64,000 nucleotides of DNA, taken from contig JAULBX010030486.1 in the NCBI GenBank assembly GCA_032358255.1, positions 62,001 through 126,000 on the forward strand. The letters run 5' to 3'. The position numbers and the translations under genes were made by a program. The stretch comes from Heterotrichella gracilis. Its lineage: Eukaryota > Sar > Xanthophyceae > Tribonematales > Xanthonemataceae. Position 1 is the stretch's first letter. Each line of letters begins with the position of its first letter. Below the pieces are notes generated by a model that saw only the letters and a list, made by a program, of their open reading frames with translations, did not search any database and was not told the origin of the DNA. Of this stretch, positions 1-64,000 are shown piece by piece.

Positions 1-10
1 GCATTTGCAG

Positions 11-1741
11 GATTACTTGAAGTCATCTGCCAAGTCCATCGTGGGCACGCCGGCCTACCTTGCGCCAGAGATCCTGCAGCATGCCCAGTACGGATCCACC
101 TACGATGGTGAGTGGCTCTGGTGGTGCTTGTTCATCCTCCATCTTGGTCGCATGTGGTGACTAGAGCAACATGGGGTGGTTGCAATAATGCATCTTTTTA
201 TAACCAGTGAACTGGCCCGTATTGTCTTGCTGGTATGCTCTGTCATCTGGCTGCATGTAGCAAATGGTGCTTGAATAGTTGTCATGCTGCGGGTGCGTTG
301 CGTCCGCATTGCATTGCGTCCTCTGTTAGCAGGGTGTATGTGGGGGTGGTTGGGCGGGGGGCGCACAAAGTAATGTATCACTGTTATTACAAGGTCGGAA
401 TAACAGGCACTCATACACCAGTAAACAAGAGGGTTACAAGGTAAAACTCGGAGTTAGGTTTTACAATATCCATCCTCATTAGCATGTTACAACATTAACA
501 TCAGCACAAAATGCGACTACAACACACAATAGTGGAGTACTCGACTCCTAGTCAGAATATTACTGTGATACTGGGTGCAGGTGAGAAGGCAGACATCTGG
601 TCCTGCGGCGTCATCCTGTTCTGCATGCTGTCCAAACACTTCCCTGTGGGGGTGCAGCTGCACCAAAACCAGCAGGAGACCATGTTTGCAGTGGTGGAGT
701 CGGTACGCAAGGTAAGTTTATGACTATGTAGCCTGTTCTCAAGGAACACATGGGCATCGCAAAGGTACATCATCATGTGCATTGTGGCCATTCATGCATG
801 GATGTGTGACATGCTGAATGCCAATCACAGACTTCTGCCAGTGTGGGCTTGGGCAGCAGCACTGGGGTAACGCTTGTGTGATGCAAGATGAAGTACCTGC
901 TTAAACCCATCTGTATTCCAAGATTAAGCCTTTGCTTTGAGCCTCCTTGCTGCCGATATGCAGTATTGCGCAATACATTGCCGTGCAGCTCTTTAATGAC
1001 CCTCGTGCATGTGCAGCTGAGCCAGGAGTCCATCGATCGAGCCATCAGCCAAGGGCTGCCGCAAGACGTGACCCCACAATGCAGGCAGCTGATGGCGCAA
1101 ATACTCAAGGTGAGGTCCAGCCATGTCCCTGCTGTTGCATGTTGTCAACCACGGCAGGTGCTTCCATCCGCAGCACCATGCTCTGATTATCATCAACAGC
1201 ATGCAGGGGATGGGAGTGCTGCTGACACCTGGCGCAGCATCCAGGACAGTGGTCACAAACACAAGTGGATGTGAACAGTTTTGCAGAGCGGATGTGAACA
1301 TTGCTTTTTTTTGCGGACGTCTGACATGGCTCATGTGCGATGATAGCAGGGGACATGGTGTGCAAGAGGGCAATGTCCTTCCCTTCCCTGCATCCTCCGT
1401 AACCAAGCCAACTGTCCAAGGGCAGGGTGCTTGCAATTTATTCATCTGTGTTTATACCGTATTTATCATGCTTTTCCCCCTGCCAGGTGGAGCCCGGGCA
1501 GCGCATCAACCTGCAGGGCATCATGCAGCACCCCTGGTTCTGCACCTACCTGCCTGACGTGTCGGCCATCAAGGAGCTGCCAGCTGTCAGCACGCAGTCC
1601 GTGCAGGACATCTACAACATCTTGGATGCCGCTGAGAAGGCGATTGCAGCCCTGGGATCAGGTGCACCCATCTCACCGGATGGCCAGGGGCTGCTGGACG
1701 ATTCCTTCACAATCGACTACTCCATGCTCGAGCGGAAATGA
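11..1741 (+). CDS. SnRK2-like serine/threonine protein kinase, C-terminal part (5' end outside window)
   Basis: Four exons are visible: 11-107, 581-711, 1017-1109 and 1487-1741 (576 nt, phases close). The first visible exon holds the activation segment and P+1 loop (SIVGTPAYLAPEIL), followed by ADIWSCGVILFCML of kinase subdomain IX. The third exon gives the subdomain X helices. The fourth has the RINLQGIMQHPWF motif that ends the catalytic domain, followed by a tail of about 65 residues. The GTPAYLAPE motif and the HPWF arginine are typical of the SnRK/CaMK group, and the overall pattern resembles plant SnRK2 (osmotic-stress and ABA signalling in land plants). The ATP-binding loop, HRD and DFG motifs lie upstream of the window, so activity cannot be judged. 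The SnRK2 subfamily is an inference; kinase identity is certain. Confidence 0.88.
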
Positions 1742-2249
1742 ATGCACTGACCATTGTAGGAATTAAGATGGGGATTGCAATATTTTTGAACGTTGTACAA
1801 TGAGTGACTTCGAGCCTGGATGGCGGCTGGCGACAACCTCAGGGCGCTCGTCTAGTGTGCTGACGGGGGGGGTTGGAGTGAAAGAGATAGCAAATTGTTA
1901 CAGCAATGAAATGTGACTTGCTTTTTGGGCCATATTCTTCCCTTGTTTGTTCTGACAGTACGAGTCAGCAGCACACCCACCCATTTTGTGCTGACAGTGT
2001 CAACGTTACATGCGCACTGCATTTTGCTACTTGCACCGTCAGTATCTTCAATCCAGGACTCAACCACCAACTGTTTCAACAAAGAAATGGTACTAGGATG
2101 GCAATTTGCTGCCAATCCAACCAGTAAAAAGTCCATGTTCCGGCATTTTGCAGGACTGGTGCTTTGATCTGTTCCACGCTGAAAAGTCATGGTGTACTGC
2201 TAAGCTGCTTAGGATAGCCCTGTTCTTGCCCCAGTACCCTAAGGTCGGA
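1742..2249. other. Convergent 3' intergenic region
   Basis: This is the tail-to-tail spacer between the kinase and the small plastid protein. No ORF with protein-like composition or intron signals was seen on either strand. It probably holds both 3' UTRs. Confidence 0.5.
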
Positions 2250-3087
2250 TCACCTCTCTGGGAAAGCTCCGATGGTGAAGTTGATGACTGGTGTGGCGAG
2301 GAAGATCAGCGCTACCACGCCCCCAACGCACAGGACAACAAACGCGATCTGTAAGCACACGCAGCCGAAATGAATCAACTTTTCTGGAAATTTTAATCAA
2401 GTAAAAACAGTCATGTGGGTCAGCAATTACAAGTCATTTAAAAGGCCCCACAGGGGAGCATGCATTACGTATGCCTGTTCACGGGCAACTGTGCCGTAGA
2501 ATGCACACTAGAAAGAATCTTCTCCATGTAGGATGTGAACCCTAGCACTCATGCCACAAATGACATATAGCTGCCCCAGGTTGCTCGATGATCCTTACCG
2601 CAAGAATTCAGACACTCACCCAGACATGCCGCGCACATGCCTGGGCATACAACCAATGATGCAGCACGCCACGTACAAGTAGGAAACTTCACAACAATGT
2701 CATGCCATGGGATCCATGCAAGCCTGTCCCCTTCACCATGTTGTCGCCTTGGCAACCATGCCGTGCATGCAACACTTGAAATCCACCTACCTGCAGCGCC
2801 TTGCCAAAGATCTCGCTCTCCAGTATGCCGGGGTTCTCAGTGTCGAAACCCTGGGTGAAACCCTTGTCCTCTTCGTCCTGCTTCGCACGCACCACTGCCA
2901 GCTGTCGCCGCTGCTGCCGTTGCAAGCCGGGGCCAGCTCTTTGTGTGTGGACGCTGTTCACCAGGGGCTTGGAGGGGAGGCTAGCAGCTGTCGCTGGCCG
3001 TGTGCTGAGGCAGGGGGTGGGTCTGCGCTGTGTGGGTGTGCTGCAGGTGGGCGCTGGGCACGCCACTCGGCACAGGTGGGTGGCCAT
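2250..3087 (-). CDS. Small predicted plastid membrane protein, single transmembrane segment
   Basis: Two exons on the minus strand: 3087-2791 (an in-frame upstream start at 3111 is possible) and 2348-2250, joined by a 442-nt GT-AG intron. The start at 3087 gives MATHLCRVACPAP, then about 70 residues rich in R, S, T, P and A with few acidic residues, which looks like a chloroplast transit peptide. Next comes a short soluble stretch (QDEEDKGFTQGFDTENPG) and a hydrophobic span (IAFVVLCVGGVVALIFLATP) close to the C-terminus, ending GAFPER. Total is about 131-139 residues. I do not recognise the family. The acidic stretch, single helix and short tail suggest a small thylakoid or envelope protein, which is inference. 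It sits head-to-head with the glycan-enzyme-like gene. Confidence 0.72.
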
Positions 3088-4694
3088 GGTGCCTGGGCTG
3101 TGGCGACACACAGTGTTGTTCTGTTGTAAGTACTAGTGGCGAGATGTTTGGATGGTTGAGGGTTGGACTTTGCAGGACTAAAGGTGTTGAGGTTTGCAAT
3201 GGCTGTGGAAAGGGTGGACCTCAGCTAGCCATGACAATGGGTGCACAAAAAGCACCTGCGTTATGCTGGTAGGTAATCTTTGTCTGTTTACCACGTTTAA
3301 CCACCTGAGCATTGGTGCAGTACCTGTTTTGGAAGGGTTTGCATATATGCATGCATGCATAGAGGCCTGTGATAGACTTCCCCGTGCATGGCTTGCACCA
3401 AACTGCATATTAACGGTGATATGCCAGATACATACAGCATATCACCGTTAATATGCAGCGTGGTGCAGCCCACACACATCAACAAGCCCCGACTATGCTC
3501 AAAAGTACGTCCTGGCGGCCTGCATGCACGAAACAATATGCATGCGATAGACTAGTATACTGTATTTGCACATAACGTGAGACTTTAAAGCACCAAATTG
3601 TGCCCTTTGTTGCTTTGGATAAGCCGTGGGCTTGTACGAGCAAGCTACCGGCCCTAGGCCACCAGCAAGCACGAAGTTGCTTATTGCATGCATGCCCACC
3701 TGATTGGGTAGACTTGGATGCCGTAAGTCCGGGACCTTTTCCTCTTATTTCGGGCGATACAACCTATTGGACAAATCAAGCAGTGATCTTTCTGTCTCTC
3801 TGCAAAGTTCACTCCAGTTGGGTATGCTTATCTATTGGGCAGACTGGCAAACTGGCACGGGCAGTACACCTGGCACTTCACGCACATATTGAAGTGCACT
3901 GCGTGCATTTGTTCATGCATATGTTGCACTTCTTCACTTTGTTCAGCTCCCGCACTGTTGGACTGTGAAAAGACGACGTAAAAACGCAAGCGTTTGGGTG
4001 ACCGTGTTCAGTAGCACGTCGTTTAGTGCAAGTTACTTTCCAGAAACTGTTTTGGGTGCAGCATGCCTAAGTTGCAGACAAGGTGACGGTGCAGGTTTTC
4101 ACTGGGCAGTCTTCCTGGTGGGTTTAAAGGCGGAAAGTGTATCTGAAGGATAACCTCAAGCAGCCACGAAGGGAGTGTGCTGCCATTTGATGAGGGGGGG
4201 GGCAAAACCATCTGAGCTCAGACCCTGGGACAGAGCGATGTGACCGTATCGGCGGGGATGTTGTGGCGCGTTGCGCTGCTGGTGTTGTTGTGGTAAGTTG
4301 TAAGAAAAGTGTATAAGTATGGCTCAGCAAGTGACGCTACCTAGGCTTCACTCCCCCAATTCCTTGTCCATCTTGACAACTGGCACACACCTCCCCACAC
4401 CCAATTTCTAGCCTGCCAATCTCACCCATAAAGCAATGCACAACCACCTTCTTGCGTTATCCTTCCACCGAGCCCTATGGTGCCCCCTACCGCTGCTTGA
4501 AACCGTGCTCAAGCACCCGCTGCCATGCCTTGCATTGGACACCACCCCACACCACCTACTGCAGCCTGTGCGACAGACTTGAGCGCTGCCCTGCGTTGCG
4601 CTGCCCACCACATCACACACCTTCTTCTAGGAAGCGTCACAGAGGCGTGCATGCTGTGCCACAGAGGCGTGCAAGCTGACCGTGGTCCCTATGC
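3088..4694. promoter_or_regulatory. Divergent intergenic region (presumed promoters) with a long hairpin
   Basis: This 1.6-kb spacer lies between two divergently transcribed genes. No convincing coding exon is present. It contains a long near-perfect hairpin (3390-3470, separate entry) and, near 4636-4677, two copies of a short CACAGAGGCGTGC-type repeat. The 5' end of the downstream gene is uncertain, so unrecognised upstream exons may lie around 4450-4694. Confidence 0.4.
3390..3470. repeat. Long intergenic hairpin (22-bp perfect stem, extended)
   Basis: The arm at 3403-3424 is repeated as its exact reverse complement at 3437-3458, giving a 22-bp stem with a 12-nt loop. After a 2-nt mismatch the pairing continues for 7 bp (3394-3400 with 3461-3467) and then 3 bp more around a single bulged base. 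The shape fits a small-RNA precursor or a foldback element. Which one cannot be decided from the sequence. Confidence 0.8.
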
Positions 4695-7126
4695 TTGTCA
4701 CGCTGCAGTGCCACGCACAGAGCCAGCAGCTTCCCCTCCTTCCACAAGCACTCAACCACCACCAGTCACCAGCGCACCTGCACCTACCTGCCCCTCCCCG
4801 CCAGGCTCTCTAAGGAGGGGACAGGCACCTTCAACCCGTCGGCGGTCCACCACCCGCGCCTGGGATGGCTGCTGTTTGCCAACTACGCCACCTGCCACTG
4901 GAAGACATGTGGTGTGGAGGGCATGAAGACGCGGCCGGCGGTGTTTGTGGTGGGCGGGGACAAGCTGCCCGACGAGCACAGTGTGCGGCGAGCGCAGGTG
5001 AGGCATGCCTGCCTTAGGGTTTAAGGTTGAGCGTTTAGGGTTTAGGTGGCGATCATGGGTGTGCAGCGAGCGCAGGTGACTCACCTGAGGTGAGGCATCC
5101 ACGCATTGAACCAAGACAGGTGGCAATCAGGGATGGGCAGCGTACTGCTGGTGACTGCATGCAGTGATATCGGCTGCTCCCACTGGGGTGGTGCCCCACT
5201 GTATGTAGCTGGTACACCCCTGCATGTACCCACCCAAAGCTTTCACTCGGGGGCATAATGGCACCATCCACGTCCGTCCTCCCCATTGGGCCCATGCATC
5301 ATCCTATGGGTCCCATGCAGCCACCCATGCCATGCCGTGCTTGGGTCCCATCACATGTCTCCCATGGACCACCTCCCCATGCCATGCTGGCCTTGCCCCC
5401 GCCCATTCCCATAGGCCCTTCGTGCCCACATCCTCACATGGGCCCCATGCATAACTCCCATGGGTCCCTTGCAGCCCATGGTGCCACCCACTGCATTAGT
5501 CCCATGCCATGTCACCACCCACTGTCATGAATCCCGTGTATCGTTTTCGTGGGTCCCATGGACAATAAGTACTGGTGAACTGCCCACGGCAGCATGTAAA
5601 ATATAAATGACGGTATCAATGAGGGACTTTAAAAGTGCCAAAGGCAACTCCCAGGTGAGACGGTTGCCGATCCCTGGGATGTGTGCAAAGAGCAACTTGC
5701 ACTCTAATTGCGCCACCCATACCCTTAGATCCATGCAATGTGGCTGCTCACTCCCTTTGATTCTATGCACCGCTCCCATGGGCCACGCATCAGTTGCAAC
5801 CCCCCCCCTTCACCCCTGCTGCCAGGTGGCGCTCTGGGATGTGTCCACCCGCACCTTTGACCATCAGCGCGACTGTGAGCGCATGACGCGGCCCCAGCTG
5901 TGCGGCACAGGAAAGCTGGAGCTGCACTCGGAGGACTACAGGTGAGCGGCGCCGGGGGTCTGCCAGGGGCTTGTGGAATGGGCGTTTTTTTCTAATTAAT
6001 TAATCGCTTACAACATTGCACCGCATGGAATTGTCCCGCATTGCGTCGCATTGTATTCACTGTGGCTGTCAGCATGCTGGCAATTACCTCTGCACATGCA
6101 CAATGTGGTGCACATGACAGTGGCCATACTTGCAGGCTGTTCCACTTCAACGGCTCCTTGTACGCCAGCATTATTGTTGTTATTATTGTATTATTATCAT
6201 TCTACGCCAGCTTGACCTTGGCCATTGGATATATTTACAAATATTAGGAAATGGAGGGTGTAGTGCATCCTTTTCTAATTAAACGTTACATGACCACGGG
6301 TGCGCATGCTTGCAGGCTGTTCCACTTCAACGGCTCCTTCTACGCCAGCATGACCCTGGCGCTGGTGCCCAACCGCCCGCACCGCACCGTGGTGGCCCTG
6401 GCAACAGCCGACTTTGCGACCTCCACCCTGCGCGTAAAGACCGTCTTCTCCGCGCGCTTCCGCTTCCCGAAATCCAGCACCAGCCTGTACAAGTGGGAGA
6501 AAAACTGGGGATTCGTGCAACACGGGGACCGGCTGCTGGTCTTCTACTCGGTGCTGCCCTGCACTATTGTGCTGGAGTACGCGCCGCACACCCCGGAGGG
6601 CCTGCGCTACTTTGCAGGCAGCTGCTTCACGGAGGATGTGGTGAAGCTGGATGGGGGTTCGTGCCGGGGCGGGGAGGGCGGGGCGGCGTTTTGGGACGCG
6701 AGGCAGTCGGGGCACCCCATCCCCTGGGGATCCTCCGAGTTGCTGCTGGTGTTCCACACGGTGCACATAGGCAAGGGGGGCGACTGGAACGCGGAGAAGT
6801 ACTACTGCCACTGGGGCGTGCGCCTGAGCACCGCCACCTGGAAGCCTGTGGCGATCTCGGCCTCGCCGCTCATCAAGAGCCACGACTATGCCCTCAAGGG
6901 TTTTCTGAAGGGCGCGCTGGTGGTGGGGTCGTACCACTGGCTGCCATGGGGGGAGGGCCAGCGGCTGCGGGTGTACCTGGGGGATGGGGACAGGCACCCG
7001 TGCTACGACGATGTGGATGTGGGATCGGTGGCGTGGCGCCAGATTGCCGACAAGGATTTTGAGGCGGTCCCGCCGGAGAAGTTCCGCATGCTGACGTCGC
7101 CTGGCAGTGGGGGATGGGGGGTGTAG
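4695..7126 (+). CDS. Five-bladed beta-propeller glycosidase/glycosyltransferase-like protein (GH130/GH43-type fold suggested)
   Basis: Three exons: about 4695-4997, 5826-5941 and 6316-7126, about 409 residues; phases close exactly (0, 2). The N-terminal blade has GTFNPSAV followed by GWLLFANY. The last exon has KWEKNWGFV, then VFYSVLPCTIVLEY, a glycine-rich SCRGGEGGAAFW segment, SSELLLVFHTVH, and a C-terminal blade with LGDGDRHPC. This order (FNPS; EKNW..VYS.LP..VL; RGG; L.VFH) matches the repeating-blade pattern of eukaryotic proteins annotated as glycosidase-like five-bladed propellers. Substrate is unknown. The start at 4695 is the first in-frame Met and may be wrong; no signal peptide is visible, so upstream exons may be missing. 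Intron 1 contains an echo of the exon-1 donor, and intron 2 an echo of the exon-3 acceptor. Confidence 0.62.
5280..5540. repeat. CCCATG-rich low-complexity tract inside intron 1
   Basis: About 250 bp dominated by irregular CCCATG, GGGTCCCATG and CCATGCC motifs. There is no fixed period and the tract is non-coding. It lies in the 828-nt first intron of the propeller gene. Confidence 0.55.
6129..6221 (+). repeat. Echo of the exon-3 acceptor and first codons (propeller gene)
   Basis: A 41-nt copy of the true junction at 6309-6350 (intron end TTGCAG plus the first exon codons, RLFHFNGS.YAS) lies 180 bp upstream in the intron with one mismatch. It is followed by an ATT/TTG simple-sequence insertion and then a second fragment (FYASLTLA) of the same exon edge. 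The copy carries a usable-looking AG acceptor but runs into stops. Confidence 0.85.
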
Positions 7127-9422
7127 GGTGTTTAGGCCAGCCATGTTGCTGATCCTAAACAGGGCATGGCATTTGGGGAAGCTGTTCAAGGCAGAAACCC
7201 TTCCAGGTTGCAAGCCTTGGGGTCCCGCCAGCGGGCATGCATGGAACTGGTTGGATTGAGCTGGGTAGCGTGTTCATGTTCACCGTGCCATATACTCTGC
7301 AGCTGATACCACATCTCATTCTGCGTGGGCTTGTGCATGGGGTGACACACTGTCGCAGCCTTTTGCAGGGTTCCAACGAGTGCCCAGCACCTTGGCATTG
7401 CCTCGAGCTTATCTGCCATCAACCCTATAAACGCTGTCAGCTCACAGGATTGTGGCACAGCACTTGCCGGTTTCTTCATCAAGTTTGCCGTTTTCTTTGC
7501 CAAATTTTAGCCGAGTTTATCAGCCCTCCCCGAGGTTACCGCAACCAGTTGCTCCATAGTTATATTGGCCCAAATGCGGCAATTGCCTTTTATGCTTTCT
7601 GCACCAAAATGGTGGGCCCATGTGCATGAGGCCCGCAACACACAGCTGGTGCACAACATGTGCTAGTATTTTTTCCTATTTTATGTTATCCCTGCCTGTT
7701 CTGCGGTACCGCCACACAGGCTGTGCCATGAGTTCAGAAGCTGCAAAAGTGCACAAGGCTTGGCCTCAGAGTCTGGTATTGGCATTCTTGAGACTCAGAA
7801 TATTCATGGTGATGCTGCCACAGCTTCAACAATATACTGGCATTATTTGGCATGGCCTAGCTAGTGTAAGTTACAATGCCATAGGCGGTAGAGGATCAGC
7901 CACTTTCAGAAAGAAAGGAAATGCCCACACATATGATGATGATATATCACTGCAACCGAAAAAATGGTACACGGCCACCCCTCCTAGCAATGAGAGCCCA
8001 GGCCTGGCACAGCAGTGTTGTTGAAACTCGAACATATCCTGAGAAACAGAAATGACTGGCCAAAACCATACTCGGTAATTCTATCTGTTGGTAAATGAAT
8101 ACAGTCTTCATATGGTACAGTGCAGTGTAGCAGGAACTGAACTACAAGCACCGACACTGGCGCACGCCCACGCACAGCCTGCGCCCTCAATGTGCGACAG
8201 AAGCGGCCCGACGCCGCCAAAAAGTATGAGGAATGGCCCCAAGAAGAATCCCAGCGCGTGAACTCCTACATGAGCTGCTGGGCAAAAAATGGCCAACCAT
8301 GCGCACACACCCAAAAAACACTGGGGTGAGATCAGGCCACCCTTGCAGCGTAGGGCAAGCCCAGGCACCACATCAAATCGCCCCAGGCTGCTGCCAAAAA
8401 ACAGCACCTGGGTTCTCAAAAACACAATCACACGCACGTGCACAACCCTCTAAATCAGCCTGGTCGAGGGAGGGAGTAAATCACAGTCCTAAAGGTTGGA
8501 AAAAAGCGCAGGAGTCTGCAATTCAGTACAGCCAGGCACTTTACGGCAGAAAGTCAGCCATGTACATCAAAAAACCTCAATTCAAGTATGCTGCAACACC
8601 ATGCCTACCACCTTGGGACAACAACACAGCACAAGCACTGGATCACAGCCACAGCACAATAGTTGTGTTGAAGACAACTATTCTGCGTGCCACAACCACA
8701 AGTGTTGTTGACCACCCGATGAGGCACTAACACCACTGAAAAGGCAGACAGGCTAACTAAAAAAGGTTTTTGTGGGACAGGTTGGAGATTATCTACCCAG
8801 TTGCGACACTTGAAACTAAAGTGATAGGCACTGGTGCATAGCAAGTAAAACACAACCTCTAAGACTCCTCTTGCTGTGTTGGATAAGCCACCAGCAGTAA
8901 TAAGTGCTCTGAACCCAATGCAGTGCGAAAAAAAATACTTGGAAGAAAGGATCATCGCCACCCTACCGCATATCCCACATTCAGAGCTGTGGATATGGCA
9001 AGCCTGCATAAACGGCTGCAGGTACCCCACTAGTACAGCAAACAGTTCACTTGTCCAGTTCTCAAAATACAGGCTTCCGTTCGATGAATATCTCAAACAT
9101 GGCTCAACCCCGACAAACGCCCAAACCCACAAACCCCCACATCCGTTCTCAAACAACTGTTTCACACAAGCACAAGGCCCGTGAAGCGCAAATGTTCCAA
9201 AACAACCGTTCGCATGCCAGCACCTCCGCCGCACACCATACCAGAAGAGCAATGCTGAGCAATGCTGAGCAACATTCCCCAAAGCAATTCTGGAGAAAAA
9301 GGAGAGTTTCTTCTCAACAGCATCCAGACGTGGGCACCGTCCACTGGCCCACACTGCACTGCCCCCGATCTGTCCCTGCCCAATTACCGCGTGCAAACGC
9401 AAGCTGATGCAATGTTAGCAGC
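7127..9422. other. Convergent intergenic region, 2.3 kb
   Basis: This spacer lies between the stop of the propeller gene and the stop of the MYB gene. Base composition is more even than in exons. A long open frame on the minus strand (9402-8605) is Cys/Val/Leu-rich, matches no family I know and has no splice or start context, so I treat it as chance or 3' UTR. Nothing else was recognised. Confidence 0.45.
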
Positions 9423-11539
9423 CTAGATCACCAAGCCCATGGAGGACACAGGCCCGTCCCAGTCAGGCAAGGGCCCCAGCCCTGCCCCGCACAGCTCACT
9501 CTGGCTCCACAGTAGGTCCATGGAGCCCGCATTCCTGTTTGGCACGAGCATGTACTGGCCTGCAGGCAACCGAGTTATATCAGTCCGATGCTGGTTTTGT
9601 GCCACTGGCATCCTGACAAGGCTGGTTGCTGATCTGGATTGTGTGGCAGAATGCTTTTTATATAATAAACAACTGGGTAATAATACTGGCTAAAATGGAA
9701 CCCGCGGCCCAGTGGTGGTGCATGTATCTCATGTGCTTACCGTCGTCCATGTGGTTCTTGATCTCCACCATGTGCTCCATTGGAGCAGCGCCGTTCACCG
9801 TCAGGGCCAGCTGGTTCAAAAGGTAGGAAAGGGTATCCCTGCAGCAAAGACACCCGAGCTTGTTAACACAATGCCAGTCTGTATCCCATTCGCATTGCCA
9901 ACATCTGGCCCATCGAAAAGCTGGGCTGCAAAAGCTGGGTCGAATTTGCAGTGCTAGCAAAGCACAGCGTGCCTCCAAGCCCCACCTTTGCTCCGGTGCC
10001 AGTTGTTGCTGAACTGCAAGGTTCTGCTCCTCCGCAGTGTATCCAGTGAACACCTGGCTCACAGCATGGTACAGGAGGTGCATGTCTGGGAGCTGGACCT
10101 CCAAGTGCTCATCCATGGCTACCGCATCCATCTCCCTGCTCTCCTGGTCACTCATCATGTTGAAGGTTGGCACGCTCTGGAAGTCTGCAGAGGCCTGTGG
10201 GGCACCTGGCTGCGCGCCTTGCTGGTTATTGTCCTCCTCCTTGACAAAATCCAGCTCGGGCTCTTCCAGTGCCTCGTGGCCCTGCCCCTGGTCCTGCAAG
10301 TTCATTTATGCAAGGTGAGGACCCTGTGTGCCCCACCAAAACAGCCCTGCCCAGTTGCTGCAGAAGGCCCTCTCATGTCCAGCAGAGGCAATGCAAATAG
10401 GTAAAGCCTGGACCCAGTGTTGAGTAACCATATGAAAAGTACTAGAACGTGACAGGCTGCCCTGGTTGAAGGAGCTCCATGTTTCGGTGGCATGTACCCA
10501 TAATATCGCCTCTTCTTACCTCGGCCAAGTCCTCCCACCGGTGATCCTCTTGGTCGTTGCTGCGCGCTGCCTGGGGTACGTGGAAATCGGAGCTCGACTG
10601 AGAGGAGGCTTCGTTGTGCTGTCCAGAAGTCGTCGGCGTGTTTTCGTCCTTTGTCAAAGTCGCCTCTGCACAGCACCACCTCGCTGTCAGTGCGGTGCAT
10701 GCCATGGCAGACCCAACCCACTGAAACAGCCGGTGTACCATTGCGCAAGTGGGGCAAGCAAGCAAGGAGAGTGGAGGCAGCTTACCTACAGCTCTGGCCT
10801 TTTCCTTCGCCTGCACGCGCTCCGATCGCCTGGCGCTGCGCTTCGCCCTGACAGGTCGTGGCATGGGCTCCAGCTCCAATTCCAGCCCAAGGTCGGGTTC
10901 TTGGCTGGGTGGAGGGCGCTTCTTCGGCCGAGGAGGTGGCACAGCATCGGGGTTCCCGCTCTTCTCCATCTTCAAAAAGTATTTCTGGGCATGGCTTCTC
11001 ACCTGAGAAGCAATTCACAGCGTCACGGGTGCAGCCTCAACAGGCCGACTGGATGCTGCACAGAAGCCCAACGCCGGTGCGCGTCGCGACACGGCGCAAC
11101 AGCCAACGCTAACTCTGCAACCTAACCCACTTGCGTACAGGCAACAAGCAACTGGCGGACACAACTGGCAGAAAAAGTGGGTTTGGGCAGCGAGTGAAGG
11201 GGCAATTTTAGTCAGACGAAACTGCCGTGGAGGTGCCATGTGCCTGTGCCAACGCCCCCCCAAACCCCTGAGGCAGTAGGTTTACCTGTGAAGCAGTCCG
11301 TGTGCCCCCAATGTGGTCAACTATGAGCTTCCAGTTCCTGCCGTGCCTGCACATTTGAATACCCGAAGTCAGTCGGGAATCCGTGTCAGCATTTCGCGCG
11401 TGGTGGTGCCTGAATGCCTGACTTACAGGTCCACAGCTTCCAGGAACAGCTTGTGCTCCAAATCGCTCCACTTCTCACGGGGTTTTGTGATACAGTACGG
11501 TTTCCTATGCACCCCGTAGGTGTCGGTGTAGTCCTTCAT
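9423..11539 (-). CDS. REVEILLE-8/LCL-type single-repeat MYB transcription factor (SHAQKYF class)
   Basis: Seven exons: 11539-11427, 11346-11286, 11002-10786, 10665-10520, 10293-9986, 9838-9741 and 9559-9423. That is 1080 nt, 359 residues, with all phases closing. Residues 12-19 read RKPYCITK and run into a MYB repeat with W24 and a second Trp in HGRNWKLIVDHIGG. SHAQKYF is at about 61-67, followed by LKMEKSG. The RKPY.ITK lead-in and SHAQKYFLK ending mark the RVE4/6/8 (LCL) subgroup of plant clock MYBs, not CCA1/LHY or GARP factors. A basic, proline-rich stretch follows (possible nuclear localisation), then an acidic Ser/Gln region, then a helical C-terminal part (DTLSYLLNQLALTVNG) that may be the LCL domain. 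It is divergent with EMC3. A clock or light-response role is inferred from family membership. Confidence 0.9.
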
Positions 11540-12343
11540 CGCTGTGCGTGCATTCCCCACCCCTTCAGGAAAAGTGCACGAGGGGTGGCACCTGGTACGG
11601 CACCTGGCCAAAAGGCAAAGGGACAGCGTTTACGCCCTGAATCTCGAGGCAGATTGGCAATTGTGCAGTGGAACGCGTCAATCACCGTCAGTCTCGCGCA
11701 AGATTGCTGCCATGCTTGCTTGCTGTGCCCCTTTCAAGCTGGTCGGGCTCAGTGAGGGTTTGCTGAGTGAGATCAACGGTGAAGACTGGCCAGCCATGGA
11801 TGCCAAATCTTGGCCCTGCCCTCCAACCTGAGGTCCAAAAATGTCGCCAGATGTGCGGGGATCCTTTTCTTGGGTGGCCAGCAAACGACCGGGCAAACGG
11901 GGCCCGATCAGATACCCGATCGGATTTGCTGGGCCACATTTTGCTGGCCCTAAAATGGGTGATGTGGCGTAATCCTGTACAGTGCGCACGCATGTGCGTC
12001 CGACAAGTGGTGGTGATCATCCGGTTTCGGCTAGCGTAGAAAACCCTCGTTGCGGGTTTACGCTCTGTGTTTGTGTTAACTTTATGGCTGTGATCACCTT
12101 GCAAATGGCATGCATATGAAGGAGTATTCTGTGTTGAATGCATAAGGGGACCACTCTCTGTGCTAGCCTCAAATAATAGCATCCCGATTGGCCCTGTGCT
12201 GACTGCTCCTACAACTGGAAGGGTCTTTGCCCTGGCGGGGCTCCTGCCTTAGTTGGACTGCAGCAGACACTGCCCACAAACGGGGCTTCTCCGCACTAGT
12301 TGTCTACCACACCTCTCTCGTGGCACAGAGGCAGAACTCAAAC
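11540..12343. promoter_or_regulatory. Divergent promoter region between MYB and EMC3 genes
   Basis: About 800 bp separates the two ATGs, head to head. It must contain both 5' UTRs and promoters. No clear TATA box or known clock element was identified by eye. Confidence 0.45.
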
Positions 12344-13774
12344 ATGGCATACCATGATCTCGTTCTTGACCGGCAAGTGCGGGACTGGGTCCTGGTTCCC
12401 CTGACTCTGGTGGTTGGGCTGATGATGCTCCTCAGGCAATATGTTGCAAAGGTACCGTGGTTTCATAACCCATTTGTTGCTAAAAGGCTCTTTTAGGCAC
12501 GTTCATGGCTCGCCGTGGAAGTGGGCGCAACTGCATCCGCATGCATGCATATGAACCACCCAATCACACAACGCATGCATACAAACAACTCAGCAACCCG
12601 CGCAGTGGATGGCTTCGGGGCAAAGCGATGCAAAGGTGGACCTGAAGCAAGTCCGCGAAAAAGCCGCGCTTGCACGAGCTGGGCTACTGAAAGCATCGTC
12701 TGGCCACCTCTCAGAGCTGGGTTTCAGGCAGAGGAAGGCCTTTTTCATCGCCAAGGCAAGAAGCGCTTGGTGGCACCCTTTTGGGCTTGCTTGCAAACTA
12801 ATATTCGGGGTTGCTGACAGTGCTTGCAATGTAGGATACTGGCGTGTTCTGCCAGAAGTCAGAAGCCCCAGCTCCTCACGAGCAGCTCTTCAACAACCCA
12901 GACTTTATGATGAACATGATGAAGCAAAATATGTCAGGGCTGGCGCCCCAGGTATGTATGCAGTGCGCCTGGTCAGTCCTGCTTGCCCGGTGTGGTGGTC
13001 CATACCCGGCTCACCTACATCCCTTGTCTACAGCTTGCCATGGGAGCGTTTGTGAACTTCTTCTTCTCGGGGTTCATATTGGGCAAGATACCATTCCCTC
13101 TCAGCCCAACGTTCCGCATGATGCTCCAGGTGGGTGTACGCTAGGGGTGCAAAGTTTCTGGGTTATTTGGCATGCATTCTCTTTGTAACCCACACACTGA
13201 TATTTGGCTGTCATTGCAGAGGGGTATTGACCTGCCTGCTCTTGACGTGACGTACTTCACAAGTCTGTCATACTACATTTTGCTGCTCTTTGGACTGCGG
13301 GGAGTGATGATGATCGTCTTCAGGTAAGAACGATTTTCATGCGTGACTGCTGTGACATTTTCTACACCTTGATGGTCGCAACACACGCCATACCAACGTG
13401 TGCAGAGAGGAGGCGATTGATGACACGCAGATGTACCGGCAGCAGATGGGCATGGGGGGAGGGATGCCAATGGAGACCCAGAAGCTGTTTGACGCCGAGA
13501 AGCAAGCCCTGGAGCTGGTGAGTCACATCATGAACATAAGATGCAACTACGCAGTGCACCGGCTTACGGGTTTTACAGTCACGGGTTAAAAAATCTGCAT
13601 ACATACCTCCTGCCCACTGGGCATGCTTCATGTTTGACCGCTTGATTGTTGGTGCAGCTGGAGTACAAGTCTCAGCTGGCAGACGTGGACCACTTTGCGA
13701 CAGAGCTGCTGCGGTCAAAGTTGAACACCCGGAGCAGCAAGAAGGGCACAGCAAGCAAAGACAAGAATCTCTAG
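12344..13774 (+). CDS. EMC3: ER membrane protein complex subunit 3 (EMC3/TMEM111)
   Basis: Seven exons: 12344-12451, 12606-12755, 12835-12951, 13034-13129, 13220-13323, 13406-13517 and 13658-13774, giving 267 residues (family usually 240-265). It opens MAYHDLVLDRQVRDWVLVPL, like plant and animal EMC3, with the first membrane helix at about residues 14-34. An Arg/Lys-rich cytosolic region follows, then the hallmark AFVNFFFSGFILGKIPFPLS and the third helix YYILLLFGLRGVMMIVF. The C-terminus is charged. EMC3 is an Oxa1/YidC-superfamily insertase subunit that places tail-anchored and multipass proteins in the ER membrane. Intron 2 begins with GC instead of GT (CCAAG|GCAAGA); reading frame across it only works with this donor. 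The gene is convergent with NBAS. Confidence 0.95.
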
Positions 13775-14606
13775 AGGGAAAAGCTGGCACTGTTGTTTTT
13801 GCTGGGGAGCAACTCAGTGGCACTCAAAATGCAATTGTGCAGTTGTTTAGCAAATGAAATGTTTTGTATGATGACAGCAGCATGGCAGGGGGCAGCAGCA
13901 TCATGCGGATTAGTGTATGACGCAGCACCGAACCAGGGCATTGCTGCTGGAGACACTCGTTTGGCACAAATATGGCACGATGTGCAGTGCAGACTACGCT
14001 GTACATGTCATTGATTTTTCTGAATCAGATTATAACAGTTGCCAATAAAATTAACGTCAGTCCTGCCAACCATGCCACAAGGTCGATGGGATTTGAAACC
14101 ATGGCACAAAACGCATGGCCGGGAATGTACCCACTGAATGCGTGCCGCTCTGCAACAGTTGATGACAGAGACTGACATGTCAAACAGGCAAGAATAGAGT
14201 AGCGTAGCCACTGTGGCCAGGCCTTTTGTGAAGGTAGGAGGCCCTTCTACCTTCACAAAACACGTAAGGTGCCAAAGCTCAGCTCAGAAGGCTTCCAAAA
14301 ATGCTGATAAATATACTGGGGACCTACAATTGACTGTCACAGGCTCTTGGTTTGCAGGCTCCACCATAAGTCTCCCCAGCACACGCCTATCACTGAGTCA
14401 GCACAGACCTAATAGCTACCCTGACACAGCACTAACAGCATGCAGTTACCATCCCTTAACCCTTTGACCCCGAGCAATTTACACTTTTGATGCGACTCTG
14501 TTCATTACCCAAAATTGGCCAAGCCATGCCCGTCACTTAAACTGCACAACTCCTGATGGACACCCAACTAAACAAACTTTCACGCCCCTTAAACCCGCGT
14601 CGGTCA
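13775..14606. other. Convergent 3' intergenic region with hairpin
   Basis: Tail-to-tail spacer between EMC3 and NBAS. A perfect 14-bp stem (14224-14237 with 14247-14260, 9-nt loop) lies near its middle. No coding signal was seen. Confidence 0.5.
14224..14260. repeat. Perfect 14-bp inverted repeat, 9-nt loop
   Basis: TTTTGTGAAGGTAG at 14224-14237 is followed by its exact reverse complement at 14247-14260. Its position between two convergent 3' ends suggests a role in 3' end formation or a small foldback. This is inference. Confidence 0.75.
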
Positions 14607-17600
14607 TCACCGCACCGCCCTCCTCCCACCGCCCTCCTCCCCTCCCACCCGCGCGTCCCGCACCACCTGGGCGTACGCCCGCTGGCACCGCCCGGCAGCG
14701 CTGGCACCCACCTCCCCCACCGTGTTGCGCAGCGCGACTCCCCCGTGATCCGTCACTACCTTCCCCACCTGGCCGCGCAACCGCAGGTAGTGCTCCAGGA
14801 ACTTCAGTCCACCGTCCACCGTGCAGAAACTGGGGTGCAGGCGGGATGCGGAGGCCACCAGGCTGGCGCCAAGCAGGTAGAGGCTCTCTGCGCAGAGCGA
14901 GGTGACTGCCACGCACAGCATGAGGGAGGGGATGGGCCCTGGGGCGGGGGGCTGCGCCAGCGCGTCCGCCAGCAGGGGGTAGATTGGGGAGCGGGCGAGG
15001 GAGGGGAGGAGGCCGCGCGCCACGATGATGGCAATGAGGTTGGCGTCCACCTGGGGATGGGTGTGGGGATTCAAAGGGGGGCATTACATAGTGAGGTTGG
15101 CGTCCACCTAGGGATGAGCGCGGGGGTGCAAGGGGGTTGGTGTTTATGCTGCAGTGTTTAATCACCTAAGTAAGAACCTTGTATTAGACTGGCAATAGCA
15201 CGCAGACTGACACTTGCAAACATGCTCGCTAATGTGGCTGCATTGCTAGAATGCATGTCAAGGACTTGACTGACTAGCTGACAAACGTTTTGTCACATGG
15301 GACCAACTAGCAGCACACCTCCAGTTGCGGCTCCAGGGGTCCCATGAGGCGGTGCATGGCTGCGTCGCACAGGTTGTCGTAGGGCAGCAGCAGCGCAAGG
15401 GCAGCAGCAGGGCCTGCATGATGAGGGCACAGGACCGAGCTGGTTATTACAAAGTCCACTAACTTCCCTTTTACTTCTTAGATGTTTTTACAATAAAACT
15501 AAATTGGGGTACTTGGCACCCATACTAGGGTGCCTCCCGATTTGGTGGGCCATCACAGTTGCAGATGGCTGCTTTAGGGTGACAGATATATTGTAGACAT
15601 ACAGAGTGGCCATGAACGTGCTCGTTAGCGAGGGCAGAGGGGCTCTTGACATGTTGCCCGTTACAGGGACACCTGTTTCTGATCTGGCATCTTGCCCCCT
15701 GAAACCACACAGGAGAATACCTACGCCCACTAGTGCAGACATAGCCCGTCACAGTGCAAGTCTGGCCCTGCCGCATGTTTAGGGTTTAGGGTTATGCTGT
15801 GCCCCTCACCTGCCCCTGCTGCCTGTTCCACCTGCTCCACCAGGCGCTTGCTCTCCTGGGAGGTGAGCAGGAAGGGCTGAGGGTGGGGCAGGGGGCTGTG
15901 CTCGCCATGCCATAGGGTGCAGGCGGCATCCAGGGCCTGCAGGGGGCAAGGGGGAGACAATCTATGAGAGGGAGAGGAAGAGGGGAGAAGGGAGAGAGGG
16001 CGGGGGGGGACTGTCAGAGGCTGTCAGAGAGCACAGCAACTCAAGAGTTGGGGCAGCAGCACTGGAATTTCCCTGTGGGGATTGACATTGAAGAGTCAAA
16101 AATGGGAAAAGGTAGAAAAGCGCAACACAGATTCCGGGGCCATAAGGTGAAGTTAATGCATGGCCCACCTCCCTTGCTGTGCGCAAAAAATGTGCATGCT
16201 GCAGCAGAATTTTCTGATGCAATCAGACCGCCCACAGGGCTGTCCGCATGAATATATCAGAGCAACAGGGCTCATGCTGCACATTGATTTCCCCCCTCTC
16301 ACCTGGAAAACGTGGTGCATGTCCCCCTTGGCCACCATGCTGCCCATCAACGCACACCAGCACCCATGCAGCGGCATCACATCCTCATCCTCATCCCCAC
16401 CACTGTCCCCACCCTCCGCCTCGCTGCCACCCACGTCGTCCACACCGTCCAGACCACCACCGCCCCACCCGTCAGCCACCACGTCGGAGACATCCCCACC
16501 CGCATCCCCACTCCAGCCATCGCCATCGCCTGCCACATCGGCAACCGCATCGCTGGCTGTGATTGCGACACCTGGCGCAAGCGCAGCATCGGCAGGCGAA
16601 TCAGTGCCAGCCTCAGGCATCGGGCCATTGCTGCCAGGTGAAACCTCCCCGTGCTCATGCTGCCCGCTATCCCCCCGTGCAGCTTCCACAATGCCATCAT
16701 CCGCCATTGTCCCATGTGCAGCCTCTGCATTGGTAGCTGCCTCCTCATTGGCCAAGGGAGTCTGGGAGGGCGGTGCGGGAAGCACGGCCCCGCTCAGCCA
16801 CACATCCCCTAATAGGGTTTCCAGGGCTTGAAGCTGGTCGGTGGTGGTAGCTGAGTCCACCAGTTGCAGGAACAGCGCTTGTGCAGGCTCGATACCCTGC
16901 AACCAAAGGGTACTTAAGTGGGTACCACCACCAATGCAGACCCTGACCAAGTTTTAGCATGTCACCATGCGTGCTGCATAGATGCGATACACTTGCTGGG
17001 CGACGCAATAGAGGCCTTGGTTCAGCAAATGACACTCCATGGCCCAGTTTGGGAAATGAGATATGGCATTGGCACGAATGGAATGGATTGGAAAGAGGTT
17101 TGCTGATGCAGGGCCAGGCGCTGCGTACCTGCAGGTTTGCCAAGCTGATTGTGAGCTCCGGCCAATGGGGCTCAAGCAGCGCCAGTGTCCGGGTGCACAG
17201 CAGGGACTGGCTGAGCGCTGCCTGCACCGCATTGGAGGGAGGCGCCCATCCCTCCCAGGCGACGGCAGAACCCTCGACGGGGTTCTCATCAAACAGGTGC
17301 TTTTCCCCGATGCCCGCTAGGGAGCAGATGAGTTGAATGGCGCGCACATGCGCCTCGTTGGAACGATCCAGCGCAGCAGTGGTTTGCACGTAGCCCTGCA
17401 GCTGGTGCCACACCTCCTCCCGAAGGGTTTGCCTGAAGGAGGCTAGGGTTTCCTGGTCCGGGAAACCCTCGAGGATCAGCCCGGCAGGCAGCGGCACAGG
17501 CTGTGCGAGGCAGCGCGCAACGCCTGCCAGGTGGGTGTATCCATGTGAGCCGGAGGGGGAGTCGTCTTGGAGCGATGCCAGGATTGCGCCCATGGCGCGG

Positions 17601-20600
17601 GAGGCGGCTGTGGTGACAGCAGAGTGTACCAGCTGTTCGGGGGTGGGGTGTTGCTCTGCCTGCTTGGAAGCAGGATTGGATACCTGCACAGCAATTCATG
17701 AAAATGTCTGATGGCGTCCACAATGTGCATTTTTGTGACTTACGGCTGCACACAATTGTGGAAACGATGCTGGTGAATTAAGAATGGCGCTGCATGGCTG
17801 TGGCATTGAAGAGTGGCATCTCGATTTCAGCTTCAAGGATGCAGGTTTGCTCCCAGTGTTGGATACATTTTCACACTGCCCAAACTGAATTGCATGAATT
17901 GCACGTAAATCGAGCGCACATTGTAGAACATACCTGCATCTTGACAATGAATTGCACTCCCAGCAGCGTGTCCACCAAAGAACAGCCCTGCTCCACCAGC
18001 TGACCACACACCCCACCCAGTGAGTCACCCCCACTGCCCTCTTGCTGCCCTGGCTCCTGCCCTGCTGACGCCTCATCACACAGGCTCTCCAGGAGCGCAA
18101 ACTGGTCTGCCGTGATTGAGCAATACCTGTGGATGTCCTGTTTGGCAACCAACACCGTGAGCTCCTGCCTCAATGTGGCCAGCACCCCATCCAGCTCCGA
18201 CATCGAACCAGAGTGGACCAGGCCCTGGCTGCCTTCCTCCCTGCCCTGATCACACACAACCAGCTTCTCCTCCAGAATCGGAACAAACAGGCTGATGACA
18301 GCTGCCCTGTGGCTTCCCTCCAGCTCGAAGAGCTGTTCCTCAACGTCTGGGTAGTAGCGAGCAGCAGGGCAGGAGCCACCCACGAGGATGTACTTGACCA
18401 GGGCCACCATGTCGTGCACCGGCTGCTCCGCTATCAGGGGCTGGAAGGCCAGCAGCTGGTTGTGCAGGGCCTCGCCCTGTTGCAGCTCCAGGGCCTTGCA
18501 CATCCACAGCAGCTTGACGGCCGACCCGCTGAAAGCTGCGCAGCACAACATGGAGCGCTTTGTTTCATATGTCTGGGTCAACAACTCATGCAGCTACATT
18601 TCCCTTACATGCAGCTTGGAATTGAAGGTGGACGTGTAGACATGTAGACGCAAATATACCAGTTGGTTCACAAATTTGCTTTCATGTCTCGTTCAAGAAC
18701 CCATGCAGCTACGTTTGTCCATGCAGCCTAGGACCTAAGGTAGAGGTGCAGACATGTAGACACAAAACACCAGTCACTTCACATACCCTACCTGCATTGA
18801 GCTCGATGCCCATTGATTGCAGCAGCTGCAGCCAATCAGACACAGCCCTGGCAAAGCCCTCCACATTGCCGGCTGTGAGATGCCTAAAGACCTCCGAGGC
18901 CACAGACGGCACATCCACTGCCTTATGCTCCGGTGAATGCCCATTCTCATGCTGACCATCTCCCAGGGCTTGAAGCGCTGTGGAGCCAATCCTGTGCAGG
19001 ATCCCCGACAGGAACGGCATGAAGTCCAGGGATTTGCTCAGCCTGCTCGTAGTGGTTAGCCACTGCTGTAGCTGCTTCACATGGTCTGCTGCTGGGACCG
19101 AATGCTTGTCCACTGCCAGCTTCAGCAGCTGCACATACACCTTGAGCTGCGTGGCGTTCCCTGCTTGCAACCTTGGGAACACCTGGTGCTGCAGCCAGCG
19201 CACGGTGTCGGCCGCGTGGCTGCTGATATCCGGGTTGATGCTCTTGCCAAAGGCCTTGATGGCTGAGGTGGCTCCAGGCTGGTGGAGCACAAGCCCCTCC
19301 AAGAAGGCCCTTTTCAAAATCCAGGGATCCACAGAGTACCTTTCCGACAGGGTCAAAATGGCGGTGAGCTCCTTCTGTGCCTGGGCATGCTCCTCTGACT
19401 GACCCAGCTTGAGGGCCACCTCCCTGAAGGTGGAGGTGATGTAGGCCTGGTCCCGCCCCTTCATCCGCTCCACATCGATCTGGGTCAGGTGTTGTTGCAG
19501 GGTGGCGATGTCATTGGAGGCTGTGATCTGCGCGTAGAGCTTGTGGGCCAGCTGCGCTGCTGGCTTGGATGCCGCTGGCAGATCGCTGGCGTTCTGCAGG
19601 TCGTGGTAGAGCTCCAGCGGTGATTTTCCGATCCCAGAGATGATCGTTTGGGGATCCCCAGGTGTATCTCTGGCATGCAATGCCTGCGCAAGGCAACAGT
19701 TCCGAGGTCACAAGGGTCTGGCTCCAGGTGGTAGAAGATTCCATACCCATACGAATTGCAGGTTATCAACATCTTGCATGCAAAGTGAAACCACCTTGTA
19801 TGTCTTCATCATGATTCATTTTGGTAAATGAATAATACCAAATATTATATGTCCCAATGGCAATGGATGTGCAGCAACTACTCTGAATAGCACGCACAAG
19901 CACCGCTCACCTGGAACGATGCCCCATACAGCCCCAGCGCCAACACAGGCTTCAGCCCCGCCTCGGGCTGCCCTCCCGATCGCACAAACTCCTCCACCAT
20001 GCGCAGCCCCTCATCTCCCAGCAGCAGCAAGCAGGCCATTGCCACATCACAATCCTCCTGGTTGGCTCCAGCGGCTTGGCTGCACATGTCATGGAGCCTG
20101 TCTGTCAGCATGGCTCTCAGCTCCTGCAGCTGGTCTGCTTGGGAGGTGCTGGTGGAGGGCTCAAACATGTTGACGTGCTCGCCCACCTGGCGCAAACCAC
20201 AAGGAAGGGTTTAGGGTTTCCTGAAGTCAGGATTGTTTGGGATTTCCATCACCCATTGCGCACAACATTATCCAATCAAGCTACCATTAATCATTGACAC
20301 ACTCACCGACAACCCACAGCAGCAACCCACACACCTCCTTCACAGCCAAAGTTTGTTGCACCATCTTCACAGTCTAGGGTGTAGGGTTCAGTGTTAGGGT
20401 TTACCGCACCTTCTCAGGCGGGCAGTGCGCCAGCGCGAACGCCGCCAGCGTGCAGTCGATAGGCGAAACCTTGTCGTGCCGCGCCCTTGCCAGCTGCGCA
20501 GCCAGGCCCCACGCGGGTACGTAGCTGTGCTCCACCAGCCGCAGGCACAGCTGCTGGGCAAGGGTGGTGCTGCCGCGGGTCCAGGCGGTTTCGGCAACCG

Positions 20601-23600
20601 CCAGCTGGACCTGCGCAGGGGTAAGTGTAGGGCAGGTTTTAGGGTTTAAGAGACATGCATGGCAGCAACGACAAGCCCAGAGTGAACACGGGCATGGATA
20701 GGTTTTGGGGTTTTTTGTCACAGGCACTGCAACATTAGCATCATGCCAGGCTAATGTTGCAGTGCATTAGCTGCAATGCTATTCCATGGCATCATGTTGA
20801 CGCATGTGAAACCCACGGAATTTGCCAATGCTGGGTTGTACAACTTTCAAGCTGACTAATGCCAGCATGCAATGGGCATGCCCAAACCCTAATGCCCCGC
20901 CACCACCTACCTCCAGCTTCTTATCCTCCAGGCCCATCAGCCCCGCCAGGTCAACCAGCCCCTCGACATCCAAATCATCCACTCGGCTGCCCGCTATGAT
21001 CTGCCCCACGATCTTCATCTTATCCCCAATCTGGCGCAGCTCAGCGGGCAGCAGGTGCAGCCCAAACAGGGGCAGCTTGTGCACAACCTCAATCACCGCT
21101 AGCTCCTGCTGGGCCTCGGGGTTGGCGGGCAGCAGCTTGAGGCAATCCCGCGCCTGGTCCAACGCTGCATCGCCCACAAACCAATTGGTTAAATGAAACT
21201 GCTGTGTAAACAAGCAAACAAACACATACATGTTTATTTAATTGGGTCATCCTGGGCTTGGTTTCAGGCAATCCCGCGCCTGATCCAGCACTGCATCGTA
21301 CAAACAATGCACAAGTAAACACACACAGCAATATTTGCCAAGAATGAAGGTGGGACAGGGGGTGGGTACATCTTGATGGTGTTTAGCTACTTGATTGTTT
21401 GCTTGTTGCCAGGCTATACAAATTTCAGTATACATCCTGACACTCTGCAGCCTGTCCTCAAACCTGACAAGGAGACGGCAAGAGAAAGCCACTGCCCTCT
21501 TGCCCACCAGGCCCCCTACCCACCTGGATCGTCCAACTGATATGCAGAGTAGAGGAAATCGCGCGCCGATCTGAGGACGATCGCATCAGATGATTGGCAG
21601 TCCTTGAGGTAGGCTTTGGCCAGGTTGAGCTGCCCCGCGCTGAGCAGTGCGCTGCACACCTCCTCAAGGATCTGCTGGCGGGGGAGGGAGGCAAAGGCGG
21701 TGGCCCGCATGTGGTACAGGTCGTCAACCAGCTCCGACCACCTGCAACGGGGACAGGACATGAGGGTAAAGCCAGGGTACACAGGTAGGTGCCGGGTGTA
21801 GGGCTTTCCACCCAAAACCCTAGACCCTTATAACACCCCAAACCCTAAACATCTCCTCCAAGATATGCTCGCAGGTGGCGTTGCTCAAGGGGTGTGCTCG
21901 TCAACCAGCCACAGCAACAAGTGAACAGATCTGCTGCTTTCAACACCATCCTTGAACACTCCCCCCACACACCCCGCCTCCGCCCCCACGTACTGGCTCT
22001 TGGTGGCCTTGGCCTTAGCCCTACTCGCCCTGGCCAGCACCAGTTTGACCACTTTCAGCGCCTCCTGGCCATCGCACTTCTTCAGCTGGACCAGGCTGCA
22101 TGCCATGCTGTGCTTGGTGAGGAGCTGGGCTGCGCGCACGTAGCCCTGCGCCTGCACAGCGCGCATGCGGACCAGGGTAAAGGATGCAGTGTGTGAGGGG
22201 GGATGGAAGGGCGGGACCGGATCAAGGGCTGATATTGTATAATAGGAGGGGGGCGGAATTGTGTGGGGTGGGAAGGGAGGCAGCTGTTGGGAATGTCTGT
22301 GGAGGGCGTCCCCGAAAGAGGGCATGGGGCATATGTGGGGGTATAGGAATTCCTAATAACCTTTGTGGTCTACATGTATGGCTGCAATGCATTTACCTAA
22401 GCAAGAAGGGGGTTGCCTACACAGCTGTGTGGGTATGTTGCAAGGTAGTTTAACCACGTGCCAGGGGAGTTGTCCAACCCGCGGCTGATATCCGTGCATG
22501 TGTGTGCGGAGGCTTTCAGCCACACGCCAGTGGGGGGCTAGGCGGGTGGATAGTTGGCCTCCGGGAGAGGCAGGCTGGGTACTGAATATAGTAGCAGGTG
22601 GGCGGGAGGTATTTCCGTATATAGGTAACAGGCCGTGGGATGTAAAGTAGCCAGTGTTTGGTGATTCCCTCTGCCTAACGATCCAAACCTTTCCAATCCA
22701 ATCAATCCAACACTTTTCATTCCTCCTACCTGTTTGATGTCCTCTGCCACCTGGCCTGCATCCTCGCGGGCTGCCCCCTCATCCAGCTCGTGCTCCCAGG
22801 AACCACCCTGGCCAAGCTCCAACGCCTGCACATAGGCAAGTGGGGTGCTTTGATGACCAATGAATGCTTTGATCAACATTGAAGCATTTAAGTGTTCATG
22901 GGGAGGTTTGACATCTGACAACATATCAGAAAATATCCCGGAGAACAGTGGTGCTGTGTTTGCATGCGACTGGCAAGCATAATACCAGGCACAAGTGATG
23001 CAAATGCAGCGTTGCATGAGTTTCCCATTAGTGTGCGTGACAGATTTCAGTCCTAAGAGTACACCGTAATTTCTGTTTCTGAACCCACCTTAGCACCTGT
23101 CTCCAGCACCTCGCCCACCACATCCCATGCCTCCCCCCCTTGATAGGCGTAGGCAGATGCCACTGCTGCTGAGGCAAGCTCGAGACCACTGCCAAACACC
23201 TGCGGGAGGAACACACATGGGTGGATAAGAGGTTTAGGGTTTAGGTTCCCTTTCACAACAACGCTCAAACAGTTATTGACTGCAACAGTTTTGAAAGGAG
23301 CCATGGCCAGGGGCTGTTTAGCGTGGCAGCAAATAGATGTACACAACAATGGGGAACACTGGGCTGGGGTAGGGATCTCACTATCCGCTTACAAGAAAAC
23401 TGCAATCCACATGCAGTGAGTGGTGATGCATGACACAGACTTCAGAGATTTAGGCACCGTCTGTTAAAAGCTTGCAGCATGCAGCATGCACCACACTACA
23501 CCACACCACACCCCTTCAAATCTCTCGAAACCCATTCCCAAATCCCCACCTGAAAGCCATTCTCCAGGTCCATCTCCAGCAGCTGGCAGCACCACACCAG

Positions 23601-26600
23601 CCGGGAGGGTGCCAGCTGCACCATCAGAGCCCGCAGCACCGCCCCGCGCTCGCCACCTGGCAGCCTGTCAAGGTAGGGGACCAGGATCGAGCCCGCATCC
23701 CTGGCCAGGGTCCCGGCGGTGCTGTCCTGCAGCATTCGCTCCAGGCGGCCGGGGGGTGAGAGGGCGGCGTAGTCCTCGAGCGAGGTGTGTAGCAAGGGGC
23801 CAGCAATGCCTACAAGGCGGCCAATCTGGTGAATATCTTAGGGAAGCAGAGTGAGGAAGGAGGGGTGGCGCAGGAACTCGCCGATGCTCACACAGGCACT
23901 ATGAGAGGTTGCCCCATTTCCTGGGTGAAAAACCTGGGGAAGGGTTTAGGTTTGGTGTGCAACATGCGCTCCAGGTGCAACTGGAGGGAGAAGGCATCAT
24001 CAACCCCACCTCACAACCCCCTTTGACACATATCAAAACCATAAACCCTTCCCCAGGTTTTTCACCCAGGAAATGGGGCAACCTCTCATAGTGCCTGTGT
24101 GAGCAGCTATGCCACCTCCCCCCCACAGCCGCCATTGACCCCAGCGCAACCTCAAACCCAAAACCCGTTACCCTAACCCCACCTTGCCCCAGCAGCTCCG
24201 CCATCTCCTTCCCCGCAGCCGCCATTGGCCCCAGCGCCGCCTCAAAGCCCGCCTCAGCCGCCAGCTCAGCCAGTCGCCAGGCGTGCGCCAGCTGGCCGCC
24301 CCACCCCCCCACCGCCCGCACGCGCCCAAGGTACCACTGCTCCATCTGGGGGGCGGGGAGAGGGAATAAGATTAAAGAGAGTACGCAAATAGATAGATAG
24401 CCAAAAAAAAGAATAGAAAATAAATAGCAAAAAGGAGACAAACAGCCCGTTTAAGGGATTGAGACCTTGGATTTCGTACATTCCGGCACAACAGCCAAAT
24501 TTTTACCTTGCATTTGCCGAGAAAATTGGGCAAGTGGCCAAGAATACACGCCCAAATCCATAGCAGAAGGTGACTTCTAAAGTGACTCATTTGCTCTTGT
24601 AGGAGCAGATAGGGCCACCGTTGTGTACATAGGGTTGGCCCACCTGCTTGACTGAGGGCGGCCGCCAGCCTAGGCTCATTTTGGCCATGGGCTCCGTGGC
24701 AATGGCCAGCCCAAACTCCCCTTCCTCTTTCAATAACACCCCCATGGCCTCGGTCTCCACCCCATCAGGATCCCTCGCCAGCGCCGGAGGCGGGGACCCG
24801 CCCAGCGCGGCCTTGGGCAGCAGGGGGGCGTACTTGGAGGGTTGTAGGGTCTCGGGGATGGCGGCCAGGATGTCTAGGAGGTGTGGCGTAAGGGTGTAGG
24901 GGTGCTGCAGCAGCAGGCTGTGGAGTGCGGCTGTGTTGCATGCGCTGGCCAGGGCTGTGGCTATCTCCAGGAGGTTGCTGTCGCACATGTCTCGGAATGC
25001 GGAGGTGGAGTATTGCCTGCGAGGGGGTAGAAGGAGCGAGTGATAAAGGAGATTTTGCGGTTTTTTGGGGGTAAACTTTGTTGTTTGTATTGCATGCGCT
25101 GGCCAGGGCGGTGGCTATCTCTAGGAGGTTGCTGTCGCACATGTCGCGGAATGCAGAGGGGGAGTATTGCCTGCGGGATGGAAACCAAGGGGGTTACGAG
25201 TGGTCTGTCTGCAATCACATGTGCTGGGGACAGAGCTGTGATCCACTATGGTGATTGTCTCAGGGATGGGTGATCTTGAAATACAGCTCGACTGTTGCAC
25301 ATAAGACTCCAAATATTACATGAATTTCTACATGAAAATAAGGTAGACTACATTACACATTCATGGATAAATGGCACAGCGCTACCCACCCTGCCGACAG
25401 CACGTGCAGCGTGTTGAGGCGCTCCATCTGCTGCAGAGCAACCAGCCGCTGCCGCCGCCACCACAGCTGGGACTGGCGGGTGGCGTCGCCATCAGCAAGC
25501 ACCACCTCAACCTCCTCAGCATCATCATCATCCCCGAGCCGGTCGCGGTCAGACGCTTCGACCTGAGTGGGAGGGGTTTGGGGTAGAGGTGGTGGGTGGG
25601 CAGGCGGGTGGCCAGGCAGGGAGGCCGGAGAATCCATTATTGTTTTTATTTAGTATTTTTGCGGCTCCAAAGGATAAATCCATTATGGCTGGTAAAATTG
25701 AACGTAACCCTGTCTGGCTACATGGCAAATGTACTGTGCCCAACACAACTTGCCTGGTGCTGGGGCGATCATACCAGGCCTAACGTGCAGGTGGCAACTT
25801 ATCAAAACTGAGGGCTGCCAGACACTCCCTTAGGATTACGAGCTTAGGGTTTAGGGTTTGACACCTCCCCCAGGTGCGCCGCTGTCTCCTCCAGCGCGTA
25901 CTGCAGCACCGCCAGCTGGCAGCCAAAGCTGGGTGCAGCGGTCCCCTACCTACCCCAGGTTTATGTTCCTTCCCTCTCCAATTAAACATCTAGGTACCAG
26001 ATCCTCCCCTGTCGACCCAGGAAGCCTAATAACACCAGGCACCACACCAAACCCAAAACCCTGATCCCCACCTCCCCCAGGTGCGCCGCAGTCTCCTCCA
26101 GCGCGTACTGCAGCACCGCCAGCTGGCAGCCAAAGGTGGGCGCGCATGTGACCAGGCACTCCTCCACCACCGCCCGCCTGTCTGTCATGGGGGCAAGGTT
26201 GGCGGATATGGCGGATTGGTCCAGGGGGGAGGTGGCACGCCAGCGGGCCCTGCGAGGGGGTCCATGGTGGGGTGGTGAGGGTGTCTTTCTGTACAGCAGC
26301 ATAAGAAGCTATTTATGGGTTTCATAGGTACAGTAGACAAGCAATCGCCCAGCTTGCGCCACACAAGATTGCTAGGAGGCCTTATCAACAACAATTTTCT
26401 CACATCACACCAATCCTCACTCAAACAAACCCTAAATCCAAACCCTAAACCCACATCTCCCACCTGTATACTGGGTCCTCACTGAGGCCAAACTCCCTGG
26501 CCACCTGCAGCGCATCCTCCCACCGCCCCCTCGCCAGCTGCGTGGCCAGGCTCTCCGCAGGCGCCTGCTCCACCACCCCGCTCAGCCTCCATGTCTCCTC

Positions 26601-29392
26601 ACCATAGCTGGTGGTGGCGGCAAGGTGGAGCATGGTGGAGCGCGCGTCCAGGTGGATGCAGTGGATGCTGCCGGGGCCTGGGGGGGAGGTGGGTTATACG
26701 GGTGGGTGGGGGTCATAATTGAGATTTGTTTAGCAGCAATTGCTGCCTGGGCCTGGTGGTTGGGGGTGCCGCGGGGACAGGTCGCGATTTGGCATTACGT
26801 CGGGTAGGCAACGGGACAAACACAACGGTAGAAAAACTGAGGTGGTAACACCAGCTCACCTGGGGGCACCGCCACCTGGCTGGCCACCTGCAGCGCCCTC
26901 CCCCCCTCCGCCAGGTGTCCAATAACCACCTTGCCAGCGCCGATGCCCACCGCCAGGCACCCAGCCTTCCACCACCCTGCAGGAGTGGATGGCAAGATGA
27001 CCTCACAGCCCGTGGTACAATTTAGTGAAGGAAACGGTATGCTACGCACACGTGGCATCATGTGTGCATTCGTCCGGGTCAAATGGACACGTGTCAAACA
27101 AAAGCGAAGCAATCATGCCTGGCAAGCCCAACACGCCATGCAGACCCACACCCTGCCACCGCCACCCGCCACCCACCCGCAGATATATGGAGCATTAAAA
27201 GTACATCTACTTCAAAAGTATTTTTAAACAACTATTTTTCAAATTAATTTGGCTTTCTGCCAAGTCTAAAGGTTGACCCACCCGCTGACGTGAATGGGCT
27301 TCCATCCCCCGAGGTGGGAACGCTGACCTGGCGCCAGGCACCTGGGCGAGCGCTGTACACATCCACCACGTAGGGGTGCAGGCTGCTCTGCGTGCATGTG
27401 GCCACCAGCAGCTTGCCATCTGGCGAGAAGGCCAGGCGCCAAGTGTCGCCTGCTGGGCGGCCCCACCAGCCACGCCCCTGTGCGCCAGATTTTTCCTCAT
27501 ATTTTTTTTTTTTAACTTACAAATTAGCAGTCAGATAAACTTAGATCAGTTTATGTAATTATGTATGTTTCCCAATATAAAGTACTAAATCCATTATATT
27601 TTGTAGTAAGTTTCAGCAGCATGGAAAGCTCAACGCCAGCTTGGTGCTGTCCATGCCATGAGGTGCTGCAAATGCCGTGCGCATGCACCAGATGAACGAT
27701 GCTGTGCACCATGACGCCCTTACATACATACATAAAAGCACCCCGCCCAAAAGATAGCACATGGCACATTAGTAAAAGTAAGACAGGTAGCGTGACATTA
27801 CCTGTCTCCTCCCCTCCACATGCACCTTGCTCAGCACTGGCGCCTGGTCCCTCAGTTGCCACACAGACAGAGTGAGCGGCAGCTTGGTGCTGTCCACACC
27901 GCTCCTGGCATGGCTGTCCGCAAGGGCTAACAGCGATCCATCCTGGCTGACGGCCACCGACACCACATGGGAGTGGTGGGCCTGCACATTGGTTGGTGAT
28001 ATTCTGAGACCTTGGGGTTTACGTGAGTATAGGACAGTATTTTGGGTACGTGGGTGCAATGCTAATTTACTCTACAGTGCTAGTCTAGACTCCATTAGCC
28101 TTATCCCGCCGTTGGCAATGACATCCGTTCTGTTCTGCACAATAAATGTTGCATCATTAGCCATGACAAGATCGGTCAATGTAGACATGCATGTTATTTT
28201 GCGCGATGCGCCGTCTCGATGTTGGGATGCAGCCGCGCCTGGAGTTTCCTGGTGCAGTCTGTGTCGAGCGCCAGCTGCGGTGCGCTGAACACCTGGGCAG
28301 CAGCGGTCACCACCTTCAAGCTGGTGCCGCCACAGAACCACAGCCCAGCCACAGTGTCGCTGCCCATGCTGAGCTCCCAGCCCTGAAGCTTAGCCCCGTG
28401 CCTGCAGGGGTACAGGTGTAATGGCATATCAAGGGTGGTAGGGTATGTTGTTTTGGGGGTTACAATGCCCCGCCATGGCCGATTTCCCAGCCTGTTGTGT
28501 ATATGATGCGTGTCAGAGGTGCACCATTACAGTGTTGCTGCCCAGGTTGAGATCCCAGCCTTGCAGCTTGGCACCGTTCATACAGCCATGCCATCTTGTA
28601 TTATGGCATCCAGCTCACGCCATGTGGAACGCAATGCTTAGATGTTAAGGTCTATGCAGAAATGACAAGCGGAGATCTACGATACGAGCAATGCCGGAAT
28701 CCAGAGTCCAGTGGCGCATCCTGGTGTCTGACCAGGCTGACTGTTGCGCCGCGGAATGCAAGGGCTGGCCAGCTACTGGCAGACGCGCAGGATGGCACTG
28801 TAGCACTGAACCTGCCCACAAGCGCAATGTGAGGGGACAATATCCCCAGCTGTGCGTCGCACCTGTCCAGCAGGACCACTGTGCCGTGGGCGCTTGCTGC
28901 AGCAAGGAAGTCCCCCTCCCTACTGCATGCAACTGCCACCAGCTGGTCCTTGGCTGCCAGGTGGCTCGACAGCTCCACGTTGGCAAGCACTGCGAGGCCT
29001 TTGGAGCTGGGCGCTACCACCAGCACACGTGACTCTGGGAGCAGCACTGCTACTAGGTGGCCATCCAGGCTGCATGCCACATCTGCAGAAAATGCAGCAG
29101 GGGGCTGTTGGTGACTCGCATTGTGCTCGCTTTGGCACGCTAGCACACCTCTGAACCGATATCAGGTGTTTTGGCTTGGACTGAGCGACGCGTGTGCAGC
29201 ACAGAGACTTGCAGATACTGTATGTTTGGTGTATGCATGCATGTGCAGAGGTCGAGGGGTTGACCCATGCTCTAAGATGAGAAGTGCCCATATCCCTTCC
29301 AACCCACCTCCTGTCCTTGCTGCCGCTCCAGACGCTTTGCATCGGGTCACGTATGGCTGAGACACCTCGTACAGTATTGGTCTCCCTGGCAT
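14607..29392 (-). CDS. NBAS: NBAS / MAG2-interacting protein 2 (Sec39-family Golgi-to-ER tethering subunit)
   Basis: Twenty-six exons: 29392-29308, 29082-28812, 28401-28293, 27981-27802, 27477-27282, 26976-26860, 26677-26464, 26249-26072, 25562-25390, 25016-24644, 24345-24183, 23809-23550, 23199-23089, 22825-22730, 22151-21994, 21741-21524, 21164-20911, 20610-20410, 20186-19911, 19683-18792, 18535-17934, 17683-17129, 16896-16303, 15936-15810, 15413-15319 and 15050-14607. Sum 6942 nt, 2313 residues; every phase closes (human NBAS 2371). Landmarks align in order with NBAS: ILYEVSQPYVTR at the N-terminus, propeller strands such as WRLAFSPDGKLLVA, AREFGLSEDPVYR, a Sec39-type solenoid (LDQARDCLKLLPANPEAQQE), FALAHCPPEK, LTLSERYSVDPWI, and a C-terminal AIIVARGLLPSLARSPIYP. 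NBAS is part of the ER tether for retrograde vesicles. Exon 23 carries an acidic, Gly/Asp/Ala-rich insertion of about 100 residues. At least five introns contain echoes of neighbouring exon edges. Confidence 0.95.
18565..18785 (-). repeat. Tandem duplication within NBAS intron 20
   Basis: About 105 bp at 18565-18675 is repeated, diverged, at 18681-18785. Shared blocks include CCATGCAGCTAC.TTT, TGCAGACATGTAGAC or its variant, and the ATACCAGT/ACACCAGT ending followed by TTCAC. It occupies nearly the whole intron. Confidence 0.65.
21266..21298 (-). repeat. Echo of NBAS exon-17 acceptor
   Basis: Thirty-three nt match the true exon-17 5' edge (21140-21172) with three mismatches, including the GATGCAG acceptor and the codons for LDQARDCL. 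The copy lies upstream in the intron in transcription direction. Confidence 0.8.
23885..24105. repeat. Perfect 64-bp inverted repeat in NBAS intron 11
   Basis: Bases 23885-23948 are the exact reverse complement of 24042-24105, with a 93-nt spacer. The inner ends of the arms read AAGGGTTTA/TAAACCCTT, i.e. telomere-like sequence. The right arm abuts an echo of exon 11 (about 24100-24160 resembling 24190-24248). No mismatch was found over 64 bp, which implies recent origin or gene-conversion upkeep. Confidence 0.85.
24936..25178 (-). repeat. About 90-bp tandem duplication covering NBAS exon-10 acceptor
   Basis: The true junction (about 24936-25024, exon 10 beginning QYSTSAFRDMCDSN) has a roughly 90-bp copy at about 25090-25178 with only a handful of differences. 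The copy keeps the CGCAG acceptor and an open frame (QYSPSAFRDMC) but lacks a following donor, so it should be skipped or give a frame-breaking transcript. Confidence 0.85.
25864..26135 (-). repeat. Echo of NBAS exon-8 3' edge
   Basis: The 3' end of exon 8 (26071-26135, CQLAVLQYALEETAAHLGE plus donor) recurs at 25864-25928 with very few differences. The copy is followed by GTGTCAAACC in place of the true donor GTGGGG and by CCCTAAACCCTAA on the coding strand. Confidence 0.85.
28517..28582 (-). repeat. Echo of NBAS exon-3 5' part
   Basis: A diverged copy of about 60 bp of exon 3 (true copy about 28345-28400; HGAKLQGWELSMGSDTV) lies upstream in the intron as NGAKLQGWDLNLGSNTV. Confidence 0.75.
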
Positions 29393-29968
29393 CTTTCCAC
29401 CAGTTTCCAGCGATGCCGTCTGTCAATGTGGGACTGGGCGATGACGTAAAGACCACTGAACAGCAAGTTGCGCTTCTGTAGCCACCATAGCGTTCTATCC
29501 GGGGCAATTAGCCAGCGTTACGGAAGTTCCCTTCGAGGGGTGAATTGGGAATGCTGTAATGGGATGTTGATTGGCGAACGTCCAACCCCAACTGCAAGCT
29601 CGACCTCGTGCTCGAAAGCTTCACCTTTGCCTGGTATCACTGATACATCGTCAAAGGTGTGCGTCTCTTGCGGTTTAAAGCATCCAACTTTGGCACCAGT
29701 TTGACTGGGCAATTGCCACCGTTATAATAGAATAGCCCCTGACCACACCATTATCTATCGCATTATGGTTCGCATAGCAACAGCAGCCAAGGCCCAAACA
29801 AGCCTGCAGTTTATCCAGGCAAACTCTGTTTTGTCACAGTACCTTCATCCAGTCACTGTTATAGCCGCGCAACCTATCGTCGCTGCCTTCGAGTCTGATT
29901 GGCATGCGCAACTAGTAGAAGGTTTACTAGGTTTCTGATAGCTCAACTTTCGACCGCATATTGGAAAC
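29393..29968. promoter_or_regulatory. Divergent promoter region NBAS / HslV
   Basis: These 576 bp lie between two ATGs that point away from each other, and should hold both core promoters. No known motif is obvious. An open frame at 29712-29518 (minus) has no start or splice support. Confidence 0.5.
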
Positions 29969-31997
29969 ATGCTGTGTTCCTTGCAGCGACTGCGACAAGG
30001 GGCACGCTCCTTCCAAGGCGTGTCAGGTAAGTGGCACGAGGATGGTTGGTCCAGTGGGTGCGCATGAATGCATGCCTAACATGCCTACGTTGGCAGCAGG
30101 GGTATTGCAACAACAGCTTCGCAACCGTACCACAGATACTCACTCCACGACAGTACTATGCGTACGGAAGGATGGCCAGGTAACCCTCCGAACAGAATTG
30201 CAATGGTATTCCCCATATGCATGCATATGCACACACCCTATGTCATTTGCCCACATACCTCGCTGCTCCAGGTGGTGATAGTGGCAGATGGCCAGGTCAC
30301 ACAGGGTTCAGCTGTGGTGAAGCCCAACGTGAAGAAGACGAGAAGGATAGGGGGGGACAAGGTCATTGGCGGGTTTGCAGGTGAGTGTGCTTTAAGTGTG
30401 CTTCACCGAGTGTGGGTGTACCAGCGTACGTATCCGCACATACAACATTCCACCACATGTGCTATCAAGTACTACCTTGGTAGCTTCGCCGTTGAGTATT
30501 CATGTATGCATGTGCATGACCACCCACTGTTGGGTACTGCCACGGGCATCGCTTAACTGCCGTGGCCATGGTGTGTTGCAGGGGCAACTGCTGATGCTTT
30601 CACGTTGTTTGAGAGGCTTGAAACCCAGCTGGAAGAACACCCTGGTAAGGTCTTGCATCTGGGCAGTTGCAACGGCGTTCCTCACATGGCACGGCTGTAG
30701 TGACATTGATGTCATATGCTGTACCGACAACGTTCGCAAGGCACCGTTGCAACCACACTTCTCAGCAATGCTGCATTGGCGTTGCTCACTTGGCAGCGCC
30801 GTAATGACAAGCCATGCGCGGTATGTACTCGCAGGTCAGCTAACGCGAGCAGCAGTTGAGCTAGCCAAGTTGTGGCGAACAGACAAATACTTGAGACGGC
30901 TGGATGTAAGTGACAAGAATGGGAAGGGAAAGGGGGGGGGCTCTTCGGACGGCTGAACCGCTAGGAAGCCGAATGCACGAACCTACAAACAGCCTGCCAT
31001 GCGCACTACAAAATTTGTTGACATTACTTCATTCCATTCTATTCTGTTCCCTGTACAGTGCACCTGCAGGGTTGGCCGCAAATTGAACACACCCACTGCT
31101 GCAGGCGGTCATGGTGGTAGCAGATGCCAAGCAGTCACTGCAGATAACTGGCAATGGGGATGTGTTGGAGCCACACGATGGGATCATAGGTGCTGTCTCA
31201 TACTCTAATCCTTTGTGGCTGCACATGCTGCATGCCATTCCAATTTTCTGCCATCACACCAACTCCACAGTGCATGTGCTGCCCCATGCTTTGACAGCAG
31301 CTGCAGTCAGTCTGCATCCTGTGGTTTGCTAAAACGCTTCTTGTAGTGTGAAATGAAATGTTTTCTTTGTGTGCTCTGTAGCCATTGGGTCGGGATCGCC
31401 CTATGCCCTGGCAGCGGCGCGGGCCTTGATTGACGTAGAAGGCATGGATGCGCTGGCAATTGGTACGCACCCTAAACCCTAAACACGGACGGGCTGGCAA
31501 TCATTATGCACCCTAAACAGTAATCCCTAAACATGGATGCGCTGGCAATTGGTACGCACCCCATGATCCTCCTGCCATGGTGTGCTTGCGGCCATGCGGC
31601 GCACTGCCTGGGTATGGCAAACGGTCCTGTTTGTGCCTGCCCAAGCCCCGCGGGCTCGGTATTTTGGTGTGGATATGTACATTGGAATCTGAACGTAAAG
31701 TACATGGAAAGTACAATGTACATTACCTGAAATCACATCGTTGATTACATCCAGATGTATTTTGATAGTCATCAAAGATGTGGTTCCATCTGTCATGACT
31801 CCTCGTGCCCCATGGCCTCCACCCACTTTCTGCCCCACCCACTCCATGCCCCACCCACCCCTGCAGCCAAGAAGGCGATGACCATCGCTGCTGACGCATG
31901 CATCTACACCAACCACAACTTCACCATGGAGACGCTGGAGTCTCAAATCCAGCCAGCAAAGGAGGCTACAGTGGAGCCAGCCAAGGAGAAGGCGTGA
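29969..31997 (+). CDS. HslV: HslV (ClpQ) threonine protease, mitochondrial form
   Basis: Eight exons: 29969-30026, 30100-30179, 30272-30380, 30582-30644, 30835-30905, 31105-31189, 31382-31462 and 31867-31997. Sum 678 nt, 225 residues, phases close. The first 35 residues ([20 protein letters not shown]...) are Arg-rich without acidic residues, a mitochondrial presequence. Mature HslV would begin at the nucleophile Thr36 in [11 protein letters not shown]. Then come [17 protein letters not shown], the [16 protein letters not shown] motif, [44 protein letters not shown] and [13 protein letters not shown], all diagnostic of bacterial-type HslV and unlike the eukaryotic 20S beta subunits. It forms a protease with the ATPase HslU (not in this window). 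A charged tail of about 15 residues follows the usual HslV end. The intron after exon 7 contains two echoes of the exon edge. Confidence 0.96.
31440..31562 (+). repeat. Triple exon-7 donor edge of HslV
   Basis: The true exon end and donor (CATGGATGCGCTGGCAATTG|GTACGCACC, to 31472) is repeated as a diverged copy at about 31483-31510 and a nearly perfect copy at about 31530-31562, separated by CCCTAAACCCTAAAC and CCCTAAACAGTAATCCCTAAAC. Confidence 0.9.
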
Positions 31998-32975
31998 AGC
32001 ATGGGTATGATGAGGCTCCATGAGGCACCATGAGGTGCTGGATGGAGCGAGCACGGGCCTGGTGGCAGATGTCGTTGGCTGGCAACCATGGGGAGGAATG
32101 CCGTCCGGCGCCAGCAATTGCAGGCGTGCGGATGTGAAAGCACCGCATACAGAGGACAGTGGACGCCATGCCATAGGGTTTATTTGGGATTGCGCAGGAT
32201 GCCAATCGCGTCTCTGTTCCAGACCCTTGGGTTGACAGCATAATTTGAATATAGCTGCATGTTTCGGAAGCATCAAATGACGGTCGCTGGCGTAGTCAAG
32301 TAGCCTGGCACTGCGTCCTCTCACTGACAATTGAACGCATGAACGGTACCTGCACCCCGCATCTTGCATCTTTGGCACACCCAGTCTGATCCATCAGCCG
32401 TCTGGCACAGCTATTGCAATACTGCTGCCGGATAATCCAGTGGATGAATCCTTGCAGGACTTGCAGGATGGTGTACAACTCCGTTTGGCCCGCAATACCT
32501 GTCCCTGACTCTGCCAATCTTGAACTGCTGTAAATGAAGTGGCTTGATGGAGCAATTTACACTGAATTGAACCTAGGGCTTAGCCTAGCCTAGCGACCAT
32601 GATGGATGACACTGTAACAGTCGCTACTCGTTGCGTGTCCTTTTCATAAAATATTTTATAAAATGCTGAAAGCATGTCATGTGAATTTCAATCAAGTTCT
32701 GATCTTTTCCAAAGCATTGTTGGGATGCAACCCTAGAGTCAATTTGCTGCCCGAAGAAAGTGATGGGGCATCAGCACACCCTGCGACACGTTTGCCCGGC
32801 ATGATGCCGTCCAGCATGTCAAATTGGGAATGACAACATCAACAAGGTTCAGCATCAACTCATTGTCCCCGCCCCCACCCCCCCCAGCCCCCCTGTGCAT
32901 CAGCATCAAGAACCGCACTTTGTTCAAGTGCCAAAACGCAATAGTCATCCTGCATTGCATCCACCGCCTGGCCCC
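31998..32975. other. Convergent 3' intergenic region (HslV / cpFtsY)
   Basis: No coding exon was seen. A TGTAA polyadenylation-type signal, usual in green algae, occurs near 32530 on the plus strand, but this is far from the HslV stop and may not be the one used. Confidence 0.45.
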
Positions 32976-35900
32976 TCATTTGCTGCTGCCCTCGGGAAAC
33001 AGCGCGTCCACAAATGCAGGCGCGTCAAAGGCCTGGAGGTCCTCAAGGGTTTCCCCAACCCCCACGAATTTGACGGGGACCCCCAGCTGGTCCACCACGC
33101 TCACTACCGCGCCCCCTCTTGCGGTGCCATCCAGCTTGGTCAGCACCAACCCCGTGAGGCCCACTGTGTCGTGGAACTCCCGCGCCTGGTTGAGCATGTT
33201 GAGGCCTGCAGGTGTGGACATGCGCGGTCATGGTGGGTGATTGGGCGGGTATACATACAGGTCAGGTTGTGTTCATGCATGCAGGCAGTTTGGATGCGCG
33301 GTGATGCTGCAATTCTCATGCGGTATAGGGTTCATGTCCTAGAATGACGTTATTTTATGTGGTACAGCGGGTACACAATGAACCGTGGTGTTCAGGGGAA
33401 CTGATACGGCATCCCCACCGCACATGGGCAATACGCGCAACAAATGTGCCCCTCCCATATCTCCCCTTCAACGGTAGAGTAGGCGCAGTACACCACGCCT
33501 GCCCCTTCCCCCTCCCCCGACCTCCCCACCTGTGGTTCCATCCAGCACCAGCAGCACCTCATGCGGCGCACCCGGCATGCGCTTGCTGATTGCCTTCTTG
33601 CACTTGACCAGCTCCTGCATCAGGTTCTCGTTGGTGTGCAGGCGCCCCGAGGTGTCGCACAGGACCACGTCGCTATCGCCGCGCAGCGCAGCATCCACCG
33701 CCTGCGTGCCGAGGCAATAGAGTTTATACAACGACACTCATCCTTGTTATAAGTTCATTGGAAGAACTTACCAACACTGCTTGTGTTCTATAATTCTAGT
33801 GAATTATAACATTTTTTCTATAATTTTATAGAAAATTATAAAATTTTAGAATTTTATAATTTTTCCAAAACAAAAGTTTCTGCAATTAAGTGTCATCATC
33901 ACCCGCCTTTGTCCCCAGCAGGCCTTTGCCATCCCATTCACTGCCCTGATGCTTGAATCCAGGCGTTGCTTACGGCTCTTTTTTATGTAATCCCTTTGGT
34001 TCCACCCACCTGGTACAGCACGCTGTCTGGCCTGGCCTTATCGTTCTGTGGCCCGACAAACGCCGCATCGCTGCGGGTGGCCCACTCCTGCAGCTGCTCC
34101 ACAGCAGCAGCCCTGAAGGTGTCGCCAGCGGCCAGCATGACCTGGGGAGGGGCAGGGGGTGGTGCGTGAGGTTGTGAACTATGCAATGGGGTTGTGCGGT
34201 CATTCTCCCCCCTCTTTCAGTAGGTACCCTGGGTTCCAGCTTGCGCGGTCATTCTCTCCCTCTCTTACAGGGGAGGGGTTGGTCGCCATGTCCCCATGCC
34301 CCGCTGGGTGTGGGCCTTCGCCAATCGGGTACAATGCAAGATAGCGTCTGAAGGCTATGCGGCGCAGCATGCCACATGGCCCAGACGGACACACCGCATG
34401 CGTGGATGCAACCCCAGGTCCACCATGCCGCGTATGCATTTTGCGCACTGTCATCCGCCACATTCCATGTTCCAGGTTTCCTGCATGGTGTGCACCGCAC
34501 CTTTGCACCCCCCTGCTGCAGGCGGTGCGACAGCTTGCCGATGGTGGTGGTCTTGCCACTCCCGTTCACGCCCACCACCAGGATCACACCAGGCCGCTCA
34601 GTGCCCAGCTGGAGCTCGGCAGACTGCACCGCACAGTCGGCAATCAGGTGGGTATGCGAGTTAACGAATGGAATGTGTTGTTTTGTCAACGAGTGCAAGC
34701 ATGCGTGCATATGTGGGGTGCAATCCTGGCATATACATGCACGCAACCATGATGCAATCCGGCACAAACATGTTGATTTTTGTGCCGGAATTGTAACATG
34801 CATGATGCCATGGTGCATAAAGCCAATCACAGGGTACACGCACAATGATCATCCAAGGTGGGCGAGGCTTTAGAAGTAGAGCACAATGTTCATAAAGCAT
34901 CAGCACAATGGCTCCACGGCTCCCCCCACCCAATTCCCACCACCAACGCAAATGCCAGTCCACCCAGCGGGATGGTGCTTTGGATGCCACTATCAATCCT
35001 GACAATTCAATTCCCTTTCCCTTGGCCATCAATAATCGTCGGCGTTAGCTCCTGTGTCCTGCCCCATCACTGCTTACCTCGCTGCCTGTGCGCGTGAACA
35101 CCGACAGGATGGCCTGCTTCAGCGCTGCCCGAATCTGCTCCCCGTTCTCCACCTCTTTAGCAAGCACCTTCTCCCGGATCTGATCCACAATCTTGAGCGC
35201 GGTCTTGGGACCAAAATCAGCGACCTGTGCGTGGGCAGGGGGGAGGATGGGACTTTTGGACGTGCAGGTGCACATGTGTAAGATGCACGCAATGGCAATT
35301 TCTGGCATCAGAGCCGCGCTTTGCGATACATCCTTCAAAGCCAAGACATGTGTGTCTGGTGCTGTCTCCGTCAAACTTGTACTCCCCAAGCATAGCACAG
35401 TCCACACATAGTCCATGCGTGGTCAACTGCACTCATTTGGGGCCCATCATGCCCCTCCCTACCACCACGCAGGTCGCTCACGCAGTCCAGGCCACCATGC
35501 AAAACCCTAACTAAAACCCTAGCACGCACGATCAGCAGCTCCTCCAGCTCCTCAAGGGTGTCATCAGCCTCCTCAAGGTTCCAGTAGGTGAGCAGCTCAT
35601 CAACAACCTGCAAAAATGATTGGGGACTGAGAAACCCTAGCATAACCCAACAGAGCGGCAACAGCTGCTTGCAACAACTTCCGAAAGCTTGCGGGAACAA
35701 AAATGCTAACAATCGGGTTCAGCCCAAATGTGCCTGGATCACGTGACAGTTGCAAAAATGCAGAGAGCTGGTTAACGCACCCCCAGCTTCTCGCGTGTCT
35801 TGGTTGTCCCCTTGAATATCCGGTCAATGTCCCCTTGGGCCTTCTCCTTGAGCACCCTCCCCAGCTTCTGGAGCAGGCTGGGACCTGCTATCTGAGCCTG

Positions 35901-36233
35901 AAAGAGCACATGTTTTGTGGGCAAGACAACAACCCACCACTTCTGTGCAACAAGGCGTTATGCACTGTACTGGGCACGGGTAACAGTGGCCTGGTGGCAC
36001 ATGGCATATGCATGCATGCATTCTTGGGTGGTGCCACCTGGGGTTTCCAGGGCATGGCTGGGTGTATCGGCAGACAACAGGATACGTAGCGTTATGAACG
36101 TGAGTGTGGGTTGTACCTGTACCGTTACTGTTGTTCTCCTGAACCTTGAAACTGAGTGCGCTATTGGCCGTCGGTTCTGGTGTGTCGAGAAGCCCGCCTG
36201 GCACCGGGAAGTGGGGCGAAGGGAAGCCTCCAT
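32976..36233 (-). CDS. cpFtsY: Chloroplast SRP receptor FtsY
   Basis: Eight exons: 36233-36117, 35897-35781, 35607-35530, 35224-35078, 34623-34501, 34141-34010, 33701-33530 and 33205-32976. Sum 1116 nt, 371 residues (Arabidopsis cpFtsY 366). Exon 1 encodes a basic Ser/Thr-rich transit peptide. The N domain follows ([21 protein letters not shown] and [17 protein letters not shown]). In the NG GTPase domain, G1 is GVNGSGKTT at about 171-179, then [16 protein letters not shown]3 DTSGR at about 254-258, [10 protein letters not shown], and G4 TKLD at about 318-321, with [13 protein letters not shown] near the end. cpFtsY docks the cpSRP-LHCP complex at the thylakoid. The N-terminal acidic A domain of bacterial FtsY is absent, as in plants. 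It is divergent with the nucleotidyltransferase gene. Confidence 0.97.
33787..33866. repeat. AT-only palindromic tract in a cpFtsY intron
   Basis: About 80 bp of almost pure A/T with nested inverted repeats (for example TTCTATAATTTTATAGAA and repeated AATTATAA/TTATAATT), in strong contrast to the GC-rich surroundings. It could be a relic of a foldback insertion or an unstable cruciform-forming site. Confidence 0.7.
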
Positions 36234-36753
36234 TATGCCCAGCACAAGCGTTTCGAGTCTGCGTGCAGCCTCTGTCTACCAGGCCTTTGTTGTACGCTCT
36301 TGTAGTCTGGTTAAGTGAAGGAACCTGGCCAGCAACACAGGTGCGCTACTGAGAAGCGACAGGCAATGGGCAACGGCTTGGTGCCTCGAGACGGCCGTAG
36401 GATGAAACACAAGAAGAACCCGTCATTGCAAGGGCGACGCTGGCTGGATGTATGCTCAACGTAGGCTTTGGTTGAAGCTTTTGGATAAGGGTTATCCTGC
36501 GGCCAGGACCGCCTATGTCCGCGCGCCGCATAAAAGCCGTTCAATTTCGACTTGGGCAAAAACTCTCCATGCATTTCCTTCGTCAATGGCTTGGTCCAAA
36601 CTATGTACGCAGATGATGGGAGAGGTTCCCATATTGGTACTGCTGGCTGGCTTGGTGGCTGCTTGGCACTAGAAGCGTTGGTTGTTGGCGTACAGCGGTC
36701 ATGCATTCCTTTCTCCATGCTCCCGCAGAGCATGGGGCCGTGTAGCAGAGGCG
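36234..36753. promoter_or_regulatory. Divergent promoter region cpFtsY / nucleotidyltransferase
   Basis: A spacer of 520 bp between two outward-pointing start codons. Nothing else was recognised in it. Confidence 0.45.
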
Positions 36754-39700
36754 ATGGCACTTCAGCAAGCCACAGATCCTGGACGCGTGGGTGTGGTCAA
36801 CAGCGTTGGAGCCAGCAGTGCAAAGGTGCAGCAGGGGAGGATAACTCTGTCTGACAAGACCGAGCAGCTGTTGCAACGTATCAGACCGGCCCAATACGTA
36901 GAGGAGCGTCGCTACAACGTTTACCAATATGTGAGGAGCCTCATCGTCAGATGCTTCCGGCCACAATGCGAGGTAAACACCGTTGGGTGGAGCTTGTTCA
37001 GAGCAGTGGACGGCAGGGGTTTCTCACACGACCGTTCTGCAGGTGGAGGCGTTCATGTTTGGGTCGGTGCCACTCAAGACATACCTGCCCGATGGCGACA
37101 TAGACATATCCGTGTTCCAAAGCAGTGGGCCTGCCCTGAAGGACAGCTGGACCAGCAAGCTTGCATACTGGCTTGAGCAAGAGCAGAGGAACCCGTCAGC
37201 GCCGTTCAGGGTGCGGGACGTGCAAGTGATCCATGCGGAGGTACGTTGTGCCAGCTGGGGTCCATATGCATGCCAAAGGGTGGGTGGACGAGGCTCACTG
37301 TGTGGCGGCCCTTACAGGTGAAGCTGCTCAAGTGCCTGGTGGATAACGTTGTGGTTGACGTGTCCTTTGAGACGTACGGTGGGCTGTGCACGCTCAGCTT
37401 CCTGGAAGCCATAGACAGGGAGATTGGCCAGGAGCACAGTTTCAAGAGGAGTATCATCCTGGTGAGTGGCACATGGTTGACTTTTAGCATGCAGGCATTC
37501 TTGGGCCTTTCGATTGGATATGAAGCCTATGAAACCTGCGATGCAGGTGAAAGCCTGGTGCTACTATGAAAGCAGGCTGCTTGGGTCCCACCATGGCCTC
37601 ATGTCCACATATGGCCTGGAGACGCTCGTGCTGTACATTTTCAACCTGTACCACAAGCAGCTCAAGACACCGCTGCAGGTAACGTACCTCTACTCACCAT
37701 TCAACCTGCAGTGTGGAGAAAAACCCTGTGCAACCCACCGCTGACACACAACATGTGTGCCTCCAGGTGCTGCACAAGTTCCTGCAGGTGTTCAGCCAGT
37801 TTGACTGGGACAACTACTGCGTCACCCTGCAAGGACCCATCCTCATCGCCTCGCTCCCTGCGCACAAAGGTATGGATACGTGACCCCAGCTGCGCAGCAG
37901 CATACCACCTAGCTTGCACCAGTCCATGCATTATAAAACTGGTTGCGCCAGTGGTGTCACTGGGGTCGTTCACTTGGTGCAGTGGAGCTTCCGGATGACT
38001 GCGGTGGGGACCTGCTGCTGCGGCCTGAGCTCCTCGCAGAGCTGCTGCAAAAGTACACCCCCCAGCAGCACGGCAACCGGCCGCTCCCCCTCAAGTTTTT
38101 GAACATTGTGGACCCGCTGCTGCCCAGCAACAACCTGGGGCGCAGCGTCAGCAAGGCCAGCTTTGCGCGCCTGCGGCGCGCCCTCCAGCATGCTGCACGG
38201 TCACTGGGGGCGATCATTGAGAAGGTAATGAAATGTGTGATTGTGTTGGGCACCTCGGCGTCTTGGTGCAATGATTGATGCCCGCATGGGGTTGATGCCC
38301 ATCAGTGGGATGTGGCTCGCATACGTGTCTGAATGCGGCATGCTCTTCTGCAAAAATGTTGGAGCATGCTCGAGAGGGCCATGGAGGTTGCACGGCGGGC
38401 AGCATGGTTGTGCCAGTAGTTTGCAATGGCATGCCATGCGTAAAGAGGGACAATATATATGGAGGCCACTGGGTTTGCACTCACCGGCATCTTGTGAACC
38501 ACGGGAGTGCATGGCGCGCCACCACTGTTGGTGGATGCATCGCACAATGGGGGCGGTGGCACCCGGAAAGTTGCTTTTACCAGTGCTTGAGCCAGTGGTG
38601 CATTTTGTGCACAGGGTGAGAGTGAGGAGAGCCCTGCAACCCTGGACTCGTTCTTTAAAAACACCCTGCAAATGCTCAAGGCCAAGGCCCTGCAGCGGCG
38701 GGACTACCCATCCACCGGCTATGCCAGCAGCAGTGCCAACAGCGCCCGCCAGTACTCAGGGATGGAGACCTCTACCAGTGTCAATGCCCAATACCAGGCC
38801 AGCCTGCAGCACCTGCTGCAGCAGAACACAGGTAGTTTTAGGGTTTAGGGTTTAGGCTCTTCTGCATGCGCCATGCATTGATGAGCCTACAATGCTAAGT
38901 CTATTCCTGGCCTCATGCCTGGGCATGGGAACACCCTGCACATTTATCGGTGGCGGGCAACTGCTCAATATATGCAGCTGCATCATGCATGTTGGTGCAT
39001 GGGCATGCATGGCAACTTGTCCAGAGCCTCTGACACACCCCCTCCCATGCGCCCTCCTCCAGGGCTCAGCATGCAGCTGCTGCACCAGATTGCTGAAAAC
39101 CAGGCACGCCAGCACCAGCAGCACCAACAACAGCAGCAGCAGCAGCAGCAGCGCAGCTCACAGCAGCGGGGCGGTGCCGATCCCTCTGCCGAGCAGGCGC
39201 AGCATGTGGCGCGGCAGGGGGGCTATGGCCAGCAGCAGCAGCATATGGACCCCAGCGCCATCCTGGCTGCGGCAAATGCGGGCGCGCAGTACGCCAGGGA
39301 CCACCCGAGCGCCTCGCGCGCCATGCTGAATGGGGGCCGTGGCTATCCCCAGCAAGGGGGGTTGGGGGACCGCGCTTCCGCGCAGCAGGCAGCGGAGGAC
39401 AACCTGCTGAACCTGTACGCCAAGCCGCAGGCTACACAGGCGCGCAGGCCGGAGGCAAACGGGGAGCTGCATCATCGCAGTAGGGCAGGGGAGGTAGCCA
39501 GGGATGGCTATGGCCGGCAGGACAGCCCCGCAGGGAGCTTCGAGGTGCCTTATGGGACCAGTCGTGGGACGGGTGCCAGCCAATCAACGCATGCCACGCC
39601 AGCGAGCAAGCCCGGCTCCTCCAACGGTAGCTTAGACCAGCACAGCAGCAGCAAGGACAGCATCCCTGTGCCTCGCCCTGTGCCGCAGGCGTCGACGTCA

Positions 39701-42700
39701 AGGACGCCACCATCCGCTGCCTCTGTGGGCAGCGCCTCCCCCCCGGCGTCCCCCATCGCGTGCCCCCCTGCGGCACCCAGCAGCAGCCAGCCGGGCTCTG
39801 GTGCCTCCTCGAGCCGCAGTGTGCCACCTCCCAGCATGGGTATATCGCCCGCAAAGGCGCACCATGCGCCCCCAGGCACCGCAGCATCGGTATCCGGGGT
39901 ATCCGGGGCAACCGGCATCCCGCGCGCGCGAACCCCCTCCAGCTCGCTGGATCATCCAGTTGTGCGCTCCCCGCCGGCGGACTCGCAGGCTGGCATGCCT
40001 GCCGCAATCGCCGCCACCATGCGCCAGCTACACCAGCCACACAACCCCAGCCCGTGGGTGCCAAAGCCTGACCCCGCCACGCCCTCATCCCCCGCCGCCA
40101 AGGCCAGCAATGCCACGCCCTCTAGCCCTGCCTCGGTCTCCAACAGCCGGGTAATCCCCGAGCCCTTCGCCAGCCCTGCTGCGCTGCAGCAGCGCGACCA
40201 GCAGGCCACTGCGCGCGCCGCTGCTGGTGCACAGCGGGTGGGGTCTGCGGGGCCAATGCACCTGCAGCAGCCTGTGCTGCCTCAGGCGGTGTCCCTGGAT
40301 AGCGCGACAGGAGAAGGCGCAATGGGGAGGTCTTCCGGGAGTGCGTCGCTGCCACTGGCAGGTGAGGAGGGTTTTTTTGCTTTACGTGTTTTAGTTTCTC
40401 AGCTGCTGCCATCCATTGTAGCATGTGCACAGCTGGATCACAGGCGTTGGTGAATACCTGGTTAGGGCCTTGGAACGGTGATTACCTGCTGGTGTGTCTG
40501 GGTTAGGGATTAGGGTGCAATTTCATGGCTGTGCACCTGGGGCACCGCAGATATATCCTGCAAGGCGGGCCATGCCAATGAGCTCAGCCTCACCTGTACA
40601 ACCACCGCACCCATGCACACACCATCCACATCCGCCACCCGCCGCAGGGACATCCTCCGCGCGGGTCTCCCAGCGCTCAGACGCGCTTGGCCCGCCACCG
40701 CGCCCCAGCCGCCAGAACCTGCCCATGGGCTACGTCTACGGCTACCCCTTGCCGGGGGGCATGCGCCCGCAGGACGCCGCGACCATGCAGCGCCGCTCGA
40801 TGAGCGGTAGCTCTGGCGGCAGCTTCCGGGACAACACAATTTCCCCCGACACCGCCGCGGCCCTCAGCGCCACCTACCAGCTGCTGCTGCCCGGCAGCGC
40901 CACGCAGCCCTTTGCGGATGCCATGCTGGCCAGCCAGGGGATGCACACCCGCAGCGCCAGCAACGGCCAAAGTTTGGTAGAGGCGGGCGGCGGCGGCCAC
41001 CGCTCCGGCCCGCCCTCCCGCAGCAGCAGTGGGACGCACACGCCGGTCAATGGCCACTCCCCGGTGGGTTTCGCCCCCTTGGACGCCGCCCAGGGAGGGG
41101 GGCGGAGCGGGCCGCCCTCCCGCAGCGGCAGCATGGATCAGCAGCGGATGGCGCACGGCACCGCCTCTGGTCTGCCCATGATGACCGGGGGCGGCGGGTC
41201 GGATGTGATGTACTTCCCCTCCATGCCGGTGGTCATGCCGCAGCACCTGCAGATGGCGGCCATGATGCAGCAGCAGGCAGCCACGCCCATGCTGCGGTTC
41301 GGGGATGTGCAGACAGGTGCGCAGTAGGGACGGTGTATCGAGTAGCTGCTGGATGAACGACAGCCGCTAAGATCAAGCCTGTCTTTGTACAATATCTACA
41401 ATGGAGTTGGCCAAGGAGGAGGCATCGCAGCTCTGGCTCATTACTGTTTGAAATGCATGTGTGCCCCAGGTGGGAGGCATCGAACAATGGTAACCACATG
41501 CCATGCATTCCTTTCCTTTCCGTCGCCAATTTGCAGCATGGGCATCAATTTGCTGCACCATTCCTGCTTTACAATCACAAAATAATCAACTTGACCACAT
41601 CGCTTCTGGGCTAGAATCACGTAATCATTTACTGTGTGTAACGTTGTGAATGTGGTCATGCAGGGTCTCCTTCTCTGTCCCCTCAGCTGCTCCAGGCGCT
41701 GCTGCCGGGGATGGGCACCAGCATGCCAGCGGCGTTCCCAACATCAGATGCCGCCAACAGCGCTGGCGCAGCTGCGGCCAATGGGAGCGTGCCAGCTGTC
41801 GACACACTGTCGGGGGACATGGAGACGCTGGCCATTCAGCTTGAGGTGCGAGGCTGATAAATCAAAACTAATGAGTGGATGTTAAGTGCACCAGCCAAGA
41901 TAGGTGGCTGTATAGGTGCACCGCATGTGCCAAGGACTGATTTGGGTGTGCATGTGCATGCAATAACTTGTGTTATGGGATGGAGATTGAATTATATTTG
42001 CCATACTGAAAGGTGCGATAGTTCATTTACTATCATGACCCTGCTCATGCTGATGACCCTGCTCATGGTCATGATAGCACACCGTCTTTGCGTGCCCAGG
42101 TTGTCAGGCGGTGCCAGAAGCGCTCCACTGGCGGAGGCTCAGCCCAGCCATCGCCACGTGGCGGCTCCAGCACGCCGCCGCCTGTGCCACCCACCGGCCC
42201 CCCTGCCGACAATCCCCCACCAGCAGCCAGCGCGGCGCCACCAGCCCCACCCACCACCGCACCACCCGCTGCGCCCCCCCCGGGTCCACCCCCCCCGGTG
42301 GCTGCACCCACCTCCGCACCCATGCGCCACATCCCGGTGGTGGCGGGTGCATCAGCGCCAGCTCAGCATCGGGGTATCCCGGTGGTGCCGTATTCCTCCG
42401 CCATGGTGGATGCTGTGATGGTCAGCCAGGCCATGGTGCAGCAGCTGCAGTCTGCGCCTGGAGCGGGAGCGGGGGCGCAGGGGCCCTTCTGGTACCTCAT
42501 CCCCATGGTTGGGCCTACACCTGAGCAGGTGGGTGCAGCACCACCATGGGTACCACATGGACTGCAAATGTGCATCACATGGGTTGCACCATGTGAATGG
42601 CGGTGCAGGTGAATGGGAACATTGCGCATGGGCGCAACTGCAAAAGGTGCTTAGCATACACTACATGCGTCTGACAGCAGCAGGTCATGGCAATGGGGCA

Positions 42701-44147
42701 TGCCAGGCAGCCTGCTCTGAGCAGCACATTACTACCCATGTACCGCACATTACAAGCACATTATCGCACATGATTTGCACGTTATTGACCGCATTTTAAG
42801 GCCTCTCAAGCATTCTCGCCCCTGAACAAAACTCTGTGCACCCCCGCAGGCTGTGCCCATCCTGAGCCACCCCTCCACCACCAGCAGCAGGGCGGCCACC
42901 GCCTCCACCACCTGCGCCCCCACCGCAGCACCCCCACCCCCCCACCAGCACCCCCCCGGCAGCCTCGCCGAGGCCGCCAGCGCAGCCCAGCCAGCCCTGC
43001 AGCAGATCGCCATGCACAAGCACAAGCAGCTGCATCGGTCACGTAGCGTGGGCGCCATGCCGGGCTATGCAGGGATGGGGCTGCCTGAGCGGGGAGGCGC
43101 CAGCGGGGCGGTGGGGCATGGGTTTGGGGCTGAGGAGGGGGTTAGCGAGGTGGTGGTGAGGGGACATGCGCAGGAGGTGCAGCATGCGCAAGTGCGGGGC
43201 CCCCGCAGCGTGCCCATCGACTCGTCAGGTGGGATACATACGCCTCTGGTGTGCATGCTGAGTGAGGGGGTGCTTCGGGGGCATCACTTGTGGGCGCGCG
43301 CATGGCTGGTCCTGGGATGCATCGTTAACATGTGCTCTTGCATGTGCTTATCTATGTAAGGGGTCACTGCCAGATGCTCCTGTAATGTCATGCCCCTATT
43401 CTCATGTTGGGTGATCCATAAGCAAGCAAGGCCGCCGACCGCACCCCTTTGTCCTCGCATGCAGTGCACCGGCCATCCCTGGACCGCGGCCAGCTGGCCA
43501 ATCCCCCGCCACCCCCACCGCCATCGCCGCATGGCGCCCACCCGCGCACCCGCGGCCCCGACCGTCCATTCGGCGACAGCCCCACCGCCAGGCACGCCCC
43601 GCCCCCAGGCGGCTTTGCTGCGCGGGTGGTGCGCGAGCATGAAGGCAGCTTGCGGGGGTTTAGCAAACTGGGCAGCGGAGTTGGCAGCAGGCAGGGGAGC
43701 CAGGGCAACAGCCTGACAAGCAGCAGGAGATCCTCGTTTGAGTCTGTCACTGCTGCCTTGGCAGCCAGTGCAGGGGCGTCTGCAGGGGAATCGCGCGTCA
43801 AGGAGGGGTTTGGCAGCGAGGTCGCCCCCGCGCAGGCAGGCACATCAGGGGAGGCACAAGAAGGGGATGGAGAGGGGGGCGCACGCACGTCGCGCAGCGC
43901 GAGCAGCGACGGGGCCTCCCCGCGGCCAGACGCCACGGCGACAGGGGGCGGTGAGAGGGCTCCTGGGTCCAGATCGGGCAGCGAGAGCGGCGGCGATGGT
44001 GGTGGCGCATCCCACGTTGGTGACCAGCCGGGGCAGGTCACCACGCCTGGTGGGTCGCGCCGCATGGCCGCCCCAGAGGCTAGCTTGTTCACCGATGATG
44101 ATTTCCCTGCCCTGGGCGCACCCACCTCTGGCTCTAGGAAGCGGTAG
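36754..44147 (+). CDS. PAP/OAS1-type nucleotidyltransferase with long disordered C-terminal tail
   Basis: Thirteen exons: 36754-36972, 37043-37240, 37318-37461, 37547-37678, 37767-37869, 37983-38224, 38615-38831, 39063-40361, 40648-41316, 41664-41845, 42100-42528, 42850-43228 and 43465-44147. Sum 4896 nt, 1631 residues, phases close. Residues 74-100 contain FMFGSVPLKTYLPDGDIDIS: the GS motif plus catalytic Asp pair (about D92/D94). The third carboxylate lies in NVVVDVSF (about 153). A PAP/OAS1 substrate-binding region follows (HGLMSTYGLETLVLYIFNLY, FSQFDWDNYCVTLQGP, LNIVDPLLPSNNLGRSVS). This is the plant PAP/OAS1 substrate-binding superfamily layout. From about residue 400 the protein is low-complexity: a poly-Q run at 39108-39156, then Ser/Pro/Gly/Ala-rich sequence to FTDDDFPALG at the end. 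RNA nucleotidyl transfer is inferred. The start is the first in-frame ATG. Confidence 0.86.
38837..38856 (+). repeat. Interstitial TTTAGGG array
   Basis: Nearly three TTTAGGG heptamers lie five bases after the exon-7 splice donor of the nucleotidyltransferase gene. This is the longest perfect array noticed inside an intron. Confidence 0.9.
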
Positions 44148-44831
44148 CGCTGGTGGTACCGCGATGTACCACGCTGTGTGCATGGGTTGGCTGTGGACGA
44201 GTAGTTTGCTATTCATGCATTGATAGTGTCGCTCAGCTCCTGGCGGTAGTGCGCCATGCCATGAAGTACCTTGCTGTTGATGCTTTCACATAAGGGCCCT
44301 GGTGTAACGCACACACCTGGCATCCGTTGACAGGGTACAAGTTGAACTGGCCCGTAACGGTTTGATGTTTTCGTGGGCACCAAACGGTTTGATGTTTTCG
44401 TGGGCACCAAGGTGCACAGCCCAGGCGTTCACGGCCACGATGGTGCCCAAGCAGCATACACTGCATGAAAGCAATGAGAAGGAATCGCCATTTTAAAGAC
44501 TTTCAGCGGTGGAAACTGGTGCAAAAAGTGCCTGGGTTTGTTCCCGCCATTTTTCCCATCCCGTGGCTCACGTGGAGTGTCCTTTCTCCCCTTTTCCCTC
44601 CTGCCATCTTCCCCTTGCTCTTCCCGCTGGCCACACCCCTCGTGCGGCCACCTGAGTTGGCCACGCTCGGATCTGGGCTCAGCATATGGTGCAGAACAGC
44701 GACTTGAAGAGCACTCGCAAGCGCACTTATCGCACCAAAACCAACCCGCAACCACCCCCACAACCTTCGGTGCAACGTAGCTGCACCATATACCCCGGTG
44801 CCGTGCTCCACACGCACCCCCCACCGCCACC
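44148..44831. promoter_or_regulatory. Intergenic region upstream of TypA, with 26-27-bp direct repeat
   Basis: This holds the 3' UTR of the nucleotidyltransferase and the promoter of TypA (the only same-strand neighbours here). Two perfect tandem copies of a 26-27-bp unit (ACGGTTTGATGTTTTCGTGG, then GCACCA) lie at about 44356-44409. No ORF was supported. Confidence 0.55.
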
Positions 44832-47800
44832 ATGGACGCCACCAGCTTGCTAGGCGGCAGCACACAGGCTGGCCGCATATGCAGGCCCAAGCAGCAGGCG
44901 CCGTGCGCCCTGCCAGTGCCCGCAGCACGCTCCGCAGCCCTGCAACTAGGTACGCACGGCTAGCCCGCTGTGTTTCCATGCCACATGTGCGCCGAGCGCA
45001 ACCATCCTGCTATGTGCAGTTCCGTTAGTCACGGCACGGGACAAGGGCAGTCGCCCACCTTAAGGTGCACACGCCACTGCTGGGACCCAGCTGACCCTTA
45101 TTTCTTGCTTCTTTTGTCACAGGGAAGTCTGGCAAGAGAGTGAGCCGGGGCCTGCGCAGCGCCAACCGTGGATCTGCCTCGCTCCGCGTCGCAGCACAGG
45201 CGGCCGTGCTGGATAAAGGTATATATCGTTTGTAGTTTTCCCAGGCTCACGTGGCGCCACAAACAGCACCTTCCTGCACAGGGCGTTGTTTTACAGGGCT
45301 TGACAAAGCTGTCCTGTGGCAATTGAACTCGTGGGCAGGCTTGGTTTGTGTTGTGACAGGGGCTGCCCTGGGGTGGTTGGGGTGGGTTGCCTTGTGTACC
45401 CAAAGAATAAAGCCGTCCAGCTACAGCTCGTGGGAAATTGCACTTGAATATGTGTTTGTTTTACAACTCTTCTGTTGGTCTTCACCCCTTCTCCCTGTAT
45501 GATATGTGTTAGGGTGTGTTGTCCCTGTATGCCAGGTGATAGTTGTGTGTGCTGTCACAGCTACAGCTGCAGCTGCTGACTGCAGTAGTCGGGGCTGTGC
45601 TGCACCACAGCTCCCCCGGTCACAAGTGTAGTGTCCTTGCTACTGTTCATAGCCCATGTAGAGTGGGCACCGGCTATGACACGTTGCCAAGCCCTTGCAG
45701 TGCCCCACCCTGTGACATCCCCCACCCGCCCACCCACCCCTCCCCACCCCCCACCCGCAGCCGACGCCTCCACTGCAGTGGGCGACTGGGTGACCCGCAA
45801 TGACATGCGCAACATCGCCATCATTGCCCACGTCGACCACGGCAAGACCACCCTGGTGGACGCCATGCTCAAGCAGTCAAACGTGTTCCGCGCCAACCAG
45901 GTCATGGAGGTGCGCCAACACAGTGGTTTCACAAAAGGAAATATCATGTGCAAAACCGCCATGCTGCCTTACCAGCAGCCAGTCTTGGCTATCGGGCGGG
46001 TTTTCTTGATACCTGCTTCTAACCTTTTATTAACACTGTTGCACTCCTAGGCTCGAGCAGTCGAATATGTTTTGCGCTACCCAAGCCAAGGGGCCAAGTG
46101 CTTCAGTGAATGGTCAAAGAAGCACCGGTTGCCTAATTAGTGAAATAGTTGCGTAGGTGCATTCTGCTATGCAGGAAAGTCAGCAGTGATTGGTGGATAT
46201 ATGGCACCAGGCAGGCTTGTCTTGACACCGCTTGGGACCACACCTGACTCTTGCGAGCCTGAAGGTTCTTATAATCTATCAGATGGCTACACGCGTGCCA
46301 CCAGTACAGCGATATCAGCAGTCTCACTGCCCAGTGTGCGCCATTCACCGCACCCAGGTGGTTTGCCAAGACAAAGGTGGTTGCGCCTGGTTTGTGGGGT
46401 AGGGTTGTAAATGCTGGACTTCACAAATAACAGGACTTCAGAAATAACAACCTGTTGCACCGTACTGAGCGGGCGAGCCCATGCGTCCAGGTGCGCATCA
46501 TGGACTCCAACGACCTTGAGCGGGAGAGGGGTATCACCATCCTGTCCAAGAACACAGCGGTGCGCTTCAAGGGCACAAAGATCAACATCATCGACACCCC
46601 TGGTCACGCAGATTTTGGGGGGGAGGTGGAGCGCGTGCTCAACATGTGTGACGGTGCGCGGCGGGGCTTAAGGTTTAGGGTTTTAGGATTTAGGGTTGGG
46701 GACGGGGGGGAATGTGGAGTGCGTGCTCAATATATATGATGGTGCGTGGCGGGTGGCGGGGTGAGGCGGGGTGGTGACGGATTGGGAGACAGGTGTAATG
46801 GATGTTGACAGCCATGGCGTCACGGGTGTGCGTGGGGATCCACAATGGGTGCAAATGGTACCCTGCCCATGTTGCACTAAAGTCAAGATTTTGGTAGCTA
46901 GATTACCAAAAATTGCCATCTTTTAACTTCACAACAACAGGAAGATTTAAAGAACAGTCCATGCCATGGAGGAACTGCAATGCATAACCCCCCTTCTCCC
47001 CCTCCAGGTGTGCTGCTGCTGGTCGATTCTGTGGAGGGCCCCATGCCCCAGACCCGTTTCGTGACCCGCAAGGCCCTTGAGCTCAACAAAAAGGTGATTG
47101 TGGTGATCAACAAGGTGGACCGCGACGCTGCCCGGTGCGACTGGGTCATCGACCAGACCTTTGAGCTGTTCATGGACCTGGGGGCGACTGACGAGCAGTG
47201 CGGTAAGGGTTTTTCGACGTACACCCTAAATTTTAAACCCTAAACCGTTTGAGCTGTTTATGGACGAGGGGGCAACTGAGCAGTGCGATGAGGGATATTT
47301 GACTTTAAAAACCCTGAACAAATTATTTCCCTTGGAGTTGTTCTCAAATTTGGGGGGTGCGGATACTGTGAAGTATTCCCAGTGTCTGTACTCATTGGGC
47401 CTGGAGCTTAGTTCCGAATCCCAGTCATTTGCCCTATATTTACGCAATTTTCCCCCACCTGCAGATTTCCCAGTGGTGTACGCCTCTGGTCTGAACGGCA
47501 TTGCGGGCCTGGAGGGGCCTGACCAGCTTGCAGAGGACCTTGAGCCCCTATTTGATGCAATTGTCAAGGAGGTGGCGCCACCACTGGTGCGTGGGGGTTG
47601 GGTTGGGTGGGGGGTGGGACAAAGGGGAGGGGTGCTGGAACAGGATGTGGGGTACCGAGGGTGTTGGGGATTGTGTGGGTGAGGAGGGCGGTGGGCAGCG
47701 GTCCAAAGAGCGGCACATCTGACCGCGTATGGCACTTCACTAGTTACAGAGTAATGTGATACCATAATAAAGCGACAACAGCGGTACATGCCAGTTGAGG

Positions 47801-50800
47801 GTTTTTCATCATTTCCCCTGTTTATATCATGTCGCCAGCCCCTGTTTTCCAGGTGCGCATGGACAGCGGCCTCTAGCTATACACACGTATAATTTTGCCT
47901 GATTTTCCCAGGTTTAATGTCGTCCATTTCCCTTGTCCAGGTTCGCATGGACAGTGGCCTCTAGCTGCGTAAATGCATCATTCCCCCTAATTCCCCCCTT
48001 TAAATTGCCATCACCCCCCGTCATCCAGGTGCGCATGGACAGTGGCCTGCAGCTGCTGGTGACCAACTTGGACTTTGACGAGCACAAGGGGAGAATCGCC
48101 ATCGGCAGGATCACATCGGGGTCGGTGAAGAAGGGGGAGAGCGTGGCGGTCATGCGCGAGGGTACGTCAGGGGGTTTTAGGAATTATTGCGGTGTGCAAG
48201 GGGGAGAGGGTGGAGGGATGCTGCTGGTGCTTAGGGTGTAGAGTTGTGGTCGTGTTTGCACGCGAGGGGATGGGCTGGAGGGTATGGTAACCACAGGCGC
48301 AGTCTTGAATGTTTAGGGTTTAGGTTTAGGTTGTTTGTAGAGAACCATTGGATGACACACCGCAACTGTGCGCCGCCACCAATCGAGAATGCGCTCGGAA
48401 CACCTCCATTGTCACTCACCATCACACATCGCACCCACCACACCCACCCACCACACCCACCCGCAGCAGTCCCTCACGCACTCACCCACCCATCCACCCG
48501 CCCTCATCCCCCACTCCCCCCCCCACACACCCGCAGGCGACGCCAAGCCCCGCACCGGCACAATCGCCGAGCTGTTTGTGTACGACAACTTTGCGCGCGT
48601 GCCTGTGGACAGCGTGGATGCGGGTGACATCTGCGCACTTACGGGCCTGCCGGACGTGTCCATTGGGGAGACGGTGTGCGACAGGCAGAGGCCTGAGCCG
48701 CTGCCCACCATTGAGGTGGGTCTAGTGTTTGGCATTTGGGAGTTAGGGTTTGGGGAGATGTTGGGGAGACTGTGTGCGACAGGCAGAGGCCTGAGTTGCT
48801 GCCCACCATCGAGGTGGGTTTTGGTTCTAAACCCCAAACTTTAGGGTTTAGGGTTTGCACATGAGAGGGTGTAGGGTTTGGGAAGGTGTGCGGGGTGGAA
48901 GAGGGTGTTGGGGAGAAGCCCGAAGGGAGGCGGGTGTGGTGGAGGGCAACATCACTGGCACTGGACTGCGACGTGGTTTGATGCTGATGTGCTTCAGCAT
49001 ATTCAGAGCAGGTTAGGCTGGATGAGCTGAACACATTTTATTGCATGTATTTATTATCTACGAGGCAATTTGTTAAAAGGAAATTATGCAGGTGGCTGGC
49101 CAACCACCGGTCGCCCCTTCACCCAGGCAGCTAACCTCCCGTCTGTCCCTGCAGGTCGAGGAGCCCACTGTGCGCATGGAGTTCCTGGTCAACACCTCGC
49201 CCTTTGCTGGCCGCGAGGGCAAGTTTGTGACCTCGCGCAACCTGAAGGAGCGCCTGGAGAGGGAGCTGGAGCGCAACCTGGCGCTCAAGGTGGGTGGTTG
49301 ATCAGGTGTAATCAGTTGTCACTAGGTACTGATCTGGAGCGCCTGGGGAGGGAGTAGGTGCTTGATGGGGTGTAATTACAAGGAAACAGGTGCAATGACA
49401 ACTCATCGGGTGTATGCACTGCGCACTCTGGCGATCATGTGTGGCTGTGGGACCACGTGGAATGGTCCACCGTCATCAGACAGACAATCAATCTTTCACC
49501 CTCATCAACCAGGCTGATCAGGCTATTCCTCCTGCAGCCCGATTACCATCTACTCTTGTGTTTCTCCTCATACAATAAACCCCTTGTGCAGGTTGAGCGC
49601 GGTGAGACAGCCGATGCCTTCATTGTGGCTGGGCGCGGTGTGCTGCACATCTCCATTCTCATGGAGAACATGCGCAGGGAGGGATTCGAGTTTGGCGTGG
49701 GGCCACCAAAGGTACGATCAAGGTGTAGGGTGTGGGGTGCATAACTTGGGGTACTTTCTGCATACAAGAAAATTGCTGAACCATGGTCATCATACGTGCT
49801 GTACCTGCCCTGCCCTGACCTGTTCCGCTTAGCAATGGCGATACTAGTCACCCCACCCAACCCCCACCGTAGGTTACCCAAAACCCTGATTCATAACCCT
49901 CATGGAAACCCTAGCTAAAGCCCTTGCCACCCTACCGCAGGTGCTCACCAAGATGATTGAGGGCAAGAACTGCGAGCCAGTGGAGGAGGCGGTGATCGAG
50001 GTCTCGGAGGAGTACGTGGGCCAGGTGCGCACAAAACCCTAGATCCCTAGTATTCAAATGTACATGGCTAACCCTAAGGGTCTCTTGAGCCAGCCTGTCA
50101 TATGCCACCATGGCAACCGGGTCACTCCCTTGACTTCACTACCACGCCGCCCCCTTCATCACCCCACTTTCCCCCACCCATCCCTTCTAACCCTAAATCC
50201 CAAATCCCCACCCCCCGCAGGTTGTGGACCTCATGGGCTCCCGCAAGGCCCAGATGATGGACATGAGCACCAACGGGGATGGCGCCAACCGCCTCAAGTA
50301 CAGGATCCCCACCCGCGGCCTGCTGGGATTGAGGAACGCCATGCTCACCGCCACCAAGGGCACTGCGGTGCTCAACACAGTGTTCCTGGAGTATGCGCCC
50401 TGGTTTGGGGAGCTGAGCATGCGGGAGAACGGGTCCCTGGTGGCGCACGAGACTGGCACGGTGGGTGGGGTGGGGGTGTATGGGTGGTAGGCGGCGCGCC
50501 AGGGGTTGTGGTGCTGGGTGGTGCTGCGCTTTTATTTGGCAGGGAGTGGAGTGGGGATGGATTAGGCGGAAAACGCGATGCAGGCACTACGAGACAAATA
50601 TGTGCCAGCAGTTTTCATTCAACACTACAGTGAAACTCAATAGAAACTTCTTCCAGGGACCTCACCTGGACCCTATACAGCAATGCTGCCCCAGCACGAA
50701 TGCCACCACCGCCCTCCAAACCCACGCACCGCCCAAAACCCTAACCCTCCACCCACAACCCCTCCAGGTGACCGGCTACGCCCTTGAGTCGTGCCAGCAG

Positions 50801-51673
50801 CGCGGCAAGATGTTCATCCTGCCCGGCGAGGAGGTGTACGAGGACCAGGTGATTGGCATCCACCAGCGCAATGGGGACCTCAAGGTCAATGCGTGCAAGA
50901 AGAAGGCGCTCACAAACATCCGCAGGTGGGGGCCACGTACAAGCAATATAAAACGTCCTTCCTTATACTGAGCATTTGCACCATGGGTTGCTGTGATGGA
51001 TTTGTCAGTGCCCTGCTGTTTTACCAGCCGCCACCCCTCTTGTCGCTCACCCTCTGCCCCCTTACCCCTACACTGACACCCAAGGGCCACCACCCTTTTC
51101 CTAATCCGCACCCACTCCCCTTTGCCCCCCTTCCCTCCGGGGCCCCTTTCTCAGCCCATCCCCTCTTCCCTTGCAGTGCCACCAAGGAGGCCACCACCAC
51201 CCTGAACGAGGCCATCACACTCAACCTGGATGAGGCGCTGGAGTACATAGCAGATGACGAGATCGTGGAGGTGAGCAAAACAACAAAATGTCTGGACTGA
51301 AAACCCTTGCAAACCCTTCGTGACTGGACCCCTGCAATACCCAGCGCAACAACGAAACGCCTGAACTGAGTCCTTGCAAAGCTTGTGCCCTGATTTGAAC
51401 CGAAGTGCACATGCATCGGTTTTTAAAGGCCCCTCCTACTTGGTAAAACATTCCATGTATCATGGCATTTTGATTTAAATTCCAAGGCCCGCCTGAGGCT
51501 GGCTAACAAACAGGTCTCCAACCCGCTCCGGCACCCCAAAAGAACTGGCGGTTCCTCCCGCTACTTAAATCTGTGGCTGACCTCCCCTTCCTCCCCTCTT
51601 TTCCCTGCAGGTCACTCCCCAGAGCATCAGGGTGCGCAAGTCACCCAAGATCGTCAAGCCAAGGAGAGGATAG
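44832..51673 (+). CDS. TypA: Chloroplast TypA/BipA translational GTPase
   Basis: Fifteen exons: 44832-44949, 45123-45218, 45761-45909, 46491-46653, 47008-47202, 47465-47586, 48029-48161, 48537-48715, 49155-49289, 49592-49711, 49941-50024, 50221-50460, 50768-50925, 51177-51270 and 51611-51673. Sum 2049 nt, 682 residues, like plant TypA (about 675). Exons 1-2 give a basic, Ala/Ser-rich transit peptide of about 70 residues. GTPase motifs: AHVDHGKTT (94-102), RERGITI, DTPGH (156-160), NKVD (210-213), ASGLNG. Domain II holds [16 protein letters not shown], domain [23 protein letters not shown], and the TypA-specific C-terminal domain [20 protein letters not shown] and [21 protein letters not shown]. 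TypA acts on the 70S ribosome of the plastid under stress. At least five of its introns carry echoes of adjacent exon edges, with TTTAGGG-like sequence. Confidence 0.97.
46615..46757 (+). repeat. Echo of TypA exon-4 donor edge
   Basis: The exon-4 end and donor (46615-46665, GAGGTGGAGCGCGTGCTCAA...GACG|GTGCGCGGCGGG) recurs at about 46700-46757 with several mismatches. AGGTTTAGGGTTTTAGGATTTAGGG lies between the copies. Confidence 0.85.
47158..47290 (+). repeat. Echo of TypA exon-5 donor edge
   Basis: Exon-5 end [14 protein letters not shown] plus donor (47158-47203) recurs at about 47247-47290 (TTTGAGCTGTTTATGGACGA...CAGTGCG). Telomere-like CCCTAAATTTTAAACCCTAAACC lies between them. The echo has lost the GT donor (GATGAG). 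Confidence 0.85.
47844..48055 (+). repeat. Three consecutive copies of the TypA exon-7 acceptor edge
   Basis: The acceptor plus first codons (CCAG|GTGCGCATGGACAGTGGCCT) occurs at about 47850-47874, 47937-47963 and, as the true site, 48025-48050. Both upstream copies read CTCTAG where the true exon reads CTGCAG, so each decoy meets an immediate in-frame stop. Confidence 0.92.
48664..48820 (+). repeat. Echo of TypA exon-8 donor edge
   Basis: Exon 8 ends with [16 protein letters not shown] and GTGGGT (to 48721). A copy at about 48759-48820 keeps the same 50 bp with few changes, including GAG|GTGGGT, and is followed by TTTAGGGTTTAGGG. Confidence 0.9.
49251..49378 (+). repeat. Diverged echo of TypA exon-9 donor edge
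   Basis: GGAGCGCCTGGAGAGGGAG of exon 9 and the intron start (GGTTGATCAGGTGTAAT) recur at about 49331-49375 as GGAGCGCCTGGGGAGGGAG and GCTTGATGGGGTGTAAT. Confidence 0.7.
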
Positions 51674-53413
51674 GCACCCGCAGCAGGGGAGAATTGTTAT
51701 CTAGCCCGTAACCTAGAATTCCGGAAATTGACTGATGCCGGGATGCAGCAATTCTTGGAGAGGAGAAATGGGGTACAGTTTTAAGCGCTTGTTTTTTTTG
51801 GGGGTCGGGGGCCCAGTCGGCGATGGTGGGGCCACATGGGGAGGGGGGGTGCGGTTGCAATTCCTATATCGATTGGGGGCATGCTCGGGTGGGTCGACGT
51901 GCCGCTCAAATGCGATGTCAGCGATTTTACAGTTGATCTAATGCATGTGTTTGTCAATGCGCCATCCATATGTGTATGGAGGAAGCACATGCTGGCAGGC
52001 CAGGGCGGCTGATAGACGCGGACCATGTACGCACTGCTATCTCGTTGGTTTGGGTACCCAGGGGTTGTGGTATAAGTGACTGGGGGGGGGAAACAAGGGC
52101 AGCTAGGAACCCTTCACTTGTGGGCAATTCTACTGCACTGGTGCTACTGTAGAGTGGGGCATCCTGTGCGTGCGGATCGGCACCGTGTCAATGAATGGGG
52201 GGTGGTATTCACTTGTTTTTTTGCATGATGTACCATTTTTTTCCGGGGGCCCCTAGATTTGTCCATTTTATCTCTATTTGGCAGGAACACTTGGCAAGAT
52301 TGGTGGCAAAAGCTGTTTCGCCTAAAGGTTTAGTTGCAATTATGGTAGGGTGTTGTGGCATTCGTTGCAGCTGCAGACAGCCACTCCCTTGTCAAGTTTG
52401 ATCATAATTATTCTACAAATGAATGACGTTGCATAAAGCTGGCATTGTTCGTGCACATGGTGTGCATATATTGCCCATGATGCGGTACTGATGACATCAC
52501 ATTGTGTGCACCCAATGGTACATGTTCACGTGTTAGCTTTGAAGTTCACAGGAATATGTCCACGGAATATGTGCACATCATATTTTTTTGGCATGACATG
52601 CACAGTCCCTGTGTAGTGTTTAGCATTACGGGAGTGCTTGACACTAGGTGCCTACTGACAATGTCATGGCACAGTTTGCAGTTGAGAGGATGCAAACAAC
52701 CTATACGGTGCAGTATATTTATGCCGTTCATACACCTAGTCTAGCTGTATTTTACAATCAATTGTAACAACTTGCAACATGACCTTGTCACACGGTGTCA
52801 CGAAATTAAACGGCAGCCGCTTTCAAACAAACAAAAGGCATTCCCAGCCGTCATCAGCTTATTTGCCTTGTGTGCCCCTGAAGGGCACACATTAGGGACA
52901 CTAAGTCCACAATGGCTTTCAGTTGTCAACTGGCAGAACCCTTCAACAAAATAATGACAGGAATTCTCAAGAATACTTCAGGCAGTAACACTGCTTGTTA
53001 CAATTATAAGAATTATTCGTAAGTTTATTGTCCTGAGGTACAGTGACCATGCGTTCCAGTCCCTGGGACATAATCTTTGGTCTATCAAAGCGTTGTCCTC
53101 ATCACGGTTGTCACATGATCGATCACAACTGGTTGCATACTCATCCTCACAAGGCGCTAGTAGAGACATCACGGCGCGCGATGGGAAAAGCAACAACTGC
53201 ACATGCAGGTCCCTCGATTCAGGAAGGGTCCTGCCATCACAATGATGTGCGAAGGTTGCCCTCTCTCCCTTGCACGCGCCGCTGCCAGCAACGATTAACT
53301 ATCATTGAATCATCAATTGAGCGTGCCACGAGGCCCCCACCCCCAAACCCTAAACCCTAAACACAAAATGCAGGCAACTTGACGGTCTATGAACAGCTAT
53401 CAGCAAAGCCTGT
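51674..53413. other. Convergent intergenic region, 1.7 kb
   Basis: Tail-to-tail spacer between TypA and the unknown 469-aa gene. It has no protein-like ORF. A TGTAA signal occurs near 52765. A CCCTAAACCCTAAAC stretch lies at 53345-53362, just past the stop of the minus-strand gene. Confidence 0.5.
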
Positions 53414-56400
53414 TCACGTCTGGTCTCCCCCCTCCTCCGCCTCTTCCCCTCCCACCCCTTCTCCTTCTGCCTCCGCCGGGAGCTCCCCTTCCCCATCCCC
53501 TCCTCCCTCCCCCTTGCAGCCTTCCCTGGGGCCCGGGCAGCGCCCCTCCTGGCACGCAGCACTGCCGCAGCGCACCTGGTGGCACCCCTCGCACAGCGAT
53601 GCGTCCAGGTCCAAGGCCTGGCATTTCCCGCAGGTGATCCGCTGCAGAAACCCCGCGGTGGCCAAGGAATGAGCTTCACTCACGGCGCGCTTGCTTGCCT
53701 TCAACTGCTCCATGAAGGCAGGGTCCCTGCAGGCACATGGTTTAGGGTTTGGGATATTCAACTATTAGGGTTGAGGGTGAAGGGCTAGGATCCAAAGTTG
53801 AGGGTGTAGTTTTCATGGTAGACTTAGGGTACAACTTTAGGCCCCCAACGCCCACACCACACAATTCATGCAAACCCCAGCAATACCCTAGCAGAACCCT
53901 ACTCACTTGGTATAGTCCGGCGGCAGCTGCATGAACACATGGACGTGGGCCTCCAGCGCAACCACCACAAAACCCTTGCAAACCCTAGCAATACCCTAAC
54001 AGAACCCTACTCACTCGGCATAGTCCGGCGGCAGCTGCACGAACACATGCGTGTGGGCCTCCAGCGCAACCACCACAATACCCCTTGCAAACCCTAGCCA
54101 AACTCTTATTGCTCGGCATGGTCCGACGGCAGTTGCATGAACACATGCGCGTGGGCCTCCAGCGCAACCACCACACAACCCTTTGCAACCCTAGAAAAAC
54201 CCTTACTCACTCGGCATAGTCTGGCGGCAGTTGCATGAACAGGTGCGCGTGGGCCTCCAGCGTAACCACCACAAAACCCTTGCAAACCCTAGCAACACCC
54301 TGGCAATACCCTAACAGAACCCTACTCACTCGGCATAGTCCGGCGGCAGCTGCATGAACACGTGCGCGTGGGCCTCCAGCGCCACCAGCGTGCCCCGCAA
54401 GGTCGCCTGGTTGAAAGCGCATAGCTTCCGCTCCGCCAGGAACAGGCTGCCCAGCTCCTTGAGTGTGCGCAGGCATTCGTCCCCCTTGCGCATCAGCACA
54501 CGGAGCTCCTGCACAATGGGTTTAGGGTCCATGGTTAAGGGTCAGTAAAAAAGGTTTAGGGATGGGTTTATGAGCGCACGGAGCTCCTGCACAATGGGTA
54601 AGGGTTTAGGCTCAAATTATGTAAGTAGAACAATTGGGTGACACCTAATTAGGTGTAAAGTTTAGGGTTGTAACTAACTACACTGAACAGATTCAGGGTG
54701 AAACTTTTACGGTTCAGCACACAAGAGATCTGCTCGCAGAGGCAATGTCTTCTCATTTGAGGATATCAAAACCTTTTTAAATGGGTAAGTGCTGCAAGGT
54801 TTTCACAATGTATGTCACAGGGGCTTGGGGTTGAGCACCCACCTCTATGTCCACCCGCGTCCCCTTCGCCTGTGTGTAGAGTTTAGTTGAGGGCTTTGTA
54901 GGGCTCAAGGTTGAGAATTAGGGGTTTAAGTGTTTCGGGTTTCAGGGCCCACCTCTGTGTCCAGCCACTTCCCTTCCGCCTGTGTGTAGGCTTTTAGGGT
55001 TGAGGGCATTTTTCCTTTAGGGTTTAAGGTTTTGGAACCCCACCTGCATGTCCAGCCACTTCCCATCCGCCTTCGTGTGTCCGCTCATCATGGCGAGTAC
55101 CAGCTCCCACACAGCCATGCACAGATACACAGGGTCCTCACGCCCAGGGGCCTCGCACATGCTGATGATGTGTCGCAGGCTGGCCACGCTCACTGCAGGG
55201 AGGGGGCAACCCAGCAAAGGGTTTGTATCATCAGGCAGGCTGTGAGAAAGTTCAGTAAATGGACTGTTTAGGGTTTAGGGTTCTTTGGGGCTGGCTCCTG
55301 GCAGCATATTGTGTTGAACAGGAATACCTGGCGTTTGCTACGTTGGTGAATGCATCCCTCTGGAGGCACACATGTGATGTAAATGTAATGTTAGGGTGTA
55401 GGGTTTAGGGTCTGGGTTGTGGCCCACCCACCTTCCGGCCCTTCCAGCATCTTCTCTGCCTGGGCGTAGATGAACCAGCCATAAGCGTTGTCCATTTGGA
55501 GGTCCATCAGGGACCCTCCCGCTATCCACAGGCGCCTGCCGATAGAGGTGTTTTCCTTGGCTAGGTACAGGGCGCTGTTGGCCAGCATCACCGAACTCAC
55601 CCACTGCACCTATTAACCAACAAGGAAATGTATGTCTAGAAATATAAAATGGCTTAAAGTGAACGGGGCATTCGTCAAATGATGGTAGGATGGTGGGGTA
55701 TCCATGGGACCTCTTCCAAACCCTTACAAGGTTTCCGAAACACTTCCAAAGTCCTTCCTAGGGTTCCCCAGCGCATGTAATGCCATGTGTCTGGAGGTGA
55801 CCCTAGCAGGGTCAGGGTTATGCTAAGTATATTATGTACACTGGTATACTTCTAATATTCGAAGTATACCCCTGGCAGGGTGTTGCAGCACGCACCTGGT
55901 CCCACGTGATGCCATACAGCTCCACAGCCGGTCGTGGCGTTTTCTTGGAGGCCTCATGCACGAACATCCACACCCTATCCGCGTCTGCAGCAAAACCATG
56001 AAATAATTAGGGCAACTGATCATGGAATTCTACGAAGAAACCCTTTTACTAACTTATTTACTTGCGTTCCGCAGTATAGCCAGATTAACATGAGGAATGT
56101 GGACAAGGTGATTAGCCACATGCATATGAATACCAACATCCACACCAGTACTCGCATGGATATGAACAAGGACACTGCCAAAAACAGGCAATAAGTAAAA
56201 GCATATGCACATGATCATGATCACCACCGCGACCACCCCCCTTCCTCCCCTCCTCCCACCAGCTTCCTGTGACATGAGTGCAACCTTAACTGGTACCTCC
56301 CCTGCACATGAACTCCGCGCCCACCCCTGGCATCCCCCCCTGCACATGAGCCATGACCCCTGCACCCCCTCCCCTGCACATGACCCCTGGTACCCCCCCT

Positions 56401-57866
56401 GCACACCCGCACGCACTTTGCATCAGCTCTGGGCGAGGCCGGCCGCATGAAAGCAGGATGCACTCCGCAGTCCCGAGGGACACAAGGCGCAGCACCTCCT
56501 GTGCCCAGTACTCCGGATTATCGCGCACCCCTTTCTTGTCTGGCGAAGCAATGCGAGTGAGCTCCTCGTCTGCCAGCGCATGCAGCTGCAGGAAACGGGG
56601 TGTGGGGTTCAGGGTTTAGGGTTTAAGTTTTGGGGTCGTGCAGCTTGCAGGAAACGGTGTGCAGGGTGTAGGGTTTAGGTCGTGCAGCTGCAGGAAGTAG
56701 GGTGCAGGGTGTAAGTATAGGGTCGTGCCGCTGGAGCTAATAAGCTTTTATGGTTGGTGAGTTCCTTCACCTGCTAGGAAGTTACACGCTGACATGAAAG
56801 AGTGTAGGGTTTAGGGTTTGGGTCCAGGTACGGAGGCACATTAGGGACCCTCCTGGACACACTCCAGGGTGTGCACTTCATTGCGTGTGTGTCAGCCAAA
56901 TTCTGGGATCACGAGAGGGCACATTCCAGGGGATGACAAGATGCCATGTCATCCTACACATAGCATACCCCTGCAACCAAAACCCTACCCCTGCACCCTA
57001 TCCCCAAAACCCTCCCCCCCCGCGCGCACCTTTCTGGCGACCTCAAAGTCGACCTTGGCGCCGTCCCAGCCATAATCCGCCTGCATGCTGCGCACCAACA
57101 CATACATATTCAAGAATCATATTCAACAATCTCTATATGTTCTTATATAAATTTGCATATGATTTTACCGTAATTCCCGTGTTGGGTAAGGATAGGCACT
57201 AGCAGGAAAAGGTGCATGCATTGCCCTTCTCTGCCCCCATGCACTTCATCAAGCATTGGTGGTATTAGGCAAAAGAAAAAGTATATATTCATGAATAAAT
57301 TCATGGAAAATGGGTATTCATAGTTACTCCTCTTACCTGCGCAGCAGCAAGGAATACACGTGCATGGAGTGTTCAACAGACGGCTCCTCGGGTAGCTCCT
57401 CCACTGCCTGTGACAGCTCCTGGCGCAGGCGCACGGCCTCCAGGCGGCCAGCGGTGCGCCCTGTGTGGCCCTCAGGAAGGGGCTGCATGGCAGGGGGAAG
57501 GGGGGAGGTGGAAACGGGGAGGAAGGCGAGGGAGGGGAGGTGGAAACCGGGGAGGGGGGAGGGGGAGGTGAGGGTGGGTAGCCAGTTGCCTGTCGTCCTT
57601 TTAACGGCGTTTGATTGTTTTCATTTCATGCTGGCTGTGCTAGAGGGCCTTCATGCGTGTGGTTTCACCTTATAGCTCCAGGTTGTCGCTGCTTATTAGG
57701 GTTCGAGGTTTACTTCCTAGGGTTTAGGATGTCGCACCTCCTTCCTCACTGGCGCCAAGCCCTCCTCCCCAGCAGGTGCATCCTTGCCAGGCACCACAAG
57801 CTTGAGAGTGGTTTCACTGTCGGTCCGCGAGTAGGTAAGGAACTTAAACTGCGAAGAGGACTTCAT
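53414..57866 (-). CDS. Unrecognised helical protein with C-terminal cysteine cluster, 469 aa
   Basis: Nine exons: 57866-57738, 57482-57337, 57087-57030, 56585-56417, 55984-55896, 55609-55432, 55192-55044, 54508-54330 and 53726-53414. Sum 1410 nt, phases close exactly. It opens MKSSSQFKFLTYSRTDSETT and continues as a largely helical, Leu/Ala-rich protein (EYWAQEVLRLVSLGTAECIL, NAYGWFIYAQAEKMLEG, KLCAFNQATLRGTLVALEAH). Near the end a compact cluster CGKC...CEGCHQVRCGSAACQ could bind one or two zinc ions. The last 40 residues are Gly/Glu-rich and probably disordered. I do not recognise the family; the Cys spacing is not a standard RING, and only loosely MYND-like. No signal or transit peptide is seen. 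Introns after exons 7 and 8 and before exons 4 and 8 carry exon-edge echoes, including a five-copy array. The final donor could be in any of several array copies (all give the same phase). Confidence 0.8.
53905..54382 (-). repeat. Five-copy tandem array of an exon 3' edge plus donor
   Basis: The 3' end of exon 8 (VALEAHAHVFMQLPPDYAE then GTGAGTAGGGTT) and the first part of its intron recur as five units of about 100 bp: true copy about 54316-54382, then about 54214-54262, 54117-54170, 54013-54069 and 53905-53960. Four of the five keep a GTGAGT donor; one reads GAGCAATAAG. Intron parts of the unit contain CTAGGG, TTAGGG and GGGTTTGCAAGGG, degenerate telomere-like sequence. Confidence 0.92.
54497..54600 (-). 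repeat. Echo of exon-8 acceptor edge (469-aa gene)
   Basis: GCACACGGAGCTCCTGCACAATGGGT at the true junction (acceptor at 54509) recurs at about 54577-54600 as GCGCACGGAGCTCCTGCACAATGGGT. Several TTTAGGG motifs lie in and around the spacer. Confidence 0.85.
54836..55085 (-). repeat. Three copies of exon-7 donor edge (469-aa gene)
   Basis: The exon-7 end (KADGKWLDMQ and donor; plus strand CCACCTGCATGTCCAGCCAC, 55040-55085) recurs at about 54948-54995 and 54836-54885. TTTAGGG and TTGAGGG motifs lie between copies. Confidence 0.88.
56578..56705 (-). repeat. Three copies of exon-4 acceptor edge (469-aa gene)
   Basis: The plus-strand block GCAGCTGCAGGAAACGGGGTG at the true acceptor recurs at about 56640-56662 and 56680-56702, each followed by GTGTAGGGTTTAGG or a similar sequence. 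Confidence 0.85.
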
Positions 57867-58294
57867 ATTTTGTGTGGTCCCAGCGCCTCTCTCCCAGGGG
57901 TCGGTGCGGGGCTGAGGGAGTCACCAAGAAGGGGGTGAGAGAGGTGATGGGCCTGCGGTGCGATGTCAAACTGTTTAGGGTTTAGGGTTTGACTTGGCCG
58001 CTTAGGGTTTGACTAGGGAGACAACAGGAGTGAAGGGGGAGGGGGGGGAGGGGAATTGAAGGCTGCTGTCAATTGGGGCGGAGGGAGTGGGCGCACGAGT
58101 TGGCGTGGTCATGTGTCTTGCTTGTGGAGGGGCTACACGGTTTAAACCAAATTCAAAATTGCACCAAGGTGACTTGTCGCACTCTGCCAGAATGTAGCCA
58201 GGTTCTTACGAGGACCTTTACAGCTCGTGTCGTTCCTGGTATATCAAAGGTTGTGACCTCTACGTTTCAGTACATCAGTCGCCTTCAGCGCACT
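57867..58294. promoter_or_regulatory. Divergent spacer with TTTAGGG motif
   Basis: These 428 bp separate the 469-aa gene from the next plus-strand start. They hold TTTAGGGTTTAGGG at 57974-57988 and a G-rich tract near 58040. Nothing else was recognised. Confidence 0.4.
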
Positions 58295-58984
58295 ATGTCT
58301 GCACCTGGCGTGCGTCGCCGGAAGAAAGCGGAATCGGCGCATGACGAAATCAAGTATGATATCCCAGAAAACGGGAAACGAACAGGTAACACGGTGGCAG
58401 ATCCATCACCATATACATATACGTTTGTGCAAGGGGAGGGGCCCATACACAAGATCTACCGGTACATCTGACAAGATAACCTCGCTTAGCAGGCGAACCG
58501 CGCCTAGCCTATATATATACGTACGTAGGCTGCCTACCGTGCAAAGACTCTCTGAAAGAAGGTCGACGCCTGCCGGGCCCCTGGTCTGGCACGCGCGTTC
58601 TTGGTGAGGTGAAAGACAGGCTGAACACGGTGCAATAGCTTTATAGTGGTGGTGTGCATCCAGTTCCTCCTGAGCTGCTGCAGGCCTTTCCAAACTCGAA
58701 GAACCTCCGGAAGCAGGGAAAACCCTTGGGTAGGATGTGGTTGGAGTTTCTGAAGCAAAAAATGGATCTAAATCTGTCTAAATGGCAAGTGGGTGCGATT
58801 TGCAAGCAAATAAGTTGTTCCTGTGCCCGTACACGCTACCCCCCCTTTGTGGCCATAGGGGTGGGTGGGATGTGCGCAGTGGGCGGGGGCAAGAGGAGCC
58901 TCAATGGTCATCTGCATTTATAGGGCCCACGGGTATGCGGTACTCACACGCTACCAGATCATTCTACTCCAGGCGGAACTGTTC
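58295..58984 (+). CDS. 5' exons of an unrecognised gene (possibly the start of the fibronectin-III gene)
   Basis: Three exons with matching phases: 58295-58385, 58664-58729 and 58924-58984. The first begins MSAPGVRRRKKAESAHDEIK and is very basic, then acidic. The second reads PPELLQAFPNSKNLRKQGKP, the third GPTGMRYSHATRSFYSRR. The last exon leaves two bases, and I could not find the next exon. The chain may continue into the fibronectin-III exons from 60777, which are on the same strand with no start of their own. This link is speculative. Confidence 0.45.
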
Positions 58985-60776
58985 GTAAGTGGGCCTGGCA
59001 AAGGTTGGGCCGGCTGATGCATGGCTAGGGTTTAGGGTCAAAGTTTAGGGTTTGCAGGCGCAGGGTTCAGGGTTTAGGGCAACAAGTACGAGGCAAGCAA
59101 TTGTGAGAGGGGCACACCGGGGCATGCGGGCTGCGGATGTATGGGAGGAGGAATATGAACGGGGCCAAATGCGCATGAGGGCAGAACTCACATTGAGTGT
59201 TTGCATGTGTGGAAGGGTGCAGAAGGATATAGAGGATGTGGTCCGGGGCCATGTGGGATGGATGCATGGGGCATGAGCCATATTGGCGGGACGCCTGTAG
59301 GTGAGTCAGATATGCGCTTGTGGGTCAGATGTATGGGAGAGGGATGCAACTTGCCCACACACGTTTGGTTTTACACGCACTTCTCAGCACATGTGGGACA
59401 GTGTCTTTACAGGTGGAACAGTGTCTTTACTTTTCTATTGCGCTCTGGGAATGATGAAAGGTGGGGAGGGCCCCAAGTCCCGATGATGGGGCCTTGTGTG
59501 TGTTTGGGTTTGTTTATGGTTCCATACATGGGGGCAGTGCATACCCTAACAAAGGGTTTATAGGGTTTATGTCATTGGATGGTTCCAAGAGGGCGATTGG
59601 ACCCCGTGACCACAAACGCACACACCTTATCAGCGAAGTTTTCCACCCACTTGCCAAATACGAGTTCTTGGATCCCGAGTGCCCCTGCCTCCCTTATGAA
59701 AAGCCGTTGGCACCACTGTGCAACGCTGTATAGTCAGTATCTCTGGAGGCCCATCACCTTCCTCGTGGTGCCCTCTTCATAAACTAGTAGTGGCTGCGGG
59801 GATTATGTAGGCGTTACGTCCTGAAAACGGGTCTACCTTCGTCCGCCCCCTGTTTAAGCTGCATGTATCTGGACAGCTGACTGTTCTACCAGCGGTTCAG
59901 CTCAAGTTTTGGCTGACGCCCTGTGAGCATCTACCTGCGACTCGTGGTGTTTCAGGAGAGCAGCATATTGCATCTCGGGTGGCTTTGGTATATAATATCA
60001 CGACCCATCACCTTTTTCTGACATGTGACTATCTTGTGTGATATTACATCTACGAACCCACGACCCCAGCAGAAAGCTGCTTCAGCCCACCTCACCAACT
60101 CGGGTGCCTAACCGGTGAGTGCTGTCCTTGCCTTGCTGAAACAAGTACCCTTTAAACAGTTGTGTGTTGCAGCTGGATAAGAACCTCAACGCAACACAGT
60201 TTGCTGTGTATGGGGTTGGTAGGGTACCACACATGCATACATGTGACATGCACAGGGGCCAGGATCCTGGCAGCTTGCCACACACAAACCCCCTGGAACC
60301 CACACAGGATCCCTTGAAACTTTCCGCCTTTGCAAAAAGCTTGACACAGAGCTTGTGAACCTTGAACCTATATGCCACCCCCCAAACCCTTGACACCCCT
60401 AGGCCTGGTGCACATTTGCATCACCGGAACTGGAGCACATTGAAGCCCAGCAGACTTGGAAAAGTTGCCATAGAAACCCATTAAGCACAAGATATCACCA
60501 TCATCAATGGGCCAGTTCCAGTCTGCATGCGCTGGGTGGCGCCAAAACACGGTGGCAGCGATGCAATACCCTTGTAAGGGGTTCCCTGCTGGATGGTGTG
60601 CACCCTCCTTGTCAACAAAACCCCAATCCTGCTCACCACAAGGGGTTGCGCAGGTGCACCAGTGGGCACCGCGCGTTGTGTGCCACCCACCGAGTGCATG
60701 TCCCAGCCGCGTCCACAGCGCATGCCCAGGGCGGGGAAGCACGCGTCACATGCCATGCCATGCCAGCCTAGGCCTC
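58985..60776. other. Stretch without a confident gene
   Basis: This lies between the basic 5' exons and the first fibronectin-III exon. A stretch at about 59548-59733 (GSKRAIGPRDHKRTHLISE and FHPLAKYEFLDPECPCLPYE, then a stop) looks protein-like but could not be tied to splice partners. Telomere-like motifs cluster at 59027-59080. The rest shows nothing I can support. Confidence 0.35.
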
Positions 60777-63700
60777 CTCAGGGGCTGTGCGCTGAGGCCA
60801 CATCGTCTTCAGCCATCAAGGTGAGGTCAGGGCCGGAGATAAGTGATTAATGCTTTAAGTGAAGGAGAGGATGGCCATGGCGTGGTGTGCAACGTTGCCA
60901 CGATTAGGGCCCTCCGATCGGGTTTACACTCTATCTATAAGGGCTTAACTTGAACAATCCTTCTTTAGGGTTTCCACATCAGCTCACCTCACCAGTGAAT
61001 CTGGATGATGTGCTGTATGCAGGTGGAGTGGAAGCCACGAGCCCACAGCAGTGGGGGCTCGACGAGGAGCTATGAGGTGGAGTATGCTATTGGCGGAACA
61101 AGGGGGAGGGAGCCACCCACAGGATGGAGCCAGGTGCACTCAGGGACCGAGCCACACTGCGTGGTAAGGGGGATACCCTTGAACAGGGTGTGGGTGTCAC
61201 AGGGTGTGAGTGCCGCTGGCCCAGCACCCTTGCAGGTTGTTAAACGTTGGGGCGGAGTCTTGCTGGTGCATTGCAATCTCCCTCCCAGTTGCAAGTGGCA
61301 TGCCATCAGCAACCTTTACGGTGAATATGGGAGTCAGAATCCAGTGAAGGTGGACCGACTGCACTATAAACACAACCATTGTGTATTTACAGTTAAATGG
61401 AAATACCATAGACCTAAACCCTCAATTGCATTCAATTATGGCATAATTGAATGCAAGAGATGTGCTTTTAGCTGGAACCTATACCTAAGCGTACCAGCCA
61501 CCAGAACCTGGATCGGATTCTCATGGCAGTTACTACCGGCTTGCAGATGGATGGGCTGGCCCCAGGCAAGGAGTACAGCTTCCGGGTGCGCGCGATAAAC
61601 CCTAAGGGGTACAGCGTGTGGTCTGAGGCAGTGAGCGCTCGCACCCTGGCCGCCCCGCCCCTGCCCCCTCCCCTCCCTCGTTCACCTCTCGCACCTCCAG
61701 CAGCGTGCGTGTCAAGTGGGAGGTGGGGCTGGAGGACAATGGCCAGCCAGTCACAGGCTACAGGTGAGGCCACGTTCCGATCGCTGACCAAATTGCTGAT
61801 TATAAGTCTTAATAAGCAATTTGTTGAGCACTCATCAGGGATGTGTGCCATCCTGGTGGGGCTCGTGAGGGAAGGACCAGCTCTCTCACTCTGTCTCTTC
61901 CTACCAACGCCCTCGTATATGCGATGAGGCAAAGAGAAATGTGACCAATTAATTTGTATATTGGTGTTCAGTTACTGTACCCATGGGGTGTGCCAAGCAG
62001 GCTGGAAATGGCTGATGCGCAGCAAGGGGGGTACATCAAAGTGTACAGCGGGGATGCAACCAGCTACATGGCCAGTGGGTTGCAGCCAGGGGGACGCTAC
62101 AAATTTAGAGCGGCGGCAGTGAGTTTGGTGGGCCAGGGGGAGTACAGCAATGCAGGGGAAGTCACCATGGCCAAGGCGCCCCCCCCACCCCCCACCGCAG
62201 TGCTGCTGGAGGCGCAGGGGCCGGATGCCATTGCAGTAACGTGGGTACCCTAATCAAAACCCTAAGCGCCGAGACCTATACCTTAGTATCATTTGCAGCC
62301 CCCGGTGTGTGTGGTTATCGCTTACTAAGGACCGCAAACCCTACCTCAGAACCCTCCCAACCCCTCCCATCACCCAGGCGGATGCCCCTTGGCACTACCC
62401 CTAATCACGCTAATTGCACCCTACATCTTGATCCACCATTCCCCTTTTCATGCCAAGCCGCTTCTCATCTCTAGGTGCAGGCCACTCGGCACCATCCTAC
62501 AACATGCTGACTGTACCGGCTTCAAACCCTCCCCCTCCAGCTCCCCCTCCCCCAGGTGGATCCCCCCTATTGCCAGCCCCGACCACTCTGAGTGCGCCTC
62601 CTGTGAGGTTGAGGCATGTGACGTGGCTGAGGGGGGCCAGGCAGTGAAGGTGTCGGTGGGAGCAAAGGCAGGCAGGGCAACCCTGGGCGATCTCAAACCT
62701 GAGGCAACATACCAGGTAAGTTTTTTGGGTATCTGGGAGGTGGTCATGTGCTGATGCCTGGCTATGGTGGGGTGGTTGCATGGGCCATGTCGTGGGGAGC
62801 TGCATGATTGGTTGCCCATTATCGTTATCATTATCATTTATCACCATCATTATCATTATCATGATCATTATCATGATCATGATCATGATCATTATCATTT
62901 ATCATTTATCATTTATCATTTATCATTTATCATTTATCATTTATCATTTATCATTTATCATTTATCATTTATCATNNNNNNNNNNNNNNNNNNNNNNNNN
63001 NNNNNNNNNNNNNNNNNNNNNNNNNNNNNNNNNNNNNNNNNNNNNNNNNNNNNNNNNNNNNNNNNNNNNNNNNNNTTACCACTTATCATTATCATTATCT
63101 GCCACCCACACACCCAGACCTACGCCCACCCACACCCGCATGCGCCCACACGGGCACCGGCGCCCACACACCCCTGCCCCTGCCGGCTACCCTCCAAAAT
63201 TCCAACTCCCCTATTGTGCCCCCCAGGTGCGGGTGCGCAGCGTGGGGGCCCAGGGCGCAGGCCATGGACCCTGGAGCGCACCTGCCACCCTCACACTGCC
63301 CAGGCGGGTGCAGCTCGAAACCCCACTCAGGGTCTGAGACAGGCAGCGGCAGCGAGGGGGGCGACACTGTGCATCAGTCAGAGCTGCGCAAGCGAAACCC
63401 TAGTGGGGTAAAGGTGCCCCCGGCGCCTCCAGGTGGGTTGGTACACATGCAGGTACACATGGCGGGATTGGTTGTGTTAGGATGCACATGCACAGCTTCC
63501 TGTGGTTGAGTGATGTAGTGGAGGATGGGTACCATGGTTGTGATGCCTGTTGAATTATAGCAATCAGCGCTTCAGTCCAATGCCAACCACCACCACCACT
63601 AAGACCAATTCCGCCACCGCCACCGCATGCTTGGACCAGCTACCCATCCTACCCCTCCCTCCCCAAACTCTCATACCTAACCCATCCCCACACCTCCACA

Positions 63701-63988
63701 GGCCCCCCTCCCAAAGCCCTCAAAGCCCGCGTGCACCAGCCGCTAACCACAGCCTTGCTCAAGACCCTGAAGGGTATTCTCTCCTGGCTGCTGCCCATGG
63801 TGGCCATCATCGTGGCTTCAACCCTCATCGCGCCGTGGTACACCCGACACAGCCAGCACCAGCCCCAAAGCCCTTTGGACCATTCCCACCTGCGTGCAAT
63901 GGTTGCGCATCAGAGGCAACGGAAGTACGGGGTGCTGCCGTTGGGCCCAATGGCCCATGACAGCCGTTCGCGGCTCAAATATTTGCAG
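60777..63988 (+). CDS. Fibronectin type III repeat protein with C-terminal membrane helix (FNDC3-like), continues past window
   Basis: Exons recognised: about 60777-60820, 61023-61163, 61547-61763, 62001-62240, 62556-62715, 63227-63432 and 63702-63988. At least three FN3 repeats are visible: EATSSSAIKVEWKP...EVEYAIGG...LAPGKEYSFRVRAINPKG; VRVKWEVGLEDNGQPVTGYR...LQPGGRYKFRAAAVSLVGQG; AIAVTWIPP...LKPEATYQVRVRSVGAQG. After a Ser/Gly-rich linker, the last exon has a hydrophobic helix (ILSWLLPMVAIIVASTLIAP) and more sequence after it. Multiple FN3 domains plus a C-terminal helix recall FNDC3 proteins, which is inference. Within 61547-61763 and 63227-63432 the frame at the start and at the end disagree by one base, so there is either an unseen short intron or a sequence error. 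The 5' end is unknown. Confidence 0.7.
62889..63100. repeat. TTATCAT microsatellite broken by a 100-N assembly gap
   Basis: A 7-bp unit (CATTTAT) repeats about twelve times up to 62975. Exactly 100 N follow (62976-63075), and related ATTATC sequence continues after the gap. The gap size is a placeholder and lies in an intron of the FN3 gene. Confidence 0.95.
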
Positions 63989-64000
63989 GTGGGGATCCCT

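Follow-up and report, generated by a model that had tools for sequence, protein, structure and literature searches.

The evolution of intron length is usually explained through transposons. A junction-crossing duplication is described for the RdRp gene of potato, where a tandem duplication spans an intron–exon boundary together with its splice signals, the copies differ by substitutions, and a second, 83-bp duplication lies in the intron (PMC4974935). As far as the accessible text of these sources goes, tandem genomic duplication is also a listed mechanism of intron gain, and in Daphnia introns are gained by the repair of staggered breaks, with short direct repeats flanking the new introns (PMC3443670). 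In mammals, telomerase-linked interstitial telomeric insertions occur, with target duplication at 6/130 rodent and 4/25 primate sites (PMC2246262), and the telo boxes of Arabidopsis are rarer in coding sequence and introns (although the first two introns have more) and prefer 5' regions (PMC3022908).

The introns studied here resemble the potato case in that a junction-crossing tandem duplication carries splice signals and the copies have diverged by substitution. However, potato concerns one gene with a new intron and exon, whereas here dozens of introns are affected, the copy seems to lie within an intron that was already there, and telomere-like repeats go with the copies, unlike what is described for potato RdRp in the accessible text (PMC4974935). 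As in the Rogers model of intron gain, exon DNA is duplicated locally in tandem and splice sites are duplicated with it, but no new AGGT-bounded intron results (1 of 464 in register) and existing introns grow instead (PMC3443670). Direct repeats with inserted DNA also recall break repair in Daphnia, from which our case differs in that 17–120 bp of exon is repeated, with one copy at the exon edge and the other within the intron (PMC3443670). The mammalian insertions likewise place telomere-type repeats internally, in some cases with duplication of the target (PMC2246262), whereas, unlike Arabidopsis telo boxes, the telomere motifs here concentrate within introns and between the copies of an exon edge (PMC3022908). 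Many introns of one genome are affected, as with introners, but introner copies are alike between genes and the copies here are not (PMC9860276). The sequence-only reading of this DNA, which knew of no named description of the pattern, was thus too strong on this point, since the potato case (PMC4974935) and the listed mechanism of gain (PMC3443670) exist. In searches of open-licence literature we found no description of junction-crossing duplication as a common intron feature, or of the link to telomere repeats.

From a genome of 68.5 Mb we analysed 334 kb, namely the window (the whole 64-kb stretch of DNA presented here) and the contigs C2 (200 kb) and C13 (70 kb). The window contains one 100-N gap. 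Exons were taken from a self-trained ab initio gene finder (HMM) written for this analysis, the first two versions of which over-split exons until minimum intron and exon lengths cured this. Homology backs the key genes TypA, HslV, adenylate kinase, a decarboxylase and DUF819. The TypA protein is nearest to Trebouxiophyceae, and the genome is therefore treated here as that of a green alga. Before the exon edges were counted, 13 false small exons were dropped by a rule (exon of at most 75 bp, a multiple of three, copying a neighbouring exon), which was reapplied for the comparison of junction with intron-only repeats. False exons are still in the gene models, among them the NBAS copy 25865–25945, which was scored as exon–exon, and TypA 48886–48972, and by our reading the adenylate kinase and decarboxylase models contain extra peptides; such residual exons blur the intron lengths and some junction counts. 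Edge 24-mers, flank homology, spacer reading, spacer ends, copy-bearing introns and splice dinucleotides refer to the window and C2, with a threshold of 20 matching bases in 24 for the last three. The sets comprised 52 of 62 copies for splice dinucleotides, 42 spacers of at least 30 bp (one per junction) for spacer ends and 40 introns for coverage; spacer sequences were read for 36 of the 62 copies.

Local direct repeat pairs numbered 30 in the window, 10 of them within one five-copy array, compared to 0, 0 and 0 in three Markov-3 control sequences. A copy of the exon edge or of nearby exon was found at 15 window junctions: two in the propeller gene, five in NBAS, one in HslV, four in TypA and three in the SMYD-like ('469-aa') gene. 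More than fifteen junctions had been claimed before; fifteen were counted, and beyond these there are weaker matches of 19 of 24 bases, for example at 5119 and 28401. The five example pairs quoted by the sequence-only reading are all present. On the forward strand, the donor edge of the propeller exon 4709–4997 has its source at 4981–5012 and, after a TTTAGGG-like spacer, its intronic copy at 5059–5100; this pair lies under the repeat threshold, yet is clear by eye. The acceptor edge of propeller exon 6316–7126 (source 6305–6351) is 96% identical to an upstream intronic copy at 6125–6171, at an offset of 180, which was predicted as a 24-bp exon and dropped by the rule. On the reverse strand, NBAS acceptor edges at 15035–15079 and 21140–21172 have intronic copies at 15092–15136 (offset 57, 84% identity) and 21266–21298 (offset 126), and a third, at 24932–25021, consisting of 85 bp of exon and 5 bp of intron, is repeated at 25086–25175 with 93% identity and an offset of 154. 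In the same gene an exon segment at 24211–24246, ending 28 bp before the donor, recurs in the intron at 24121–24156 (offset 90), and a donor edge at 26069–26140 (69 bp of exon plus GTG) recurs at 25862–25933 (97% identity, offset 207), a copy that the gene finder retained as an exon despite its repeating the peptide.

The HslV donor edge at 31443–31472 (forward strand) has an identical (100%) intronic copy at 31532–31561, at an offset of 89 and behind a CCCTAAA-rich spacer. In TypA, also on the forward strand, an offset of 88 separates the donor edge at 46617–46665 from its intronic copy at 46705–46753, an exon segment at 47160–47191, which ends 11 bp before the donor, from 47248–47279, and the acceptor edge at 48024–48056 from 47936–47968, with a second intronic copy of this acceptor edge at 47848–47878 (offset 176). 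The TypA donor edge at 48663–48721, 53 bp of exon plus GTGGGT, is repeated in the intron at 48761–48819 with 93% identity, an offset of 98 and a TTAGGG-type spacer. The SMYD-like gene lies on the reverse strand and contains the five-copy array, whose source at 54297–54387 covers the donor edge of exon 54330–54508 and adjoining intron; four intronic copies at 53855–54296 repeat exon edge, donor and CCCTAA-type filler as one unit of 98–108 bp, and the GT is lost in one of the four. Its acceptor edge at 54495–54521 has an intronic copy at 54573–54599, and a donor edge at 55039–55072 has two within 54838–54989 (54838–54879 and 54948–54989), both predicted as 27-bp exons, of which the rule dropped the second only.

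Exon-edge 24-mers were found again in their own intron for 25/293 donors and 17/295 acceptors of the window and C2, and in the introns of other genes for 0/879 donors and 0/885 acceptors. The same test was weaker in C13 (2/83 donors, 1/85 acceptors). Local repeats over the 334 kb were 193 direct versus 10 inverted, the complexity filter having been applied to the direct list only. Between 70 and 86 of 472 introns (15–18%, from the stricter to the looser gapped definition) carry sequence copied from their own exon or its edge, the repeated exon stretch being 17–120 bp long, and the median intron length was 393.5 bp with copies compared to 266 bp. The GT was kept in 26/32 donor copies and the AG in 17/20 acceptor copies. 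The earlier claims that the copies stay on the same strand, resemble only their own junction and leave decoy splice sites are borne out by these counts, and intron growth by local tandem duplication agrees with copies that are local, direct and gene-private and with the longer introns.

A telomere 6-mer was present in 39/65 spacers versus 31% of length-matched random intron segments, in line with the TTTAGGG or CCCTAAA motifs that had been said to occur often in spacers. Telomere 6-mers covered 16.1% of the spacers and 8.0% of the remainder of the same introns (40 introns, window and C2), compared to 3.9% of all other introns, C13 included, and a Markov-1 expectation of 1.6% for introns. In the paired test the spacer exceeded the rest in 24 and fell below it in 8 of 38 introns (p = 0.007). 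Within 25 bp of the two spacer ends a telomere 6-mer was found in 18/42 and 20/42 cases, versus 10.2% of random intron 25-mers, so that telomere repeats are above background at the duplication site, as for telomerase-mediated interstitial insertion. Counting telomere 7-mers gave 13.1 per kb in introns where 0.8 was expected, but this exaggerates the effect, since runs are counted repeatedly, and coverage is the fair measure.

Insertion of introners or other transposons would account for insert-like spacers with direct repeats on both flanks, but the copies match their own gene only, the spacers read are telomere-like or simple DNA with no shared element, and the exon repeats far exceed the 3–9 bp given for introners in the accessible text (PMC9860276); we regard such insertion as extremely unlikely, and the earlier distinction from transposon-type introners is upheld by the lack of sequence sharing between introns of different genes (0/879, 0/885). 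Nearly as improbable is an artefact of assembly or gene models, even though the exons come from our own ab initio model with false exons remaining, the window has its 100-N gap, and the best pair is 100% identical in 5/74 junction clusters, all of them short (23–37 bp). Most copies differ by 3–20% and hence are not repeated reads, homology confirms the five genes named above, and the edge result survives without the exon clean-up (22/300 donors, 17/304 acceptors). The Rogers model, in which duplicating an AGGT-bearing exon segment in tandem creates an intron, fits direct exon-derived copies within introns and a C2 intron near 196917 whose donor and acceptor surroundings are alike at 16/20 bases. 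It is nevertheless very improbable here, as the in-register case among 464 introns stands against a null of 0 of 456 and, in the cases listed, a good distance separates the copy from the opposite splice site. The C2 pair 127851–128108, taken up as an in-register intron, flanks one 154-bp exon with a length equal to the offset and gives no Rogers evidence. That selection keeps the copies as functional exon edges, alternative or constitutive, is improbable, although at least 13 were set in frame as small exons by the gene finder, 18/32 donor copies score at least as high as the real donor, and the splice dinucleotides are mostly kept, albeit at about the rate that we expect from divergence. In 61 pairs, differences at codon positions 1, 2 and 3 were 65/792, 48/795 and 124/784 (8.2%, 6.0% and 15.8%), the third-position value being somewhat above our rough neutral expectation. 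An open frame with coding-like substitution, by which selected alternative exons would be recognised, was not found in the copies, which have 5 in-frame stops in 747 codons, about our estimate for neutral drift. Frequent offsets such as 88 cannot be divided by three, and the edited TypA protein aligns gap-free with bacterial BipA at the 48663–48721 junction, leaving no space for an extra peptide. Judged from the sequence, the intronic copies look neutral.

The exon edge forms a peak, with copies of the last or first 24 exon bp at 8.5% of donors and 5.8% of acceptors, compared to about 2% for windows lying deeper in the intron. Junction repeat clusters outnumbered intron-only clusters (J:II) by 74:18 over the 334 kb without gaps (76:22 before the complexity filter; window 13:2, C2 56:12, C13 5:4), and by 70:11 (6.4) with gapped alignment. 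The sequence-only reading would have been refuted by duplications no more frequent at junctions than elsewhere; the excess is present overall and is only 5:4 in C13. Simulations in which tandem duplications fell at random and were subject to selection and decay gave 1.15–1.31:1, and all uniform-decay runs 0.8–1.3; we chose the acceptance rules, the constraint (0.3, but 0.15 in one of the runs) and the range of ages ourselves. This is evidence against random placement with uniform decay. When native intron was allowed indel decay about 20 times that of exon-derived DNA, J:II reached 4.0 versus the 6.4 seen (p = 0.09), in gapped simulations that were small (55–68 junction detections per setting). 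Independence of the breakpoints from gene structure is therefore rejected under uniform decay and nearly matches the data under fast intron decay, although by our reading the SMYD-like array gives no sign of such decay.

Splice-aware copying, in which the duplicated segment truly stops at the splice site because a junction-sensing factor sets the breaks (for example, a U1-bounded R-loop at the donor, or nicking where exon-bound factors end) and telomeric filler is inserted, would explain the edge peak and the junction excess, which at offsets of at least 40 bp is 73:10. It also agrees with homology that is over by intron-side position +10 in 13/15 gapped pairs of at least 90% identity, compared to 0 of 9 and 0.16 of 19 in the uniform-decay simulations, and with the ungapped junction pairs, since among those with an identity of 93% or more and an offset of 40 or more, 24/28 span less than 0.6 of the offset (simulations 0.30–0.75). 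Yet the fast-decay null lets 68% of close pairs end by +10, some close pairs stop within the exon ahead of the junction, and recognisable intron homology continues past the splice site in 34/62 copies (alignable at p < 0.05 in 18/36 donor and 16/26 acceptor copies). Further copies have homologous intron flanks, with gaps, by our reading, and splice-bounded copying is accordingly treated as a rival, which we consider unlikely. We know of no enzyme activity for it. The duplicated unit is contiguous exon and intron DNA in at least about half of cases. The earlier 'duplication at splice junctions' is therefore upheld only in part: the peak at the exon edge is genuine and exceeds a fair null, but the unit itself often runs into the intron. 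In a related and doubtful version the junctions themselves are the target, with splicing-dependent structures nicked or broken, extended by telomere-type sequence and the edge copied into the intron; introns would then lengthen each time they captured one of their exon edges together with telomeric filler. A mechanism directed at splice sites may be at work, but much faster decay of native intron DNA nearly mimics the bias. Part or all of the junction preference may be a visibility effect, because selection removes exon-internal duplications and exon-derived sequence stays recognisable for longer.

Local tandem duplication across junctions, tolerated as intron and tied to telomere-like repeats, probably explains the copies. 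This reading is based on the direct local copies, the junction excess over the random-placement null, the neutral-looking copies and the telomere association; copies are direct and adjacent and the unit contiguous, with flank homology shown for 34 of 62 copies but not for the other 28. Against it weigh the junction bias and the early ends of homology, neither of which uniform decay reproduces and which are matched together only when native intron indel rates are about 20 times those of exon-derived DNA, and also the weak effect in C13. A unit of about 50–220 bp, mostly 80–98 bp, comprising part of an exon, the splice site and some intron, would be duplicated directly, and the gene would survive because the exon-side splice site still works, the second exon edge, decoy site and spacer turning into extra intron. 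Selection would purge duplications within exons. The intronic copy would then drift neutrally, and the native intron part of both copies may decay faster by substitution and indel, leaving the exon-edge copies visible longest. The unit or its breakpoints are associated with interstitial telomere-like repeats, and the likely source would be error-prone repair or replication slippage at such repeats, or else telomeric filler that break repair inserts. The repair mechanism, the donor or acceptor used and an exon definition favouring the outer site are parts of the reading that we infer.

With a copy in 15–18% of introns and a tie to telomere-like repeats, junction-crossing tandem duplication would be a frequent way for introns to grow and for decoy splice sites to form. 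Young copies offer natural tests of how the spliceosome chooses between two nearly identical sites, and exon definition in an intron-rich alga thereby becomes directly testable.

Based on a scan for ungapped, complexity-filtered direct repeats no more than 800 bp apart, we found 30 repeat pairs in the window, ten of them within one array; three third-order Markov control sequences gave 0, 0 and 0 pairs in the same scan. The sequence-only reading had quoted five pairs in which an exon edge recurs in the neighbouring intron, and all five matched when the sequence was printed.

Contig C794, which carries the window, belongs to a 68.5 Mb genome in 903 contigs; with 270 kb added from two further contigs (C2, 200 kb; C13, 70 kb) the analysed DNA amounted to 334 kb. 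Genes were predicted with a self-trained GT-AG hidden Markov model, giving 47 genes with 396 introns in the window and C2, and 17 genes with 102 introns in C13. Translations read by eye recovered TypA, NBAS, HslV, FtsY, EMC3, a poly(A) polymerase-like protein and others, and Pfam confirmed HslV (Pfam Proteasome), adenylate kinase, a decarboxylase and a DUF819 protein. Copies were sometimes modelled as false in-frame exons; 13 of these were removed by rule and some are still present. When the peptides of two model exons were omitted, alignment of TypA to BipA was gap-free across the 48.7 kb junction. Among the best 120 matches listed, the chloroplast TypA was nearest (about 71-75% for the top matches) to proteins of Micractinium, Chlorella, [Myrmecia] bisecta, Trebouxia and unnamed environmental proteins, and on this similarity the host was treated as a probable green alga near the Trebouxiophyceae. 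Two simple repeats were also seen, a CAG-type repeat (39110-39168) encoding a glutamine-rich run in the poly(A) polymerase-like gene, and a TTATCAT heptamer array of 151 bp and 23 copies (62825-63075 region) that abuts a 100-N assembly gap at 62976-63075.

The position of the repeats was assessed for every intron with 24-base windows at fixed distances from the junction, recurrence in the same intron being scored at 20 or more matches of 24. In the window and C2 the terminal 24 exon bases recurred in their own intron at 25/293 donors and 17/295 acceptors (22/300 and 17/304 without exon clean-up), compared with 0-2% for windows 48-120 bases inside the exon and about 2% deeper in the intron (edge versus intron windows, p = 5e-7 and 7e-4). 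Against introns of other genes in the same DNA the exon-edge 24-mers gave 0/879 donor and 0/885 acceptor matches. C13 on its own yielded only 2/83 and 1/85.

Of the 112 repeat clusters, 74 joined an exon edge or exon to an intron, with 18 intron-intron, 13 intergenic and 7 exon-exon (76, 22, 13 and 12 among the 123 clusters found without the complexity filter). The ratio of junction to intron-only clusters was 13:2 in the window, 56:12 in C2 and 5:4 in C13, and simulated random tandem duplication with selection and decay gave 1.15-1.31:1 (p = 1.4e-6 for 74:18; p = 0.015 for the window only). A gapped search of 472 introns found 86 junction-type, 11 intron-only and 4 exon-exon cases, or 70 junction against 11 intron-only under a stricter definition. 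The intron-only tandem repeats of C2 and C13 had units below 40 bp in 8/18 cases, and 10/18 were contiguous (covering at least 0.9 of the offset, the distance between copies) as against 9/74 of the junction copies, which were spaced.

In 13 of the 15 gapped pairs with identities of 90% or more, the intron-side homology did not reach beyond +10, which suggests that the duplicated unit is bounded by the splice site and speaks for splice-aware copying, in which the copied unit would end at the splice site. However, an alignment test of the flanks against those from other cases was significant in 18/36 donor copies (duplicates of the 3' exon edge) and 16/26 acceptor copies (of the 5' edge), several further copies showed gapped flank homology on reading, and a five-copy array in the SMYD-like gene repeats exon edge, donor and filler together as one unit. 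Under uniform decay, the share of close pairs whose homology stopped by +10 was 0-16% in simulated random placement, with junction to intron-only ratios of 0.8-1.2, whereas indels 20 times as frequent in native intron as in exon-derived DNA, with 1.5-fold substitution, gave 68% and a ratio of 4.0, not distinguishable from the observed 70:11 (p = 0.09). Such fast intron decay might rescue random placement, but the SMYD-like array, as judged by reading, showed an ordinary ratio of indels, which leaves this rescue tentative; for this reason splice-aware copying is kept as an unlikely explanation beside local tandem duplication across the junctions. Unit lengths concentrated at 80-98 bp (23/106 clusters). 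An identical offset of 88 bp occurs in three separate TypA introns (46617-46753, 47160-47279 and 47848-48056), and a 104-bp direct repeat in C2 (127851-128108) has one copy at each edge of the model exon 127870-128023, its offset of 154 bp equalling the length of that exon.

Across 61 exon-copy pairs, differences at the three codon positions numbered 65/792, 48/795 and 124/784, and in-frame stops occurred five times in 747 copy codons and not in the exons. By our own estimate this pattern is close to that expected when a constrained exon is copied and the copy evolves neutrally, with a slightly higher third-position excess. The splice dinucleotide was retained in most copies (GT in 26/32 donor, AG in 17/20 acceptor copies), and 18/32 donor copies scored at least as high as the real donor. 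In the models the outer, exon-contiguous site is treated as the real one, and exon definition would be a natural reason for this choice.

Telomere-type 6-mers covered 4.8, 5.3 and 2.8% of the introns in the three sequences, compared with 0.7-0.9% of exons, 1.9-2.9% of intergenic DNA and a first-order Markov expectation of 1.6% for introns; C13 introns were thus poorer than those of the other two samples. In 40 copy-bearing introns the spacers between copies reached 16.1%, against 8.0% in the remainder of the same introns and 3.9% in all other introns, C13 included. Paired within 38 introns, the spacer exceeded the rest in 24 and fell below it in 8, and both spacer ends were enriched (18/42 and 20/42 versus 10.2%). 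The intronic repeats occur on both strands, sense-strand CCCTAAA making up 841/1446 intron 7-mer hits in the window and C2. Because several pairs carry telomere motifs both in the spacer and in the flank beyond the copy, the repeats may have been there first and triggered the duplication; other pairs, for example at C2 89654, have them in the spacer only, as if they had been inserted together with it.

Mechanisms of intron gain named in the literature include tandem genomic duplication and break repair (PMC3443670), and a junction-crossing tandem duplication is described for one potato gene (PMC4974935). Telomeric insertions at breaks, some with target duplication, are reported in mammals (PMC2246262), and a telomerase model was proposed for plant telo boxes (PMC3022908). 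No report combining junction duplication with telomere repeats was found in the consulted portions of the open-licence literature.
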